A DNA stretch of 64,000 bases. Origin: Streptomyces sp. GS7. GTDB lineage: Bacteria; Actinomycetota; Actinomycetes; Streptomycetales; Streptomycetaceae. Where the stretch lies: the NCBI RefSeq assembly GCF_009834125.1, contig NZ_CP047146.1, forward strand, positions 6,565,501 to 6,629,500, given 5' to 3'. Position numbers and translations under genes: made by a program. Positions 1-64,000 of this stretch are shown here, piece by piece. The stretch's first letter is position 1. Each line of letters starts with the position of its first letter. Under the pieces are notes generated by a model. That model saw only the letters and a list, made by a program, of their open reading frames with translations. It was not told the origin of the DNA and searched no databases.

Positions 1-228
1 TCGCACGCCTCCTCGACCGACCCTCGCCGCAACGCGACACCCTCCACACTGACCCCCGCCGCCCCGGCGAACACCCCTCCCCCACCCGGACGTTACCCAC
101 CCGTAACCTACCGATGGGTTACCCGAGGTAAGCAACGGACCTTACCCTCCAGTCACATCGAGCCGCCGGACGCCCCTCCTGTCCTCGGACAGCGTCCGCG
201 CGGCTCGCGTCGAGATCTGGAGCAGAAG
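1..228. promoter_or_regulatory. Non-coding flank with a GTAACC/GGTTAC inverted repeat
   Basis: I see no gene in this stretch. It holds an inverted repeat, GTAACC at 103-108 and GGTTAC at 117-122, with related GTTACC and GGTAAG half-sites nearby. This could be an operator for the hydrolase gene starting at 229, but no cognate regulator is adjacent, so the role is a guess. Confidence 0.3.
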
Positions 229-1848
229 ATGACGCCCTCCCGCACGACGCTGCGCGCCGCGATCGGCACCGTCTCCGCCGCGGTCCTCACCGCCACCGTT
301 CTCACCGGCGCCCCGGCGCAGGCCGCCGGAGCCGCGGCGTCCCACCGCGCCACCGCGCCCACCGCCCCGGCGCGTTCCGCCGCCGCCTTCCCGTCCCTGA
401 AGTTCGTCGACATCAGGGGCGAGGGCGGGATCACGCTCAAGGCGAACGTCTTCACGCCGGCCGGCGCCGACGGCACCCGGCGCTACCCGGTCATCGTGCT
501 TCCCACCAGCTGGGCCATGCCGCAGATCGAGTACCTGGCGCAGGCGAAGAAGCTGGCCGACGCGGGATATGTCGTCGTCGGCTACAACGCGCGCGGATTC
601 TGGCAGTCGGGCGGGAAGATCGAGACGGCCGGACCGCAGGACATCGCCGACGCCTCCAAGGTGATCGACTGGGCGCTGGCGCACACCCCGGCCGATCCGC
701 GGAAGGTCGGCATGGGCGGGGTGTCGTACGGCGCCGGCATCAGCCTGCTGACCTCCGCGTTCGACAAGCGGGTCAAGGCGGTCGCGGCGCTCAGCGGCTG
801 GGGCGACCTCATCGACTCGATCTACAGCGGGCGCACCCCGCACCTCCAGGCGGCGGAGGTGCTGGGCGGCCTGGGCGATCTGACCGGCCGGCCCAGCCCC
901 GAACTCCAGCGGATCCTCAAGGAGTTCCTGAGCGCCGACATGTCCAAGGAGAAGGACATGATCGCGTGGGGGAAGAAGCGCTCGCCGGTCACCTATATCG
1001 ACAAGATCAACGCCAACGGCGCGGCGATCATGCTCGGGAACGCCTGGGGCGACTCGCTCTTCCCGCCCAACCAGTACGCCGCGTTCTACGAGAAGCTGAA
1101 GGGGCCCAAGCGGCTGGAGTTCCGCCCCGGTGACCATGCGACGGCCGAGGGGCTCGGCCTCTTCGGGCTGCCCAACGACACCTGGACCGACACCAAGCGG
1201 TGGTTCGACCACTACCTCAAGGGCGCGGACAACGGCATCGACCGCGAGTCGCCGGTGCTCCTCAAGTCCCGCTCCACCGGCGCCTACGAGGGCTACAAGA
1301 GCTGGCAGGACGTACCGTCCGCGCACCGCAGGATCGCGCTCGACGGCAGTCAGCGGATCCGCACCAACCTGGACTCCGGTGCCGACGGCGGGGTGATCTT
1401 CCTCTCCAGCATGATGGACCAGTTCCTCAAGCTGCCGCCGATGGCGTCGATCCCGCTGCTGCCGCGCTCGCTGGCCGCGGTGTGGCAGTCCGCGCCGTAC
1501 GAGACCGGGCAGCGGGTCCGCGGCACCACCCGTCTGCACACCACCGTGACCAGCACCGCCGAGAGCGGCACCGCCATCGCCTACCTCTACGACGTGGGCC
1601 CGCTCGGCCTGGGCAAACTGGTCACGCACGGCCCGTTCACCTTCCACGGCAAGACGCCGGGCCGGCCGTTCGGCGTGGACCTGGACCTCTTCTCCACGGC
1701 GTACGACGTACCGGCCGGACACCGGCTGGCGGTGGTCGTGGACACCGTCGACCCGCTCTACATAGCCCAGAACCCGCCCGGCTCCCGGCTGACGTTCTCC
1801 TCCCCGGCGAACGACCCGTCGTATGTGTCGGTGCCGGTGCGCGACTGA
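229..1848 (+). CDS. Secreted CocE/NonD-type alpha/beta hydrolase (X-Pro dipeptidyl-peptidase-like)
   Basis: 539 aa. An Arg-containing N-terminus followed by an Ala/Val-rich segment ending near AQA forms a Sec-type signal peptide of about 32 residues, so the product should be exported. An alpha/beta hydrolase core follows. The nucleophile motif GGVSYGAG puts the Ser at residue 166; Asp275 (GDSLFPP) and His303 (GDHAT) are plausible partners. The last ~200 residues are beta-rich, as in the jelly-roll C-domain of CocE and X-Pro dipeptidyl-peptidases. Members of this family hydrolyse esters or N-terminal X-Pro peptides; the substrate here cannot be read from sequence. The gene stands alone on the plus strand. 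Confidence 0.8.
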   Translation: MTPSRTTLRAAIGTVSAAVLTATVLTGAPAQAAGAAASHRATAPTAPARSAAAFPSLKFVDIRGEGGITLKANVFTPAGADGTRRYPVIVLPTSWAMPQIEYLAQAKKLADAGYVVVGYNARGFWQSGGKIETAGPQDIADASKVIDWALAHTPADPRKVGMGGVSYGAGISLLTSAFDKRVKAVAALSGWGDLIDSIYSGRTPHLQAAEVLGGLGDLTGRPSPELQRILKEFLSADMSKEKDMIAWGKKRSPVTYIDKINANGAAIMLGNAWGDSLFPPNQYAAFYEKLKGPKRLEFRPGDHATAEGLGLFGLPNDTWTDTKRWFDHYLKGADNGIDRESPVLLKSRSTGAYEGYKSWQDVPSAHRRIALDGSQRIRTNLDSGADGGVIFLSSMMDQFLKLPPMASIPLLPRSLAAVWQSAPYETGQRVRGTTRLHTTVTSTAESGTAIAYLYDVGPLGLGKLVTHGPFTFHGKTPGRPFGVDLDLFSTAYDVPAGHRLAVVVDTVDPLYIAQNPPGSRLTFSSPANDPSYVSVPVRD

Positions 1849-1941
1849 CCCGCCGCGCCCCGCCCGCACCCGGGCCTACGACCACCGCCCTACGGCCCGC
1901 GCCCGAAGCGGCTGGCGGGCACGCGTCGTTACGCTCCGGCC

Positions 1942-2397
1942 ATGAGGACTCTCCCCCCGGCCCGCGATGCCGGGCAACGCAAGCGGGACGCGCTCCGGCG
2001 GCTGGAGTCGGACGAGGACGCCTGGGTCTCGTCCGCCTCCGCCGACGGGGCGCCCACCCTGGTGCCGCTCTCGTTCGTCTGGCACCGCGAGCGCCTGGTG
2101 ATGGCGACCAAGGGGCGGAACCCCACCCCCCGCAACCTCGCTGCCAACGGGGAGAGTTGGGTGGCGCTGGGGACCACCCGCGACGTGGTGCTCGCCCACT
2201 GCACCGCGGAGGTCCTGGCGAGCGACGCGCTGCCGCGGGACGCCGCGGACGCGCTCGGGGCGAAGCTCGGCTGGAACCCGTGGGGCCGCGAGCGGTGGGT
2301 CTTCCTGCGGTTCACCCCGCGGCGGCTGCTGGTCTGGCGCGAGGAGAACGAACTGGCCGACCGGGAGCTGATGCGGGACGGCGTCTGGCAGGTCTGA
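1942..2397 (+). CDS. PPOX-class (pyridoxamine phosphate oxidase-like split barrel) oxidoreductase
   Basis: 151 aa. After a short helical start the protein reads as a flavin or F420 split-barrel fold: WVSSASADGAPTLVPLSFVW is the typical opening strand pair, followed by a basic loop (ATKGRNPTPRN) and a C-terminal strand with a W-R motif. Actinobacterial relatives of this size are F420- or FMN-dependent oxidoreductases or binding proteins. Cofactor and substrate cannot be fixed from sequence. It lies 93 bp after the hydrolase and 54 bp before a hypothetical gene on the same strand. Confidence 0.7.
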   Translation: MRTLPPARDAGQRKRDALRRLESDEDAWVSSASADGAPTLVPLSFVWHRERLVMATKGRNPTPRNLAANGESWVALGTTRDVVLAHCTAEVLASDALPRDAADALGAKLGWNPWGRERWVFLRFTPRRLLVWREENELADRELMRDGVWQV

Positions 2398-2451
2398 CGC
2401 CGCCGGCTCCCCGGTCCCGCCCGGAACCTCCGCATACGGCATGATCGCGGC

Positions 2452-2937
2452 ATGGGACACCGCGACACACCGCCGCCCGGCCGGCGCCGGCACCCGCACC
2501 TGCCGACGACCGAGGCGGCGGTCACCGCGATCCGGGACGTCGCCGGCGAGTACGGCCTGGAGCTGACCGTCACCGACGACATCGGCGCGGACCGGACCTC
2601 GCGGCGCACCGCCGCCGGGGCGTTCACCGTCCTCGACCCGGACGGCTCGCTCCCGCACGAGGCGTTCGTGGAGCTGGGCGGCACCCCCGCCGTCACCGTC
2701 CAGCTCTACCCCGAGGACGACGCGAGGATCACCGTGGACGCGGTGGACTTCGCCGATGTGCCCCGGGACGCGGTACCGGCGTTCCTGCGCGCGGTCTACG
2801 GCGACCTGGCGTATGTCAGGAGCCGGTTCTTCCCGCCGGGGCAGTGGCTGGTGGTGCCGCTTCCCGGCGACGAGACCTACAAGGAGCTGATCGGGCACGC
2901 CGCGCTCAGCCCGTGGATGGCCCGCCGGTTCCGCTGA
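2452..2937 (+). CDS. Conserved hypothetical protein
   Basis: 161 aa, not recognised. The first ~20 residues are rich in Pro, Arg and His. The rest is an acidic alpha/beta protein without signal peptide or membrane segment. Segments such as VTVQLYPEDDARITVDAVDF look like a small cytoplasmic domain with alternating strands. Codon use matches its neighbours. The stop codon lies inside a hairpin shared with the convergent transporter operon. Confidence 0.6.
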   Translation: MGHRDTPPPGRRRHPHLPTTEAAVTAIRDVAGEYGLELTVTDDIGADRTSRRTAAGAFTVLDPDGSLPHEAFVELGGTPAVTVQLYPEDDARITVDAVDFADVPRDAVPAFLRAVYGDLAYVRSRFFPPGQWLVVPLPGDETYKELIGHAALSPWMARRFR

Positions 2938-2965
2938 ACGGGGCGCCGGGCAGGGCCCGTTCAGC
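2933..2965. terminator. Bidirectional terminator overlapping both stop codons
   Basis: A perfect 10-bp stem, GCTGAACGGG at 2933-2942 paired with CCCGTTCAGC at 2956-2965, with a 13-nt loop. The stop codons of the plus-strand gene (2935-2937) and the minus-strand gene (2961-2963) both lie in the stem. There is no U tract, which is usual for Streptomyces terminators. Confidence 0.7.
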
Positions 2966-3824
2966 CCCGCGCCCGGTGGTCCCCCGGCAGCAGCGTGCCC
3001 GGCTGGGGCGCGGCCACCTCGTCCGCCGCCACCTTGGGACTGCGCCGCTGCCGGCCGGCGACCCAGTGGGCGAGCCAGGACAGCAGCATGCACATCCCGA
3101 TGTAGGCCGGCGAGATGACCAGCACGACCGGGATGAACGGCAGGTCGTAGTCGAGGTTGGACGCGATGAGCTTGCCGGCGTGCAGGAACTCCTCGTAGGT
3201 GATGAGGAAGCCGAGCGAGGTGTCCTTCAGGGCGACCACCAGCTGGGAGATGATCGCCGGCAGCATCGCCCGGACCGCCTGCGGCACCAGGACGTACGTC
3301 ATGACCTGGGTCTTGCGCAGGCCCAGGGCGTAGGCGGCCTCGCCCTGGCCGCGTTCGACGGCGTTGATGCCGGTGCGGAAGACCTCCGCGAGCACCGAGC
3401 CGTTGTACAGGGTCAGCCCGCTGACCAGCGCCGTCAGCGGCGCCATCTGCAGCGCCACATAGACGAAGAAGATCATCACGAGCACGGGCATGGCGCGGAA
3501 GAACTCCACCAGCAGCGTGCACACCCGGCGCAGCGGCCGGTGCGCGGACAGCCGGCCCGCCGCGAGCACGGCGCCCAGCGCCAGCGACAGCACCGCCGCG
3601 AGCCCGAAGGCGCGCAGCGTGTTGCCGAGTCCGGTCAGGAGCAGGTCCTGGATGCCGCGGTAGAGGAAGGGGGTCCACTTCGCCGCGGTGAACTGGTGCG
3701 TGTGCCAGAGCAGCGAGACGATCCAGGCGAGCAGGGCGAGCAGTACGGCGGTCGAGCCGAGCCCGTAACACCGGTGCCGCCGGCGGGCCCTGGGGCCCGG
3801 CAGGTCGTAGAGGGCGGTGGTCAT
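2961..3824 (-). CDS. gluD: Amino-acid ABC transporter permease, GluD type
   Basis: 287 aa inner-membrane permease of the HisM/GlnP polar amino-acid class. An initial membrane segment (GSTAVLLALLAWIVSLLW) is followed by the transport domain, with about five hydrophobic segments. The EAA loop reads as GQGEAAYALGLRKTQ followed by VLVPQAVRAMLP. The C-terminal ~30 residues are hydrophilic. The start overlaps the stop of the upstream permease by 4 bp (ATGA), so the two are translationally coupled. By order and family this is the second permease of a glutamate-type importer. Confidence 0.88.
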   Translation of the reverse strand: MTTALYDLPGPRARRRHRCYGLGSTAVLLALLAWIVSLLWHTHQFTAAKWTPFLYRGIQDLLLTGLGNTLRAFGLAAVLSLALGAVLAAGRLSAHRPLRRVCTLLVEFFRAMPVLVMIFFVYVALQMAPLTALVSGLTLYNGSVLAEVFRTGINAVERGQGEAAYALGLRKTQVMTYVLVPQAVRAMLPAIISQLVVALKDTSLGFLITYEEFLHAGKLIASNLDYDLPFIPVVLVISPAYIGMCMLLSWLAHWVAGRQRRSPKVAADEVAAPQPGTLLPGDHRARG

Positions 3825-4465
3825 CGGGCGACTCCGTAGTGCTTCTCCAGCGCGTTGAAGAGGGCGCCGATGGTCAGGGTCACGAGCAGGTAGCCGACGG
3901 CGATCCAGACGAACGACCAGACGATGCCGTACCCCATCTCGTTGAGCGGCTTGTAGACGCCGAGGAGTTCGACGACGCTGAACGAACCGGCGATCGCGGA
4001 GTTCTTGGCGAGCGCGATCAGGGTCGAGCCGATGGGCGGGATGACCGACCGGAACGCCTGCGGGAGGACCACCAGGCCGAGCGTCTGCACAAAGGTCATG
4101 CCCAGGCTGCGGGCCGCCTCGCCCTGCCCGGCCGGCACGGTGTTGATGCCGGAGCGCACCGCCTCGCAGATGAACGCGGAGGTGTAGCAGCCCAGCGCGA
4201 GGACGGCGAAGAGCTGGAAGGGCAACACCAGCCCGAAGCGCGGCAGGCCCAGCAGCACGGCGAAGAACAGCAGGGTCAGCGGGGTGTTGCGCAGCACCGT
4301 CACCCAGACCGTGCCGAAGATCCGCAGCGAGCCGACCGGTGCGACGCGGAACGCCGCCATGGCGAAGCCGAGGACGAGGGCGAGCAGCGAGGCGTAGACG
4401 GTGAGTTCGACGGTGCCCAGCAGGCCCTGCCCGTAGAGGGAGAGGTTGTCGAGAAGCACGTTCAT
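3821..4465 (-). CDS. gluC: Amino-acid ABC transporter permease, GluC type
   Basis: 214 aa. The ATG at 4465 (MNVLLDNLSLYGQG) is preferred to a longer reading frame whose extra 28 residues are Arg/Thr-rich and unlike the family. The protein has the standard five-helix core with the EAA motif GQGEAARSLGMTFVQTLGLV. It pairs with the downstream permease to form the membrane channel. The gene sits 34 bp after the binding-protein gene and overlaps the next permease gene by 4 bp. Confidence 0.88.
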   Translation of the reverse strand: MNVLLDNLSLYGQGLLGTVELTVYASLLALVLGFAMAAFRVAPVGSLRIFGTVWVTVLRNTPLTLLFFAVLLGLPRFGLVLPFQLFAVLALGCYTSAFICEAVRSGINTVPAGQGEAARSLGMTFVQTLGLVVLPQAFRSVIPPIGSTLIALAKNSAIAGSFSVVELLGVYKPLNEMGYGIVWSFVWIAVGYLLVTLTIGALFNALEKHYGVAR

Positions 4466-4499
4466 CGGTCGGTCCTGGTTCCTCGTGGGGCCGGTGTCC

Positions 4500-5456
4500 T
4501 CAGCCCGCCGGGTAGCGGTCGATCGGGGGCGGCTGCGGCGCGGGCACACCGGACAGGCCCAGCGTGGCGTCGTAGGCGGCCCGCCAGCTGCCGTTCTTCT
4601 CGGCGGCGGCGAGCGCGTCGTCCAGCGCGAACCGCAGCGGGGCGTCGCCGCGCGGTACGCCGATGCCGTACGGCTCCCGGGAGAACGGCCGGCCGACCAC
4701 CTTCAGCTGGTCGGGCACCTTGGCGGCATAGCCCAGCAGGATCGCGTCGTCGGTGGTGACCGCGTCGACCTGGTAGGTGAGCAGGTTGTCCACGCAGACC
4801 GAGTAGGTGTCGTAGGCGACCAGGACGGCCTGGGGGTAGTCGGCCCGGATGCGCTGGTAGGCGGTCGAGCCGGCCGCCGAGCAGACGCGTTTGCCGGCCA
4901 GGTCCTGCGGGCCGTGGATGTCGTGCTCGTCGCTGCGGACCAGGAGCGACTGGCCCGCCATGTAGTACGGGCCGGCGAAGCCCACCTGCCGCCTGCGCTT
5001 GGCGTTGATGGTGTACGTACCGACATAGAGGTCGATCTGGCCGTTCTGGAGCGCCGTTTCGCGGTTGGCGGAGGCGATGGTGCGGAACACCACGGACCGC
5101 TCGGGGAAGCCGAGCGCGGCGGCCGCCATCTTGGCGATCTCGATGTCGAAGCCGCTGTAGGTGCCGGTGGCGGGGTCCCGTTCGCCGAGGTAGGGCTGGT
5201 CCTCCTTGACGCCGACGACGAGCCGGCCGCGGCGCGCGGCGGCCCGCCAGATCGGGGAGGCGGGCAGCGAGAAGTTCCGGGCCACCGGATACCTCGGCAG
5301 GTCGCTGCCCCTGGGGCCCTTGACGGGCGGGCTGCCGGGCCGGCCGCAGCCCGTGGCGGCGAGCGCGAGGACCATCAGGCCCAGGAGGCAGGCGACGGCG
5401 GCGCGGCGGGCACGGGGGGTACGGCGGGGCGCGGGCGAGGTGGGCGGATGCGGCAT
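4500..5456 (-). CDS. gluB: Amino-acid ABC transporter substrate-binding lipoprotein, GluB type
   Basis: 318 aa. The N-terminus has basic residues, a hydrophobic stretch and a lipobox (LAATGC), so the mature protein should be lipid-anchored outside the membrane. The remainder is a type 3 solute-binding fold: LVVGVKEDQPYLGERDP at the start of the domain, then FDIEIAKMAAAALGF and GQIDLYVGTYTIN. This is the glutamate/glutamine-type signature. Its neighbours (ATPase upstream, two permeases downstream) support a glutamate-type importer, but specificity is inferred. Confidence 0.88.
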   Translation of the reverse strand: MPHPPTSPAPRRTPRARRAAVACLLGLMVLALAATGCGRPGSPPVKGPRGSDLPRYPVARNFSLPASPIWRAAARRGRLVVGVKEDQPYLGERDPATGTYSGFDIEIAKMAAAALGFPERSVVFRTIASANRETALQNGQIDLYVGTYTINAKRRRQVGFAGPYYMAGQSLLVRSDEHDIHGPQDLAGKRVCSAAGSTAYQRIRADYPQAVLVAYDTYSVCVDNLLTYQVDAVTTDDAILLGYAAKVPDQLKVVGRPFSREPYGIGVPRGDAPLRFALDDALAAAEKNGSWRAAYDATLGLSGVPAPQPPPIDRYPAG

Positions 5457-5470
5457 CGCGGGCGCCCCGT

Positions 5471-6214
5471 TCAGTGCTTGAGGATCTTGGAGAGGAAGTC
5501 CCTGGCACGTTCGCTGCGGGGCGCGGTGAAGAACTCCTCGGGGGTGCGGTCCTCGATGATCCGGCCGTCGGCCATGAACACCACGCGGTTGGCGGCGGAG
5601 CGGGCGAAGCCCATCTCATGGGTGACCACGACCATCGTCATCCCGTCCCGGGCGAGCTGCCGCATGACCTCCAGCACCTCGTTGATCATCTCCGGGTCGA
5701 GGGCCGAGGTCGGCTCGTCGAAGAGCAGCGCCTTGGGTTCCATGGCGAGCGCGCGGGCGATGGCGACCCGCTGCTGCTGGCCGCCGGAGAGCTGCGCCGG
5801 ATACTTGTCCGCGTGGGCCGCGAGCCCGACCCGGTCCAGGAGTTCGCGGGCCCGCCGCGCCGCCTCGTCCTTCTTCTGCCGGCGCACCTTGACCGGCGCC
5901 AGCATCACGTTGGCCAGCACGGTCTTGTGCGCGAAGAGGTTGAACGACTGGAAGACCATGCCGACTTCGGCCCGCAGCGCGGCCAGCGCCCGCCCCTCTT
6001 CGGGCAGCGGTACGCCGTCCAGCTCGATGCTGCCCGACTCGATGGTCTCCAGCCGGTTGATGGCCCGGCACAGGGTCGACTTCCCGGACCCGGAGGGCCC
6101 GATGATCACCACCACCTCCCCGCGGCCGACGGTGAGATCGATGTCCTGGAGGACGTGCAGTGCGCCGTAGTGCTTGTTGACCCCGCGCAGTTCGATCAGC
6201 GCCTCAGCGGCCAT
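5471..6214 (-). CDS. gluA: Amino-acid ABC transporter ATP-binding protein, GluA type
   Basis: 247 aa. Walker A GPSGSGKS, Q-loop MVFQSFNLF, signature LSGGQQQRVAIARAL, Walker B ALLFDEPTSALDPE and the switch His in VVTHEMGFA are all intact, so it should be an active ATPase. The ATG at 6214 begins MAAEALIELRGVNKHYG, the normal start for this family; an upstream alternative adds 11 unlikely residues. It is the first gene of the gluABCD-order operon on the minus strand. Confidence 0.9.
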   Translation of the reverse strand: MAAEALIELRGVNKHYGALHVLQDIDLTVGRGEVVVIIGPSGSGKSTLCRAINRLETIESGSIELDGVPLPEEGRALAALRAEVGMVFQSFNLFAHKTVLANVMLAPVKVRRQKKDEAARRARELLDRVGLAAHADKYPAQLSGGQQQRVAIARALAMEPKALLFDEPTSALDPEMINEVLEVMRQLARDGMTMVVVTHEMGFARSAANRVVFMADGRIIEDRTPEEFFTAPRSERARDFLSKILKH

Positions 6215-6397
6215 GTGGAGACCTGCCCCCTGTCGTCCGTGCAGCACAGGGCCCGCAACTTACCCGTACGAACGGGGCGATAAGCCGCTGACACGCATGG
6301 AGGGGACCTATTGCGGCATCGGGCGCCGGGGCCGGACCGCGCCGCCGCCCTGCCGGGCACCCGCGGGGACCGCACCCGCGGGGACCGCGCCGGCGGA

Positions 6398-6838
6398 TCA
6401 GCCCTCGGCCACCTCGGCGTACACCTGGGACAGTTCGGGCGCGCCGTCGTCGGCCCACTCATGGCCGGCCGCCACCACGTCGATCTCCCGGCCGGACTCC
6501 AGCCGCACCACCGGCTGTCCGTCCGGCCACACGTGCCAGACGGCGCCGCGCACCGTGCGGACCAGGACCGTACCGAGATACAGCCCCGCGTCGTTGCCGA
6601 GCCAGGGCAGCACCTCGGGGTCGTCCCGCCACACCGGCTGCAACTGGTCGAGCGCCTCCAACGACCCCACGGAGTCGTCCAGTTCGACCCCCGCGGTGGC
6701 CGCCTGGTCACGCAGCAGCTCGCACTCGGACAGCAGCTGGACGACGCTCTCGGGGTCCGCGCGCACCGACTCCGCCAGCGGCACCGAGCCGGCCCGCTGC
6801 GCGCGCCCGCGCCACCTGTCCAGGAAAGACATGTTCAT
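6398..6838 (-). CDS. DUF6278-like Streptomyces protein
   Basis: 146 aa from ATG 6838; ATG 6832 is an equally plausible start two codons on. No signal peptide or membrane segment. The protein is acidic with Trp-rich conserved stretches (WRDDPEVLPWLGNDAGLY, AVWHVWPDGQPVVRLESG). It resembles the Streptomyces family I know as DUF6278, which has no assigned function; that assignment is from memory of the pattern. The longer reading frame upstream is Arg-rich and looks non-coding. Confidence 0.65.
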   Translation of the reverse strand: MNMSFLDRWRGRAQRAGSVPLAESVRADPESVVQLLSECELLRDQAATAGVELDDSVGSLEALDQLQPVWRDDPEVLPWLGNDAGLYLGTVLVRTVRGAVWHVWPDGQPVVRLESGREIDVVAAGHEWADDGAPELSQVYAEVAEG

Positions 6839-6953
6839 GGTGCGAGGGTCCCACCCGCCCCCGCGCCAGGGCCACAGGCGCGCGGCGCGGCGCGCACGCC
6901 ACCTCACCACCTCCGCACGCCTCCCCGGCGAGCGGCGAGCGGCCCGGCTTCGC

Positions 6954-7733
6954 CTAGACGTCCAGGTCCACCACGACCGGGGCGTGGTCCGAGGCGCCCT
7001 TGCCCTTCCGCTCCTCGCGGTCGACATAGGCGTCCGAGACGGCCTTGGCGAACGGCGCGTTGCCGTAGACCAGGTCGATGCGCATGCCCTTGTTCTTGGG
7101 GAAGGCGAGCTGGCGGTAGTCCCAGTAGGTGTAGGGCCGGTCGTACTTCAGGGGGCGGGGCACCACATCCGCCAGGCCGGCCTCCCTCAGGGCGCCCAGC
7201 GCGGCGCGCTCGGCCGGCGTGACATGGGTCTGGCCGACGAAGACGGCGGGATCCCAGACGTCGTCGTCCGTCGGCGCGACGTTGAAGTCGCCGAGGACCG
7301 CGAACGGCCGGGGGCCGGCCGCGTCCTCGGCGACGGCCGTCCTCAGCGCCTCGAACCAGCCGAGCTTGTAGACGTAGTGCGCATGGTCGACCTCGCGGCC
7401 GTTGGGGACGTAGACCGACCAGACGCGGGCCGGGCCGCAGGTCGCCGAGACGGCGCGCGGCTCCTGCACGCCCTCGTAGTCCGGGCCGCCGGGCAGCCCC
7501 GGGACCACGTCCTCCAGGCCCACCCTGGACAGCAGCGCCACGCCGTTCCACCGGCCGCTGGCGTTGACCGCGGCCTCGTACCCCAGCTCGCGCAGCTCGT
7601 CGTAGGGGAACTGCTCGGCGGAGCACTTGGTCTCCTGGATGCACAGCACGTCCGTGCCGGTGCTCTCCAGCCAGGCCAGCAGCCTCGGGAGGCGGGCGGT
7701 GATCGAGTTGACGTTCCAGGTGGCGATGCGCAT
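6954..7733 (-). CDS. xthA: Exodeoxyribonuclease III
   Basis: 259 aa, the usual length for single-domain bacterial exonuclease III. It starts MRIATWNVNSI with the metal-binding Asn, then CIQETKC (catalytic Glu), YVPNG, LGDFNVAPTDDDVWD (active-site Asp and Asn), YTYWDYR and the C-terminal SDHAPVVVDL with the catalytic Asp-His pair. It cleaves abasic sites and trims 3' ends in base-excision repair. ATG 7733 is chosen over an upstream start because the family begins with this strand. Confidence 0.92.
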   Translation of the reverse strand: MRIATWNVNSITARLPRLLAWLESTGTDVLCIQETKCSAEQFPYDELRELGYEAAVNASGRWNGVALLSRVGLEDVVPGLPGGPDYEGVQEPRAVSATCGPARVWSVYVPNGREVDHAHYVYKLGWFEALRTAVAEDAAGPRPFAVLGDFNVAPTDDDVWDPAVFVGQTHVTPAERAALGALREAGLADVVPRPLKYDRPYTYWDYRQLAFPKNKGMRIDLVYGNAPFAKAVSDAYVDREERKGKGASDHAPVVVDLDV

Positions 7734-7763
7734 GTCTGCCAACCTACAACCCGGCACCGACAG

Positions 7764-8402
7764 CTACCCCACCTCGGTGCCGGTGCCCGGGGCGAGCCGG
7801 CCGTGGTCGGTTCCGCCCAGCTTGTCGATCAGGGAGTCGTAGATCGGCCGGGCGTGGTCCTGGAGCAGGCTGTCGTGGATGTCGACGGCCCTGCGCGGCG
7901 CCACCTCGCGGACGTAGTCGATGATCTCGGCGACCTTGTTCCAGGGGGCGTGGACGGGCAGCAGCAGGGTGTCGACGGTGCGGCCCTCGGGGACGGTGAG
8001 CGCGTCGCCCGGGTGGAACACCGAGCCGTCCAGCAGGAAGCCGACGTTCGTGATGCGCGGGATGTCCGGGTGGATCACGGCGTGCAACTGGCCGTGCACC
8101 TCCACCTCGAAGCCGGCGGCGGTGAACGTGTCACCCTCCCCCACGGTGTGCACCCGCCCGGGGAACGCCGCGGAGATCTGCTCGGCGACGCTCGCCAGGG
8201 TCCAGATCTCGGCCCCCGGGTTGGCCTCCATGCCCGCCCGGAGCCGGCCCTGGTCGAAGTGGTCCAGGTGCTCGTGGGTGACCAGGATCGCGTCCGCCCC
8301 GACGGCTGCGTCCGCCTCGCTGAAGACACCGGGATCGATGACCAGCGTCCGCCCGTCCTTGGTGATCCGGACACAGGCGTGGGTCTTCTTGGTGAGTTCC
8401 AT
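7764..8402 (-). CDS. Metallo-beta-lactamase-fold hydrolase (UlaG-like)
   Basis: 212 aa. It starts MELTKKTHACVRI, followed by the metal-binding motif THEHLDHFD (HxHxDH), a later His in GQLHAVIHPD, and FHPGDALTVPEG with the bridging Asp. The short size and an opening strand with no signal peptide match cytoplasmic UlaG/YtnP-like hydrolases. The substrate is unknown. The gene is 30 bp from xthA on the same strand, so the two may be co-transcribed. Confidence 0.82.
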   Translation of the reverse strand: MELTKKTHACVRITKDGRTLVIDPGVFSEADAAVGADAILVTHEHLDHFDQGRLRAGMEANPGAEIWTLASVAEQISAAFPGRVHTVGEGDTFTAAGFEVEVHGQLHAVIHPDIPRITNVGFLLDGSVFHPGDALTVPEGRTVDTLLLPVHAPWNKVAEIIDYVREVAPRRAVDIHDSLLQDHARPIYDSLIDKLGGTDHGRLAPGTGTEVG

Positions 8403-8509
8403 GGGGCCATCCTGCCGCCCGGCGGCCGCGGGCGGGCGACCGTCGACCGGCCCCGGCCCTTCAGGCCCGATCACGGAAGTCCCGCCCCCACCCCCCCCAC
8501 AAGGGCCTC

Positions 8510-9790
8510 TCACGCCTCCGGTGTCGTCTCCTCCTGGATGACCCGCTGGGCCACCGCGAAGGCGGAGTTGGCGGCGGGGACGCCGCAGTAGACCGCGGTG
8601 TGGAGGAGGACCTCCTTGATCTCCGTGGGGGTGAGGCCGTTGCGGAGGGCGGCGCGGGTGTGCAGCGCGAGCTCCTCGTAGTGGCCGCGGGCGACCAGCG
8701 CGGTGAGGGTGATGACGCTGCGGGTGCGGCGGTCGAGGCCGGGGCGGGTCCACGTCTCGCCCCAGGCGTAGCGGGTGACGAAGTCGTGGAAGTCGGCGTT
8801 GAAGTCGTCGGTGGCGGCCTCGACGCGGTCCACGTGGGCGTTGCCGAGGACCTCGCGGCGGATCTTGATGCCCTGCTCGTACGTACCGCCGCGGACCTGG
8901 GCGGGCCGGCTGAGGCCGGACTCGATGGCGGCCGGGGCCGTCGTCGGCATCGGGGGCGCGATCTGGGCCTTGGGGGCGGCGGCGCCGATGGCGGCCGGGC
9001 CGGCGGGGCCGGGCTTGTCGTGCCAGGCGGTGCTGAAGTGGCGGATGAGGAGTTCGGTGACCGCCGCGGGCTGCTCGACGGGGGCCAGGTGCGAGGTGCC
9101 GGGGACAAGTGCCAGGCCCGCGTCCGGTATACCGGCGACCAGGGCGCGGGCGTCGGTGGTCGGGGTGACCTGGTCCTCGGAGCCGACGACGACGAGGGTG
9201 GGCACGCCGACCCGGCCCAGGGAGGACCGCACGTCGAACGCGGCCAGCGCCTCGCAGGCGGCGATGTAGCAGCCGGGGTCGGTGGTCCGCACCATCTGGA
9301 CGGCCCATTCGACGATGGCGGGCTGGGCGCCGGCGAAGCCCGGGGTGAACCAGTGCTCGGGCGCGGTGCGGGCGATCGGGTCGAGCCCGTTGGTCCGGAT
9401 CACCACACCGCGCTGGCGCCAGGCGTCGGCGGTTCCGTAGCGCGGCGACGAGGACACCAGCGCCAGGGAGGTGACGCGGTGCGGGCGGGTGAGGGCCAGC
9501 TGCGTGCCGATGGCGCCGCCGATGTTGCAGCCGGCGTAGCCGAAGCGCTCCACGCCCAGGAGGTCGAGAGTGGCGATCAGCCGGTCGGCCACTTCCGCGA
9601 TGGATGTCGCCGCGTGGGCGGGCGATCCGCCGTGACCGGGCAGGTCGAAGCGGATGACCCGCCACTGGCGGGTCAGCTCGGGGATCTGCCGGTCCCACAT
9701 GTGCCAGGTCGTCCCGAGGGACGCGCCCAGTACCAGTACGGGGGCGTCGTCGGGACCGTCGATCCGGTGCTGCAGGGTCTTCTCGCTCAC
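8510..9790 (-). CDS. pcaL: PcaL: fused 3-oxoadipate enol-lactonase / 4-carboxymuconolactone decarboxylase, altered nucleophile
   Basis: 426 aa. Residues ~1-260 are an alpha/beta hydrolase of the PcaD type and residues ~300-415 a carboxymuconolactone decarboxylase (GGTYEQGIKIRREVLGNAHV, RGHYEELALHTRAALRNG, LLHTAVYCGVPAAN). The fusion is the known actinobacterial PcaL of the protocatechuate branch of the beta-ketoadipate pathway. The hydrolase elbow reads AGCNIGG where GxSxG is expected, so residue 89 is Asn (codon AAC), while the acid (GSEDQVT) and His (GTSHLAP) remain. The lactonase half may therefore be inactive or changed. No other pca gene lies nearby. Confidence 0.85.
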   Translation of the reverse strand: MSEKTLQHRIDGPDDAPVLVLGASLGTTWHMWDRQIPELTRQWRVIRFDLPGHGGSPAHAATSIAEVADRLIATLDLLGVERFGYAGCNIGGAIGTQLALTRPHRVTSLALVSSSPRYGTADAWRQRGVVIRTNGLDPIARTAPEHWFTPGFAGAQPAIVEWAVQMVRTTDPGCYIAACEALAAFDVRSSLGRVGVPTLVVVGSEDQVTPTTDARALVAGIPDAGLALVPGTSHLAPVEQPAAVTELLIRHFSTAWHDKPGPAGPAAIGAAAPKAQIAPPMPTTAPAAIESGLSRPAQVRGGTYEQGIKIRREVLGNAHVDRVEAATDDFNADFHDFVTRYAWGETWTRPGLDRRTRSVITLTALVARGHYEELALHTRAALRNGLTPTEIKEVLLHTAVYCGVPAANSAFAVAQRVIQEETTPEA

Positions 9791-9894
9791 CCGACCACGC
9801 TACCGACTCCGTGACGCGATCCTGACACCCGGGTCAGGAACGCCCCGGTAACCGGCCGGAACACGGCGGGCCGGCGGGCGGTGGGGCGTGGCCC

Positions 9895-10485
9895 TCAGAA
9901 CTTCACGGTGGAGACGACGTAGACGACGGGGTGGCCCGGTTCGTCGTTGCTGACCATGATCTGCTGGGTGGGCAGCGGCGCCTTCCTGGCGACCGTGGTG
10001 CCCTGCCAGGGCCAGTCGGCGTCGAAGTCCCAGCCCACCTTGGCCGCCTGTGCGGGCGCGATGGTGATCGCGTCCTTCTTGAGGGCCGCGGTGCTGGAGC
10101 CGACGGCCGCGAGGTAGTGCGCGAGGCCCCAGTCGTTGGTCCGGAACTGCACGAACAGCGAGCTGGTCTGCCAGGAGTTGGTCTCGTAGTAGTAGACCGG
10201 CGTGGAGCCGATCGGTACCGGGACGTCGTAGACCCGCTGCTGGAGCTTGGAGGGGAAGGCGTTGGTCAGGCCCGTGACGGCGGCCTCGGCCTGACTGTCC
10301 TCGCCGCTCTGGCGGCTCTGCCCGGCGGAGATCACGAGGTAGCCCGCCGGGATCGTGACCAGCAGGAAGATGATCAGCGCCTTGAGGAAGGGCCGGCGGC
10401 GCTTGGGGCGGGGCGGCAGCGCGGTGTGGTCGTCCCGTACGGGCGGCAGGTCGTCGTGCATGGGGGGCAGGTCCGGTTCGGTCAT
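9895..10485 (-). CDS. Single-pass membrane protein of unknown function
   Basis: 196 aa. A Pro/Asp-rich cytoplasmic N-terminus with a basic patch (RPKRRRPFLK) leads into one membrane segment (ALIIFLLVTIPAGYLVISAG), so the C-terminal ~140 residues should face outward. That part contains Tyr/Trp-rich strands (VYYYETNSWQTSSLF) and matches no domain I recognise. Its ATG overlaps the stop of the ROK kinase gene by 4 bp, implying coupled translation. Confidence 0.65.
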   Translation of the reverse strand: MTEPDLPPMHDDLPPVRDDHTALPPRPKRRRPFLKALIIFLLVTIPAGYLVISAGQSRQSGEDSQAEAAVTGLTNAFPSKLQQRVYDVPVPIGSTPVYYYETNSWQTSSLFVQFRTNDWGLAHYLAAVGSSTAALKKDAITIAPAQAAKVGWDFDADWPWQGTTVARKAPLPTQQIMVSNDEPGHPVVYVVSTVKF

Positions 10486-11603
10486 CGGCGGCCGGACCGT
10501 TCGTAGCGCTCGTAGCGCTCCACTCGGCGGCGGTTGGCGCGCCGGAAGCGGCGGGCCACCAGGCGGGCCAGGTCGGCGGCGCCGACCATGCCGGCCTCGG
10601 GGCCCAACTGGGCCTTGGCGATGGTGGCTTCGGGGCGGTAGCCGCGGCCGGTCAGATGGCGTCGGAAGGCGTCCCTGGCAGGGCCGATCAGCAGGTCGTC
10701 GGCGGCGCTGACGCCACCGCCGATGACGAAGCAGGAGGGGTCGAGGGCGGCGGCGAGGTTGGCGATGCCGACGCCGAGCCACTGCCCGATGTCCTGGAGG
10801 AGTTCGACGCACATGGCGTCGCCCTCGCGGGCCAGCTCGGTGATCAGCGGCCCGGTGATGTCCTGGACGCGCCCGCCGACCCGCTCGATGATGTTGTACG
10901 CGACCGGGGAGTCGGCGGCGGCCAGCTCGCGGGCCTCCCGCACCAGGGCGTTGCCGGAGCTGTACTGCTCCCAGCAGCCGCGGTTGCCGCAGGGGCAGCG
11001 GTGGCCGCCGGGCACGACCTGCATATGGCCGAACTCGCCTGCGACACCGTATTTGCCGCGCTTGACGGCACCGTCCTCCAGGATCGCGCCGCCGATGCCC
11101 GTGCCGAGCGTGATCATGACGAGGTGGTCCTGGCCGCGGCCGGCGCCGAACCGCCATTCCGCCCAGGCAGCGGTGTTGGCGTCGTTGTCGACCATGACCG
11201 GGACCGCCAGCCGGCCGGCGAGACGGTCGCGGAGCGGTTCGTTGCGCCAGTTCAGATGCGGGGCGAAGAGCACCCGGGAGCGGTCGGCGTCGACCCAGCC
11301 GGCGGCGCCGATGCCCACGGCGTGCACGTCGTGCCGGTCGGAGAGGTCGAGCACCAGCTCGGTGATGGTGTCCTCGACGACCTTGGGGCTCTTGGACTTG
11401 TCCGGCGTCTCGGTGCGGACCTTCTCCAGGATGGTGCCGTCGGCGTCGACCACGCCGGCCATGACCTTGGTGCCGCCGATGTCGATGCCGACGGTGGGCA
11501 CGCGCGGGGCGGTCAGGTGGGAGCGGCGCTCCCGGGTGCCGACCGTGCGCAGCACGGTGGCTCTGGCGGATCCTCGGTGCACCCGGTCCCGGTACATGCT
11601 CAT
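10482..11603 (-). CDS. ROK-family sugar kinase (glucokinase-like)
   Basis: 373 aa. After a ~35-residue basic leader comes the ATP-binding motif GIDIGGTKVMAGVVDADG, then VDNDANTAAWAEWRFGAG with the catalytic Asp, and the ROK zinc motif GHRCPCGNRGCWEQY. There is no winged-helix domain, so it is a kinase rather than a ROK repressor. Glucokinase is the closest functional guess. It lies downstream of a sugar ABC transporter with a 213-bp gap and probably phosphorylates the imported sugar; that link is inferred. Confidence 0.82.
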   Translation of the reverse strand: MSMYRDRVHRGSARATVLRTVGTRERRSHLTAPRVPTVGIDIGGTKVMAGVVDADGTILEKVRTETPDKSKSPKVVEDTITELVLDLSDRHDVHAVGIGAAGWVDADRSRVLFAPHLNWRNEPLRDRLAGRLAVPVMVDNDANTAAWAEWRFGAGRGQDHLVMITLGTGIGGAILEDGAVKRGKYGVAGEFGHMQVVPGGHRCPCGNRGCWEQYSSGNALVREARELAAADSPVAYNIIERVGGRVQDITGPLITELAREGDAMCVELLQDIGQWLGVGIANLAAALDPSCFVIGGGVSAADDLLIGPARDAFRRHLTGRGYRPEATIAKAQLGPEAGMVGAADLARLVARRFRRANRRRVERYERYERSGRR

Positions 11604-11816
11604 GGGCCCACCTCTTCGCCGTTACGGCTGCCGTTACGGTCGCGGCGGCTGAGTGCTCGCAAGAGTCGTCTCGTCCCTGCGGGGTCTCGGGGAGGCCGGG
11701 GGCCTCGGCGCGGATGGTCCGCTGCGATTGTGCATCAACCGCGCCGTCCGGCGCACCGCGACGTGGGGCGAGGGGCCCCGCGGCGGCCGGAGAGCCGCCG
11801 CGGGGCGCCGCCGTGA

Positions 11817-12622
<806 letters not shown>

Positions 12623-12626
<4 letters not shown>

Positions 12627-13693
12627 GATGTGGCCTCCGCCCGCTTGCGGACCCAGGCGTTCAGCAGCGTGGCGAGCAGCAGCATCGCGCCGAGGAAGAA
12701 CTTGTACCAGTCCGGGTTCCACTGTGCGTAGACGATGCCCTTGCTGGTCATGCCGAAGATGAACGCGCCGACGGCGGCACCGATCGCCGAGCCGAAGCCG
12801 CCGGTCATCAGGCAGCCGCCGACGGCGGCCGCGATGATGTAGAGGAATTCGTTGCCGACGCCGTCGCCGGACTGGATCGCGTCGTACGAGAACAGCAGGT
12901 GCTGTCCGGAGATCCAGGCGGCGAGGGCGACGCCCATGTAGAGGCCGATCTTGGTCTTGGTGACCGGGACGCCGACCGCCCGCGCGGCGTCCGCGTTGCC
13001 GCCCACCGCGAAGATCCAGTTGCCGACCCTGGTCCGCAGCAGGATCCAGGTGGCGACCGCGACCAGCACGATCCACCACACGATGGTGATCTGGATGTCG
13101 ACGTTCCCGATGGTCAGATGCGAGGCGAAGAGCGCCCGCGCCGAGTTGAAGCCCTCCATGTCGGCGATGGACTTCGTCGAGACGGTGCCGCTGATCAGCT
13201 TGGTGAAGCCGAGGTTGAGGCCGGTCAGCATGAAGAAGGTGCCGAGCGTGATGACGAAGCTGGGCAGCTTCGTACGGGTCAGCAGGAGGCCGTTGAGGAC
13301 GCCGAAGGCGAGGGTGACCACGAGCGACACCCCGACGCCGACCCAGGTGTTGGCGGTCATCTGGTAGCTGAACATCGACGAGATCAGCGCCGAGCTGACG
13401 ACCATGACACCGGCCGACAGGTCGAACTCGCCGCCGATCATCAGCAGCGCGACCGGGACGGCCATGATGCCGATCGTCGAGGACGCGTAGAGGACGGTGG
13501 AGAGGCTGGAGGCCCGCAGGAACGGTTCGGCGGCGATGGAGAAGAAGAGGAAGACCGCGATGGCGCCGACCACCGAGCCCAGTTCGGGCCGGCCCATCAG
13601 GCGGCGCGCCAGCGAGCGGTGCAGCAGCCGTTCGTCGCCCGCGCTCTTCGACGGCCGGGCGGGCTGCCGGGGAGGTGCGTCGGTGTGGCTCAT
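12623..13693 (-). CDS. Sugar ABC transporter permease (RbsC/XylH family)
   Basis: 356 aa. The ATG at 13693 ([11 protein letters not shown]) overlaps the stop of the binding-protein gene. A hydrophilic ~35-residue N-tail precedes about ten hydrophobic segments. Family markers include [18 protein letters not shown] and [20 protein letters not shown], typical of BPD-transp-2 permeases for pentoses and related sugars. The C-terminus ends in a basic tail. It works with the ATPase downstream and the lipoproteins upstream. Confidence 0.87.
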
Positions 13694-14703
13694 CGGGTCC
13701 CCCGCTTCGTGTAGTCCTGGAGCGCGTCGGCATCCTTCTTGGTGATCACCTGGGGTCCGGTGAGCACCGGCTTGCCGCCGCCGAGGACGTCGGAGTTGTA
13801 CTTGTACAGCCACAGCAGGTCGACCGCCTCGTATCCCTGGAGGTAGGGCTGCTGGTCGACCGCGAAGCCCAGCGAGCCGTCCTTGAGGCCCGCCGCGACC
13901 TGCGCGTTCAGGTCGAAGGTGTCGACCTCAGCCTTGCTTCCGGCCTGCTCCCTGGCCTTGACGGCGGTGGGGGCGAAGGGCGCGCCGAGGGTGACCACCG
14001 CGTCGATGGACGGGTCGGCCTGGAGCTTGGACTCGATGGACGCCTGGACGTCGGGCATGTTGGTGCCGTCCACGTACAGCTTCTGCAGATCGCCCTTGAA
14101 CGTCTGCTTGGCACCGTCGCAGCGCTGCTCGTGGCCGACGTTGCCCTGCTCGTGCAGGACGCACAGCGCCTTCTTCTTGCCGCGCTTGTTCAGCTCCTCG
14201 CCGACCGCCTCGCCGGCCACCGTCTCGTCCTGCCCGATGTGGCTGAGCGCGCCGAACGCCTTGGACTCCTCGGCGCCGGAATTGACCGTGATCACCGGGA
14301 TGCCGGCCTTCTCGGCCTTGAGGACGACGTCCTTCATGGCGTCCGGCTTGGCGAGCGAGACGATCAGCCCGTCGACCTTCTGGTCGATGTAGGACTGGAC
14401 GAGCTGGCTCTGCCGCTGGGCCTCCTTGTCGTGTGCGTAGACGAACTTGATGTTGTCCTTGACGGCGGCCTGCTGGGCGCCGTTCTGCACGATGTCCCAG
14501 AAGGTGTCGCCGTCCCCGGAGTGGGTGACCATCGCGAAGGTCCACCGGGGGGTGTTGACCGCGGCCTTGCCGCCGGCGGCCTGGGCGGCCCGCGCATCCT
14601 CGGCGCGCTTGCCTCCGGTGCTGCTGCATCCCGCCAGGGAGGCGCCGAGCACCGCTGCCAGCACGGCGCACACGACGCGTCCTCTTCTTCCTGCCCTTGC
14701 CAC
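13690..14703 (-). CDS. Sugar ABC transporter substrate-binding lipoprotein, copy 1
   Basis: 337 aa from GTG 14703, chosen because a GGAAGGG sequence lies about 9 nt upstream and it yields a normal lipoprotein signal (VLGASLAGC). Starts at 14877 or 14904 would add 58-67 Arg/Gln-rich residues with no family likeness. The mature part is an RbsB-like two-lobe sugar-binding fold: [56 protein letters not shown]. It is a clear tandem paralogue of the next gene upstream. Confidence 0.83.
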
Positions 14704-14900
14704 GAGGACTTGCCCTTCCCGCTGTTGTCGCTGTGCCGGCCGCGTGCGCCGGCCCGTCCGTGCCGGCGGTGCGTGCCGTTCCTGCCGCTCCTGCTCTGTC
14801 CGCTGTCGCCCCGACTCCGGCCGGCCGGGCCGGGCAACCTTCCAAGTATCCGTTACCGGCGATCTGTACCGGTTCATGGGGTCCCGCCTTCCCTTCTCCG

Positions 14901-15920
14901 TCACCGGGTGCCACGCCCTGTGTACTGCTCCAGCTCCGGTACGTCCTTGCCGGTGACGACGGCCGGCCCGGTGAGCACCGGCTTGCCGCCGCCGAGGACG
15001 TCGGCGTTGTCCCGGTGGAGCCGGAGCAGGTCCACCGCCTCGTACCCCTGGAGGTACGGCTGCTGGTCTACCGCGAACTCCACGTCCTTGGCCTTGAGGA
15101 GCTTGACCACCTCGGCATTGAGGTCGAACGTCGCGATCTGCGCCGAGCTGCCGGCCTCCTGCTTCGCCTTGACCGAGAGGGACGCGATGGGCGCACCCAG
15201 TGTCACGACGGTGTCGAGGGAGGGGTCGGCCTGGAGTTCGGCCTGGATGGAGGACTGGGAGGCGGGCGCGTTGGTCCCGTCGACGTCGAGGGTGTCGACC
15301 TTCCCGTGGAACGCCGCGCGGACACCGGCGCAGCGGTCCTCCAGCGACACGTTGCCCTGCTCGTGGATGACGCAGAGGACGTGCCGGGCGTGCCGGTTGT
15401 TCAGCTCGTCGCCGACCGCACGGCCGGCCACCGACTCGTCCTGCCCGATGTGCGCGAGCGCCCCGTAGGCCGCGGAGAACTCGCCGCCGGAGTTGATCGT
15501 GACGACGGGTATGCCCTGTGCCACCGCCTTCTGGACGGCGGCCTTGACGGCCTCCGGTTTGGCGAGCGTGACGATCAGCCCGTCGACCTTCTGGTCGATG
15601 TAGGACTGGATCAGCTCGGCCTGCCGCGAGCCCTCTTTGTCATGGGCGTAGAGGAACCTGACGCCGTCCTTGGCGGCGGCCCGCCGGGCACCGTTCTGCA
15701 CGATGTCCCAGAAGGTGTCGCCGTCGCCGGAGTGGCTGACCATCCCGATGGTCATGTGTGCCGCGCCCGCGCGCCCGCCGCTGCCACCGGGCGCGCTCTG
15801 GGCCTTCCCGCCGGAAGTGCCGCATCCGGCGAGCAGGGCACCGGCGGCCAGTAAGGCGACGGCGGTGCGGAGGGTCGCGTGCCGAGCAGATACGGGTCGA
15901 GCCTTGCGCGCGCAGATCAT
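14901..15920 (-). CDS. Sugar ABC transporter substrate-binding lipoprotein, copy 2
   Basis: 339 aa with signal and lipobox (LLAAGALLAGC). It shares long identical stretches with copy 1, including [41 protein letters not shown] and [15 protein letters not shown], and even the C-terminal GRGTR. The two likely bind related ligands with different affinity or specificity. It is the first transport gene of the operon; an operator-like GTCCGAAC sequence sits ~80 bp upstream. Confidence 0.85.
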   Translation of the reverse strand: MICARKARPVSARHATLRTAVALLAAGALLAGCGTSGGKAQSAPGGSGGRAGAAHMTIGMVSHSGDGDTFWDIVQNGARRAAAKDGVRFLYAHDKEGSRQAELIQSYIDQKVDGLIVTLAKPEAVKAAVQKAVAQGIPVVTINSGGEFSAAYGALAHIGQDESVAGRAVGDELNNRHARHVLCVIHEQGNVSLEDRCAGVRAAFHGKVDTLDVDGTNAPASQSSIQAELQADPSLDTVVTLGAPIASLSVKAKQEAGSSAQIATFDLNAEVVKLLKAKDVEFAVDQQPYLQGYEAVDLLRLHRDNADVLGGGKPVLTGPAVVTGKDVPELEQYTGRGTR

Positions 15921-15998
15921 CGTGGACCGCCTTCGCTCCCCGGCCGCCGGATTGCGGCTGGAGGAGTTCTAACGGCGCGCGTCCCGCCACGTCAATAG

Positions 15999-16012
15999 TT
16001 TGTCCGAACATT
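15999..16012. promoter_or_regulatory. Candidate GntR operator upstream of the sugar transporter operon
   Basis: TTTGTCCGAACATT reads as an imperfect palindrome, TTGTCC paired with GAACA. It matches the perfect palindrome TTGTCCGGACAA found upstream of the adjacent gntR gene. Shared sites at both promoters suggest one local repressor for both. Confidence 0.55.
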
Positions 16013-16142
16013 CTGACGCGAGCGGGGTGGCGGAGCGGGGAGCGGGCCGGGCGGCGGCCGGCCCGCCGCCCCGCGCACGCGGGCAGCCGGAAGCACCGCT
16101 CACCGGCGGACGAAACCGCTGGTCAGCGTGGATGGGACCGAC

Positions 16143-16916
16143 TCAGGGCCGGACCAGCAGCTGGAACTCGAAGGCGTAGCGGGACGCGCGGTAGACGTGC
16201 GAGCCGAACTCGACCGGGCGGCCGGTGTCGTCGAAGGTGGTGCGCTGCATCGTGAGCAGCGGCGCGCCCTCGGGCTCGTCGAGCCGCGCGGCCTCCTCGG
16301 CGGTCGCCGCGCGGGCGCCCACGGCCTGACGGGCGCTGTGCAGGGTGATCCCGGCCGACCGCATCAGCCGGTACAGGCCGGTCTCCTCCAGGGCCGCGGT
16401 CTCCAGCTTGAGCAGCCCGACGGGGAGGTGGTTGCGCAGGTGCGCGACCGGTTCGCCGTGGGTCAGTCGCAGCCGCTCCACCAGGGCTACCTCGGCGCCC
16501 TCGGCGATGCCCAGCGCGGCGGCCACCTCGGCGTCCGCCTCGGTGGTGGTGTTGAGCAGCACCCGGGTGGCCGGCTTCTGCCCGGCCGCCTCCAGGTCGT
16601 CGTAGAGGCTGCTCAGCTCCAGCGGGCGCTTGACCTGGCTGTGGACGACCTGGGTGCCGATGCCGCGGCGGCGGACCAGCAGCCCCTTGTCCACCAGCGA
16701 CTGGATCGCCTGGCGCACCGTGGGCCGGGACAGGCCCAACCGGCCGGCCAGGTCGATCTCGTTGCCGAGAAGGCTGCCGGGCGCCAGCCTGCCGTTCTCG
16801 ATCGCGGCCTCCAACTGCTGCGACAGCTGGAAATACAACGGGACCGGGCTGTTCCGGTCCACGCTGAACTGGACGGGGCCCTCGGCTCCCACGGCTTGTG
16901 CATCGCGTTTCCCCAC
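16143..16916 (-). CDS. GntR-family transcriptional regulator (HutC subfamily)
   Basis: 257 aa. N-terminal winged helix: SPVPLYFQLSQQLEAAIENG, then EIDLAGRLGLSRPTVRQAIQ and KGLLVRRRGIGTQV. The rest is a UTRA effector-binding domain (AEVALVERLRLTHGEPVAHL, TMQRTTFDDTGRPVEFGSH). HutC-type regulators bind small metabolites, often sugars or sugar phosphates. The gene lies 222 bp upstream of the two binding-protein genes on the same strand, and matching operator sequences precede both it and them. Confidence 0.87.
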   Translation of the reverse strand: MGKRDAQAVGAEGPVQFSVDRNSPVPLYFQLSQQLEAAIENGRLAPGSLLGNEIDLAGRLGLSRPTVRQAIQSLVDKGLLVRRRGIGTQVVHSQVKRPLELSSLYDDLEAAGQKPATRVLLNTTTEADAEVAAALGIAEGAEVALVERLRLTHGEPVAHLRNHLPVGLLKLETAALEETGLYRLMRSAGITLHSARQAVGARAATAEEAARLDEPEGAPLLTMQRTTFDDTGRPVEFGSHVYRASRYAFEFQLLVRP

Positions 16917-16966
16917 GCCGGCGAGCGTATCCGCCCGCGCAGATGACGGGAAGTCCGTAGGTCACA

Positions 16967-16978
16967 TTGTCCGGACAA
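16967..16978. promoter_or_regulatory. Palindromic operator upstream of gntR
   Basis: TTGTCCGGACAA is a perfect 12-bp palindrome about 50 bp upstream of the gntR start. A near copy lies at 15999-16012 before the transporter genes. It is probably the autoregulatory site of this GntR protein. Confidence 0.6.
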
Positions 16979-17021
16979 GGTGGGTCGGAACCGTTCGGGC
17001 GGGCCCGGCGCGGCCGTCCGC

Positions 17022-17762
17022 CTACCAGGGCAGCGGGCGGCCGTCGCGGAAGAAGCCGCCCGTCGGGCCGTCGTCGGGCAGGGTCGCCGCATACAGGACG
17101 CTCTCGGCGCCCTCCGCGACCGGCCGGCCGCCCGGTCCGCCCATGTCGGTGGCCACCCACCCGGGGCAGACCGCGTTGACCAGCACCCCGTCGGCCCGCA
17201 GCTCGGCGGCCAGCATCCGGGTCAGCGCGTTCAGCGCGGCCTTGGACGCCGAGTACGCGGGGGTGCCACCGCCCATGTTGGTCAGCGAGGCGGCCTCGCT
17301 GGAGACGTTGACCAGCCGCGGATGCGCCGAGGCCCGCAGCAGCGGCGCGAAGGCGATCGCCGTCCGCCACGGTCCGTAGAGGTTGGTCTCGGCGGCCTCG
17401 CGGACGGCGCGCAGATCGGCGGTCACGGCGCGCTGCCCGGTGTCGTAGCAGGTCCCGGCGTTGTTGACCAGAACGTCCAACCTGCCGAACTCATCGGCCA
17501 CTTGGGCCGCCGCGATGGCGACGCTGCGGTCGTCGGTGACATCCAGCCACAGCGGGCGCACGTCCAGGCGGGCGCCGTCCGGGCCGCCCTCGCGCAGCTC
17601 GTCGGCGGCCCGCCGCACGGCGTCCGGGGAGCGCCCGGTGAGCAGCGCCGTGTGGCCGAGCGCGGCCAGCCGGCGTACGACCTCGCGGCCGATGCCGCGG
17701 GTGGCGCCGGTGACCAGGGAGACGGTGGTGGCGGCGGTCCGGGCTGCGGGGGTGGCGGGCAT
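17022..17762 (-). CDS. Short-chain dehydrogenase/reductase
   Basis: 246 aa. The ATG at 17762 has AGGAG about 7 nt upstream; a longer frame adds 21 Pro/Thr-rich residues. Classical SDR marks: TGATRGIG nucleotide-binding loop, DVTDD, VNNAG, and the catalytic YSASK with its upstream Ser (NVSSEAASLTN). It should be an NADP(H)-dependent alcohol or carbonyl oxidoreductase in the cytoplasm; the substrate is unknown. The MFS gene ends 63 bp upstream. Confidence 0.85.
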   Translation of the reverse strand: MPATPAARTAATTVSLVTGATRGIGREVVRRLAALGHTALLTGRSPDAVRRAADELREGGPDGARLDVRPLWLDVTDDRSVAIAAAQVADEFGRLDVLVNNAGTCYDTGQRAVTADLRAVREAAETNLYGPWRTAIAFAPLLRASAHPRLVNVSSEAASLTNMGGGTPAYSASKAALNALTRMLAAELRADGVLVNAVCPGWVATDMGGPGGRPVAEGAESVLYAATLPDDGPTGGFFRDGRPLPW

Positions 17763-17825
17763 ACGGGCTCCTGGGGTCGTCGCGGGGGTCGGCGGATAGG
17801 TAGCCGGCCGGGGGCGGGCGCTCAC

Positions 17826-19184
17826 TCAGCGGTCCGCCGGGCCGCCCGTACGGCCGGCCGGGCGGTCGCCGTCCCGGCGGCATGCGGTGGTGTCCGCAGG
17901 CGCCGGGCGCCCCGCCGCCGACCGCGCGTCGGCGGCCAGCGCGCGGATCCCGGCGATCAGCAGCAGTGCGCCCAGCAGCGGGCCGGCCGCCGCGAGCCCG
18001 ACCGTGGCCGGGATGCCGAACTGTCCGGAGAGCGCGCCGAAGGACAGCGGCCCGATGGCCGCGCCCGCGAACAGCCCGCCCTGCATCGCCGCCCCGGCCC
18101 GCGCGCTCTCACCGGGCAGCAGCCGCATGGTGGCGGCGAGCAGCAGCCCGGTCCAGCCCCAGCCGCCGGCCACCGCGAGCAGCGCGCCGGCCAGGAACGT
18201 CACCGGGGTGCCCGCCGTGATCAGCGCGAGTCCGGCGGTGCCGGTGAGCATCATCGCGGCGACGGTCCGCGGGATGCGGTGCGGCGCCCGGTCGGCCTGC
18301 CGGCCCGAGCCGAGGCGGACGGCGATGCCCAGCACGCTCGCCAGCATCTGGAGCGTCCCGGCCGTGCCGGCGGAGAACCCGGAGGCGGTGCCGATCTGGA
18401 TGAAGTACGCCGAGCCGACGTTGCTGCCGATGGTCGCCAGAGCCGCGGCGACACTCCAGGCCGCGACCACCCGGCCGGTGGTCCGGGGGCTGTGCACGGC
18501 GGCCGTACGCGGCGCCTGCCCCGCTCCCGAACTCGCCGCCGCGGACGGGGAGTCGGCGGCCGGCCGGCGGGCCAGTGCGGCCGCCGCCAGCGACGTCAGC
18601 GCGATCCCGGCCGCCGTCCACAGCGCGGGCCGCCAGCCGTACGGGGCCGCCACCAGCGTGACCAGCAGCCCGGGGAGGAACGGCCCGGCGCCGAGGGACG
18701 CGCCGAAGAGGCCGCCCGCGAAGGAGTGCCGGCCGGGCGCGATGTCCGCGGCGATGACCCGGGCCGCGACCGGCTGGGTGAAGGCGTTGCCGAGACCGGC
18801 GAGCGCGAGCAGCAGGCACAGCTGCCAGAGGTGGCCGGCCAGCGCCAGCCCCGCGAGCACGGCGGCCGCCAGCAGGCCGACGGCGCCGAGCACGGCCCGC
18901 ACGGGGAGCCTCGGCACGATCCGGCGGGCGGCGAACGACCCGAGCGCCGTACAGGCGAAGAAGCAGGTCACCGCCGCCCCGAAGGCCGTACCGGACAGGT
19001 GCAGGGCCTGCTGGACGGGCGCCGCGAGGGCGGGCGCCATCAGCCCCGGAGTCACGGCCGCGACGGACACCAGGACGGTGGCGACCAGCCGCCCCCAGTG
19101 GCTGCGGCCGGCCGGGTCGGGAGCCGGCGGGGTGGGCAACGAGGAGTGCGGGGCGGCGAGTTGGTGCTGCTGCGGTGAGTCCAT
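17826..19184 (-). CDS. MFS transporter
   Basis: 452 aa with about 12 hydrophobic segments after a ~25-residue hydrophilic N-tail. The loop between helices 2 and 3 and a basic stretch after helix 6 fit the major facilitator fold. Its large Ala/Gly content and plain loops suggest an efflux-type or YbfB/CynX-like member. It is divergent from a LysR regulator 61 bp away, which very likely controls it. The exported compound cannot be named. Confidence 0.8.
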   Translation of the reverse strand: MDSPQQHQLAAPHSSLPTPPAPDPAGRSHWGRLVATVLVSVAAVTPGLMAPALAAPVQQALHLSGTAFGAAVTCFFACTALGSFAARRIVPRLPVRAVLGAVGLLAAAVLAGLALAGHLWQLCLLLALAGLGNAFTQPVAARVIAADIAPGRHSFAGGLFGASLGAGPFLPGLLVTLVAAPYGWRPALWTAAGIALTSLAAAALARRPAADSPSAAASSGAGQAPRTAAVHSPRTTGRVVAAWSVAAALATIGSNVGSAYFIQIGTASGFSAGTAGTLQMLASVLGIAVRLGSGRQADRAPHRIPRTVAAMMLTGTAGLALITAGTPVTFLAGALLAVAGGWGWTGLLLAATMRLLPGESARAGAAMQGGLFAGAAIGPLSFGALSGQFGIPATVGLAAAGPLLGALLLIAGIRALAADARSAAGRPAPADTTACRRDGDRPAGRTGGPADR

Positions 19185-19245
19185 GCGGTGATCCTCGGGC
19201 CGGATTCCCCTCCCCGTCCAAGACCGTTTCTGATAACCATGAGCT

Positions 19246-20136
19246 ATGGATGCCCATGTGCGCGATCTGCGCTATTTCCTCGCCACCGCCGAGGAGTTGA
19301 ACTTCACCCGGGCCGCGCAGCGGCTGTTCATCTCGCAGCCGGCGCTCAGCAAGCAGATCCGGCAGCTGGAGGACGGCCTCCGCGTCAAGCTCTTCCACCG
19401 CGACCGGCGCACGGTGACGCTGACCGCCGCCGGCACCGCCCTGCTGCCCCGGGCGCGCGAGGTCGTCCAGCTGTGGGACGAGGCTCAGCGGGCGGTCAGC
19501 GACGCGGCCGCAGCCGAGGCCGCCGTCCTGACGCTGGGGGTCTCCACGAGCGTGGGCCGCGGCCTGCTGCCCGCCATACGGGCGCGGTTCGCCGAGCGGC
19601 GCCCCAACTGGCAGGTTCGGGTACGGCAGATCAGCTGGGAGGACGGTACGGCCGGCCTCGCGGACGGCACGGCGGACCTGGCGCTGCTGTGGCTGCCGTT
19701 CCCCGAACAGGCGGCGTTCGCCGTCGAGGTGGTGGCCACCGAACCGCGCTGGGTGGCGCTGCCGGCCGGGCACCGGCTCGCGGACTCCGCCGAGATCCCG
19801 TTCGCCGAGCTGCTCGACGAGCCGTTCCTGGCGCTCCCGGAGAGCGCGGGCGAGCTGCGCGACTACTGGCTGGCGGTGTCCGAACGCGGCGGCCGGCCGG
19901 TGCGGACCGGTGCGGTGGTGGCCAGTGCGGACGAGACGTTCGAGGCGGTGGAGGCCGGGCTGGGCGTGGTCCTGCTGGCCGCCGGCAACGCCGCGCTCTA
20001 CCAGCGCCCCGGCGTGGTCGCCCGCCCCGTCGGCGGTCTCTCCCCGAGCCGGCTCGCCCTGGCCTGGCGCCCGGACGACCACCGGACGGTGCTCCGCGAC
20101 GTCATCGAGGCGGTACGGCAGCTCCCGGTCCCGTAG
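19246..20136 (+). CDS. LysR-family transcriptional regulator
   Basis: 296 aa. N-terminal helix-turn-helix: RDLRYFLATAEELNFTRAAQ, then ISQPALSKQIRQLED. The remaining ~210 residues form a LysR substrate-binding domain with two lobes. It is transcribed away from the MFS gene across a 61-bp shared promoter, the usual LysR arrangement, so that transporter is the likely target. Confidence 0.87.
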   Translation: MDAHVRDLRYFLATAEELNFTRAAQRLFISQPALSKQIRQLEDGLRVKLFHRDRRTVTLTAAGTALLPRAREVVQLWDEAQRAVSDAAAAEAAVLTLGVSTSVGRGLLPAIRARFAERRPNWQVRVRQISWEDGTAGLADGTADLALLWLPFPEQAAFAVEVVATEPRWVALPAGHRLADSAEIPFAELLDEPFLALPESAGELRDYWLAVSERGGRPVRTGAVVASADETFEAVEAGLGVVLLAAGNAALYQRPGVVARPVGGLSPSRLALAWRPDDHRTVLRDVIEAVRQLPVP

Positions 20137-20187
20137 CCTCCGTCACATCCGGCCCACCGCCCGGCGCCCCACCTCCGAGGAGCCCCC

Positions 20188-20589
20188 GTGTCCGTACGCC
20201 GTGTCGTCCCCGACATCCACCTCGCCCCCGGCGGCGCGCCGGACGCGCTGGCCGAGAACCGCGCCTTCTACGGCCTGCTGGGCTTCGAGGAGGTGATGAA
20301 CCACGGCTGGGTGATGACCCTCGCCTCGCCCTCCCACCCCACCGCGCAACTCACCTTCATGACCCGCGACGAGACCGCGCCGGTCGCCCCCGACCTGAGC
20401 ATCGAGGTCGAGGACGTGGACGCGGTGTACGCCGCGGTGCTCGCCTCCGGCGCGCGGATCGTGCACCCGCTCCAGGACGAGGAGTGGGGCGTCCGCCGCT
20501 TCTTCGCGGTGGACCCGAACGGCCGGGTGATCAACGTCCTGGGGCACCGTCCCCCCGGCCCGGCCGCCCCGTCCGACCACGGCAACTGA
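20188..20589 (+). CDS. VOC-superfamily (glyoxalase-like) protein
   Basis: 133 aa from GTG 20188 with GGAG in CGAGGAGCC upstream. Two beta-alpha-beta-beta-beta units are visible: ENRAFYGLLGFEEVMNHGWV in the first, and VDAVYAAVLASGARIVHPLQ followed by VDPNGRVINVLGH in the second. This is the short dioxygenase/glyoxalase/bleomycin-resistance fold. Metal ligands are not obvious, so an enzymatic role is unsure. Confidence 0.75.
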   Translation: MSVRRVVPDIHLAPGGAPDALAENRAFYGLLGFEEVMNHGWVMTLASPSHPTAQLTFMTRDETAPVAPDLSIEVEDVDAVYAAVLASGARIVHPLQDEEWGVRRFFAVDPNGRVINVLGHRPPGPAAPSDHGN

Positions 20590-20624
20590 CTCCTGGCTGC
20601 TGACTACTCGCTGCTGACTACTCG

Positions 20625-21500
20625 TCACTTCCCCATCCACGCACGCTCGTACTTCCGGTACGTGCCGTCGTGCGTGGCCAGGTGGACCCACTGGTTCACA
20701 TACGCCAGGAACGCGTCGTCGCCGCGCGGCAGCGCGTACGCCTTCTCGGAGAAGGTGAACGGCCGGTCCGGGTGCACGGCGCACAGCTCGGGGTGGACCC
20801 TGGCCTGGTAGCGGGTCTCGCCGGCATCGGTCATCATCACGTCCGCCCGGCCGGCGACGATCTCGTCGAAGATCGTGGTGTTGTCCGGGTGGACCGTGAT
20901 GGTGGCCTTCTTGAGGTGCGCGCGGGCGAACTGCTCGTTGGTGCCGCCGGGGTTGACGACGACCCGGGTCCCGGGCCGGTCGATCTGCTCCAGGGTCCGG
21001 TACCGGCCCTGGTCCGCGCAGCGCACGATGGGCGTCTTGCCGTCGGTGCGGGTCGGCTCGCTGAAGTACACCGCGCGGGCCCGTGCGAGGGTGACGGAGA
21101 CACCGCCCATGCCGATGTCGCAGCGGCCGGCCGCGAGGTCGCCGACGAGCTTCGCCCACGTGGTGGGGACGTAACGGGGCGTGGCGTCCAGGCTCTTGGC
21201 GAGGTCCCGGGCCATGGAGATGTCCACACCGCTGTAGGCGCCGGTCCTGGGGTCGCGGTAGCTGAAGGGGCGGTAGTCGCCGGTGGTGCACACGCGCAGC
21301 ACACCGCGGCGCGGGACGGCGTCCAGCAGGCTGCCCGGCCGCCGGTCGGGCCGGTCTGCGGCCGGCGCCCCCGCCGCCGTCACCCCGGCGGTCGGGGCGG
21401 CCCCCGGGCTCGGGGCGGGGGTGGCGTACGAGGCCGCCGGGGCGGCGGCGGTGAGGGCGAGCAGGCAGGCGAGGGCGGGGAGCAGGACGGCGCGCTTCAT
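20625..21500 (-). CDS. Secreted cyclohexadienyl dehydratase-like protein (PheC type) or solute-binding relative
   Basis: 291 aa from ATG 21500, with GAGGAG ~10 nt upstream and a Sec signal peptide. The body is a type 2 periplasmic-binding fold. It carries stretches I recognise from PheC, the exported cyclohexadienyl dehydratase: TTGDYRPFSYRDP, CDIGMGGVSVTL, FSEPTRTDGKTPI, VVNPGGTNEQFA and HPELCAVHPDRPF. PheC makes phenylpyruvate or Phe from prephenate or arogenate; its known acidic residue falls in the NPGGTNE segment, kept here. No ABC partners are adjacent, which fits an enzyme better than a transport receptor. Confidence 0.7.
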   Translation of the reverse strand: MKRAVLLPALACLLALTAAAPAASYATPAPSPGAAPTAGVTAAGAPAADRPDRRPGSLLDAVPRRGVLRVCTTGDYRPFSYRDPRTGAYSGVDISMARDLAKSLDATPRYVPTTWAKLVGDLAAGRCDIGMGGVSVTLARARAVYFSEPTRTDGKTPIVRCADQGRYRTLEQIDRPGTRVVVNPGGTNEQFARAHLKKATITVHPDNTTIFDEIVAGRADVMMTDAGETRYQARVHPELCAVHPDRPFTFSEKAYALPRGDDAFLAYVNQWVHLATHDGTYRKYERAWMGK

Positions 21501-21668
21501 GGTGGGCTGACTCCTCATCAGGCGAGCGGAGCGCTCAGGGTGGCAGAGCCGCCGCGCCAGGTGAAGCCCCGCCCGGCCAGTGGGACGGCACCGGACCGCA
21601 ACTCCCCGTCCCGCTCCACCGGTTCGCCCCCTTCCCGGCCTTGCCCCTTCCCCCCGTCCCGCCCCCGG

Positions 21669-22337
21669 TCAGTCCCCGTAGAGGTCCATCGTCCTCTCGC
21701 CGCCCGGCTGTTCCGGCACCGCGTCGGCGAGCCGTACGAGGAGGTCCGCGGCGCGCTTGGCGACGGTCTCGCGGTCCCCCTCCGACAGGGCCGAGCCCAT
21801 CCCCACCGCGACCGCGCCCGCGGCGATCCACTCCGGCGCGGTCTCCGCCGTCACCCCGCCGGTCGGCAGCAACGGCGCCTGCGGCAGGGCGGCGCGGACG
21901 TCGCTGATCCAGGACGGGTGGCGTCCGGTGGCCGGGAAGAGCTTGAGCGCGTCCGCGCCCAGCTCCAGGCCCCGCACGATCTCGTTCGGCGTCGAGACCC
22001 CGGCGAAGACCGGCACGCCGTAGCGGTGGGCGGTGCGGATGACCTCGGCGTCCAGGCTCGGCGAGACCAGGAAGCGGGCGCCCGCGTCCACCGCCATCCG
22101 GGCCGACACCGCGTCAAGGACCGTACCGGCGCCGATGACGGCGTCGTCGCCCAGCTCGCGGGTGAGGGTGGTCACCGCCTCCAGGGCGAACGGAGTGGTG
22201 AGGGATATCTCCAGGCTCGTGATGCCGGCCGACAGCAGGGTGTCGGCGGTGGCACTCGCCTCGTCGTAGGTGGCGCTGCGGACGATGGCGAAAACGCGCT
22301 GCGCCAGTGCGGCCCGGGTGATCTCCCAGCGATACAC
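21669..22337 (-). CDS. eda: KDPG/KHG aldolase-family protein
   Basis: 222 aa from GTG 22337, which has GAAGGAAGGG upstream; a GTG at 22388 would add 17 basic residues. Class I aldolase marks: FAIVRS near the start, LEISLTTPFALEAV with the catalytic Glu, GAGTVLD, and GADALKLFPATG with the Schiff-base Lys. It cleaves 2-keto-3-deoxy-6-phosphogluconate or 4-hydroxy-2-oxoglutarate to pyruvate. No edd or gluconate genes lie beside it. Confidence 0.85.
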   Translation of the reverse strand: MYRWEITRAALAQRVFAIVRSATYDEASATADTLLSAGITSLEISLTTPFALEAVTTLTRELGDDAVIGAGTVLDAVSARMAVDAGARFLVSPSLDAEVIRTAHRYGVPVFAGVSTPNEIVRGLELGADALKLFPATGRHPSWISDVRAALPQAPLLPTGGVTAETAPEWIAAGAVAVGMGSALSEGDRETVAKRAADLLVRLADAVPEQPGGERTMDLYGD

Positions 22338-22611
22338 GGCAGTTCGCCGCCCTTCCTTCTTCTCCGACGCTCGCTGCCGCTGCGACACGGCTCACGACAG
22401 ACCCAGCACTTCCCGGGGCGCGCCGCGCCGGCTGACCGCTACTGGCCCGTATGCCGCCGATGCCCGCCCACTCCTCGTATCCACCGAAACGCTACCGGCA
22501 ACCACTGACAATCCTCCCTCGGGGTGCGCCCCTGTGCGCCCCTTCTGCCGAGAATGGGCGAAGGAGAGGGAGAAGTGGCAGGTGAGGCCCGTAAGTCCGG
22601 GGGAGCACGAC
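22338..22611. other. Non-coding stretch upstream of the aldolase gene
   Basis: I see no gene here. With the terminator just after it, this fills the gap to the RNase gene. It should hold the minus-strand promoter of the aldolase gene; no clear -35/-10 pair or operator stands out. Confidence 0.4.
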
Positions 22612-22643
22612 GGCGGCCGGGGTGCGGGTGCACCCCGGCCGCC
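22612..22643 (-). terminator. Terminator of the RNase gene
   Basis: A perfect 14-bp GC-rich stem (22612-22625 with 22630-22643) closed by a GGGT tetraloop, starting 36 bp past the RNase stop codon on the minus strand. Confidence 0.8.
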
Positions 22644-22678
22644 GGGCGGACGGTACGTCAGCTACCGCTGCTGAGCTC

Positions 22679-23122
22679 TCAGCAGCTGCGGTCGACGAGG
22701 TTGAAGGTCTTGTAGTGGTCGGCGGTGTAGTAGTCCTCCTGGGGCTGTTCGCCGGTCACGATGCGCCGGGCACCGCGGGTGGGCGCGCCCGGGGTGATGA
22801 CGGTGTACTCGTGGTAGTAGTCCGGCGCGCTCTGGGCCGGGAGGACGCCTTCGGTGTTGGTGAAGACCGACCCGTCCTTCCCCGGGTACGGGAAGGGGCC
22901 GCCCTGGTCGATCAGGTTGAGGGTGTCGTGGGCCTGGTCCGGGAGCTGGGAATAGCAGACCTTGCCGATGTCGTTGGCGTCGTCGACGGTCCTGACGTGG
23001 GCCGCGACCGTGTGGGTCGTGGCGACGGCGGGCGTCGCGGCGACGGCGGTCCCGCCGAGGAGCAGGGCCGAGGCGAGGGCGCCCGCGGCGCCGATCTTCG
23101 TAATCCGTGGGGGGATTCTCAT
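22679..23122 (-). CDS. Secreted guanyl-specific ribonuclease (RNase Sa / barnase-like)
   Basis: 147 aa from ATG 23122. A signal peptide of about 40-45 residues precedes a mature domain close to Streptomyces RNase Sa: KVCYSQLPDQAHDTLNLI, GGPFPYPGKDGSVF, the catalytic Glu in TEGVLP, YYHEYTVITPGAPTRGARR with the catalytic Arg, and the catalytic His in DHYKTF. One Cys near the start and one at the C-terminal end match the single disulphide of RNase Sa. It cleaves RNA after G outside the cell. No barstar-like inhibitor gene is adjacent. Confidence 0.92.
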   Translation of the reverse strand: MRIPPRITKIGAAGALASALLLGGTAVAATPAVATTHTVAAHVRTVDDANDIGKVCYSQLPDQAHDTLNLIDQGGPFPYPGKDGSVFTNTEGVLPAQSAPDYYHEYTVITPGAPTRGARRIVTGEQPQEDYYTADHYKTFNLVDRSC

Positions 23123-23308
23123 GCCGTACAGAATGACGCGCGTAGACATGCCCCTGTCAATCCCAAGAAGCCTAAGTTTCCCGGGAGTTCACAGGGACAC
23201 CCCGAGGACACCCCATTTGTTCCGCTGCGCCGCCCGCGTGTTCCCCTTGACCGATCACCAGTTCCGCTCTACTGGCATCGTTATCGACACCCCTCTGGAG
23301 GGCCGCCC

Positions 23309-23692
23309 ATGCGCGTCAAGGACTTCGACCACCTCGTGCTCACCGTGGAGGACATCGAGCGCTCGCTCGCCTTCTACTGCGGACCGCTCGGCCTGGAGCC
23401 GGTCCGGGTGGACGAATGGCGGGCCGGCAAGGCCCCGTTCCCCTCGGTGCGGGTGACCCCGTCCACCATCATCGACCTGATCACCGGCCCCCGCAGCGGG
23501 TCCAACGTGGACCACATCTGCCTGGTCGTCGACCCGCTGGACTGGCAGCAGGTCATCGACTCGGGCCGCTTCACGGTGCTGGAAGGCCCCGTCGGCCGGT
23601 ACGGGGCGCGGGGCGAGGCGCAGTCGATCTACGTGTCCGACCCCGACGGCAACACCGTCGAGCTCCGCTGGTACCCGCAGGACGTCGCGTAA
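23309..23692 (+). CDS. VOC-superfamily (glyoxalase-like) protein
   Basis: 127 aa from ATG 23309, preceded by GGAGGG. It opens VKDFDHLVLTVEDIERSLAF with a His in the usual metal-ligand position, continues through NVDHICLVVDPLDW, and ends SDPDGNTVELRWY with the metal-ligand Glu. This is a complete VOC fold with likely divalent-metal ligands (His, His, Glu). It may be a lyase, isomerase or resistance protein; the substrate is unknown. Confidence 0.82.
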   Translation: MRVKDFDHLVLTVEDIERSLAFYCGPLGLEPVRVDEWRAGKAPFPSVRVTPSTIIDLITGPRSGSNVDHICLVVDPLDWQQVIDSGRFTVLEGPVGRYGARGEAQSIYVSDPDGNTVELRWYPQDVA

Positions 23693-23727
23693 CGGCCGCC
23701 GGCCCTTCGGACGGGTCGGGCCCCGCC

Positions 23728-23760
23728 TTTGCCTCGGAGGCAAATCTTTTGCCTCCGAGG
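23728..23760. promoter_or_regulatory. Palindromic operator of the XRE-cupin regulator
   Basis: TTTGCCTCGGAGGCAAA (23728-23744) is itself a palindrome. The second element TTTGCCTCCGAGG (23748-23760) is the exact reverse complement of 23732-23744. Three half-sites therefore sit just upstream of the regulator start at 23784. This layout fits a dimeric repressor binding its own promoter. It could instead end transcription of the VOC gene, but it lacks a T tract on the correct side. Confidence 0.65.
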
Positions 23761-23783
23761 TGAAGGCTGGCTATACCGGAGCC

Positions 23784-24413
23784 ATGACCCAGCTCCCCGA
23801 CGAGCCCTCCGGCACCGCTCCGGAGGAGTTCGCCACCGTCGCCCCCCGGCTGCGTGACCTGCGACGACGCGGCGGCCTGACGCTGGAGGCCGCGGCCCGG
23901 CGGGTGGGCCTGTCGCCGGCACACCTGTCGCGGCTGGAGACCGGTCAGCGGCAGCCGTCGCTGCCGATGCTGCTGGCGCTGGCCCGTACGTACGGCACCA
24001 CGGTATCCGACCTGCTCGGCGAGACCGCGCCCGAGCACGACCCCATCGTGCGGGCCGGGCGCACCGAGCCGTCGGAGGCCGGCGGCTGGACGTACTGGAC
24101 CGTCGGCGGCGCTGGACGTGCGATGCAGTCGCTGCGGGTCCGGGTGCCGTACCGGGCACAGCGCGAGCTGGTGCGGGTGCACCCCGGCGAGGAGTGGCTC
24201 TACGTCCTCTCCGGCCGACTGCGGCTGACGCTCGGCGAAACGGCGCACGTGCTGGATCCGGGCGACGCCGCGCACTTCGACTCGCTGACCCCGCACCGGA
24301 TCGCCGCGGCGCACCGCGGCGGTGTGGAGCTGCTGTTCGTGCACACGCTGCTGCAGAGCGGCGCCGCCGAGCTGTGCCTGGGCGACGGGGCGCCACCACA
24401 CCGCGGGGTCTGA
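23784..24413 (+). CDS. XRE-family regulator with C-terminal cupin
   Basis: 209 aa from ATG 23784. The N-terminal HTH reads LRDLRRRGGLTLEAAARRVG, then LSPAHLSRLETGQRQPSLPM. The C-terminal half is a cupin: VHPGEEWLYVLSGRLRLTLG, HVLDPGDAAHFDSLTPHRIA. Such SutR/PuuR-type regulators sense small ligands through the cupin. A strong palindromic array lies just upstream and a 59-residue membrane protein gene follows 49 bp downstream, so the two probably form one unit. Confidence 0.87.
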   Translation: MTQLPDEPSGTAPEEFATVAPRLRDLRRRGGLTLEAAARRVGLSPAHLSRLETGQRQPSLPMLLALARTYGTTVSDLLGETAPEHDPIVRAGRTEPSEAGGWTYWTVGGAGRAMQSLRVRVPYRAQRELVRVHPGEEWLYVLSGRLRLTLGETAHVLDPGDAAHFDSLTPHRIAAAHRGGVELLFVHTLLQSGAAELCLGDGAPPHRGV

Positions 24414-24462
24414 GCCCGCACCGTCCGCCGTTCACCGTTCCGGAAGGGAAGGTCCGTTCGCC

Positions 24463-24642
24463 GTGCCCGAAAACCCCACCCCCGCTTCCCCCGCCCCCTC
24501 GTCTCCCGAGCCCGCCTCCGCGCAGTACGTCGAGAACAAGCCACCGCGCGGCCTGTATGTGCGGGTCTTCGTCTACGTCGTCGCCACCCATGTACTGCTG
24601 GCCTTCATGAGCCTGCTGGTCATCATCGCCAAGTCCCGCTAG
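24463..24642 (+). CDS. Small single-pass membrane protein (DUF6126-like)
   Basis: 59 aa from GTG 24463 with GGAAGGGAAGG upstream. A Pro/Ser-rich cytoplasmic N-terminus (~25 residues) is followed by a motif KPPRGLYVRVF and one membrane helix (VYVVATHVLLAFMSLLVIIA) ending in a basic KSR. Small proteins like this often follow XRE-cupin genes in Streptomyces; I recall the family as DUF6126, with no known function. Confidence 0.7.
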   Translation: MPENPTPASPAPSSPEPASAQYVENKPPRGLYVRVFVYVVATHVLLAFMSLLVIIAKSR

Positions 24643-24840
24643 GAGCCGGCCGGTGAGTCGGTGTCAGCCGTGGCGCGGGACGCGACGCGCCGCTGCACGG
24701 AGTACGCCCCCTTGCCCCGTCCCGGCGATCGGGTGACCCTGCTGCCACCGTGCCCGACGCACGACCGGCAGCGCGCCCCGGCGCGCGACGCACGCACCAG
24801 ACTCGTCCCTGAACCTCGCTGCACCGAGGAGGACCGAAGG

Positions 24841-26784
24841 ATGCACCGTACGCGCACCGCGGTTGCCACCGCCTTCGCCGTGGCCCTTGCCGTGATCCCC
24901 CTGGCGGGCATGTCGGGGCCGTCGCGCGCCGCTCCGGCCGGCAGCAGCGACGCCCGGGACAGCCCCGAGGACGCCGCCGCCGTCACCCCCACCCCGCAGT
25001 CCGTCCGGGACCGCGACGACCACATCACCGTCACCCGGTCCGTGACCGTGGTCGCCGGGCCGCGAACCGACGCCCCGGCACTGGCGCTGGTCACCAGGAC
25101 GCTGAAGGACGCTGGCGCCCGGCATGTCGTACGGGCGGGGAGGGCGCCGTCCGGGGGTGGGCAGCTGACCGTCTACGTGGACGGGGCGGGCGCGGCCCGG
25201 GCGCTGCGGGAGCTGGGCGCGCGCGGCACCGGCGGGTTGCCGGCCGACGGGTACGCGCTGGCCCTCGGCGCCGGCCGGATCGCGCTGGCCGGCCGGGACG
25301 CCACCGGCACGTACTACGCGGCCCAGACGCTGCGTCAGCTGCTGCCGCACCGCGACCGGCCCGGCGCCCGGGTGCGCGGCACCGTCGTGCGGGACTGGCC
25401 GGCCACCCCGCTGCGCGGTGTGATCGAGGGCTTCTACGGGACCCCGTGGTCCCATCAGGCCCGCCTCGACCAGCTCGACTTCTCCGCCGAGCACAAGATG
25501 AACATCTACGTCTACTCCCCCAAGGACGACGCCTACCTCCGGGAGAAGTGGCGCGACCCCTACCCCTCCGACCGGTTGGCGCAGCTGCGGGAACTGGTGG
25601 ACCGGGCGCGGGCGCGGCATGTGGAGTTCACCTATGCGCTCTCCCCCGGCCTGTCCGTCTGCTACAGCTCGGCCGCCGACGTCCAGGCGCTGACGGCCAA
25701 GTTCGGCACGCTGTGGGACATCGGCGTGCGGACCTTCGCGGTGCCGCTGGACGACATCAGCTACACCAGGTGGAACTGCGCCGCCGACAAGGCGCGGTTC
25801 GGGACCGGCGGCGGGGCGGCCGGGGCGGCGCAGGCGCAGCTGCTGAACCGGGTCAACCGGCAGTTCATCGCCCGGCATCCGGGCGCGCAGCCGCTCCAGA
25901 TGGTGCCGACCGAGTACGCCGACCTGAAGTCGTCGCCGTACAAGAAGGCGCTGGCCACCCGGCTGGACCGGAACGTGCTGGTGGAGTGGACGGGCGTGGG
26001 CGTCATCGCGCCGACGATCAGCGTCGGGCAGGCGCGGCAGGCCCGGGAGCTCTTCGGGCACCGGATCCTGCTGTGGGACAACTACCCCGTCAACGACTAC
26101 GTGAGCAAGCGGCTGATGCTCGGGCCGTTCAACGGGCGGGCGCCGGGGGTGCCGGGGCAGCTGGCCGGGATCACCGCGAACCCGATGATCCAGCCCGCCG
26201 CGTCCGAGCTGGCGCTGCACACCGTGGCCGACTACGTGTGGAACGACCGGGCGTACGACGCGCGGGCGTCCTGGCGGGACGCGATCCGGGAGCTGGCCGG
26301 CGGCGACGCCCGTACGGAGAGCGCGCTGCGCACCTTCGCGGACGTCAACTACACCTCGGCCATCAACCCGCATCAGGCGCCCGAACTGGCCGCCGCCATC
26401 GCCCGGTTCCGGAAGGACGGCCGGCCCGGGCGGTTGGACGCGGTGCTGCGCCGCCTCCAGAACGCGCCGGCCGTGCTGCGCGACCGGCTCGACTCCCGGG
26501 CGTTCGTCCGGGAGAGCGGGCCGTGGCTGGACGCCACCCGCGCCTGGGGGGTCGCGGCCCGCGACGCACTCCGGCTGATCGAGGCGGACCGGGCGGGCGA
26601 CACCGCCACGGCCCGGCAACTGCGGGGACGGATCCCGGAGTTGGTCAGGACGGCGAAGTCGTACGTCTATGTCGACATGAAGGGGAAGCGGATCCCGGTG
26701 GTGGTCGGCGACGGGGTGCTGGACACCTTCGTCGCGGACGCGCTGGGCGGGCACGGCGCGTCCCGGGCGGCGCGGGCCCGCTGA
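24841..26784 (+). CDS. Secreted beta-N-acetylglucosaminidase (GH84 family)
   Basis: 647 aa from ATG 24841 with a GAGGA-type RBS. A Sec signal peptide is followed by an N-terminal alpha/beta domain (YALALGAGRIALAGRDATGT) and a TIM barrel beginning RGVIEGFYGTPWSHQARLDQ. The GH84 catalytic Asp pair is at 304-305 (VPLDDIS). Further marks are LLWDNYPVND and NPMIQPAASELAL. These enzymes remove GlcNAc from glycoproteins or hyaluronan by substrate-assisted catalysis. Many relatives carry C-terminal carbohydrate-binding or sortase parts; this one ends after the helical domain. Confidence 0.88.
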   Translation: MHRTRTAVATAFAVALAVIPLAGMSGPSRAAPAGSSDARDSPEDAAAVTPTPQSVRDRDDHITVTRSVTVVAGPRTDAPALALVTRTLKDAGARHVVRAGRAPSGGGQLTVYVDGAGAARALRELGARGTGGLPADGYALALGAGRIALAGRDATGTYYAAQTLRQLLPHRDRPGARVRGTVVRDWPATPLRGVIEGFYGTPWSHQARLDQLDFSAEHKMNIYVYSPKDDAYLREKWRDPYPSDRLAQLRELVDRARARHVEFTYALSPGLSVCYSSAADVQALTAKFGTLWDIGVRTFAVPLDDISYTRWNCAADKARFGTGGGAAGAAQAQLLNRVNRQFIARHPGAQPLQMVPTEYADLKSSPYKKALATRLDRNVLVEWTGVGVIAPTISVGQARQARELFGHRILLWDNYPVNDYVSKRLMLGPFNGRAPGVPGQLAGITANPMIQPAASELALHTVADYVWNDRAYDARASWRDAIRELAGGDARTESALRTFADVNYTSAINPHQAPELAAAIARFRKDGRPGRLDAVLRRLQNAPAVLRDRLDSRAFVRESGPWLDATRAWGVAARDALRLIEADRAGDTATARQLRGRIPELVRTAKSYVYVDMKGKRIPVVVGDGVLDTFVADALGGHGASRAARAR

Positions 26785-26942
26785 CCGGTCCGGGCGCCGG
26801 GCGGGACGGGCGGCCGGGCGGGCGGGCGGCGATGAGGTGATTCCGCGCTGACCCGGGCGGGCGTCCTCCGTGCCGGAGGGGTGGCCGGGCCCTAATCTGA
26901 GGCCCCGGCCACCCGCCTCGCGCCCCACCGGAGGAGATCCGC

Positions 26943-27617
26943 ATGGCCCGACCCGCCGCCCCCCGGCCGAGCGCCGCCGCCGTCCTCGACGACGCGGTGC
27001 GCGCGCTCGCCCCGGACCCGGACGCCAACCGGCTCGTCCGCCGTATCGCCACCGGCGAGGCGCCGCGCTCGGTGTTCACCACCTTCGCCCTGGAGCAGCA
27101 CCAGATCATCGACGCCGACCGGATCAGCTTCCAGCATCTGGCGCGCCGGGCGGACGGCGATCCGCCGATGGCCGACTTCTTCGATCTGCTCGCCCAGGGG
27201 GAGGCGCTGGCCCTGGAGCAGCTGGCCGCGCTGGCGGACGCCTGCGGGCTGACCGGCCGGGACCTCGCCGCGTACCAGCCGCGCCCCGGCTGCCAGGCGT
27301 ACCCCTCCTACGCGGCGCGCCTCGCGCTGAGCGCCGAGCCGGCCGACGCCGCCATCGCGATCACCGCCAACTTCTCGGCCTGGAGCGGCTATTGCGCCAC
27401 GGTCCACACCGCGATGCGGGAGCACTACGACTTCTCCGAAGCGGCCCGCGGGTTCTTCGCGCTGTTCGCCCGGCCCTCGCCGGAGCTGGCGTCCCGGGCC
27501 CGTGCGGCGGTGCAGCACGGCATCGACACCGGCCAGGCGCGGCCGGCGGCGGCGCACCGCTACGGGCGGCTGCTGCAGGCGTACGAGGTGATGTTCTGGA
27601 ACTCGGTCGACGAGTGA
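26943..27617 (+). CDS. TenA/THI-4-like protein
   Basis: 224 aa, all-helical. Stretches such as FTTFALEQHQIIDADRISFQ, YAARLALSAEPADAAIAIT and FSAWSGYCATVHTAMREHYD fit the TenA/PqqC/haem-oxygenase-like fold. A true thiaminase II needs a Cys and a Glu pair in the pocket; the Cys in GYC is a candidate but I cannot confirm it. Bacterial members degrade thiamine products or are annotated as regulators. RBS GGAGGAG lies ahead of ATG 26943. Confidence 0.6.
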   Translation: MARPAAPRPSAAAVLDDAVRALAPDPDANRLVRRIATGEAPRSVFTTFALEQHQIIDADRISFQHLARRADGDPPMADFFDLLAQGEALALEQLAALADACGLTGRDLAAYQPRPGCQAYPSYAARLALSAEPADAAIAITANFSAWSGYCATVHTAMREHYDFSEAARGFFALFARPSPELASRARAAVQHGIDTGQARPAAAHRYGRLLQAYEVMFWNSVDE

Positions 27618-27684
27618 CCCGTTCCCCGCGCGCCGGAGCCGCACCGGCGGCGTCGACGGGCGGGACCGGTGAACGGACGGACGG

Positions 27685-27711
27685 GCGCCCCTGACCGGTT
27701 GTCGGGGGCGC
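27685..27711. terminator. Terminator between convergent genes
   Basis: An 11-bp stem (27685-27695 with 27701-27711, one G-U pair) with a CGGTT loop, lying 17 bp before the allantoicase stop on the opposite strand. It serves both converging genes. Confidence 0.7.
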
Positions 27712-27727
27712 GCGCCCGCCGGGTGCG

Positions 27728-28858
27728 TCAGCCGCCCAGTTCGCGGTGCCGGGCCTCCAGCCGTGCGGCCCCCTCGGGCGTGAGGGAGCCGTGCAACCGG
27801 AGCCGCGCGATCCCGCCGTCGGGGAAGATGTCCATCCGTACGTGGGTCACCGCGGGCGCGTCGTGCAGCAGGAAGCGGTGGACGGTGTCGGGCTGGAGCC
27901 GGGTGCGCGGCAGCAGTTCCACCCAGTCGCCGCTCTCCCCGTCGCGGCCCGACAGGCCCGCCCAGCCGGCCGCGTTGCCCTTGAGGTAGCCGGTGTCGAT
28001 CTCCACGGCGCGGATCACGGACTGCCCGGTGAGGCGGTAGCGGACCCAGTCGTTGCCATGGCTGCGGCGGCGCCGGGTCTCCCAGCCGTCGTCCATCTTG
28101 CGGGAGCGGCCCGGCTGGATGGTGTTGGTGGGCGAGGAGTAGAAGCGGTCCGAGGCGTCCTCGACCTGGCCGCCGTTCTCCAGCGCGGCGAGGTCGAAGG
28201 TGCCCAGCGCGGCCAGCCAGCGGGGCGCCGGGACGACCTCGCCGTGCACCCGGAGGCGGGCGATCCCGCCGTCGGGGTGCTGGTTGAGCCGGAGGTGGGT
28301 GAAACGCTGTGCGGCGTCGACGGCGAAGCCGTTGGCCGCGTGCCCGCCGATGGCGGTGCGCGGGACGAGCGGGGTCCACTTGACGTCGTCGGCGAGGAGT
28401 TCGGCCGCCGACGGGGAGCCGTCGACGCAGGTGCCCTCGATGCTGACGGACTGCGGATAGTTGCCGCGGAAGTGGGCGGTGTCGACGACGATGCCGTGGA
28501 TCACGCCGGGTGCACCGAGCCGGATCAGCGCCCAGTCGCGGTCCTCCTCGGCCGGGAACGGGTGGGCCCCGTCGGTGCCGCGGCGCCGCCGGGTCTCCCA
28601 GCCGTCCATGATCTTGCCCTTGTGGCCGAACGCCTCGGGGTCGAAGTGGGCGGCCCCGGGCGTCAGGAGGTTCTCCCGTTCGGCGAAGAACTCGTCGTTG
28701 GCGGCGAGCACGCCCGCGCCGAGCCGCCGGTCGGCGAGGTCGGGGAGGTGGGTGAAGGGGAAGCCGTCCGGGCCCGGGGTGCGGTAGTCGGCGTACGGGT
28801 CGCCGCCTCCGTAGGGGTCGGCGTCGCCGGTGTAGCGGGGTATGTCGCCGGTGGTCAT
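27728..28858 (-). CDS. alc: Allantoicase
   Basis: 376 aa. The protein is an internal duplication of the allantoicase repeat. First copy: [20 protein letters not shown], then [20 protein letters not shown] and RGNYP. Second copy: [20 protein letters not shown], then [17 protein letters not shown]. Each copy ends with LRVHGEV or LRLHGSL. It hydrolyses allantoate to ureidoglycolate and urea. Its start overlaps the allantoinase stop by 4 bp, so the two steps are translated together. Confidence 0.93.
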
Positions 28859-30195
28859 GCGCGCGGCCTTTCCAGGAGCTCGCCGGTGGGTTCGGCGAGG
28901 GTGGTGCCGTCGTTGATCCGCCGGCCGCGCAGCCAGGTGGACCGGACGACGCCGTGGAGGGTCCGGCCCGCGTAGGCGGTGATCTTGTTGCGGTGCTGGA
29001 GGGCCTGCGGGTCGACGGTGAAGGTCTCGTCGGGGGCCAGGACCGCGAAGTCGGCGTCCCGGCCGGGCTCGATGGCGCCCTTCTGGTGGAGGCCGACCAG
29101 TTCCGCCGGGGCGGCCGACATCCAGCGGACCACGTCCTCCAGGGTGTGGCCGCGCTCGCGGGCGGCGGTCCAGATGGCGGGCAGGCCGAGCTGGAGGGAG
29201 GAGATGCCGCCCCAGGCGGTGCCGAAGTCACCGGACTTGAGGTCGGCGGTGGAGGGCGAGTGGTCGGAGACGATGCAGTCGATGGTGCCGTCGGCCAGGC
29301 CTGCCCACAGCGCGTCCTGGTTGCCGGCCTCGCGGATCGGCGGGCAGCACTTGAACTCCGTGGCGCCGTCCGGGATTTCCTCGGCGGTCAGGGTCAGGAA
29401 GTGCGGGCAGGACTCGACGGTGATCCGGACGCCCTCGGCCTTGGCGGCGGCGATCAGCGGCAGGGCGTCGGCGGAGGACAGGTGCAGGACGTGCACCCGG
29501 GCGTCCAGGCGCTTGGCGAGGGCGATCAGCCCGGCGATGGCGTCGTTCTCGGAGACCCGGGGGCGGGAGGCGAGGAAGTCGGCGTACTTGGGGCCGTGCG
29601 CCTCGGGGGCCGCCTCCAGGTGGCCGGGGTCCTCGGCGTGCACGATCAGCAGTCCGCCGAAGCCGGCGATCTCGCCGAGCGCGGCGGCCAGCTGCTCCTG
29701 GTCGACCTCGGGGAACTCCTCGACGCCGGACGGCGACAGGAAGCACTTGAAGCCGAACACCCCGGCCTCGTGCAGCGGGCGCAGGTCCTTGACGTTGCCG
29801 GGGATGGCGCCGCCCCAGAAGCCGACGTCGATGTGCGCCTTGCTGCGGGCGACCTCGCGCTTGGTGTCGAGGTGGGCGGTGGTGGTGGTCGGCGGGAGGC
29901 TGTTGAGCGGCATGTCCACGAGCGTGGTGATGCCGCCGGCCGCGGCGGCGCGGGTGGCGGTCCAGAAGCCCTCCCACTCGGTGCGGCCGGGGTCGTTGAC
30001 GTGTACGTGGGTGTCCACGAGGCCGGGCAGCAGGACGTCGTCACCGAAGTCCTCGACCCGCGCCCCGGCCGGGGCCTCGGCGTCGTGCGGCAGGACGGCC
30101 GCGATCTTCCCGTCCCTGACGGTGACCGTCGCGGCGCGGGTCCCCTCGGGGGTGACGACGCGCGTGGAACGCAGCACCAGCACTGTTTCGGACAC
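28855..30195 (-). CDS. allB: Allantoinase
   Basis: 446 aa from GTG 30195, with GAGGAGG 7 nt upstream; an upstream ATG adds 10 residues but lacks this RBS. Cyclic amidohydrolase fold with [20 protein letters not shown] (HxH metal site), the carbamylated Lys in [11 protein letters not shown], His in [19 protein letters not shown] and the catalytic Asp in IVSDHSPST. It opens allantoin to allantoate. A perfect TTCAACA-N3-TGTTGAA palindrome lies 126 bp upstream. It is first in a two-gene operon with allantoicase. Confidence 0.94.
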
Positions 30196-30320
30196 CCAGT
30201 ACCTCCTCGTATGGTTCTCTTCCATGGTCGCGGGCCGGCGGCCGAGGGGCGCGCCCGCCGGGGGCCGCGGGGCCCCCGGCGCGCAACCCTCGGGACGGAT
30301 CCGCCGGCCGGCATACGGAA

Positions 30321-30337
30321 TTCAACAGTCTGTTGAA
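30321..30337. promoter_or_regulatory. TTCAACA-N3-TGTTGAA operator upstream of allB
   Basis: A perfect 17-bp palindrome, TTCAACA-GTC-TGTTGAA, between allB and the end of the permease gene. Read on the minus strand it continues as TGTTGAAT, which could be a -35 element, though no good -10 follows. The same motif occurs at uraD, katA and, degenerate, at aceB. Confidence 0.75.
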
Positions 30338-30364
30338 CGAGTCTTCACTCCGGACCCCGGCCCG

Positions 30365-31918
30365 TCAAGACCCCTTCGCCACCACGGGAGCCGCCCCGGC
30401 ACCGGTCCGCCCCGGCTGCTCGGCCGCCTCCTCGACCCCGGCCCTGACCTGCGACGGGATGATCTCCTGCGGGATCGGGCCGGCGCCCGCCGCGGCCCGG
30501 GAGCGGCCGGAGACCAGGACGTAGAGCAGCCCTGAGAGCGCCATCCCGAAGATCCAGGAGAACGGTGCCACGGCGCCGAAGGCCGGTATCAGCGCCAGCG
30601 AGGCCGCGACCGCGGCGGCCGGCAGAAAGGCGATCACGGCCTTCGGGTTGTAGCCCCGCCGGTAGAAGTACGCCCCCTCGGCATCGGCCGAAAACAGCGC
30701 GTCGACATCGATCCGGCCGCGCCGCACCAGGTAGTAGTCGACGAGCAGGATCGCCACCAGCGGGCCGAGGAAGGCCCCCAGCGCCCCCAGGAAGTACTGG
30801 ATCACCAGCGCCGAGGAGTACAGCTTCCACGGCAGGACCAGGATGGCCAGCACCGCGGTGATCATGCCGCCGCGCTTGAAGTCCAGGTACTTCGGCGCGA
30901 GGTTGGCGAAGTCGTAGGCGGGCGAGACGAAGTTGGCCACGACGTTGATGCCAATGGTGGCGATGATGAAGGCGAGCGCGCCGATCACGGTGACCACCGG
31001 ATCGTCGATCTTCTGGATCACCTTCACCGGGTCGTAGATCGCCTCACCGAAGACCGAGATGGTGCCCGCGGTGACCAGGACGGCGACCACCGCGAAGGCG
31101 GTGAAGTTCACCGGCAGGCCGATCAGGTTGCCCCGCCGGTAGGAGCGGTGGTCGGGCGTGAAGCGGGCGAAGTCGGCGTAGTTGAGGACCAGGGTGAGGA
31201 AGGTGGCCACGGTCAGGCTGACCGCGATCAGGCTCTGCCGGGCCTGCGCGGCGCCGCCGAGGCCGGTGAGACTGCGGGTCAGCGAGATGTCGCCGTGCGC
31301 CGTGACGACCAGGTAGACCGCCAGCGCGAGGACGACGAGCCAGACCACCGGCCCGGTCGCGAAGTCCTGCACCTTCCGGATGAACTCCATGCCCCGGGTC
31401 AGCAGGACGGCCTGCAGCCCCCACATCACCAGGAACGCGATCCAGCCGAGGGTGGACAGCCCCAGCACCGAGTTGTGGTCGTAGGCGTCCAGGCCGGGCG
31501 CGATCTGGAGCGTCAGCAGCACCACGGCGGTGGACGCCAGCCAGGTCTGGATGCCGTACCAGGCCACGGCCATCACCGCCCGCAGCAGGGCCGGGATGTT
31601 GGCTCCGTAGACGCCCCAGCTGGCGCGGGCGAGCACCGGGTAGGGGACGCCGGTCCGGTGCCCCGCGTGACCCATCCGGTTCATCAGCCAGTACACGATC
31701 GTGATGCCGGCCAGCAGCGCGAGGAACACCTCCCAGGCCGGCAGGCCGAGCACGAAGAGGCTGGCGGCGAAGGCGTAGTTGCTGATCGCGTGGGTGTCCG
31801 ACATCCACAGCGCGAAGACGCTGTAGGTGCCCCATGTGCGTTCCGGGGCGGGCGCGAGGTCCTCGTTGAAGAGCCGCGGGTCCGGCGGCGCCGGGCGGTG
31901 TTGCGGGGGTGTGCTCAT
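30365..31918 (-). CDS. NCS1-family nucleobase/allantoin:cation symporter
   Basis: 517 aa from ATG 31918 with GGGAGGAC upstream. Twelve hydrophobic segments. NCS1 marks: NEDLAPAPERTWGTYSVFAL at the N-terminus, WMSDTHAISNYAFAASLF, GVPYPVLARASWGVYGANIP and NYADFARFTPDHRSYRRGNL. Substrates of the family are allantoin, uracil, cytosine and hydantoins. The neighbours (allantoinase on one side, a hydantoin-racemase-like gene on the other) make allantoin the best guess. Confidence 0.87.
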   Translation of the reverse strand: MSTPPQHRPAPPDPRLFNEDLAPAPERTWGTYSVFALWMSDTHAISNYAFAASLFVLGLPAWEVFLALLAGITIVYWLMNRMGHAGHRTGVPYPVLARASWGVYGANIPALLRAVMAVAWYGIQTWLASTAVVLLTLQIAPGLDAYDHNSVLGLSTLGWIAFLVMWGLQAVLLTRGMEFIRKVQDFATGPVVWLVVLALAVYLVVTAHGDISLTRSLTGLGGAAQARQSLIAVSLTVATFLTLVLNYADFARFTPDHRSYRRGNLIGLPVNFTAFAVVAVLVTAGTISVFGEAIYDPVKVIQKIDDPVVTVIGALAFIIATIGINVVANFVSPAYDFANLAPKYLDFKRGGMITAVLAILVLPWKLYSSALVIQYFLGALGAFLGPLVAILLVDYYLVRRGRIDVDALFSADAEGAYFYRRGYNPKAVIAFLPAAAVAASLALIPAFGAVAPFSWIFGMALSGLLYVLVSGRSRAAAGAGPIPQEIIPSQVRAGVEEAAEQPGRTGAGAAPVVAKGS

Positions 31919-31965
31919 GTGTCCTCCCAGGCAGATTGGGTGGATCTCGGATGTCAGCGTAGTTG

Positions 31966-32760
31966 TCAGATGTCTGATGTCTGTGCGGAAAAATCGGTGT
32001 GCCGTGTGGCGCCCTGCGACAACGCGGTGCCACGGGCGAGGTGGCTGCTCAGCGGCCAGGAGCCGATGGCCTTCGGGCGCGGCGGCGCGAAGCTGCGCCC
32101 CGTACTGGTGGTGAGCCCGAGGCCGACGACCGCCTCCGCGAACTTCACCGCGGCGGCCACCCCGTCCACGACGGGCACCCCGAGCGCCGCGGAGACCGTC
32201 TCCTGGAGTCCGGCCATCCCGCCGCACCCGAGGCAGATCACCTCGGCCCCGGCCCGGACCACCTCACGCGCCGTCTCGACGACCACCTCTACCGTCCGCC
32301 GGGGGTCCTCCTCCAGCTCCAGGACGCCGAGCCCGGTGCCGCGTACGGCGGCGCAGCGCTGGAGCAGCCCGGCGGTCAGCAGCCGGTCCCGGATCTGCGG
32401 TACGGAGCGGTCGAGGGTGGTGACGATCCCGTACGCGTGCCCCAGCATCATCGCCATCTGGGCGGCGCTCTCGGTGATGTCCAGGACGGGGACGTCCAGC
32501 AGCTCCTGGGCGCCCTCCCGGCCCGGTTCACCGAAGCCCGCCATGACCAGCGCGTCGAAGGGCGCGTCCAGGGTGGCCAGCCGGTCCAGGACGGCGGCGG
32601 CGCTGAGATACCCCTCGAAGTGGCCCTCGATCGACTCGGGACCCCACAGGGGTTCGGTGGCGAGGACCTCGGTGCCCGGTGCGGCGACCGCGGTGGCGGT
32701 CGCGCGGATCGAGGCGGTCATGGAAGCCGTGGTGTTCGGGTTCATGACGAGCAGGCGCAT
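31966..32760 (-). CDS. Asp/Glu/hydantoin racemase-superfamily protein, first Cys replaced
   Basis: 264 aa. It opens MRLLVMNPNTTASMTASIRA, the family start. The second catalytic Cys is present (CLGCGGM, Cys179), but the first motif reads VMAGFGEPG, so Gly75 stands where hydantoin and allantoin racemases have Cys. The enzyme may use one Cys, or act as a decarboxylase or isomerase rather than a racemase. The context suggests allantoin stereochemistry. The last ~25 residues are polar and unusual. A promoter with two TTCC-N7-GGAA-type sites lies just upstream. Confidence 0.75.
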   Translation of the reverse strand: MRLLVMNPNTTASMTASIRATATAVAAPGTEVLATEPLWGPESIEGHFEGYLSAAAVLDRLATLDAPFDALVMAGFGEPGREGAQELLDVPVLDITESAAQMAMMLGHAYGIVTTLDRSVPQIRDRLLTAGLLQRCAAVRGTGLGVLELEEDPRRTVEVVVETAREVVRAGAEVICLGCGGMAGLQETVSAALGVPVVDGVAAAVKFAEAVVGLGLTTSTGRSFAPPRPKAIGSWPLSSHLARGTALSQGATRHTDFSAQTSDI

Positions 32761-32782
32761 GACGCTCCAGCCATTTGGAGGA

Positions 32783-32845
32783 TTCCACAGAATGGACAGT
32801 AGGTTTCGCGGAGCAGAACGTAGCTATGGCCACTGGCACCGTCAA
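32783..32845 (-). promoter_or_regulatory. Promoter with paired TTCC-N7-GGAA-type operators (racemase gene)
   Basis: On the minus strand: -35 TTGACG (32840-32845), 17-bp spacer, -10 TACGTT (32817-32822). One operator-like site, TTTC-N7-AGAA, lies at 32804-32818 and overlaps the -10 by two bases. A better one, TTCC-N7-GGAC, lies at 32783-32797, exactly 21 bp on. The same spacing occurs at hyi and aceB. Confidence 0.6.
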
Positions 32846-33018
32846 GAGATCTGCGCAAGGACGTGGCACCTTGGGACATACAGGCCCTGACCGGCGGGAA
32901 CGACTGTGCGATAGGCCGTGTGCCTGCGCGGTGTGACCGGTAGGCTGCTCCGGTCGGGCCCGGCGCCCGCAAGCACCAGAGCCGAGACCGATCAGACCCG
33001 CCCCGAAAGGAACGCGAC

Positions 33019-33822
33019 GTGCCGCCGTCCAGCGCCAGCACCTCCGCCGCCGAAGCCAAGCCCGCAGGCGCCAGCGGCGGCGTCCAGTCCCTTGAGCGCG
33101 CCTTCGACCTCCTGGAGCGGATGGCCGACGCGGGGGGCGAGGTCGGGCTGAGCGAGCTGTCCACCAGCAGCGGACTGCCGCTCCCCACCATCCACCGCCT
33201 GATGCGCACGCTCGTCGCCTGCGGCTACGTCCGGCAGCAGCCCAACCGCCGGTACGCCCTCGGCCCGCGCCTGATCCGGCTCGGTGAGAGCGCCTCGCGG
33301 CTGCTGGGCACCTGGGCGCGCCCGTTCCTGGCCCGCCTGGTGGAGGAGACCGGCGAGACCGCCAACATGGCGCTCCTCGACGGCGACGAGATCGTCTACG
33401 TGGCCCAGGTCCCGTCCCGGCACGCGGTCCGCATGTTCACCGAGGTCGGCCGCCGGGTGCTGCCGCACTCCACGGGCGTCGGCAAGGCCCTGCTGGCCAA
33501 CCACCCGCCGGAGGAGGTCCGCGCCCTGCTCGGCCGTACGGGCATGCCGGCCGCGACCGAGAAGACCATCACCGACCCGGACCGCTTCCTCGACGCGCTC
33601 GCCGAGGTCCGCCGGCTCGGCTACGCGGTCGACGACAACGAGCAGGAGATCGGCGTCCGCTGCTTCGCGGTCCCGGTGCCCAACTCCCCCACCTCGGCGG
33701 CCATCTCCATCTCGGGCCCGACGGGCCGGGTGACGGAGGCGTCCACGGACAAGATCGTGCCGGTGCTCCAGGACGTCGCGGCGCAGCTGTCGGTGGCGCT
33801 CGCCAACCAGACGCCGGCGTAA
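33019..33822 (+). CDS. allR: IclR-family regulator, AllR-like
   Basis: 267 aa from GTG 33019 with AAAGGAA upstream. A disordered Ala/Ser N-tail, then the winged helix (VQSLERAFDLLERMADAGGE, LSTSSGLPLPTIHRLMRTLV), then an IclR effector domain (TANMALLDGDEIVYVAQVPS, LPHSTGVGKALLAN, GYAVDDNEQEIGVRCFAVPV). Effector pockets of this type bind glyoxylate or ureides. In S. coelicolor an IclR protein called AllR sits with the allantoin genes and represses them; the context here is the same. It is divergent from the racemase gene. Confidence 0.85.
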   Translation: MPPSSASTSAAEAKPAGASGGVQSLERAFDLLERMADAGGEVGLSELSTSSGLPLPTIHRLMRTLVACGYVRQQPNRRYALGPRLIRLGESASRLLGTWARPFLARLVEETGETANMALLDGDEIVYVAQVPSRHAVRMFTEVGRRVLPHSTGVGKALLANHPPEEVRALLGRTGMPAATEKTITDPDRFLDALAEVRRLGYAVDDNEQEIGVRCFAVPVPNSPTSAAISISGPTGRVTEASTDKIVPVLQDVAAQLSVALANQTPA

Positions 33823-33851
33823 GGAAGCAGGGCAGGCGGTAAGGCAGGAAG

Positions 33852-33903
33852 CTGCCGGGGCGGTCGAACTCCCCCTGGGGGGTCAGCGCCCCCTCGGCAG
33901 CCG
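33852..33903. terminator. Terminator between convergent genes
   Basis: An outer imperfect stem pairs GCTGCCGGGGCG with the CGCCCC and CGGCAGC segments near 33887-33902, and an inner stem pairs ACTCCCCC with GGGGGT. It lies just after allR and overlaps the end of the gene at 33883. Confidence 0.5.
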
Positions 33904-34257
33904 GCCGAACCGGTCGATCCGCTCGCGGACCTCGGTCAGCGCGGGCGACAGCGCGCTCACCGAGCCGACCGCCCCGGCGATCAGCAGCAGCGAGCGGCGC
34001 AATCGCGGCACCTCCGGCATCCCGTGGCTCATCATCGCGTCCAGAGCGGCCAGTTCGTCATCGGCGGCGGCACGGTCCGGTAACTCCCCGGGCAGCACGG
34101 CAAGTTGGCGGCGCAGCCGGGCCACCGCCCCCCGCAGCTCCTGGATCCGCGGGTCCACGCCGACCCCGGTCACTCGTCTGTCCCTCCGCAGCTGTTCCAC
34201 AACGACGGCGCCCTCCAAGGCCGTTGCCGTTTCGCGATGCGGGACAGTTAACGCCAC
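33883..34257 (-). CDS. DUF5955-like Streptomyces protein
   Basis: 124 aa. Mostly helical: DPRIQELRGAVARLRRQLAV is amphipathic, and RRSLLLIAGAVGSVSALSPA is a hydrophobic C-terminal segment that may touch the membrane. It resembles a short Streptomyces family I recall as DUF5955, without a known function. The start at GTG 34257 is uncertain, and a later start is possible. It sits 49 bp from the kinase gene on the same strand. Confidence 0.6.
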   Translation of the reverse strand: MALTVPHRETATALEGAVVVEQLRRDRRVTGVGVDPRIQELRGAVARLRRQLAVLPGELPDRAAADDELAALDAMMSHGMPEVPRLRRSLLLIAGAVGSVSALSPALTEVRERIDRFGRLPRGR

Positions 34258-34306
34258 TCTGCGCTCCCCGCGCCATACGGAGAGCGAAAAAACCGATCAC
34301 CCGCGC

Positions 34307-36016
34307 TCAGGAACCCTGTTGCGGAGCCACCGCGTCGCGCCAGACCCGGACGTCGAGGGTCACATAGCTGCTCGGGTCCGAGTCCGCCGACCTGCCCTGG
34401 AACGTGATCAGCGCGATTGTGCCGCTGCTGGTGGTCAGGCACATCTGCGAGCCCTCGGTGAGCAGACCGATGTCCACACGCGAGGTGAAGCGGGTCTCGC
34501 TGCGGCACGTGTCGAGCGTGCCCTGCTGGCCTGGTCTGAGCAGCACCAGCTTTTCGTCAGGAGCATGGATGCCGCCGTCCGAGTTGTCGTTCCCGTCGAG
34601 CGCGGCGTCGGCCTCCTCGGCGTGCGTGTTCTTCGGCGTGACGGGGTCGTCGGCGAAGGACAGGTAGTAACCGTGGGGCAGGTCGATGCCCTCGGTGTCG
34701 ACCGGCTGCGGATCCTCCTGCGGCGACTGAGGGGTGTCGGATCCGGTGTCGCCGCCGCTCGGGGAGTCGGTGGGAGCCGGCGTTCCGGTGACGGTCTTCG
34801 GCTTGTGGTCGGCGGCCTGGCCGGTCTTCGTCCGGCCGTCGCTCTTCATCACGACGTAGACCGCGCCGCCGCCCGCGGCCGCGACGGCCAGCGCGCCGGC
34901 CAGCACCAGCGCCACGGCTGGCGCCCTGCGCTTCTTCTTGGGAGGCCGGGGAGCCGACGCGCCGGCGGACGGGGCGGACGCCGCCGCTCCGAAACCGGGC
35001 TGCGGGGTGCGGGGGTGGTCCAGCGCGGTCGGCACCGGGGCGGCGGGCGGGGCCGGCGGCTGCGCCGGGTGCGTCGCGACGCCGGCCGCGGGGGCCTCCG
35101 GGGCCGGGGCGGCGGCACGGGTGGCGAGGTCGGCGGCGACGGCGGTGGGCAGCCAGTGCTCCGGGCGGCGCAGCTGGGTCTGACCGGAGGCGGCGGCGCA
35201 GAGCGCGATGACCTCGGCGACGGACGGCCGGCCGGCCACGTCCTTGGTCAGACAGCGGCCCACCAACTCCCGTATTTCGTGGGGGATTCGGGAGAGGTCG
35301 GGCTCCTCATGGACGATGCGGTAGAGGACTCCGTGCGCGGTGCCCTTGCCGAAGGCCGGGGTGCCGGTGGCCGCGTACGCCGCGACCTGGCCGAGCGCGA
35401 AGACGTCGGCGGCGGGCGTGATCGAGGTGCCCGCCGCCTGTTCCGGCGCCATGAAGGCGGGGGTGCCGACGGTGACCCCGCTGCCGGTCAGGGAGGGGGC
35501 GTCGGCGGCGCGGGCGATCCCGAAGTCGATGACCCGCGGGCCGTCGGCGGCCAGCAGGACGTTGGACGGCTTCAGGTCGCGGTGGACGATGCCCGCGCGG
35601 TGGATGACCTGGAGCGCCTCGGCGACCCCGGCGACCAGCAACAGCACGGTGGAGACCGGGAGTTGGCCGTGTGCCGCGACGGCCTCGGCGAGCGAGGGGC
35701 CAGGGACGTAGGCGGTGGCGAGCCAGGGCGTGGCGCCGTCGGTGTCGCTGTCGATGACCGGGGCGGTGAACAGCCCCTGGACGCGCTGCGCGGCGTGCGC
35801 CTCCTGCGTGAACCGGCGGCGGAACTCAGGGTCTTCGCTGAACTCGGGCCGGATCACCTTGATGGCCACCGGGCGCCCGCCGGGCGTGTAGGAGAGATAG
35901 ACCTTGCCCATCCCGCCGGAGCCGAGCCTCGCCGTGAGGCGGTAGCCCGCGATCGCCCGCGGGTCGTCGCCCTCCAGCGGCTGGAAGATCCCGGACGGCT
36001 CCACGCTGTTCACCAC
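34307..36016 (-). CDS. Membrane-anchored Ser/Thr protein kinase
   Basis: 569 aa from GTG 36016 (GTG 36013 is also possible), with GGGGGA upstream. Kinase domain over residues ~15-280: glycine loop LGSGGMGKVY, Lys in VAIKVIRPEF, catalytic HRDLKPSN, DFGIARAAD, and TPAFMAPEQAAG. A Pro/Ala-rich linker leads to a basic patch (PPKKKRRAP) and one membrane helix. The extracellular ~150 residues are Thr/Pro/Asp-rich and then fold into a strand-rich domain with two Cys. It probably senses an outside signal. It is divergent from the gene at 36409. Confidence 0.88.
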   Translation of the reverse strand: MVNSVEPSGIFQPLEGDDPRAIAGYRLTARLGSGGMGKVYLSYTPGGRPVAIKVIRPEFSEDPEFRRRFTQEAHAAQRVQGLFTAPVIDSDTDGATPWLATAYVPGPSLAEAVAAHGQLPVSTVLLLVAGVAEALQVIHRAGIVHRDLKPSNVLLAADGPRVIDFGIARAADAPSLTGSGVTVGTPAFMAPEQAAGTSITPAADVFALGQVAAYAATGTPAFGKGTAHGVLYRIVHEEPDLSRIPHEIRELVGRCLTKDVAGRPSVAEVIALCAAASGQTQLRRPEHWLPTAVAADLATRAAAPAPEAPAAGVATHPAQPPAPPAAPVPTALDHPRTPQPGFGAAASAPSAGASAPRPPKKKRRAPAVALVLAGALAVAAAGGGAVYVVMKSDGRTKTGQAADHKPKTVTGTPAPTDSPSGGDTGSDTPQSPQEDPQPVDTEGIDLPHGYYLSFADDPVTPKNTHAEEADAALDGNDNSDGGIHAPDEKLVLLRPGQQGTLDTCRSETRFTSRVDIGLLTEGSQMCLTTSSGTIALITFQGRSADSDPSSYVTLDVRVWRDAVAPQQGS

Positions 36017-36408
36017 TACGTCCCCCGAAAGCGCCCCGCGGACCGACCGATTCGGCGGGCCTGCCACGGTCGGCGCGACGGGCGCAGATCCACACCGAGG
36101 CAGCACACTATCCGGCCTCGGTCGGACCGTGACATCCAGGTCCCGGAAGCTGATGGCAGCCCAGGCGCCGTGTCCGAAGGGGCCCGTTCGCGGCCGGTTC
36201 GCGCACTCGGCAACCCCTCCTCCGCAGCTTCGCGCCCGCGTACGCCGCGCGCGCGTGGCCGGCGCCCGGCCCGATCATGCCTCAGCACGTGCGTTCCCCC
36301 GGGCACCCGTTGGCGTGGGCGTATCCGGTACCAGGCGTACGGCCCGACGCGATGGAGCATTCTCCCTTCCGGGGAAATATCCGGCATATCACTGGATCGG
36401 AGAACGCC
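36017..36408. other. Divergent intergenic region, no gene
   Basis: This 392-bp stretch separates the kinase gene from a small plus-strand gene. Reading frames across it are Arg/Pro-rich shadows. It should contain both promoters; a CCGG-aaatat-CCGG element sits at about 36370-36383, but I cannot assign it. Confidence 0.4.
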
Positions 36409-36633
36409 ATGGAGCCCAACCCAGGCCCCGACACCGGCCCGAACTCCCGGCGCGTCAGCGTCGTACAGCTCATCTGCCGGGCGTATGGCCTCGCCGATGC
36501 GTCGGAGATCACCGAGGAGCACATACACCGCTACGTGAGCGAACACCGGCGGGTGGACGAGCGGACGCAGCAGCTCCGGGACCGGCTGCGACCGAGGATT
36601 CCGCGCCCGCGAGCGTCGGGGGACGCCGCCTGA
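36409..36633 (+). CDS. Small hypothetical protein
   Basis: 74 aa from ATG 36409 with CGGAGAA upstream. It begins with a Pro/Gly/Asn-rich tail, then a compact helical part (VVQLICRAYGLADASEITEE, HIHRYVSEHRRVDERTQQLR) and a basic C-terminus. The size and pattern recall small DNA- or protein-binding domains, but I do not recognise the family. Confidence 0.55.
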   Translation: MEPNPGPDTGPNSRRVSVVQLICRAYGLADASEITEEHIHRYVSEHRRVDERTQQLRDRLRPRIPRPRASGDAA

Positions 36634-36679
36634 CCCCGGTCGTGCGGCGCGGTGCCCTGCCATGAGGTAAGCAGTTCCC

Positions 36680-37324
36680 ATGGCACACACAGGGGAGAGC
36701 GACCGCACCGGGGGGACGGCGGGGGCCGGACGGCCCGAGGGGAAGGTGGCCGGGCTGCTGCTCGCCGCGGGCGGCGGACGGCGGCTGGGGGGACGGCCCA
36801 AGGCACTGCTCGACCACCGAGGACGCCTACTGGTCGAGCACGCCGCGGGGGTACTGCGGGACGGCGGCTGCGACCCGGTGCACATCGTGCTCGGCGCGGC
36901 CGCCGACGCGGTCCGCGAGCGGGCCGATCTGGCGGGGTACGGGACCTCGGTGAACCCGGACTGGGCACAGGGCATGGGCTCCTCGCTCCGGGTGGGCCTG
37001 GCCGCGCTGGCCGGTTCGGGGGCGGACGCGGTCGTGGTGTCGCTGGTCGACCAACCGGGCATCGGCGCCGCGGCGGTGGCCCGGGTGGTGGCCGCGTACG
37101 AGGGGCGGGACTCGCTGGCCGCGGCGGCGTACGGGGGCGGGCGGGGGCATCCGGTGCTGTTCGGCGCCGCGCGGTGGGCGGACATCGCGGCGAGCGCGGA
37201 GGGCGATCGCGGCGCGCGGGCCTATCTCCGGCGGCACGCCGCCGCGATCACACTCGTCGAGTGCGGGGACGTGGCCGAGGCGTACGACATCGACACGCCG
37301 GAGGATCTGCGGCGGCTCGAATAG
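36680..37324 (+). CDS. MobA/MocA-like nucleotidyltransferase
   Basis: 214 aa. NTP-transferase fold: VAGLLLAAGGGRRLGGRPKA at the start, GRLLVEHAAGVL, NPDWAQGMGSSLRVGLAAL, VSLVDQPGIG with the metal-binding Asp, GRGHPVLFGAARW, and the C-terminal YDIDTPEDLRRL. This is the MocA type that makes molybdopterin cytosine dinucleotide for xanthine-dehydrogenase-like enzymes. It sits inside the purine-degradation region, yet no molybdoenzyme gene is in the window. Confidence 0.8.
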   Translation: MAHTGESDRTGGTAGAGRPEGKVAGLLLAAGGGRRLGGRPKALLDHRGRLLVEHAAGVLRDGGCDPVHIVLGAAADAVRERADLAGYGTSVNPDWAQGMGSSLRVGLAALAGSGADAVVVSLVDQPGIGAAAVARVVAAYEGRDSLAAAAYGGGRGHPVLFGAARWADIAASAEGDRGARAYLRRHAAAITLVECGDVAEAYDIDTPEDLRRLE

Positions 37325-37499
37325 CGGGCGGCGCGAGAAGTGGCGGATGCCACAGCGCGGGCGGGACGGCCCCGCCCGCAAACCGGGAGCGGCCCCTGTG
37401 ACCTGCGGACGCCACCTCGCGGGGCCGGTCATGGAGCGTGACCGACGTGGCACCGAGAGCCATTCGATCTCGGCTTCTGTCGACCCGGAGAATCTCGAC
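37325..37499. other. Non-coding stretch upstream of the aceB promoter
   Basis: I see no gene in the 343 bp between the MocA-like gene and aceB. The second half holds the aceB promoter, listed separately; this first half shows nothing I can name. Confidence 0.4.
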
Positions 37500-37553
37500 A
37501 TCAACAAACCATTGAAGTTCCGCGATAAGGAAACTAGTCTCCACTGGTCAGAA
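37500..37553 (+). promoter_or_regulatory. aceB promoter carrying both operator motifs
   Basis: A degenerate copy of the first motif, ATCAACA-AAC-CATTGAA, lies at 37500-37516 and overlaps a -35 TTGAAG (37512-37517). After 17 bp comes -10 TAGTCT (37535-37540). In the spacer is a perfect TTCC-N7-GGAA (37518-37532), and 21 bp on is CTCC-N7-AGAA (37539-37553), which starts at the end of the -10. Both motif families therefore meet at one promoter. Confidence 0.65.
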
Positions 37554-37667
37554 GCGCCCTGAACCCGAACGGCGCCCGCGACCGTATCTCGGAGCCCGCG
37601 GCACCCCGTGCCGCCCTGTGGCGCCCCGGCGGCCGCCAGGCACCGCCGCTGAATGGAGTGACAGCTC

Positions 37668-39308
<1,641 letters not shown>

Positions 39309-39341
39309 TCCGACACACCGCCCGGCATCCGCCGCAACGGC

Positions 39342-39389
39342 CGAAGGGCCGGTACGCACCGCAACACCGCGGTGCGTACCGGCCCTTCG
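39342..39389. terminator. aceB terminator
   Basis: A perfect 19-bp stem (39342-39360 with 39371-39389) and a 10-nt loop, starting 33 bp after the aceB stop. It probably also blocks read-through from the opposite gene. Confidence 0.88.
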
Positions 39390-39514
39390 CCCTGCCGCTC
39401 GCCCCCTTCAGAAGCGAAGGCACCTGTCGCGGCCGATCCGGGGGGTGCCGGGGACCACGCCCTCGATGGAGGGCGGCACGGTGCCGGTCGGCACTTCGTC
39501 GGACGGCTCCGGCG

Positions 39515-40881
39515 TCATGTTGCGGCGCCGGCGCGGTGCGTGGCGGCGTACTCGGTGAAGAAGGCGGCCTCGGCGAGGAGGGCGGCGCGGAGTTCGGACA
39601 GCAGGACGCGTTCGTTGGGGCCGTGGAGGTTGCAGAGGTTGTCCTCGGCGCCGAAGAGCAGGATCTCGGCGCCCGGTGCCGCCTTGGCCAGCCCGTTGAC
39701 CAGGGGGATGGAACCGCCGGACGCGGCGTGTACGGGGTCGGCGCCCCAGGCGCGGCGCAGGGCGGTGCGGGCGGCGCGGTAGGCGGGGCCGCCGGTGGCG
39801 GCCTCGTACCCCGGACCGGTGTCGCCCGGGGTGACGGTGAGCGGGATGCCGAAGGGGCGCAGGCTCCGCAGATGGCGGACGAGCGCGGCCTGCGCCTCCT
39901 TGGGGTCCTGCCGGGGGTGCACGCGGAGGTTGAGCTTGGCGCGGGCGTGCGGGACGACGGCGGAGGCGGCGCGGTCGACGGGCGGGGCGTCCAGGCCGAT
40001 GACGGTGATCGCCGGGCCGCTCCAGAGGCGTTCGCCGAGGCCGCCGGAGCCGATGAGGGGGGTGTCGCGGCGGACGCCGGCCAGCTCGCGGAACTCGTCG
40101 TCGGTGAGGTCGGTGCCGGACCAGGGTTCGCGGCGCAGGCCCTCGACGGCGACGTCGCCGTGGACGTCGTGGAGGGTGGCGAGGGCCTTGACGAGGACGA
40201 GCAGGGCGTCGGGGGCGGCGCCGCCGTACTCGCCGCTGTGGACGGCGGCGCCGAGGGTGCGGGCCTCGACGAAGACCTCGGCGGCGCCGCGCAGGGCGGT
40301 GGTGAGGGTGGGGGTGCCGGGCCGGATGCTGCCGGTGTCGGCGATGATCATCGCGTCGCAGGCGAAGAGGTCCGGGTCGGTGGGCGGGTAGTCGTCGAAG
40401 GCGCTGCCGTACTCCTCCTGGCCCTCGATGACGATCCTGAGGCCGACGGGCGGCCGGCCGCCGAACGCGCGCAGCGCGCCGATATGGACCATCACGTTGG
40501 CCTTGTCGTCGGCGATACCGCGGGCGCGGATGCCGCCCTCGATGTCCGTGGGCTCGAACGGCGGGGAGTCCCAGAGGTGTTCGCCGCCGGGCGGCTGGAC
40601 GTCGTAGTGGGCGTAGAGGAGGACGGTGGGGGCGTCGGGGGTGGGCGGGGGAGGGTGGCGGTGATGACCGGGGCGGTGTCGGGGAGGTTCAGCTCGCCGA
40701 TGTCGGTGACGCCTGCGTCTCTGAGGAGGGCGACGACGAGGTCGCGGGCCTGGAGGACCGGTTCGGGCGAGAAGCCGGGGAAGGCGATGGACGGGATGGC
40801 GGCGAGGCGTTTGAGGTCGGCGCACAGGTCGTCCATCAGGGCGTCGACGGTGGACTCCAGCGCGTTGGCGTCGTGGTGCAC
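39515..40881 (-). pseudogene. M20-family metallopeptidase (dipeptidase) with a single-base frameshift
   Basis: Two overlapping frames make one protein of about 455 aa. From GTG 40881 the first frame gives HHDANALESTVDALMDDLCA through GELNLPDTAPVITATL. The second frame takes over with TVLLYAHYDVQPPGGEHLWD (metal-binding HxD) and runs to the end: IVIEGQEEYGSAF, IIADTGSIRPG, GGSIPLVNGLA and LCNLHGPNE. The switch falls at a run of five G/C pairs (40647-40651); one more base would restore the frame. This may be a sequencing error, a true lesion or a slippage site. Confidence 0.8.
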
Positions 40882-41129
40882 GCGGGTGCCTCTCTGTGGC
40901 GGCGGGCGTGGGCGCACGGTGACTCACTTTCGGGTCTTTTGCAGCATATCGGGCATAAAGGGGCGGATGGGGTTGTGCTCGTGGGGGTGACGGATCGCGC
41001 TCGGTTCCCTCAGGCCGGCGGGGGCCGGCGCGGCCTCGGTTGCCGCCCGGTGGGTGGGGGCGGAGGGGCTCGCCAACGGCGTGGGGCGCGGAGCCGGAGT
41101 CGCCGCCGAGACACGCCAACCACAGCTCG

Positions 41130-41145
41130 TACTATGGATGTAGTA
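41130..41145. promoter_or_regulatory. Possible TetR operator
   Basis: TACTA-N6-TAGTA lies 27 bp upstream of the TetR gene, in the divergent region shared with the M20 peptidase gene. The arms are only 5 bp, so this is a weak candidate for autoregulation. Confidence 0.4.
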
Positions 41146-41171
41146 AGAGCGCGGTAAGGGGCGGAGGGAAC

Positions 41172-41726
41172 GTGGCACGGCGGCGGGAGCAGGTACTGGA
41201 CGCGGCGATCGAGGTGCTGGGGGGCGAGGGCTCCCGGCGGCTGACGTATCAGGCGGTGGACGGCGCGGCGGGGGTGCCGACGGGGACCACGTCCAACTAC
41301 TTCCGCAACCGGGCGGCGTTGATCGAGGGGATCGTGGCGCACCTCCAGGTGCTGGAGCGGCGCGACTGGGAGGCGTTCACGGCCGGCGTCGCCCCGGCCG
41401 GCCACCCGGAACTGGCGGCGGCGCTCGCCGCGTTCGTGCGGCATGCCGTCGGGCCGGCGCGGGTCCGTACGGCCGCGCGGTTCGCGCTGTTCCTGGAGTC
41501 CCCGGGCCGGCCGGAACTGCGGGCGCCGCTGGGACGGGGGCGACAGGCGGTGCTGGAGTGGAGCACGGAATGGGCCCGCCACTGCGGGTCGGCGGCGCCC
41601 GAACGGCACGGGCGGCTGCTGCTGGACTACGTGGATGGTGTGGTGCTCCGTCAACTGGCCTTTCCGGAGGGCGCGTTCGCGCCGGAGGAAGAGATCCGGG
41701 AACTGGTGGGGCGGCTGCTCGGGTGA
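41172..41726 (+). CDS. TetR-family transcriptional regulator
   Basis: 184 aa from GTG 41172 with GGAGGG upstream. N-terminal HTH: EQVLDAAIEVLGGEGSRRLT, then VDGAAGVPTGTTSNYFRNRA. The C-terminal ligand domain has the amphipathic helices of the family and ends in an acidic helix. It is divergent from the frameshifted M20 peptidase gene and upstream of a GNAT gene. Either could be its target. Confidence 0.85.
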   Translation: MARRREQVLDAAIEVLGGEGSRRLTYQAVDGAAGVPTGTTSNYFRNRAALIEGIVAHLQVLERRDWEAFTAGVAPAGHPELAAALAAFVRHAVGPARVRTAARFALFLESPGRPELRAPLGRGRQAVLEWSTEWARHCGSAAPERHGRLLLDYVDGVVLRQLAFPEGAFAPEEEIRELVGRLLG

Positions 41727-41829
41727 GCGACCGGACCGAGCGGGGGCGCGCGGTACCGGCGCGCCCCGGGACGGGTGATCTGGCGCGAAAGGGACACCGC
41801 GCGGCGTGCGGTGTGGTGGAGTGGCGCGG

Positions 41830-42654
41830 GTGACGAACCATCACCTCGACAGCCGGGCGGCCGGCTACCGCGCCGCGTACGACGAGCAGGTGCGGGGCCG
41901 CGGCTTCGCCCCCGGTGAGCCGGGTGCCAAACAGGTCGGTCCGGTGCTGCGCAGGGCGGTGCCGGGGCAGGGCGGGGTGATCCTCTACCGCGACCTGGGC
42001 GGGCTGGACGGGCCGGAGCTGGACGCGTTCATCGCCGCGCAGCGCGCGCACTTCGCGGCGCTGGGGCAGCCGGTGGAGTGGAAGTACCACGCGCACGACC
42101 TGCCGGCCGACCTGCCCGAGCGGCTGCGGGCCGCCGGGTTCGCCCCCGAGGCGCCGGAGACGGTGATGATCGGGGAGGCGGCGGAGGTCGCCGAGGCCGC
42201 CGCCGTGCCGCGGCTCCCCCAGGGGGTGCAGCTGCGCGAGGTCACGGCCCGCGCCGACTTCGAGCGGATCCAGGAGCTCGCGGAGGCGGTGTGGGGCGAG
42301 GAGTGGGACTGGCTGCCGGACGCCATGGAGAGGTGGGTGTCCGGCGCGGAGGATCCGTGCGTGGTCATGGTCGCGGAGTCGCTGGCCGGTGAGGTGATCT
42401 GCGCGGGCTGGGTGCGCTTCCACCCGGGGACGCAGTTCGCGTCGCTGTGGGGCGGCTCCACGCTCCCCAACTGGCGCGGGCAGGGCCTGTACCGGGCGCT
42501 GGTGGCGGCGCGCGCGGCGCTCGCCGCGCGGCGCGGGTTCCGCTACGTCCAGGTGGACGCGCTGGAGAGCAGCCGACCGGTCCTCGCCCGGGTGGGGCTG
42601 GTCGCGGCGGCGGTGACCGTGCCGTACGTCTGGCGGCCGGCGGACGTGGGCTGA
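41830..42654 (+). CDS. GNAT-family N-acetyltransferase
   Basis: 274 aa from GTG 41830, with GGAG about 8 nt upstream (GTG 41806 is an alternative). The first ~120 residues are a degenerate GNAT-like half. The C-terminal half carries CAGWVRFHPGTQFASLWGGS, the acetyl-CoA loop NWRGQGLYRALVAAR, and FRYVQVDALESSRPVLARVG. Acceptor unknown. Confidence 0.78.
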   Translation: MTNHHLDSRAAGYRAAYDEQVRGRGFAPGEPGAKQVGPVLRRAVPGQGGVILYRDLGGLDGPELDAFIAAQRAHFAALGQPVEWKYHAHDLPADLPERLRAAGFAPEAPETVMIGEAAEVAEAAAVPRLPQGVQLREVTARADFERIQELAEAVWGEEWDWLPDAMERWVSGAEDPCVVMVAESLAGEVICAGWVRFHPGTQFASLWGGSTLPNWRGQGLYRALVAARAALAARRGFRYVQVDALESSRPVLARVGLVAAAVTVPYVWRPADVG

Positions 42655-42756
42655 CCATCGGGGACGACCAACCACCCGCAGCACTGGGCCCGTTGGCCAC
42701 CTCTGGCGCGGTCCGGACCTTGCGCCTGACGGGTATACGACACCTTCCAAGTCTGG

Positions 42757-42771
42757 TAGGAAAGCTTCCTA
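42757..42771. promoter_or_regulatory. CsnR-box-like operator of the chitosanase gene
   Basis: TAGGAAAGCTTCCTA is a palindrome apart from its central A-G step, 46 bp upstream of the chitosanase start. The CsnR operator described for Streptomyces chitosanase genes is AGGAAAGTTTCCT; this differs at one central base. CsnR is a ROK repressor encoded elsewhere, since the ROK gene in this window lacks a DNA-binding domain. Confidence 0.75.
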
Positions 42772-42816
42772 ACGATTGGGGAACCCCCCACGGCCCACTC
42801 CGTACAGGAGGACTCC

Positions 42817-43680
42817 ATGCGCACCCGATCGATAGCCAGAGCCCTGCCCAAGAGCGCCACCCGCTTCGCGCTCGGCCTCGCGCTGCTCGCCGTCCCCGCA
42901 ACCGCCGTCGCCACCGCGGCCGTTCCCGCCGGCCGGGCGCCCGCGCGTACCGCTCCGCACGCCGTACGGGCCGGTGGCCTCGACGACCCGGCGAAGAAGG
43001 AGATCGCCATGCAGCTGGTCTCCAGCGCGGAGAACTCCTCGCTCGACTGGAAGGCCCAGTACGGGTACATCGAGGACATCGGCGACGGCCGCGGCTACAC
43101 CGGCGGCATCATCGGGTTCACCTCCGGTACCCACGACATGCTGCAGCTCGTCGAGCTCTACACGCAGCGCAAGCCGGACAACGTCCTCGCCAGGTACCTG
43201 CCGGCGCTGCGCAGGGTCGACGGCAGCGGTTCCCACGACGGGCTGGACCCGGACTACCCGAAGGACTGGAAGGCGGCGGCGCAGGACCCCGGCTTCCGGC
43301 AGGCGCAGAACGACGAGCGGGACCGGGTGTACTTCAACCCGGCGGTCGAGCAGGGCAAGGCCGACGGGGTCGGCGTCCTGGGGCAGTTCGCGTACTACGA
43401 CGCGATCGTGATGCACGGCGACGGCAGCGACCCGACCGGCTTCTCCGGCATCCGCAAGCGCGCGCAGGCCCAGGCGAAGCCGCCGTCCCAGGGCGGCGAC
43501 GAGACGGCGTATCTGAACGCCTTCCTCGACGCCCGGGTGTGGGCGATGAAGCAGGAGCAGGCGCACAGCGACACCAGCCGGGTGGACACCGAGCAGCGGG
43601 TGTTCCTGAACGACGGCAACCTCGATCTGCACACCCCGCTGGACTGGAAGGTGTACGGCGACAGCTACCACATCGGCTGA
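42817..43680 (+). CDS. csn: Secreted chitosanase, GH46 family
   Basis: 287 aa from ATG 42817 with AGGAGG upstream. A signal peptide of about 40-50 residues is followed by the GH46 domain. The catalytic Glu is at 72 (SSAENSSLDW) and the catalytic Asp at 90 (GDGRGYTGGIIGF), 18 residues apart as in known Streptomyces chitosanases. Later marks are YLPALRRVDGSGSHDGLDPD and ALKLF-free helical segments ending in VYGDSYHIG. It cuts chitosan to oligomers outside the cell. A CsnR-type box upstream predicts induction by chitosan oligomers. Confidence 0.93.
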   Translation: MRTRSIARALPKSATRFALGLALLAVPATAVATAAVPAGRAPARTAPHAVRAGGLDDPAKKEIAMQLVSSAENSSLDWKAQYGYIEDIGDGRGYTGGIIGFTSGTHDMLQLVELYTQRKPDNVLARYLPALRRVDGSGSHDGLDPDYPKDWKAAAQDPGFRQAQNDERDRVYFNPAVEQGKADGVGVLGQFAYYDAIVMHGDGSDPTGFSGIRKRAQAQAKPPSQGGDETAYLNAFLDARVWAMKQEQAHSDTSRVDTEQRVFLNDGNLDLHTPLDWKVYGDSYHIG

Positions 43681-43714
43681 CCGGAGCCGCGGCGGACGGC
43701 GGTCCGCGCACGCC

Positions 43715-43762
43715 CAACGGCCCGTACGGGTACGGCGGTTGCCGTTCCCCTACGGGCCGTTG
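43715..43762. terminator. Bidirectional terminator between csn and the purine permease
   Basis: CAACGGCCCGTACGGG at 43715-43730 pairs with CCCCTACGGGCCGTTG at 43747-43762, with one mismatch and a 16-nt loop, between two converging genes. Confidence 0.8.
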
Positions 43763-43782
43763 CGATGGGGCGGGGCGGTCGG

Positions 43783-45243
43783 TCAGTGCGCGGGCGAGGC
43801 CGCGGTCTCGCCGTCGTCCATCCGGCCGCGTTCGGGCTGGTGCGGGATCTCCGCGGCGGACGGGGGTGTGTGGCCGTCGGCCGCCGGCGCGTCCGGCGCG
43901 GACGGGTCCTTGCGGCCGAAGTGGTTGAAGGCGAGGTTGAGGACGATGGCGACCAGGCAGCCGGTGCTGATCCCGGAGTCCAGGACGACCAGGAGGTCCT
44001 TGGGGAAGTTGTGGTAGAACTCCGGCGCCGCGATCGGGATCAGGCCGATGCCGAGGGCGGCGGCGACGATCAGCGCGTTCTCGCCCTTCTCCATCGCGGC
44101 GGAGGCCAGCGTCTGGATGCCGCTGGCGGCCACCGAGCCGAACAGGACGATGCCGGCGCCACCGAGGACCGGCAGCGGGACCAGCGAGATGACCGAGGCG
44201 GCGACCGGGCACAGGCCCATGACGATCAGGATCGCCCCACTGGTGGCCACGACGAAGCGGCTGCGGACCTTGGTCATCGCGACCAGGCCGATGTTCTGTG
44301 CGAAGGCGCTGTTGGCGAAGCCGTTGAACAGCGGGCTGAGGGCGGTGCCGAGGGTGTCGGCGCGCAGGCCGCCCTCGATGGTGCGCTCGTCCGCCGGGCG
44401 GTCCACGATCTTGCCGAGGGCGAGCATGTCGGCCGTCGACTCGGTCATGCAGACCAGCATCACGATGCACATCGAGATGATCGCGGCGAGGTCGAACCGC
44501 GGGGCGCCGAAGTGGAACGGCGTCGGGAAGCCGATCAGGCTCGCCTGGGTGAGGACCGAGAAGTGGGTGATGCCGACGGGTATCGCGACCACGGTGCCGG
44601 CGATCAGGCCGAGCAGGATGGCGATCTGCTGGAGGAACCCGCGCAGCACCCGGCGCAGCGCGAGCACGATCAGGAAGGTGACCGCGGCCATCGCGATGTT
44701 CTTCAACGAGCCGTAGTCCGCGGCCTGTTCGTTGCCGCCCTCGGACCAGCGGAAGGCCACCGGGAGCAGCGAGACGCCGATCAGGGTGATGACGGTGCCG
44801 GTGACCACCGGCGGGAAGAAGCGGACGAGCCGGGAGAAGTAGGGGGCGAGGAGGAAGCCCAGGACACCGGCGACGATGACCGCGCCGAAGATCACCGGCA
44901 GCGCGTCGTGCGGGCTGTGCTGCTTGGCGATGGCCACCATGGGCGTGACACCGGCGAACGAGACGCCGTTGACGAACGGGAGCTTGGCCCCGACCTTCCA
45001 GAACCCCAGGGTCTGGAGGAGGGTGGCGATCCCGGCGGTGAAGAGGCTGGCACCCATGAGGAACGCGGTCTCGGTGGGGCTGAGCCCGCAGGCGGGCCCG
45101 ACGATCATCGGCGGGGCCACCACACCCGCATACATTGCGGCCACATGCTGGAGGCCGCTGGTGAACATCTTGAAGGGCGGGAGGGTTTCGTCGACCGGAT
45201 GCTTCCGGTCCTCCTCCGGCTTCTGCCCGGTAATTGCGGCCAC
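43783..45243 (-). CDS. NCS2-family purine permease (xanthine/urate type)
   Basis: 486 aa from GTG 45243 with AGGAGG upstream. Twelve to fourteen hydrophobic segments. NCS2 marks: GLQHVAAMYAGVVAPPMIVG at the N-terminus, CGLSPTETAFLMGASLFTAG, and the signature with QNIGLVAMTKVRSRFVV. A polar ~55-residue C-tail is cytoplasmic. It imports xanthine or uric acid with a cation. A terminator separates it from the deaminase gene upstream, so it may have its own promoter. Confidence 0.87.
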   Translation of the reverse strand: MAAITGQKPEEDRKHPVDETLPPFKMFTSGLQHVAAMYAGVVAPPMIVGPACGLSPTETAFLMGASLFTAGIATLLQTLGFWKVGAKLPFVNGVSFAGVTPMVAIAKQHSPHDALPVIFGAVIVAGVLGFLLAPYFSRLVRFFPPVVTGTVITLIGVSLLPVAFRWSEGGNEQAADYGSLKNIAMAAVTFLIVLALRRVLRGFLQQIAILLGLIAGTVVAIPVGITHFSVLTQASLIGFPTPFHFGAPRFDLAAIISMCIVMLVCMTESTADMLALGKIVDRPADERTIEGGLRADTLGTALSPLFNGFANSAFAQNIGLVAMTKVRSRFVVATSGAILIVMGLCPVAASVISLVPLPVLGGAGIVLFGSVAASGIQTLASAAMEKGENALIVAAALGIGLIPIAAPEFYHNFPKDLLVVLDSGISTGCLVAIVLNLAFNHFGRKDPSAPDAPAADGHTPPSAAEIPHQPERGRMDDGETAASPAH

Positions 45244-45438
45244 TGCGGGCCTCCTGTCGATTTCTGCTCCGCCGGGGGAGGCGGTGCGAGGCTGTCACGG
45301 AGGGCGTGCGATGTGGTGCGTGGTGCCGGAAGTCGCGCTGGTGAGCGTGCAGATGGCCGCGCTTGTGGCGCGTGGGCGGCGATGTGGGGGATGACCGGCC
45401 CGGGGGTACGAGGTGATCCCGCACCCCCGGGGTCCGGC

Positions 45439-45467
45439 GCTTGCGGATCCCTGTCGGATCCACAAGC
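45439..45467 (-). terminator. Terminator after the deaminase gene
   Basis: GCTTGCGGATCC (45439-45450) pairs with GGATCCACAAGC (45456-45467), one mismatch and a 5-nt loop, about 60 bp past the deaminase stop. A second, weaker stem (CCGGGGGT with ACCCCCGG, 45400-45430) follows it. Confidence 0.7.
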
Positions 45468-45526
45468 TCAGCCGGGAGCCGTCCCTCCCGACCGAGTCTT
45501 GGGTTGTCGTGCCGCGGCCGGGGGGA

Positions 45527-46930
45527 TCAGCCCTCGGCGGCGATACGGGCCAGACGCTGGGCCTCGTCCCGCGCGGAGCGGGCGATGGCGTCCTCGTCGA
45601 CGTTGGTGAGGTGGTTGTCCTCGACGACCGGCTTGCCGTCGACCAGCGACAGCGTGACCGGGGCCGCCGCTCCGAAGACCAGGGCGGTCACCGGGTCGGC
45701 GATCGAGGAGTGGGCGAGGGTGTCCAGCTTCCACAGGACCAGGTCGGCGAGCTTGCCCGGCTCCAGGGAGCCGATCTCGCGGGTCCGGCCGAGGACCTGG
45801 GCACCGCCGTAGGTGCCGAGCCGCAGCGCCTTGCGGGCGTTGAGGGCGGCCTCCTTGTGGGCGCCGAGGCGGTTGATGAGCAGCGCGTTGCGCAGCTCGG
45901 TGTGGAGTTCGCCGGACTCGTTGGAGGCGGTGCCGTCGACGCCGAGGCCGACCGGGACGCCGGCCGCGAGCATGTCCGGGACCCGGGCGATGCCGGCGGC
46001 GAGGCGGGCGTTGGAGGACGGGCAGTGCGCCACGCCGGTCTTCGTACGGGCGAAGGCGGCGATGTCGGAGTCGTTCATGTGGACGCAGTGCGCCATCCAC
46101 ACGTCGTCACCGAGCCAGCCGGTGGACTCGAAGTAGTCGGTCGGGCCCATGCCGAACAGCTCGTGGCAGAACTTCTCCTCCTCCACGGTCTCCGAGCCGT
46201 GGGTGTGCATCCGCACGCCCTTGCGGCGGGCGAGCGCGGCGCCCTCCTTGAGGAGTTCGGTGGAGATGGAGAACGGGGAGCAGGGGGCGGCGGCGATGTG
46301 CACCATCGAGCCGAACGAGGCGTCGTGGTGCTTGTCGATGGCCTCTTCGGTGGCGATCAGGGCGCCCTCGGTGGTCTCCACCGCGAAGTCCGGCGGCAGT
46401 CCGCCGTCCTTCTCGCTGCGGTCCATGGAGCCGCGGGCGAGGGTGATCCGCGCGCCGATCTCGGCGACCGCGGCCAGTTCGGCGCCGACGAGGTCGCCGG
46501 AGCCCTTGGGGAAGACGTAGTGGTGGTCGGAGGCGGTGGTGACGCCACCCCTGACCATCATGCCGAGCGAGCCCTGGGTGGCCGCGGTGAGCATCTGCGC
46601 GTCGATGCGGGCCCAGGTCGGGTAGAGCGCGACCAGCCAGTTGAAGAGGTTGTGGTCGGTGGCCAGGCCACGGGTGATCCACTGGTAGAAGTGGTGGTGG
46701 GTGTTGATCAGGCCCGGGGTGGCCAGGTGGCCGGTCCCGTCGACGCGGCGGACCACGTTCGCAAGGCCCTCGGGGGCCTTTCCCGCGCCCAGCGACTCGA
46801 TGACGTTGTCCGCGACGACGACATGACCGCTGGCGTACTCGGTGTCGTCGGCGTCGACGGTCGCGATGGCACAGTTCTCGATGACGATGCGCTGCTTCAC
46901 CGCGCTGTCAGGGGCTGCCGATGCTGCCAT
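45527..46930 (-). CDS. 8-Oxoguanine / guanine deaminase (amidohydrolase family)
   Basis: 467 aa from ATG 46930 with GAGGAAAG upstream. Amidohydrolase metal site TPGLINTHHHFYQWITRGLA (HxH), then the substrate loop (TASDHHYVFPKGSGD), MHTHGSETVEEEKFCHELFG, WMAHCVHMNDSDI, and the catalytic Asp in VPVGLGVDGTASNESG. The long HHHFYQW form is that of the 8-oxoguanine deaminase group, so it may make urate directly from 8-oxoguanine, or xanthine from guanine. It lies in the operon with urate oxidase and a permease. Confidence 0.85.
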   Translation of the reverse strand: MAASAAPDSAVKQRIVIENCAIATVDADDTEYASGHVVVADNVIESLGAGKAPEGLANVVRRVDGTGHLATPGLINTHHHFYQWITRGLATDHNLFNWLVALYPTWARIDAQMLTAATQGSLGMMVRGGVTTASDHHYVFPKGSGDLVGAELAAVAEIGARITLARGSMDRSEKDGGLPPDFAVETTEGALIATEEAIDKHHDASFGSMVHIAAAPCSPFSISTELLKEGAALARRKGVRMHTHGSETVEEEKFCHELFGMGPTDYFESTGWLGDDVWMAHCVHMNDSDIAAFARTKTGVAHCPSSNARLAAGIARVPDMLAAGVPVGLGVDGTASNESGELHTELRNALLINRLGAHKEAALNARKALRLGTYGGAQVLGRTREIGSLEPGKLADLVLWKLDTLAHSSIADPVTALVFGAAAPVTLSLVDGKPVVEDNHLTNVDEDAIARSARDEAQRLARIAAEG

Positions 46931-46975
46931 GGGGCTTTCCTCGTTCTTTCGTGGCGATGTGGGCACGGCAAGGCC

Positions 46976-48379
46976 CTACGGGATTTGAGTGCCGGAGCCG
47001 GACGACGCGGCTGACAGTACCGCTGCCCGTGGTGTGCTCCGGGTGCCGAGATGATGGAAGAACAGGTTGAGCAGGACCGCGGTCAGGGCTCCGGCGCTGA
47101 TCCCGGAGCCGAGCACGGTCTGTGCCCAGGCGGGGAACCCGGCGTAGAAGGTCGGCGCGGCGAGCGGGATGATGCCCGCGCCGAGCGACACGGCCACCAG
47201 GATGATGTTGGAGCTGTCGTCGAGTCCGGCCTCGGAGAGCGTACGGATGCCGCTGACCGCGATCGAGCCGAAGAGCACGATGCCCGCGCCGCCCAGCACC
47301 GGCATCGGTACGACGGAGACCACGGCGCCCAGGACGGGGAAGGCGCCGAGCACCAGGAGCACCGCGCCGGCCAGTGCGACGACATAGCGGCTGCGGACCC
47401 GGGTGAGCGAGACCACGCCGACGTTCTGCGCGAAGGCGCTGGTCGGGAAGCCGCCGAAGACCGGCCCGAGGAGGGTGGCGATGCCGTCGGTGCGCAGTCC
47501 ACGGGTGATGGTGTCGCCGGTGGTCGGGCGGTCGCAGATCTCGCCGAGGGCCAGCATCCCGGCCGACGACTCGGTCATCAGCACCAGCATCACGATGCAC
47601 AGCGAGAGGATCGCGGCGGGCTGGAATTCCGGCGGGCCGAAGGAGAACGGGGTGGGCAGTGCGGCGACCGGGGCCGAGCGCAGCCCGTCGAAGCTCGCCA
47701 TCCCGAAGGGGATCGCGGCCAGCGTGCCGGCGACCAGGCCGATCAGCAGCGCAATCTGCCTGACGAAGCCCTTGGTGAAGCGCTGGATCAGCAGCACCAC
47801 GAGGAGGGTGAAGCCGGCCAGTGCCAGGTTCTGCGGGGAGCCGAAGTCGGCGGCGTGCTTGTCGCCGCCCTGTGCCCAGCCGACCGGTACGGGCATCAGC
47901 GTGACCCCGATGAGGGTGATCACGACGCCGGTGACCAGCGGCGGGAAGAAGCGGAGCAGTCTCCCGAAGAACGGTCCGACCGCCAGGCAGAACACCCCGG
48001 CGACCATCACCGCGCCGTAGATGGCGGGGAGTTGGTGGCCCTTGGCGGTGGTCTCGGCGATGGCGAGCATCGGGGTGATGCCGGCGGAGCTGGCCGCGTT
48101 GACGAACGGCAGGCGGTTGCCGGCGAACGTGCGGACGCCGAGCGTCTGCAACAGCGTTGCGCACCCGGCGATGAGCAGGCTGGCGGCGATGAGCCGGGTC
48201 CGGCCCGCGGTGTCCAGGCCGACGGCCTGGCCGACGATGAGCGGAGGGGTGACGACGCCGGCGTACATGGCGGCGATGTGCTGGAGGGCGGCCGGGACGA
48301 GCCGCTTCACTGCCGGCTTCTCGTCCACCGGATGGACCGGTGGGACGGGGTGGTGCGGGGCTAGCTCTTGCTGTGCCAT
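46976..48379 (-). CDS. NCS2-family purine permease (urate/xanthine type), second copy
   Basis: 467 aa from ATG 48379. N-terminal ALQHIAAMYAGVVTPPLIVG and the signature QNVGVVSLTRVRSRYVV parallel the permease at 43783, of which it is a diverged paralogue. Twelve to fourteen membrane segments. Its place between urate oxidase and the deaminase suggests urate or xanthine uptake. The two permeases likely differ in substrate preference. Confidence 0.87.
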   Translation of the reverse strand: MAQQELAPHHPVPPVHPVDEKPAVKRLVPAALQHIAAMYAGVVTPPLIVGQAVGLDTAGRTRLIAASLLIAGCATLLQTLGVRTFAGNRLPFVNAASSAGITPMLAIAETTAKGHQLPAIYGAVMVAGVFCLAVGPFFGRLLRFFPPLVTGVVITLIGVTLMPVPVGWAQGGDKHAADFGSPQNLALAGFTLLVVLLIQRFTKGFVRQIALLIGLVAGTLAAIPFGMASFDGLRSAPVAALPTPFSFGPPEFQPAAILSLCIVMLVLMTESSAGMLALGEICDRPTTGDTITRGLRTDGIATLLGPVFGGFPTSAFAQNVGVVSLTRVRSRYVVALAGAVLLVLGAFPVLGAVVSVVPMPVLGGAGIVLFGSIAVSGIRTLSEAGLDDSSNIILVAVSLGAGIIPLAAPTFYAGFPAWAQTVLGSGISAGALTAVLLNLFFHHLGTRSTPRAAVLSAASSGSGTQIP

Positions 48380-48461
48380 GGGTCGTTCCCCTCGGGTTTC
48401 GCGTCCCCTCCCCGCTGCGGGGTGGGGAGGGGACACGAGGCACGGCGTTGCGTCGGAACCG

Positions 48462-49385
48462 TCAGAGGTTCGTCAGATCCATCGGGATCCGGGCTTCGAC
48501 ACCGTCGCGCAGAACAGTGGCTTCGATCAGTCCGTACGGGCGGTCCGCCGCGTAGTAGACCTCGTTGTCGTTCTTGAGCCCGAAGGGCTCCAGGTCCACG
48601 AGGAAGTGGTGCTTGTTGGGCAGCGAGAAGCGGATCTCGTCGACCTCGGACCTGTTGTTGATGATGCGCGCGCCCATCTGGTACAGGGTCTGCTGCAGCG
48701 AGAGGCTGTAGGTCTCGGCGAACGCCTGCAGCATGTGCTTCTTGACCTGCTCGTACGAACGCTCCCAGTTGGGCATCCGCTGCTCGTCGTCGGTCCAGTT
48801 GAACCGCCAGCGGCTGGACACCTGCGTGGCGAGGATGCGGTCGTACGCCTCCTTCAAGGTCGTGTACTTGTCCTTGATGTACCCCCAGAACTCCGAGTTG
48901 GTGGAGTTCATGACGACCAGGTCCTTGAGGCCGGAGATGACCTGCCACTGCTCGCCGTCGTAGGTGATCTCGGTCAGCCGGGTCTCCTGGCCCTTGCGGA
49001 CGAAGGAGTGCTTGACGTCATCGGAGCCGATGAACCGCGAGTTGGCGTCCGAGGTCTCGATCCGCTCCCAGGCGTACTCCTCGATCCGGATGCGGGCCCT
49101 CTTGATCGGCTCCTGGCTGGTCACGAAGTGCCGGGCCAGGTGGATGCCGAACTGCTCGGCCGACTCGATCCCGTACTCCTTGGCGAAGGCGTACACGGTG
49201 TTCTTGGTCGTGTCGGTGGGCAGGCAGTTGGCGTTGGAGCCGGAGAGGTGGACCTCCTCCAGGTCGCCGGAGAGCGCGACCGAGACGTTCAGGTCCTTGA
49301 TGTGGTGCGTGGTGCCGTCGCGAGTGATCTTGACGACGCGGTTTTCCGCTTTGCCGTACTGGTTCTGGCCGAGAATCGTGGGCAT
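48462..49385 (-). CDS. uox: Urate oxidase (uricase)
   Basis: 307 aa from ATG 49385. Two T-fold units. LGQNQYGKAENRVVKI carries the catalytic Lys, PTDTTKNTVYAFAKE the catalytic Thr, and the second half has WRFNWTDDEQRMPNWERS and the active-site His in SLPNKHHFLVDL. It turns urate and oxygen into 5-hydroxyisourate with release of hydrogen peroxide, which the catalase encoded at 54526 can remove. It is 7 bp after the HIU hydrolase gene. Confidence 0.94.
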   Translation of the reverse strand: MPTILGQNQYGKAENRVVKITRDGTTHHIKDLNVSVALSGDLEEVHLSGSNANCLPTDTTKNTVYAFAKEYGIESAEQFGIHLARHFVTSQEPIKRARIRIEEYAWERIETSDANSRFIGSDDVKHSFVRKGQETRLTEITYDGEQWQVISGLKDLVVMNSTNSEFWGYIKDKYTTLKEAYDRILATQVSSRWRFNWTDDEQRMPNWERSYEQVKKHMLQAFAETYSLSLQQTLYQMGARIINNRSEVDEIRFSLPNKHHFLVDLEPFGLKNDNEVYYAADRPYGLIEATVLRDGVEARIPMDLTNL

Positions 49386-49392
49386 GTCGGTG

Positions 49393-49806
49393 CTAGCTCC
49401 CTCGGTATACGGAGTAGCCGAACGGGTTGAGCAGCAGCGGTACGTGATAGTGCTCGCCCGGCTTGACGGCAAAGGTGATTGCCACCTCCGGGAAGAAAGC
49501 TCCGCTGTCCCTTACGCGGGGGGCGTCCTGCTGTTCCTCGGCTTGCTGGTGGATGCTGTGCTGTTCGGAAACGAAGTACTCCTCGACCGCGAAGTCGAGG
49601 CGGACATGGGTGGTGCCTTCCGGCAGGGCCGGGAGATCCTTGCAGCGCCCGTCCCCGTCGGTCCTGGACGCGCCGTGGGCGGTCCAGGCGCCGTCGCTGC
49701 CGGAGCGCACCGCGAGCGTGAGGGCGACGCCCTCGGCGGGGCGGCCCACGCTGGTGTCCAGGATGTGCGTGGACACCGACGTCGGTGCAGCCGTCTCGCT
49801 GCTCAT
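49393..49806 (-). CDS. uraH: 5-Hydroxyisourate hydrolase (transthyretin-like)
   Basis: 137 aa. Family ends are intact: VSTHILDTSVGRPAEGVALT at the start with the catalytic His, FFPEVAITF and HYHVPLLLNPFGYSVYRGS at the end with the defining YRGS tail. It converts 5-hydroxyisourate to OHCU. Its start overlaps the OHCU decarboxylase stop by 4 bp. Confidence 0.94.
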   Translation of the reverse strand: MSSETAAPTSVSTHILDTSVGRPAEGVALTLAVRSGSDGAWTAHGASRTDGDGRCKDLPALPEGTTHVRLDFAVEEYFVSEQHSIHQQAEEQQDAPRVRDSGAFFPEVAITFAVKPGEHYHVPLLLNPFGYSVYRGS

Positions 49807-50315
49807 GCTGCGTCTCCTTCTGCGATGCGGGTCAGGCGAATGCGGTTGATCTTGCCGAGCTCCACACGAACGATCTCTCGTTCCTGTTCCGGCGTGTTGT
49901 CGATCCGGTTACGGACCGCGTCGCGCATCTGCTCACCGGTACGGCCGGTGGCGCAGATCAGGAAGACGTGGCCGAACTTCTCCTGGTAGGCCAGGTTCAG
50001 TTCGAGCATCTCCTCCTTGAGTGCGTCGGAGGCGCCCGACATTCCGCTCTGCTCGCGGTTCGAGGTCGCGTCTCCCGGCTTCGGCCGGCCGATGGGCGGG
50101 TGCCCGGCCATCGCCTCGGCCAGGTCCTCCGCGGACAGCTCGGCCATGGCGGCGTCGCTCGCGGCGAACAGGGCGTCGGTGGTGGCGTAGGGGCGCTGGG
50201 CGAGAACCTCGCTTCCCCAGGACCGGCTGGCACACACCTCGTGCAGTGCGGCCCGAGCCGTACCGTCGTCGGCGGCGTTGAACCGGGAGAGCCCTTGGGG
50301 CGTACTCGAAGACAC
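49803..50315 (-). CDS. uraD: OHCU decarboxylase
   Basis: 170 aa from GTG 50315 with GGAGG upstream. GHPPIGRPKPGDATSNREQS holds the catalytic His and the conserved Glu, and LAYQEKFGHVFLICATGRTG the C-terminal core. It gives S-allantoin from OHCU. It is the first gene of the run uraD-uraH-uox-permease-deaminase, behind a promoter whose -35 overlaps a TTCAACA-N3-TGTTGA palindrome. Confidence 0.94.
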   Translation of the reverse strand: MSSSTPQGLSRFNAADDGTARAALHEVCASRSWGSEVLAQRPYATTDALFAASDAAMAELSAEDLAEAMAGHPPIGRPKPGDATSNREQSGMSGASDALKEEMLELNLAYQEKFGHVFLICATGRTGEQMRDAVRNRIDNTPEQEREIVRVELGKINRIRLTRIAEGDAA

Positions 50316-50361
50316 GGGAAGCCTCCGTGGCCTGGTGCTGGACAGCCTGTTTGGCTGGAAA

Positions 50362-50403
50362 CAGCTAAGACCCCCGGCAACATCACGTCAACACTTTGTT
50401 GAA
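50362..50403 (-). promoter_or_regulatory. uraD promoter with TTCAACA-type operator
   Basis: On the minus strand: operator TTCAACA-AAG-TGTTGAC (50387-50403), overlapping a -35 TTGACG (50386-50391), 18-bp spacer, -10 TAGCTG (50362-50367). The layout is identical to that at katA. Confidence 0.75.
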
Positions 50404-50484
50404 AAGTCGGCGACACAAAAGCCGCCGCCCGGTGATTCGGGGCGGCGGCTTCGAGCCTGCTGCGGGCGTTCCGGCCGGTTCGAC

Positions 50485-50865
50485 TCAGTCGGCGTCCTTC
50501 GCGGCGGATTCCCGGTTCAGGTAGTTGTAAACGGTGAAACGGCTGACACCGAGCGCCCCGGCGACGGTTTCCACGCCGTGCCGGACGGAGAACGCGCCCC
50601 GCGTCTCCAGTATGCGCACGACCGACTGCTTGGTCTTGCGGTCCAGCTCCGACAGCGGCACACCGTGCCGGCGCTCCAGCTCGGCGAGAATGTGGTCGAG
50701 CGAATCCGACAGGTGGGGAAGCCGTACGGCCACCCGGTCCTGCCCCTCCCAGGTCAGCACGACGTCGTCGCCCCGGGCCTGGTCCGGCGCGACCAGTCGT
50801 CCGCCCATCGCATCCACCAGCGGCTTGACCGCCTGGACGAACGGGTGGTCGGCGGGCTCGGTCAC
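50485..50865 (-). CDS. Small HTH regulator (YheO/DauR-like C-terminal domain)
   Basis: 126 aa from GTG 50865. The C-terminal half reads LSELDRKTKQSVVRILETRG, then VAGALGVSRFTVYNYLNRES, the helix-turn-helix of the YheO/DauR family, but the PAS-like N-terminal sensor is replaced by a shorter domain (DDVVLTWEGQDRVAVRLPHL). It lies between uraD and the thiamine-binding-like gene, overlapping the latter by 4 bp. It could control the neighbouring glyoxylate genes. Confidence 0.75.
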   Translation of the reverse strand: MTEPADHPFVQAVKPLVDAMGGRLVAPDQARGDDVVLTWEGQDRVAVRLPHLSDSLDHILAELERRHGVPLSELDRKTKQSVVRILETRGAFSVRHGVETVAGALGVSRFTVYNYLNRESAAKDAD

Positions 50866-51146
50866 GACTCGTCCCCCTCGTCCTCGGCCGCGCCCGCCCC
50901 GTGGGCATCCGCGATCACATTGACCTGGAGGGAGACGCGGGTCGCGCCGGCCTCCAGGGATTCGCGCAGCAGGGCGTTCACCGCCGCCAGTACCCGGCCC
51001 GCCTCCCCCTCGGCCGTGTTGCCGAAGGGCCCGACGTCGACGGCGTCCAGCCCGGCGCCGGTGACGATGTCCCGCGCCACCACCGCATGATCCGGCGCCT
51101 CGTCCAGATCGAACGGCTCCGTCGTGAACTCAACTCTCAATCGCAC
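50862..51146 (-). CDS. Thiamine-binding (YkoF/MTH1187-like) protein
   Basis: 94 aa from GTG 51146; a TTG three codons earlier is less likely. It reads VRLRVEFTTEPFDLDE, AGLDAVDVGPFGNTAEGEAG and TRVSLQVNVI, the small ferredoxin-like fold of the thiamine-binding family. It overlaps the HTH gene by 4 bp (GTGA). The nearby Gcl-like gene belongs to a thiamine-diphosphate enzyme family, so a cofactor link is attractive but inferred. Confidence 0.7.
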   Translation of the reverse strand: MRLRVEFTTEPFDLDEAPDHAVVARDIVTGAGLDAVDVGPFGNTAEGEAGRVLAAVNALLRESLEAGATRVSLQVNVIADAHGAGAAEDEGDES

Positions 51147-51202
51147 GCCGTTCAACCTACGCGCGGTTCGGCCCGGCCACCAGAAATTGGCTCCGGCCCC
51201 TC

Positions 51203-51267
51203 TTGACAGCCTCCCCGCTCGCCCGGCAGTGTTCCATTACGCAGAAAGTAAGTTCCACAATCCGGAA
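51203..51267 (+). promoter_or_regulatory. hyi promoter with paired TTCC-N7-GGAA operators
   Basis: -35 TTGACA (51203-51208), 18-bp spacer, -10 CAGTGT (51227-51232). Site one, TTCC-N7-AGAA, is at 51232-51246 and starts on the last base of the -10. Site two, TTCC-N7-GGAA, is at 51253-51267, exactly 21 bp on, and runs into the RBS. Confidence 0.65.
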
Positions 51268-51281
51268 GGAGCGCCGGCCCT

Positions 51282-52121
51282 ATGGGTTTCACGGACACGC
51301 GCTTCAACGTCAACCTGTCGATTCTGTTCACCGAGCTTCCGTTGCTGGAGCGGCCGGCTGCCGCGCGGGCGGCGGGTTTCACGGCGGTGGAGCTGTGGTG
51401 GCCGTGGGTGGACGCTCCCACTCCGGAGCAGTCCGAGCTGGACGCGCTGCGTGAGGCCATCGAGGACGCCGGGGTGCACCTGGTGGGCCTGAACTTCTAC
51501 GCCGGCCGGCTGCCCGGCCCCGACCGCGGTGCGCTGTCGGTCCCCGGCACGGAGTCGGAGAGGTTCCGGGCCAACGTGCCGGTGGCGATCGCGTTCGCCA
51601 CCTCGCTGGGCTGCACCACCTTCAACGCCCTGTACGGCAACCGCATCGAGGGCGCAGACCCCGCCGAACAGGACGCCCTCGCGCTGGAGAACCTGACGTT
51701 CGCGGCGCGTGCGGTGGGCGAGGTGGGCGGCACGCTGCTGATCGAGGCGCTCAACGCCCCCGAATCGCCGCTGTGCCCGATCGTCTCCGCACCCAAGGCC
51801 ATCGAGGTCGTCGACGCGGTCAACGCCGCCACCGGACTCGACAACACCCGGTTCCTGATGGACCTCTACCACCTGTCGATGAACGGCGAGGACCTCGATG
51901 AGGTCATCGACCACCACACCGGCAAGACCGCGCACGTACAGATCGCCGACAACCCCGGCCGCGGCGCCCCCGGCACCGGCACCCTCGACTTCACCGCCCT
52001 GCTCGGCCGCCTGAAGAAGAACGGCTACGACGGCTACATCGGCCTGGAATACAAGCCCGGCAACACCCCCAGCGCCAGCGCCTTCGCCTGGCTCCCCGCA
52101 CCCCTGCGCCCCGCCCACTAG
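51282..52121 (+). CDS. hyi: Hydroxypyruvate isomerase
   Basis: 279 aa TIM-barrel protein of the AP-endonuclease-2 fold: FNVNLSILFTELPLLERPAA, FTAVELWWPWVDAPTPEQ, LIEALNAPESPLCPIV, FLMDLYHLSMNGEDL, HVQIADNPGRGAPGTG and YIGLEYKPG. The metal ligands Glu, Asp, His and Glu fall in these motifs. It interconverts hydroxypyruvate and tartronate semialdehyde. It leads the operon hyi-glxR-gcl-like. Confidence 0.9.
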   Translation: MGFTDTRFNVNLSILFTELPLLERPAAARAAGFTAVELWWPWVDAPTPEQSELDALREAIEDAGVHLVGLNFYAGRLPGPDRGALSVPGTESERFRANVPVAIAFATSLGCTTFNALYGNRIEGADPAEQDALALENLTFAARAVGEVGGTLLIEALNAPESPLCPIVSAPKAIEVVDAVNAATGLDNTRFLMDLYHLSMNGEDLDEVIDHHTGKTAHVQIADNPGRGAPGTGTLDFTALLGRLKKNGYDGYIGLEYKPGNTPSASAFAWLPAPLRPAH

Positions 52122-52179
52122 CCAGGCACCACGCCACCCGCCGCCCCCATTTGTTTTTGAATGTGAAAGAGGCTTTTCG

Positions 52180-53076
52180 ATGAGCAACCTCCCCAAGATC
52201 GCGTGGATCGGGCTGGGCATCATGGGCTCGCCCATGGCCGAGAACCTGATCAAGGCCGGCTACTCCGTAACCGGCTACACCCTGGAGGCCGACAAGCTCG
52301 AACGCCTCACCCAGGCCGGCGGCACCGCCGCCACCAACATCGCCGAAGCCGTCGCCGACGCCGACGTCATCATCACCATGGTCCCCGCCTCCCCCCACGT
52401 CGAGGCCATCGCCTACGGCCCCGACGGCATCCTGGACAACGCCAAGACCGGCGCGCTGCTGATCGACATGTCCTCGATCACCCCGCAGACCTCCATCGAC
52501 CTGGCCAAGGCCGCCGCCACCAAGAACATCCGCGTCATCGACGCCCCCGTCTCCGGCGGCGAGGCCGGCGCCATCGAAGCCGTCCTGTCGATCATGGTGG
52601 GTGGTGAGCAGGCCGACTTCGACGCCGCCAAGCCCATCCTCGAAGCCCTCGGCAAGACCATCATCCTGTGCGGCCCCCACGGCTCCGGCCAGACCGTCAA
52701 GGCCGCCAACCAACTCATCGTCGCCGTCAACATCCAAGCCTGCGCCGAAGCCGTCGTCTTCCTGGAGAAGTCCGGCGTCGACCTCAACGCCGCCCTCGAC
52801 GTCCTGGGCGGCGGACTCGCCGGCTCCACCGTCCTCGCCCGCAAGAAGGACAACTTCCTGCGCCGCGACTTCAAGCCCGGCTTCCGCATCGACCTGCACC
52901 ACAAGGACATGGGCATCGTCACCGACGCCGCCCGCAACGTCGGCGCCGCCCTCCCCGTCGGCACCGTCGTCGCCACCCTCGTCGCCTCCCTGCGCGCACA
53001 AGGCGACGGCGGCCTCGACCACTCCGCCCTCCTCCGCGGCGTCGAACGCCTCTCCGGACACCCCACCCAGGGCTGA
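52180..53076 (+). CDS. glxR: 2-Hydroxy-3-oxopropionate (tartronate semialdehyde) reductase
   Basis: 298 aa beta-hydroxyacid dehydrogenase. It begins IAWIGLGIMGSPMAENLIKA (NAD-binding GxGxxG), has IDAPVSGGEAGAIEAVLSIM (substrate loop), the catalytic Lys in GQTVKAANQLIVA, and KDMGIVTDAARNVGAALP. It reduces tartronate semialdehyde to glycerate. The gene is 58 bp after hyi and 8 bp before the Gcl-like gene. Confidence 0.92.
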   Translation: MSNLPKIAWIGLGIMGSPMAENLIKAGYSVTGYTLEADKLERLTQAGGTAATNIAEAVADADVIITMVPASPHVEAIAYGPDGILDNAKTGALLIDMSSITPQTSIDLAKAAATKNIRVIDAPVSGGEAGAIEAVLSIMVGGEQADFDAAKPILEALGKTIILCGPHGSGQTVKAANQLIVAVNIQACAEAVVFLEKSGVDLNAALDVLGGGLAGSTVLARKKDNFLRRDFKPGFRIDLHHKDMGIVTDAARNVGAALPVGTVVATLVASLRAQGDGGLDHSALLRGVERLSGHPTQG

Positions 53077-53084
53077 TTCCCACC

Positions 53085-54320
53085 ATGGGGGCGCAGCGCA
53101 TTCCCGCCGTGCAGGCGGCCGTTCAGATCATGAAGGACGAGGGCGTCGGCATCGCCTTCGGCTGCCCCGGTGCCGCCCTGCTCCCGCTGTACGCGGCGAT
53201 GGAGCGGGTCGGCGGGATCGGGCGTCTGTCCGTGCGCCACGAAGAGGGCGCCGTGCACATGGCTGACGGCTGGGCCCGTACGACCGGGAAGGCCGGCGTG
53301 GCCGCGGTGGCGGCGGGTCCGGGTGCGGCCCGGCTGATCACCGGACTGCACGCGGCACTGCAGGACGCGGTCCCGCTGGTCTGCGTCACCGGGCGGGAGG
53401 CGACCGGTCCGCGCCGTGCGGGCGGCCCGCCGCGGCACGAGGCGTACCGGCCGCCGGATCTGGTCCGGCTGGCCGGTGCGGTCACCAAGCGTGCCGAGCG
53501 GATCGAGGACCCCGCCCGGATCCCGGGCGCTTTCCGTGAGGCGTTCCGGATCGCGCGGGAGGGCCGTCCCGGACCGGTGCTGATCGAGGTGCCGGCCGAT
53601 CTGGCCGCGGCCGAGATCATCTGCGGCCCGGCACCGGCCGGCGGGATCGGGGGCGGCGGTCCGGTCGCGGCGACCGGAGTCCGGCGGCCGGAGACCGGGG
53701 CCGTGCCGGCGCCGGTCGCACCGCCGGACGGTACCGGTTCCGGCGCCGTCCCGGTCCCGGCCGGCTGGGCGCTGGCGGAGCTCGCCGAGATCTTCGGCGC
53801 GCGGTCGCCGGCGGACACCTCTGCGGACACCTATGTCGTCAGCGGGCTGCCGGAGACGTTCCCCGGCGCCGCCGCCGATCCGCGCCGCCACCGGGTCCCC
53901 CGGCGCAGCGGTCCGCCGGGGTGGGAGGTGCCGGCCGCGATCGGGGTGCGGACGGCGCTGGACCACCGGGGCGAGCGGGATGCCGAGGTCGTCGCGGTCG
54001 TCGACGGCCGCGGGTTCCCGTTCCTGGCCGAGGAGTTGGCGGCGGCGGCCCGGTACGAGGTGCCGTTCGTCGTGATCATGCTCGGCGGCCCCGAAGAACC
54101 CGATCCCTTCACGGATCACCTCAAGCTCGTCGAGGCGTACGGCTGCACCGGCCGCGACGTCCTCGATCCGGCGGAACTCCGCTCGGCGGTCCAGTGGGCC
54201 CGCAAGGAAGCCGTCTCCACGCGGCGGCCGGTCCTCGTCGAGGTCCGGGCCGGGCGTGCGGCGGGCGCCTGCGGCGACCCCGCGGCCGATCCGGTCCATG
54301 AGTTCGCCCACGGGACCTAG
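53085..54320 (+). CDS. gcl: Degenerate glyoxylate carboligase-like protein
   Basis: 411 aa against ~590 for Gcl. The pyrimidine-binding domain is intact (AFGCPGAALLPLYAAMERVG, RHEEGAVHMADGWARTTGKA, LVCVTGREATGP). Glu53 sits where Gcl has its unusual Val; the Glu is what most thiamine-diphosphate enzymes use. After residue ~185 the central domain (~180 aa) is gone, replaced by a Gly/Pro/Ala linker. The last domain resumes at GWEVPAAIGVRTAL but has VVDGRGFPFLAEELA in place of the GDFDFQF cofactor loop and lacks the NNAYLG helix. Catalysis by itself is doubtful. The reading frame is clean and codon use normal. Confidence 0.8.
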   Translation: MGAQRIPAVQAAVQIMKDEGVGIAFGCPGAALLPLYAAMERVGGIGRLSVRHEEGAVHMADGWARTTGKAGVAAVAAGPGAARLITGLHAALQDAVPLVCVTGREATGPRRAGGPPRHEAYRPPDLVRLAGAVTKRAERIEDPARIPGAFREAFRIAREGRPGPVLIEVPADLAAAEIICGPAPAGGIGGGGPVAATGVRRPETGAVPAPVAPPDGTGSGAVPVPAGWALAELAEIFGARSPADTSADTYVVSGLPETFPGAAADPRRHRVPRRSGPPGWEVPAAIGVRTALDHRGERDAEVVAVVDGRGFPFLAEELAAAARYEVPFVVIMLGGPEEPDPFTDHLKLVEAYGCTGRDVLDPAELRSAVQWARKEAVSTRRPVLVEVRAGRAAGACGDPAADPVHEFAHGT

Positions 54321-54437
54321 AGCCCCCTCCGGGCCCGTGAACACCAGCTTCCGGGCGGTGGCCGCGCTGACACCTGTCCTGTCGCGCCCAGGCGTGGCCG
54401 CCGCCCGGAATACCCAGCCCTCGCAACCCAGGATTCT

Positions 54438-54504
54438 TTCAACAAACTGTTGACGTTTGGTCGGAGCTGTTCTTACGCTCCGACATGCGGAAGCCAACTT
54501 CCGC
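54438..54504 (+). promoter_or_regulatory. katA promoter with TTCAACA-type operator and 5' leader hairpin
   Basis: Operator TTCAACA-AAC-TGTTGAC (54438-54454) overlaps a -35 TTGACG (54450-54455); 18-bp spacer; -10 TACGCT (54474-54479). Just downstream is an inverted repeat GCGGAAG-CCAA-CTTCCGC (54487-54504) inside the leader. The first part copies the uraD promoter layout. Confidence 0.72.
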
Positions 54505-54525
54505 GCTCTCGTACGGAAGGTCACC

Positions 54526-56007
54526 ATGTCGAAGCCCACGCGGACGGCGCGCACTCTCACCACGGAGGCTGGCGCCCCCATCGCCGACAACCAGAACTCC
54601 GCCACCGCAGGCGTCGGCGGCCCGATCATTCTCCAGGACCAGCACCTCCTGGAGAAGCTCGCGCGCTTCAACCGCGAGCGCATCCCAGAGCGCGTCGTGC
54701 ACGCCCGCGGCTCCGGCGCATACGGCTACTTCGAGGTGACCGACGACGTCACCGCCTTCACCCGCGCCGACTTCCTCGGCACCGTCGGCAAGCGGACCGA
54801 GACGTTCCTCCGCTTCTCGACCGTCGCGGACAGCCTCGGCGGCCCGGACGCGGCCCGCGACCCGCGCGGCTTCGCCCTGAAGTTCTACACCGAAGAGGGC
54901 AACTACGACCTCGTCGGCAACAACACCCCGGTGTTCTTCATCAAGGACCCGATCAAGTTCCCCGACTTCATCCACTCCCAGAAGCGCGACCCGTTCACCG
55001 GCAAGCAGGAGCCGGACAACGTCTGGGACTTCTGGGCGCACGCCCCCGAGGCCACCCACCAGATCACCTGGCTCATGGGCGACCGCGGCATCCCGGCGTC
55101 CTACCGCCACATGAACGGCTACGGTTCGCACACCTACCAGTGGACCAACGCCCAGGGCGAAGCCTTCTTCGTCAAGTACCACTTCAAGACGAACCAGGGC
55201 ATCCGCTGCCTGAGCGCCGAGCAGGGCGCCGAGCTGGCGGGCAAGGACCCCAACAGCCACCAGACCGACCTGCTCCAGTCCATCGAGCGGGGCGTGTACC
55301 CGTCCTGGACGCTCTACGTGCAGATCATGCCGGCGGCCGAGGCGGCCAACTACCGCTTCAACCCGTTCGACCTGACCAAGGTGTGGCCGCACAGCGACTA
55401 CCCGCTCCAGCGGGTGGGCCGCCTGGTCCTGGACCGCAACCCGGACAACGTCTTCGCCGAGGTCGAGCAGGCCGCCTTCTCGCCGAACAACTTCGTGCCC
55501 GGTATCGGCCCGTCCCCGGACAAGATGCTCCAGGGCCGGCTCTTCGCCTACGCGGACGCGCACCGCTACCGCCTGGGCGTCAACCACACCCAGCTGCCGG
55601 TCAACGCCCCCAAGGCGGTTCCCGGTGGCCACGCCAACAACTACGGCCGGGACGGCTTCATGGCGTCCAACGCCTACGACCGCCACGCGAAGAACTACGA
55701 GCCGAACTCGTACGACGGCCCGGCCCAGACGGACCAGCCGCTCTCCGCCCCGCTGGCCGTCTCCGGCTACGTCGGCACCCACGAGGCCCCGGCCCACTCC
55801 AAGGACGACGACTTCTTCCAGGCCGGTGAGCTCTACCGCCTGATGTCCGAGGACGAGAAGAAGCGCCTGGTGGACAACATCGCCGGCGGTCTCTCCCAGG
55901 TCGGCCGCGACGACGTGATCGAGAAGAACCTCGCCCACTTCCACGCCGCCGACCAGGACTACGGCAAGCGCGTCGAGGCGCGCGTCCGTGAGCTGCGCGA
56001 GGACTGA
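54526..56007 (+). CDS. katA: Monofunctional haem catalase
   Basis: 493 aa from ATG 54526 with GGAAGG upstream. [17 protein letters not shown] holds the catalytic His, [16 protein letters not shown] the Asn, and [20 protein letters not shown] the proximal haem Tyr. Small-subunit length without a C-terminal flavodoxin domain. It breaks down hydrogen peroxide. Its promoter carries the operator motif of the purine genes, so it probably protects the cell from urate oxidase output as well as general stress. Confidence 0.94.
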
Positions 56008-56031
56008 CGGGAGGTCAGACCCCTTGCGCAA

Positions 56032-56072
56032 CCGTACCGGCTGGCCCGTTGAGGGGTGGTCAGCCGGTACGG
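56032..56072 (+). terminator. katA terminator
   Basis: CCGTACCGGCTG (56032-56043) pairs with CAGCCGGTACGG (56061-56072), a perfect 12-bp stem with a 17-nt loop, 25 bp after the katA stop. Confidence 0.78.
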
Positions 56073-56522
56073 AGAAGCAGTGCGGAGCTCCGCGGCGTCC
56101 CGGGGAGATTCCAGTGCGGTGGCAGGCTCACCCGACAAGGAGGGTGGGCCGTCTCCCCGCCGCGGAGCCCGCCTGCTGCCACCTTCCGCACCCCTCTGCG
56201 CCGACTCCGTCCGGCGGTGCGGGAGCACCTCCCAGTGGTAGCTGGGGGAATGTCCTGTCGCGCCCATCTCTCGCACTGCCGGGCGGGAACCACCGCACAG
56301 GGCCCGGAATTCCGTACGGTCACGGATTCCGGGCCCTGTGTGCGTCCGGGGCCGTGGGGAATTCCGCGCCCGCTCCGCGGGCCGCACCCGCCGATACCTC
56401 TCTCCAGGCGATACCGGTGCACCTGTGCAGGCAATTCGGCCCCCGGCAAAAGGTTTTGGAGGGACGATGGAGCAGAGCAGCAGAGCCGTCTGACTGCGCG
56501 CCCGACCTGCCAGGAGCCGACC
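56073..56522. other. Long intergenic region with a second hairpin and a palindromic repeat
   Basis: No gene is convincing here. A perfect 15-bp stem, CACAGGGCCCGGAAT (56296-56310) with ATTCCGGGCCCTGTG (56326-56340), sits in the middle and may be a second terminator. Earlier, CACCTCCCAGTGGTAGCTGG with following GGG (about 56226-56248) is a short palindrome of a kind I recall scattered between Streptomyces genes. The remainder holds the promoter of the next gene. Confidence 0.5.
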
Positions 56523-57269
56523 ATGGCCGAGAGCGTGCCGGTGCGGTGCCCCGCGTGCCGCCGCGAGAACGCCTTCACCCCGCCCACCTTCCCGTGCGCC
56601 TGCGGTGCACCGCTGACCATGCCGGTGCTCAGAGGCGGGGTACCGGTCGAGATACTGCACCGCACCTGGCAGGCGTCCTGGGTCGAGGTGCGCTGCGAGG
56701 TCTGCGGCCGGCAGGACGAGTGGCCGGCGCCGGAGGCCGGCTGCGTGTGCGGCACCGTCGTCCGGGTCCCGGTCACTCCCGCGCCCACCCCTCCCCCGCC
56801 CAACTTCCCGTCCCCCGGCGGGCGCGACCGGCCCGCGCCCCCTACGCGTCCTGAGGCGGCTCCGCCGCCGGCGCCGCAGCGGCCCGCGTTCCGCCCGGTG
56901 ACCATCCGCACGGCCCGCGACTGCGTCACCGCCGCCGCCCAGTACCTGAAGTGGCTGGGGTTCGCCGATATCGCCCGGACCCAGGAGCGGACCGCCTCCG
57001 GAGTGGACCTCAAGGGCACCGGTGTGGTCGCCCAGGTCGACCCGACGACCCGCTCCACCGGCCTGCGCGAGATCGAGTGCGTCTGGCTCAACGGCCTGAC
57101 CGACGCGGCGATCGCGGTCTTCTTCTCACTCGCCGGCTATGCCCGCGACGCCCGCTCGCGCGCCGACGACCTGCACATCCCGTTGTTCGTCATGGACCTC
57201 ACCGGCACCCCGCAGCCGGTCAACGACGCCGCCGACGAGCTGATCACGTACGGGGCGCGGCGGCGCTGA
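56523..57269 (+). CDS. Zinc-ribbon protein with a restriction-endonuclease-like C-terminal domain
   Basis: 248 aa from ATG 56523 with AGGAG upstream. The N-terminal ~80 residues carry paired cysteines (VRCPACRRENAF, FPCACGAPL, VRCEVCGRQDEW, GCVCGT), giving one or two zinc ribbons. A Pro-rich linker follows. The C-terminal ~120 residues (AAAQYLKWLGFADIARTQER, TASGVDLKGTGVVAQVDPTT) have the layout of Mrr-type domains, with an Asp and a Gln-x-Asp near the expected active site but no clear Lys. It may bind or cut nucleic acid. I cannot assign a function. Confidence 0.6.
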   Translation: MAESVPVRCPACRRENAFTPPTFPCACGAPLTMPVLRGGVPVEILHRTWQASWVEVRCEVCGRQDEWPAPEAGCVCGTVVRVPVTPAPTPPPPNFPSPGGRDRPAPPTRPEAAPPPAPQRPAFRPVTIRTARDCVTAAAQYLKWLGFADIARTQERTASGVDLKGTGVVAQVDPTTRSTGLREIECVWLNGLTDAAIAVFFSLAGYARDARSRADDLHIPLFVMDLTGTPQPVNDAADELITYGARRR

Positions 57270-57387
57270 GGGGCGGGACGCCGGGGCCGCGATATCGGGC
57301 TTCCGGACCGCGGGAACTCCCCGGGATCCGGGGTCCGTTGTCCGTTCCGTGCCACGGGTGTGCCGGGCGGACGGCAGAATGCCCCCT

Positions 57388-57984
57388 ATGAAGATCATCG
57401 TGATCGGGGCGACCGGCACCATCGGCGGTGCCGTCGCCCGGGAGTTGGCCGACCGCGGCCACGAGGTCGTGCGCGCCGCCCGCCGCGGCCCGGTCCGGGT
57501 GGACCTGGCCGACCCGGCCTCCGTGGACGCGCTCTTCGCTTCCGTACGGGACGTCGACGCGGTCGTCTGCTGTGCGGCGAGCGGCCGGCTCACCCCGCTC
57601 GACGCGCCGTCGGACGAGGACTTCACCACCGGACTGGACGGCAAGCTGCTCGGCCAGGTCCAGCTCACCCGGCGGGCCATCCGGCACGTCCGGGACGGCG
57701 GCAGCATCGTCCTCACCAGCGGCGTCTTCACCGAGCCCACGCCGGGCGGGGCGTTCGGCGCCCTGGTCAACGCGGGCCTGGACGCCTTTGTCGCCGCGGC
57801 GGCCATCGAGATGCCGCGCGGTCTGCGGCTGTCCGTGGTCCGCCCCGGCTGGGTCTCCGAGACCCTCGCCGGGCTGGGCCTGGACCCGGCCGGCGGCACC
57901 CCGGCGGCAGAGGTGGCCCGCCGGTACGCCGACGCCCTGACCGCCGCACCGGACACCGCCGCCCACCCCATAGCCCCCGCATAA
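57388..57984 (+). CDS. Short-chain dehydrogenase/reductase
   Basis: 198 aa from ATG 57388. GATGTIGGAVARELADRGHE is the nucleotide-binding loop, and LDGKLLGQVQLTRRAIRHVR and SIVLTSGVFTEPTPGG continue the fold. The Tyr-x-x-x-Lys pair is missing (the region reads ALVNAGLDAFVAAAAIEM), so it belongs to the atypical short SDR group. Next gene starts 31 bp on. Confidence 0.78.
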   Translation: MKIIVIGATGTIGGAVARELADRGHEVVRAARRGPVRVDLADPASVDALFASVRDVDAVVCCAASGRLTPLDAPSDEDFTTGLDGKLLGQVQLTRRAIRHVRDGGSIVLTSGVFTEPTPGGAFGALVNAGLDAFVAAAAIEMPRGLRLSVVRPGWVSETLAGLGLDPAGGTPAAEVARRYADALTAAPDTAAHPIAPA

Positions 57985-58015
57985 ACCCACGCACCAGCAA
58001 CGGAGTTGCCCCGTC

Positions 58016-58594
58016 ATGACCACCCTGGTCGTCCTGGCCCACCCCGACCTCGGCGCCTCGCGCACCAACGCCGCACTGGCCGAGGCCGCGCGCACCACCC
58101 CCGACGTCCACGTGCACGACCTCTACGCGGCCTGCCCGGACCTGCGGATCAACGTCGCCCGGGAGCAGCAGCTGCTGCTCGCCCACGACCGGGTCGTGCT
58201 CCAGTTCCCGTTCTACTGGTACTCGGTCCCGCCGCTGCTGAAGGCCTGGCTCGACGACGTCCTGGAGTACGGCTTCGCCTACGGCTCGCACGGCACCTCG
58301 CTGCACGGCAAGGTGCTCCAGATCGCGACCACGACCGGCGGCCCCGCGGCCGCCTACCGCCCCGACGGCTACAACCGCTTCCCGATCCGCGATCTGCTGC
58401 TGCCGTTCGACGCCACCGCGCATCTGACCGGGATGCGGTACGCGGATCCCTTCATCGTGCACGGCACCCGGGTGCTGACCGACGAGCAACTGGCGGACGA
58501 GGCCGACCGCTACCGCCGGCTGCTGCTGGAGAAGGCCGACCTGCCTGCCGAGGACGGGGCGTCGGAGGAGGGCGAGGCGGTCCCCGCCGGCTGA
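58016..58594 (+). CDS. Flavodoxin-fold NAD(P)H oxidoreductase (KefF/MdaB-like)
   Basis: 192 aa. TLVVLAHPDLGASRTNAALA starts the FMN fold; LYAACPDLRINVAREQQLLL, VLQFPFYWYSVPPLLKAWLD, VLEYGFAYGSHGTSLHGKVL and ATTTGGPAAAY are the family motifs for FMN and quinone binding. It reduces quinones or similar acceptors. It probably forms an operon with the SDR gene upstream. Confidence 0.88.
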   Translation: MTTLVVLAHPDLGASRTNAALAEAARTTPDVHVHDLYAACPDLRINVAREQQLLLAHDRVVLQFPFYWYSVPPLLKAWLDDVLEYGFAYGSHGTSLHGKVLQIATTTGGPAAAYRPDGYNRFPIRDLLLPFDATAHLTGMRYADPFIVHGTRVLTDEQLADEADRYRRLLLEKADLPAEDGASEEGEAVPAG

Positions 58595-58635
58595 ATCCGC
58601 TGGATCGGGCGGCCGGGACCGGCGACACTGGCCTC

Positions 58636-59160
58636 GTGATCATCCGTGTCCCGGCTCCGGCCGACCTGCCCGCGCTCCGCGCCGTCGAACGCGCCGCCGG
58701 CCAACGGTTCCGCGATCTGGGCATGGCACGGATCGCGGACGACGAACCGCCGCCGCTGGCTCTGCTGACGGAGTACCAGCGCGCCGGCCGGGCGCTCGCC
58801 GCGTACGACACGGACCGCCCCGGCGCACCGCCGGTCGGGTATCTCCTCTGGGACCCGGTCGACGGCTGCACCCATGTCGAGCAGGTCTCGGTCCACCCGG
58901 ACCGGGCCCGGCGGGGCATCGGCCGGGCCCTGATCGACCGGGCCGGGAAGGACGGCGGCCGGCCCGCCCTGACCCTGACCACCTTCGCCGAAGTGCCGTG
59001 GAACGCGCCGTACTACACCCGGCTCGGCTTCCGGGCGCTGGCCGGCACCGCGCTCACCCCCGGTCTGCGGGCCCTCCGCGCCCACGAGGCGGAACTGGGC
59101 CTGGACCGCTGGCCGCGGGTCTGCATGCGGCGGGAGGCCAGGTCGGGGCCGCGGACATAA
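58636..59160 (+). CDS. GNAT-family N-acetyltransferase
   Basis: 174 aa from GTG 58636. VIIRVPAPADLPALRAVERA opens the fold; VEQVSVHPDRARRGIGRALI holds the acetyl-CoA loop; NAPYYTRLGFRAL is the C-terminal motif. Acceptor unknown. It lies 41 bp after the oxidoreductase and 7 bp before the next gene. Confidence 0.83.
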   Translation: MIIRVPAPADLPALRAVERAAGQRFRDLGMARIADDEPPPLALLTEYQRAGRALAAYDTDRPGAPPVGYLLWDPVDGCTHVEQVSVHPDRARRGIGRALIDRAGKDGGRPALTLTTFAEVPWNAPYYTRLGFRALAGTALTPGLRALRAHEAELGLDRWPRVCMRREARSGPRT

Positions 59161-59167
59161 TGACCGC

Positions 59168-59545
59168 ATGATCGATGCGAAAGCCCTCCGCTCCTTCTGC
59201 CTCGACTTCAACGGCGCGACCGAGGAGTTCCCGTTCCCCCGGCACCCGGAGGTCTCGACGTTCAAGGTCGGCGGCAAGATCTTCGCGCTGACGGCGCTGG
59301 ACGCGCGGCCGCTGACCATCAGCCTCAAGTGCGACCCGGAGCTTGCCGAGCGGCTGCGGGCGGCGCACCCTGAGGTGGTGCCCGGCTACCACCTCAACAA
59401 GCGCCACTGGAACACCGTTTCGCTGACCGGCGACCTCTCCGACCGGCTCGTCCGGGACATGGTCGAGGACTCCTACGACCTCGTCGTCGCCTCACTCCCC
59501 CGTGCCCAGCGGCTGCTGCTCGACTGGCCGGGCGAACGCCGCTGA
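59168..59545 (+). CDS. MmcQ/YjbR-family protein
   Basis: 125 aa. FCLDFNGATEEFPFPRHPEV, FKVGGKIFALTAL, PLTISLKCDPELAERL, VVPGYHLNKRHWNTVSL and LVRDMVEDSYDLVVASLPRA cover the CyaY-like fold. The family is thought to bind DNA. Gene is 7 bp after the GNAT gene, so both are likely on one transcript. Confidence 0.88.
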   Translation: MIDAKALRSFCLDFNGATEEFPFPRHPEVSTFKVGGKIFALTALDARPLTISLKCDPELAERLRAAHPEVVPGYHLNKRHWNTVSLTGDLSDRLVRDMVEDSYDLVVASLPRAQRLLLDWPGERR

Positions 59546-59569
59546 CCGTCGACAACTCCGCTGTCCCGC

Positions 59570-59869
59570 CCATCCCTTGGCCTCTGCCCCGTCGACACCG
59601 TCGCCCTGGCGGATGGCTGCTGCACGCGGGTGAGCTGCACGCGGGAGGCGCGTACTTCCACCACCGGGAGATCGTCGCGGATGCCCCGCAGTCGCCTCCC
59701 CTGCTGGATCTGGTCAGCTGGACGCCCGGGTGGACGAGAGGCTGCGGATGCCAACCAGGAGCGGCTGCGGGACATCGCGGCGCGCGGAACGGCCGGGGAA
59801 CCGGTGACGGTCCCCAACGCACACGACCCGTGGGACTACCTCCGGCTCAGCGGCGCCACCGCGCGCTGA
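59570..59869 (+). pseudogene. Probable gene remnant with frameshift
   Basis: One frame reads GGWLLHAGELHAGGAYFHHR and on through APQSPPLLDLVSW without a plausible start codon. From about 59735 the protein-like signal moves to another frame, ADANQERLRDIAARGTAGEP and VTVPNAHDPWDYLRLSG, ending at 59869. Together they look like the body of a small protein that lost its start and one frame. I do not recognise the parent family. Confidence 0.35.
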
Positions 59870-59876
59870 CGAGCCG

Positions 59877-60554
59877 TCAGCCCTGCGGCGGCAGTTCGGC
59901 GCGGATGCCGCCCTGGGCGGTGGCCGGGGCCATGGTGGCGTAGCGGCCGTCGACGGCACCGTTGCCGGCGTACTCGGCGGTGTAGCCGCCCCTGAGCACG
60001 GCGGCACCGGAGCGCGGCTTGTCCGCGGTGCAGGACGCCCGCCCGGCGGCGTCCGTCCTGGCCACGCACAGCACCTTGCCGGTGGTGTCCTTGAAGGTGA
60101 TGGTCGCGTTCCAGACGGCGTCCTGCGGACCGGCGTTCCGGGCCCGCGCCAGGGTGGCGTGCAGCCCGATGACCTTGAGCGGCTTCGTCGACAGGGTGGC
60201 CTTGCCGGCGGTCAGCCGGGTGGCCATCTCCGGTACGGCGGCGGCCGGTTCGCACAGCCCCCGCGACCAGTCGAAGAGTCCGCCGGGGGCGCAGGTCACG
60301 CGCCCCTCCTCGGTCGCCACGCGGTGGGTGACGGGATCGCAGCGGTAGAAGCCGGCGGCGCTGTCGGCGTCCACCACCGTCGGCGCCACGGTCGCCTCGT
60401 CGACACCGCTCGCACAGCCGGCGGTAAGCACCTCGCGGGTGGGGCCGTCCGGGCTGCCGGGCTGGATGACATCGGCGTAGGCGGGGGCGGCGAAGCTCCC
60501 CAGAGCGGCGGCCACGGCGGCGGCAGTGGTCGCCCAACGAGCAATACGGGTCAT
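59877..60554 (-). CDS. Secreted protein of unknown function with Ig-like C-terminus
   Basis: 225 aa with a clear Sec signal peptide ending near AYA-DV. Several Cys (AGCASGV, YRCDP, VTCAPGG, RGLCEP) could form disulphides outside the cell. The C-terminal ~100 residues (NATITFKDTTGKVLCVARTD, YTAEYAGNGAVDG) read like an Ig-like or big-domain repeat. Its function is unknown. Confidence 0.65.
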   Translation of the reverse strand: MTRIARWATTAAAVAAALGSFAAPAYADVIQPGSPDGPTREVLTAGCASGVDEATVAPTVVDADSAAGFYRCDPVTHRVATEEGRVTCAPGGLFDWSRGLCEPAAAVPEMATRLTAGKATLSTKPLKVIGLHATLARARNAGPQDAVWNATITFKDTTGKVLCVARTDAAGRASCTADKPRSGAAVLRGGYTAEYAGNGAVDGRYATMAPATAQGGIRAELPPQG

Positions 60555-60860
60555 GGAATTCCCCTCTTGACCGGATTCCTGGCAGGATTTCCGGCCTGGT
60601 TGTCGGCCTGGTGTTTGGCCTGTTTCGCGGCCCGGCCCCCGGCCGGATGCGGCCGAACGAGCCAGGTCAGGACCCTATCGACCGCACTCCCCGGCACCGA
60701 CGGCACCCCCGTCGGCGCGCCGCGGCCCGACCGGTGCGGTGACCGGTGGGCGGCCGCCCGAACACCCCGCCGGGCGGCCCGCGTTGCCGGCCCGGACCTC
60801 CCGTACGCCGGAGCCGGCGCGGCTCCCCCACGTGCCGCGCCGGCCCACCCGGTCAGCCGG
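60555..60860. other. Intergenic region, no gene
   Basis: About 300 bp between the acyl-CoA ligase stop and the secreted protein start, both on the minus strand. GC-rich runs such as GGGCGGCCGCCC could end ligase transcription. Three GGCCTG direct repeats occur near 60594-60630. I see nothing else. Confidence 0.4.
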
Positions 60861-62564
60861 TCACGCCTTCCCGGCCCGGCCCAGCCTGCCCGCCCGGCGC
60901 GGCGCCCGTTCCGCCTCCGGCGGCCGCTGCGACTCCGCCAGCCGCCGGGCCAGCTGCTCCCGGAGTTCGACCTTGCGGACCTTGCCGCTGACCGTCATGG
61001 GGAAGGCGTCGACGATCTCCAGATGGCGCGGCACCTTGAAGTGCGCGAGCCGGGAGCGGCAGTAGCGGGCCAACTCGTCGCGGGTGAGCGGGTCTTCGGG
61101 GTTGCGGAGGATGACGCAGGCGGCGATCTCCTCGCCGTACTTCTCGTCCGGGACGCCGATGATCTGGACGTCGGCGATCTTGGGGTGCGAGTAGAGGAAC
61201 TCCTCGATCTCCCGCGGGTAGACGTTCTCCCCACCCCTGATGATCATGTCCTTGATGCGGCCGACGATCCGGACGTAGCCGTCGTCGTTCATCACCGCGA
61301 GATCGCCGGTGTGCATCCACCGGGCCGGGTCGATGACCTCGGCGGTGCGCTGTGGCTCCTCCCAGTAGCCGAGCATCACGCTGTAGCCGCGGGTGCACAG
61401 TTCACCCGGGGTGCCGCGCGCCACGGTCACCCCGCTCGCCGGGTCGACGACCTTGACCTCGATGTGCGGCAGCACCCGCCCGACGGTCGCGGTGCGGTGC
61501 TCCAGGTCGTCGCCGCGCCGGGTCTGGGTGGAGACCGGCGAGGTCTCGGTCATCCCGTAGCAGATGGACACCTCCGGCATGTGCATCTCGGTGAGCACCC
61601 GCTTCATCACCTCCTCCGGACACGGCGAGCCGGCCATGATGCCGGTGCGGAGGGAGGAGAGGTCGTAGTCGGCGAAGTCCGGCAGGTTCAGCTCGGCGAT
61701 GAACATGGTGGGGACGCCGTAGAGCGCGGTGCAGCGCTCGTCCTGGACGGCCCGGAGGGTGGCGGCGGCGTCGAAGGCGGGCGCCGGGATGACGATGCAG
61801 CCGCCGTGCGAGGTGATGCCGAGGTTGCCCATCACCATGCCGAAGCAGTGGTAGAAGGGCACCGGCAGGCACACCCGGTCGTGCTCGGTGTACGCGATGG
61901 TCTCGGCGACCCAGTAGCCGTTGTTGAGGATGTTGTGGTGCGAGAGGGTGGCACCCTTGGGGAAGCCGGTGGTGCCGGAGGTGTACTGGATGTTGACCGG
62001 GTCGTCGGCGGTCAGCGCCTTCTCGCACTCGGCGAGCCGGGTGTGCGGTACGGCCGCTCCCGCGGCCAGCAGCCCGCCCCAGGTCGGGTCGCCGATGTAC
62101 ACCACATCGCGCAGCGCCGGGCACTCGGCCCGCACCTGCTCGATCATCCGCCGGTAGTCGCTCGCCTTGTGCGCGACGGCGGAGACCAGCACGCTGACCC
62201 CGGCCTGCTGGAGCACATACGCCAACTCGTGTACGCGGTAAGCCGGGTTGACGTTCACGAGGATCGCGCCGATCCGCGCGGTGGCGTACTGGACGAGGAC
62301 CCACTCGGCGCAGTTGGGCGCCCAGATGCCCACCCGGTCGCCCTTGCCCACGCCCTTGGCGAGCAGCCCGAGCGCCACCTCGTCGACCGCCCGGCCCAGC
62401 TCCGCATACGTCCAGCGGCGGCCCCCGGCCGCCTCGACCAGCGCCTCGCGGTCCCCGAAGCGGGCGATGGTCCGGGCCAGATCGGCCCCGATGGTCCGGC
62501 CGAGCAGCGGACGGTCCGCCGCCCCGCTCGCGTACGACAGCTCGGTCTGCGGCTGGCCGCTCAT
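60861..62564 (-). CDS. Acyl-CoA ligase (AMP-binding, FadD type)
   Basis: 567 aa from ATG 62564 with GGAGAA upstream. The adenylation core motif [18 protein letters not shown], the Gly-rich [51 protein letters not shown] and the C-terminal Lys in [13 protein letters not shown] are all present. Length and motifs fit medium- to long-chain acyl-CoA synthetases. It activates a carboxylic acid for degradation. The chain length cannot be told from sequence. Confidence 0.88.
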
Positions 62565-62939
62565 CGCTGGTTCTCCTTCCGGTACGCTCCGCCCTCCCGG
62601 GGCACCCCGTCCGACACATCCACCCATGCGGTCATCCACTACTCCCAGAAGCCCGACGTCAGCCACTGCTGCACTACACCCGCAAGGCTGCCCACTGGAG
62701 AGGACGCGTCACTCCAGGAACATCCACTACGCGCCGGGTACAGCATGGCGTCCCAGATGCCCGAAAGGCCCCTGACTCGCCCGCCCTTTCGCCCCGGGGA
62801 GGCCGGTTCGCCCGGGGCGGCACACCGCCCGCGGGCTGCCGGCCGACGGTCACCGGCCACGCTCCACCGCTCAACGGGCCGCGTCCCGGCCCCTGTTGAG
62901 GGACCGGGGCGCGTACGGGCACGGCCCATCGGACAGGCC
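62565..62939. other. Intergenic region between the ligase and the IS element
   Basis: I see no gene. A 9-bp stem, CGCCCCGGG with CCCGGGGCG (62790-62798 and 62811-62819), could be a terminator. The right end abuts the insertion element, so older features here may have been cut by it. Confidence 0.4.
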
Positions 62940-63893
62940 CTAGTTGTATTGCCCTGTGAGGTTGGGGACGCGGCTGGCGGGTGGTTTGCCCTTGAGCGCG
63001 GTGTGTCCGCGGTGGTGATTGTAGGTGTGGAGCCATTGGGGGAACGCTTCGCGGCGTTCGGTCTCTGAGCGGTAGGGCTTCGCGTAGGCCCATTCGTCAA
63101 GCAGGGTGCGGTTGAAGCGTTCGACTTTGCCGTTGGTCTGTGGTCGGTAGGGCCGGGTTCGCTTGTGGGTGATCCCGGCTGCTGCGAGGGCATCGCGCCA
63201 GGTGTGGGACTTGTAGCAGGCGCCGTTGTCGGTCAGGACGCGTTCGACGGTGATGCCGCAGGTGGTGAAGAACGTTTGGGCCCGGGTCCAGAAGGCGGTG
63301 GCGGTCTCCTTTTTCTCGTCGGTGTGGATCTCGCTGTAGGCCAGGCGGGAGTGGTCGTCGACGGCGGTGTGGATGTAGCTGTAGCCGACTCCCGAGCGGG
63401 TCTTGCGGCCTGCTTGCCGGCCGAGTGTCCTGTGGCCGCCGCCGTCGGGGATGTTGCCGAGCTTCTTGATGTCCACGTGGACCAACTCGCCGGGGCGGTC
63501 GCGTTCGTAGCGGCGTATCGGCCGGCCTGTGGCCCGGTCCAGGTGGGTCAGGCGGGCCAGGCCGAACCGGGTCAGCACGCGGTGCACGGTCGAGGGGACC
63601 AGTCGCAGCAGGTGGGCGATGCGGGCCGGGCCCCACCGGCGCAGGAGGCGGACCTTGATGATGCGCCGTTCCGTGCGTGTCGGGGTGCGGCGCGGGCTGT
63701 GGTGTGGGCGGCTTGAACGGTCTGCCATCCCCGCCTCACCCAGCAGCCGGTAGCGGTCGGCCCAGCGTTGGGCGGTGGTGGGCGAGACCTGGAAGCGTTC
63801 GGCGGCCCGCCGCAGGGTCCAGCCCTCGTCGACGACGCAGCGGGCCAGACGCAGCCGTCCAGTCTCGGTCAGGGGTGCATTACGGTGGGGCAC
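62940..63893 (-). CDS. IS481-family transposase
   Basis: 317 aa from GTG 63893 with GAAAGG upstream; a longer frame adds 12 residues. N-terminal HTH (PLTETGRLRLARCVVDEGWT, AAERFQVSPTTAQRWADRYR) and a DDE integrase core: TAVDDHSRLAYSEIHTDEKK, VLTDNGACYKS and TNGKVERFNRTLLDEWAY. The full length and catalytic triad suggest it is still active. Confidence 0.9.
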   Translation of the reverse strand: MPHRNAPLTETGRLRLARCVVDEGWTLRRAAERFQVSPTTAQRWADRYRLLGEAGMADRSSRPHHSPRRTPTRTERRIIKVRLLRRWGPARIAHLLRLVPSTVHRVLTRFGLARLTHLDRATGRPIRRYERDRPGELVHVDIKKLGNIPDGGGHRTLGRQAGRKTRSGVGYSYIHTAVDDHSRLAYSEIHTDEKKETATAFWTRAQTFFTTCGITVERVLTDNGACYKSHTWRDALAAAGITHKRTRPYRPQTNGKVERFNRTLLDEWAYAKPYRSETERREAFPQWLHTYNHHRGHTALKGKPPASRVPNLTGQYN

Positions 63894-64000
63894 GAGGGCC
63901 TTTCGGTCGGTGTAGACGTCGCAATCCACACCGAACCCGGAAGGCCCTCACCTGTTCAAGATCCCAGCCGAGACCTGCCTCACCGTCCACAACCTCCCCG
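62940..64000 (-). mobile_element. IS481-family insertion sequence, right end beyond the window
   Basis: A transposase gene fills most of it. The left end, next to the transposase stop, begins TAGTTGTATTGCCCTGTGAG. The last bases of the window (CACAACCTCCCCG) resemble the start of its reverse complement, so the right inverted repeat probably lies just past 64000. Target-site duplications cannot be checked. Confidence 0.7.

Follow-up and report, generated by a model that had tools for sequence, protein, structure and literature searches.

AllR of Streptomyces coelicolor is reported to be an IclR-family repressor of allantoin genes, and reportedly also influences antibiotic production via hyi; the same study reportedly gives allantoate and glyoxylate as AllR effectors. 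This work (Navone et al. 2015, AEM 81:6649) is cited in PMC12772271. For the WTT-11-AAW subgroup of the IclR family, PMC8222616 gives the consensus TTYCRYW3RYGRAA, and it places tandem palindromes of the family 18-22 nt apart, mostly 19-21. Escherichia coli AllR and IclR belong to the same family and share the allantoin/glyoxylate theme, but are listed there with another palindrome arrangement, KTTGGAAWAWTWTTCCAAC and TGGAAATNATTTCCA, while the motif given for GenR of Corynebacterium glutamicum is ATTCC-N7(5)-GGAAT.

I analysed a window of 64,000 nucleotides from the soil strain Streptomyces sp. GS7, in which three promoters of allantoin/glyoxylate genes (hyi, racemase/allR and aceB) each carry two 15-bp palindromes. 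All three pairs are intergenic, and in each the two sites start 21 bp apart (Table 1). These pairs resemble the WTT-11-AAW subgroup in their consensus and in a spacing of about two turns (PMC8222616). They differ from it in that the spacing is exactly 21 bp in nearly all Streptomyces loci examined, and in that the hyi and aceB pairs possess an invariant weak AGAA half, in a fixed place. GenR regulates 3-hydroxybenzoate/gentisate use, whereas the genes behind the GS7 pairs belong to another pathway. The putative GS7 targets (the racemase-transporter-allB run, aceB, hyi and gcl) suit the pathway reported for S. coelicolor AllR. In GS7, however, the allB run begins with a racemase and a transporter, hyi-glxR is present in duplicate, and a pair also precedes a DUF6986 gene.

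Table 1. Palindromic sites, predicted promoter elements and genes in the GS7 window (positions are those of the window).
Feature	Coordinates	Strand	Remarks
hyi pair, weak site TTCC-N7-AGAA, TTCCATTACGCAGAA	51232..51246	.	read directly; AGAA in 24/24 loci
hyi pair, strong site TTCC-N7-GGAA, TTCCACAATCCGGAA	51253..51267	.	read directly; kept in relatives
racemase/allR pair, strong site TTCC-N7-GGAC, TTCCACAGAATGGAC	32783..32797	.	read directly; kept in relatives
racemase/allR pair, weak site TTTC-N7-AGAA, TTTCGCGGAGCAGAA	32804..32818	.	read directly; kept in relatives
aceB pair, strong site TTCC-N7-GGAA, TTCCGCGATAAGGAA	37518..37532	.	within -35/-10 spacer; 63/63 relatives
aceB pair, weak site CTCC-N7-AGAA, CTCCACTGGTCAGAA	37539..37553	.	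AGAA in 63/63 relatives
hyi predicted -35 TTGACA	51203..51208	+	fixed position in 24/24 loci
hyi predicted -10 CAGTGT	51227..51232	+	GCANNNT forms at equivalent place in relatives
racemase-transporter predicted -10 TACGTT	32817..32822	-	TAC[GA]TT in at least 72/76 relatives
racemase-transporter predicted -35 TTGACG	32840-32845	-	read directly
aceB predicted -35 TTGAAG	37512..37517	+	abuts first site; TTGAA[CG] in 63/63 relatives
aceB predicted -10 TAGTCT	37535..37540	+	TANTNT in 63/63 relatives
allB, allantoinase	28855..30225	-	TIGR03178 above cut-off
Asp/Glu/hydantoin racemase, heads racemase-NCS1 transporter-allB run	31966..32760	-	PF01177
allR, IclR-family regulator, candidate binder	33019..33822	+	PF09339 + PF01614; AllR-named orthologues
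aceB, malate synthase A	37668..39308	+	TIGR01344 above cut-off
hyi, hydroxypyruvate isomerase	51282..52121	+	best match TIGR03234, below cut-off (301 vs 353 bits)
glxR, 2-hydroxy-3-oxopropionate reductase	52180..53076	+	TIGR01505 above cut-off

The sites have a defined register to the putative promoters. At hyi (TTGACA-N18-CAGTGT), the predicted -10 ends on the base that opens the first site; at the racemase promoter, on the minus strand (TTGACG-N17-TACGTT), the last two bases of the predicted -10 are shared with a site; and at aceB (TTGAAG-N17-TAGTCT) they are the first two of the second site. The original prediction had placed the three pairs at these positions with a 21-bp start spacing, split each into a strong and a weaker site, and described an overlap with the -10 in all three. 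Positions and spacing are exact on direct reading, and the split is correct, with the refinement that the weaker racemase site deviates in both halves (TTTC/AGAA); the overlap holds as a reading of the sequence around putative promoters, and is kept in relatives. Two placements can be distinguished. For hyi, gcl, DUF6986 and the racemase/allB direction, the pair starts at or beside the end of the -10 and spans the start region, while at aceB the first site occupies the -35/-10 spacer, with the -10 between the two sites. The register to the -10 differs between aceB and hyi, and the 21-bp spacing is the same.

For comparison with other genomes, the pair at each locus was picked as the best at spacing 21; this applies to the spacing comparison, the pooled counts and the matrix described below. 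In other Streptomyces, none of the 16 spacings compared does as well as 21 in 63 of 63 aceB upstream regions and in 74 of 78 allR upstream regions, and all 24 hyi loci that stand alone in other genomes carry the hyi pair, counts that do not represent independent events because relatives share ancestry. The 24 hyi loci used for the register count were obtained by protein search, and across all hyi loci from such a search the 21-bp pair is found at 30 of 30 (two being GS7's own). The weak half AGAA is invariant in these 24 hyi loci and in the 63 aceB loci. A further 18 loci of other genomes (12 hyi, 6 gcl) were found with the pattern itself, and their half-site letters are not evidence because the pattern picked them. 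Pooled base counts from 124 distinct pairs match a TTYCRYW3RYGRAA-like palindrome, some of these pairs (11 hyi and all six gcl loci) being pattern-found; allR pairs below 13 of 16 (1/78) were dropped from the pool and the matrix. Strict pairs occur in 24 of 25 same-genus genomes (GS7 included) and in none of the 16 from other genera, and the reversed-pattern control gives 0 in all 41. One same-genus genome (G042) has an AllR of 81% identity yet lacks strict pairs, and has no pair close to allR. In a genome of another family (G057, AllR 70%), a weak 21-bp pair (13) is outdone by another spacing (14). When whole 3.8-kb allR loci including coding sequence are considered, spacing 21 is strictly best in just 20 of 29 (25 same-genus, 4 others).

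Genome-wide, a mismatch count alone (52 sites versus 15 for the reversed pattern) was set aside as a poor test, because coding phase inflates TTCC..GGAA, and I used a matrix instead, learned from promoters of hyi, aceB and allR in other genomes, with the gcl and DUF6986 promoters outside the training set. Among the 50 genome sites scored (of 52), the top six are those of gcl (40.8), hyi (39.7), DUF6986 (32.4), 3461413 (29.8), the racemase (29.0) and aceB (28.3). GS7 also has 21-bp pairs upstream of gcl and of a DUF6986 gene, the latter kept in most Streptomyces examined and missing in 2 of 29. The pair at 3461413, ranking above those of the racemase and aceB, is an SDR/symporter pair, and two pairs of an NRPS cluster, at 5585035 and 5585167, score 20.7 and 22.6.

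The fourth match at spacing 21 in the window, upstream of the catalase gene (54478; 7/8 + 6/8), was rejected as an AllR pair. Its matrix score is 12.1, and among 18 catalase promoters, the window's and those of 17 relatives, spacing 21 comes out alone on top in 3 and ties in 5, which counts against a pair. The window and 6 of the 17 relatives do have a single 7/8 or 8/8 site close to the catalase -10; given this site, catalase may be under weak or single-site control by AllR. The allB gene has its own proximal promoter-like stretch carrying a different palindrome; this second palindrome is found at uricase, catalase and allB. A limited literature search, of titles and abstracts, found no paper giving the Streptomyces AllR operator or this second palindrome.

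The product of the gene at 33019, proposed at the outset as the binder, possesses HTH_IclR and IclR_C domains, and its orthologues P0022 (86% identity) and P0105 (83%) bear the NCBI name "allantoin degradation transcriptional regulator AllR". These features, together with the adjoining pair and the IclR-type consensus, argue for it as the likely binder. In the window, allR and the racemase-transporter-allB run point away from each other; where the contig of a relative extends far enough, allR is likewise divergent from that run or from allB. The GS7 AllR protein does not reach the equivalog cut-off for E. coli-type AllR (NF007548; 125.3 vs 406 bits) and is likewise far under that for IclR (160 vs 380 bits); its highest NCBIfam score, to BhcR (NF045644), is also below the equivalog cut-off (203.9 vs 350 bits). 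The locus combines the features of a Streptomyces AllR regulon, namely IclR domains with AllR orthology, a gene beside allantoin genes and a common operator, and those of IclR-family tandem operators, namely a TTYCRYW3RYGRAA-like palindrome with centres 21 bp apart, within 18-22 nt.

From the pairs, their spacing, register and conservation, all directly observed, I infer that the pairs are very probably tandem operators of AllR. Two AllR dimers would occupy the two 15-bp palindromes; with 21 bp, or two helical turns, from centre to centre, they would lie on the same DNA face, where contact within a tetramer is possible. At either placement AllR would keep RNA polymerase off or trap it, blocking the putative promoter, and allantoate or glyoxylate would loosen it, so that allantoin breakdown and glyoxylate disposal are opened together.

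Such pairs could also arise by chance or coding bias, since TTC and GAA codons in GC-rich DNA generate them. Single sites with at most one mismatch do outnumber the reversed pattern 1.5-fold (2295 vs 1536), and 21 is divisible by three. Low scores also prevail among the 50 genome pairs scored, and for most of these low-scoring pairs this explanation stands. For the three reported pairs it is refuted, its probability being next to nil: they are intergenic and conserved, and with the relative-trained matrix no other pair of the window at spacing 21 outscores them (39.7, 29.0 and 28.3; next 14.0), a ranking that is not fully independent because the training set includes orthologous promoters from other species. 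With my own cut-off for the window count (7/8 or better for one site, 6/8 or better for its partner; spacings 15 to 40), there are four pairs at spacing 21 versus two summed over the other 25 spacings, and 300 dinucleotide-preserving shuffles yield 0.06 pairs on average at spacing 21 and never more than 2. The original prediction had judged chance unlikely and named, as observations that would speak against it, pairs as common at random promoters or lost in related strains; the pairs are far above the shuffles and the reversed-pattern controls, and are kept at the aceB, allR and hyi loci and in 24/25 same-genus genomes.

It is very unlikely that a different IclR-family protein of GS7 binds the pairs, although the consensus is common across the family and other members such as GenR bind it (PMC8222616). 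GS7 itself yields several strong matches of IclR type along with many weaker HTH matches, and 22 of the 25 same-genus genomes encode paralogues of AllR (39-43% identity). However, allR adjoins one of the pairs, and AllR orthologues (81-100% identity) are present in all 25 same-genus genomes including GS7, 24 of which have strict pairs. The best-conserved pairs also precede allantoin/glyoxylate genes, reportedly the domain of AllR. Around the gcl, DUF6986, 3461413 and 5585035 pairs, no above-cut-off HTH_IclR match was found up to 50 kb away (150 of 628 candidates scored). Binding of one dimer per site independently, with the 21-bp spacing reflecting promoter geometry and no cooperation, is unlikely. 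The fixed register of the sites to the -10 could alone set the spacing within one promoter type, and in some relatives one strong AllR-like site stands alone at about this position in the catalase promoter; yet the aceB and hyi placements share the spacing despite their different registers, and the six bases between the sites are highly variable at hyi and allB.

Beyond the reading of the pairs as AllR tandem operators, a tentative proposal, to which I give slightly less than an even chance, is that the AllR pair is a composite operator in which the invariant weak AGAA half tunes effector release, that the regulon includes the DUF6986 gene, whose aldolase-like product would act on glyoxylate, and that a second regulator acts on the uricase/catalase/allB palindrome. 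Effector tuning in IclR tetramers can be put to the test through the conserved weak half-site. If AllR binds the NRPS-cluster and SDR/symporter pairs, its regulon would extend beyond a single pathway. Across the Streptomyces examined, the pairs provide an exact operator rule for a probable repressor linking purine nitrogen salvage to carbon use, by which AllR targets may be called from sequence; it already indicates gcl and the DUF6986 gene.

The original prediction placed two 15-bp TTCC-N7-GGAA-like sites, with starts 21 bp apart, before hyi, the racemase gene and aceB, and each pair was recovered letter for letter at that spacing. The overlap of a site with the end of a -10 hexamer, also predicted, is seen at all three promoter-like elements. 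At hyi, TTGACA-N18-CAGTGT has its final base in common with the first site, and in the racemase direction the final two bases of TTGACG-N17-TACGTT belong to one site. At aceB, the first site lies within the spacer of TTGAAG-N17-TAGTCT, and the final two bases of TAGTCT open the second.

Chance had been considered unlikely, and the counts bear this out. When one site must score 7 of 8 or better and its partner 6 of 8 or better, 4 pairs are present in the window at spacing 21 versus 2 over the other 25 spacings (15 to 40); 300 dinucleotide shuffles averaged 0.06 pairs at spacing 21 and never exceeded 2. I then scored the window with a pair matrix trained on other genomes (20 hyi, 29 aceB and 62 allR distinct pairs). 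The reported pairs rank 1–3 at spacing 21 (39.7, 29.0 and 28.3, followed by 14.0), a ranking that is support rather than an independent test, since the training set includes orthologous promoters. The maximum off spacing 21 was 25.3 (spacing 16), formed by the second hyi site and an overlapping stretch.

The pairs are conserved in related genomes. In the 80 best loci from a genome scan for AllR relatives in named Streptomyces, 152 pairs reach 13 of 16 or more at spacing 21, and no other spacing between 10 and 60 has more than 15, versus 8 and up to 25, respectively, for the reversed motif; since the genomes share ancestry, such locus counts cannot be taken as independent events. Upstream of aceB, spacing 21 alone ranks first among 16 spacings in 63/63 loci, those of the 80 that include the aceB start plus the preceding 300 bp. 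Upstream of allR (78 loci with enough DNA), 74 have spacing 21 as the sole best, 2 show a tie and 2 favour spacing 18. A hyi protein search of 33 genomes found it in 28, and 30 of 34 places were fetched as loci: 2 from GS7, 24 stand-alone in other genomes, 1 cut by a contig end and 3 gcl-linked copies. In all 30, a pair scoring 13 of 16 or more occurs at spacing 21, the three gcl-linked ones being weaker. The register is also constant, with a fixed TTGACA-to-pair distance at 24/24 stand-alone hyi genes, and TTGAA[CG] abutting site 1 and TANTNT at a fixed place each in 63/63 aceB loci. At hyi and allB, the six bases between the sites differ among loci, but their number does not. The weaker half is AGAA in 24/24 stand-alone hyi and 63/63 aceB loci, so it is conserved in its weak form and does not appear degenerate.

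A strict pair pattern was found in 24/25 same-genus genomes (GS7 included) and 0/16 of other genera, with a control of 0 in all 41; its sites lie at allB/allR, hyi and gcl (30 fetched loci). Of 52 GS7 genome sites at spacing 21, 50 were scored with the matrix, and the top six were gcl, hyi, DUF6986, 3461413, racemase and aceB, which include the three reported pairs. The gcl pair, absent from the training set, ends ∼57 bp upstream of a glyoxylate carboligase-like gene. Upstream of the DUF6986 gene, in 29 genus loci (GS7 included) of 30 fetched, with L170 left out, spacing 21 alone is best in 18, ties for best in 9 and is not best in 2 (L151, where no pair was seen, and L175, which prefers 26). 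The matrix score there is at least 22 in 19 of 21 scored loci (30 fetched), and lower in L151 and L159. The gene is a candidate for a new AllR target linked to glyoxylate. The pair stretch also resembles the second palindrome described below in a few relatives (L157, L159, L160). IclR-type pairs were also observed at L001, between nonribosomal-peptide-like genes, and at L002; within 50 kb of these, no HTH_IclR match exceeded the cut-off (150 of 628 first-look candidates scored).

Coordinates of the features (L-numbers are fetched loci)
Feature	Position	Strand	Remark
hyi pair	51232 and 51253		site starts
Racemase/allR pair	32783 and 32804		site starts
aceB pair	37518 and 37539		site starts
Racemase, NCS1 transporter, allantoinase (allB) genes		minus	
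allR, IclR-family	33019-33822	plus	beside racemase-transporter-allB run
Malate synthase gene aceB			beside racemase-transporter-allB run
Uricase, OHCU decarboxylase, two xanthine/uracil-type permeases, hyi, glxR, catalase			same purine/allantoin region
Small HTH_22 protein	50485-50865	minus	just upstream of uricase operon
TTCAACA-N4-GTTGA[AC]	30321-30337		allB
TTCAACA-N4-GTTGA[AC]	50387-50403		uricase operon
TTCAACA-N4-GTTGA[AC]	54438-54454		catalase
Thiamine-pyrophosphate enzyme	53103-54320	plus	adjoins glxR
hyi-glxR, two copies	51281-53076; about 5684.8-5686.6 kb (L003, L087)		
DUF6986 pair	L004:5042-5077 (genome 3083041)		
DUF6986/HpcH-like gene	L004:5130-6413		
IclR-type pairs	L001:5036 and 5168 (genome 5585035, 5585167)		
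IclR-type pair	L002:5414 (genome 3461413)		between sodium:solute symporter and SDR gene

The 64-kb window contains a purine/allantoin region of a 9.07 Mb genome; the ORF after allB on the minus strand I take to be allantoicase-like. The thiamine-pyrophosphate enzyme matches N and C domains, with the central domain unmatched, and resembles a truncated relative of glyoxylate carboligase. The two hyi-glxR copies have 1796 bp in common with 1 mismatch, from one base before the hyi start codon to the glxR end. The copies of another genome (G003) share 98.5% identity with each other, against 86–89% between G003 and GS7, as if gene conversion kept the copies equal, with differing promoters.

A second palindrome, distinct from the AllR motif, recurs in the region. 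At the uricase operon, the form TTCAACAAA[GC]TGTTGAC overlaps the -35-like element in 29/29 evaluated loci (GS7 included; 30 fetched); at catalase, a near-identical palindrome does so in 17/18 relatives; and a related TTCAACAG-N3-GTTGAA lies upstream of allB in 77/77 evaluated loci (62 exact, 15 with one mismatch). This recurrence suggests a second regulator, for urate breakdown together with its peroxide. A pattern covering these forms occurs in 24/25 same-genus genomes and 2/16 others (reversed control 0 in 41), and also matches a few other places per genome; at one mismatch, GS7 has 14 sites (3 of them within the window) versus 7 for the control. By position only, the HTH_22 protein is a candidate binder; it is matched in 31/31 same-genus genomes (one match is short and contains a stop, and a few more also contain one), and the OHCU decarboxylase gene adjoins its gene in 29/30 fetched loci. 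In L242, L243, L244, L245 and L258, TTCAACA-N3-TGTTGAA precedes by ∼8–9 bp a small ORF (∼125 aa) that is not an obvious purine gene, and may be the site of another regulator.

For the pairs, the candidate binder is AllR, which possesses HTH_IclR and IclR_C domains. Proteins 86% and 83% identical to it carry the NCBI name AllR, and orthologues (81–100% identity) were found in 25/25 same-genus genomes searched. The consensus of 124 distinct pairs, a pool including 17 pattern-found loci, is TTCCRYWNWRYGGAA-like and fits the IclR-family WTT-11-AAW group as described in PMC8222616, which also gives a spacing of 18–22 nt for tandem palindromes. Against AllR, one same-genus genome (G042) has the protein with no pair nearby, one of another family (G057) has a 70% identical AllR and only a weak pair, and when entire 3.8-kb allR loci are scored, coding sequence included, spacing 21 ranks strictly first in 20/29.

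I infer that the promoter-like elements are promoters, and that two AllR dimers would sit on one DNA face at each pair. At hyi, gcl, DUF6986 and in the racemase/allB direction, they would repress by covering the -10 and start, and at aceB by filling the -35/-10 region; allantoate or glyoxylate would release them. The 2015 work on AllR reportedly found that it binds allantoin gene promoters, that allantoate hinders this binding and glyoxylate less so, and that an antibiotic effect rests on hyi. The pair nearest allR may act on allR as well: in most relatives TGGA stands before the pair, and in many the spacer between the two sites has a TAAGAT- or TAGAAT-like sequence.

Neither the regulator, its pathway nor the use of tandem IclR sites is new, and PMC12772271 refers to the 2015 paper on S. 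coelicolor AllR. Unless that paper already reports them, the additions made here are a rule of exactly 21 bp, a weak half that does not vary, two placements of the pair on the promoter and the candidate DUF6986 member.
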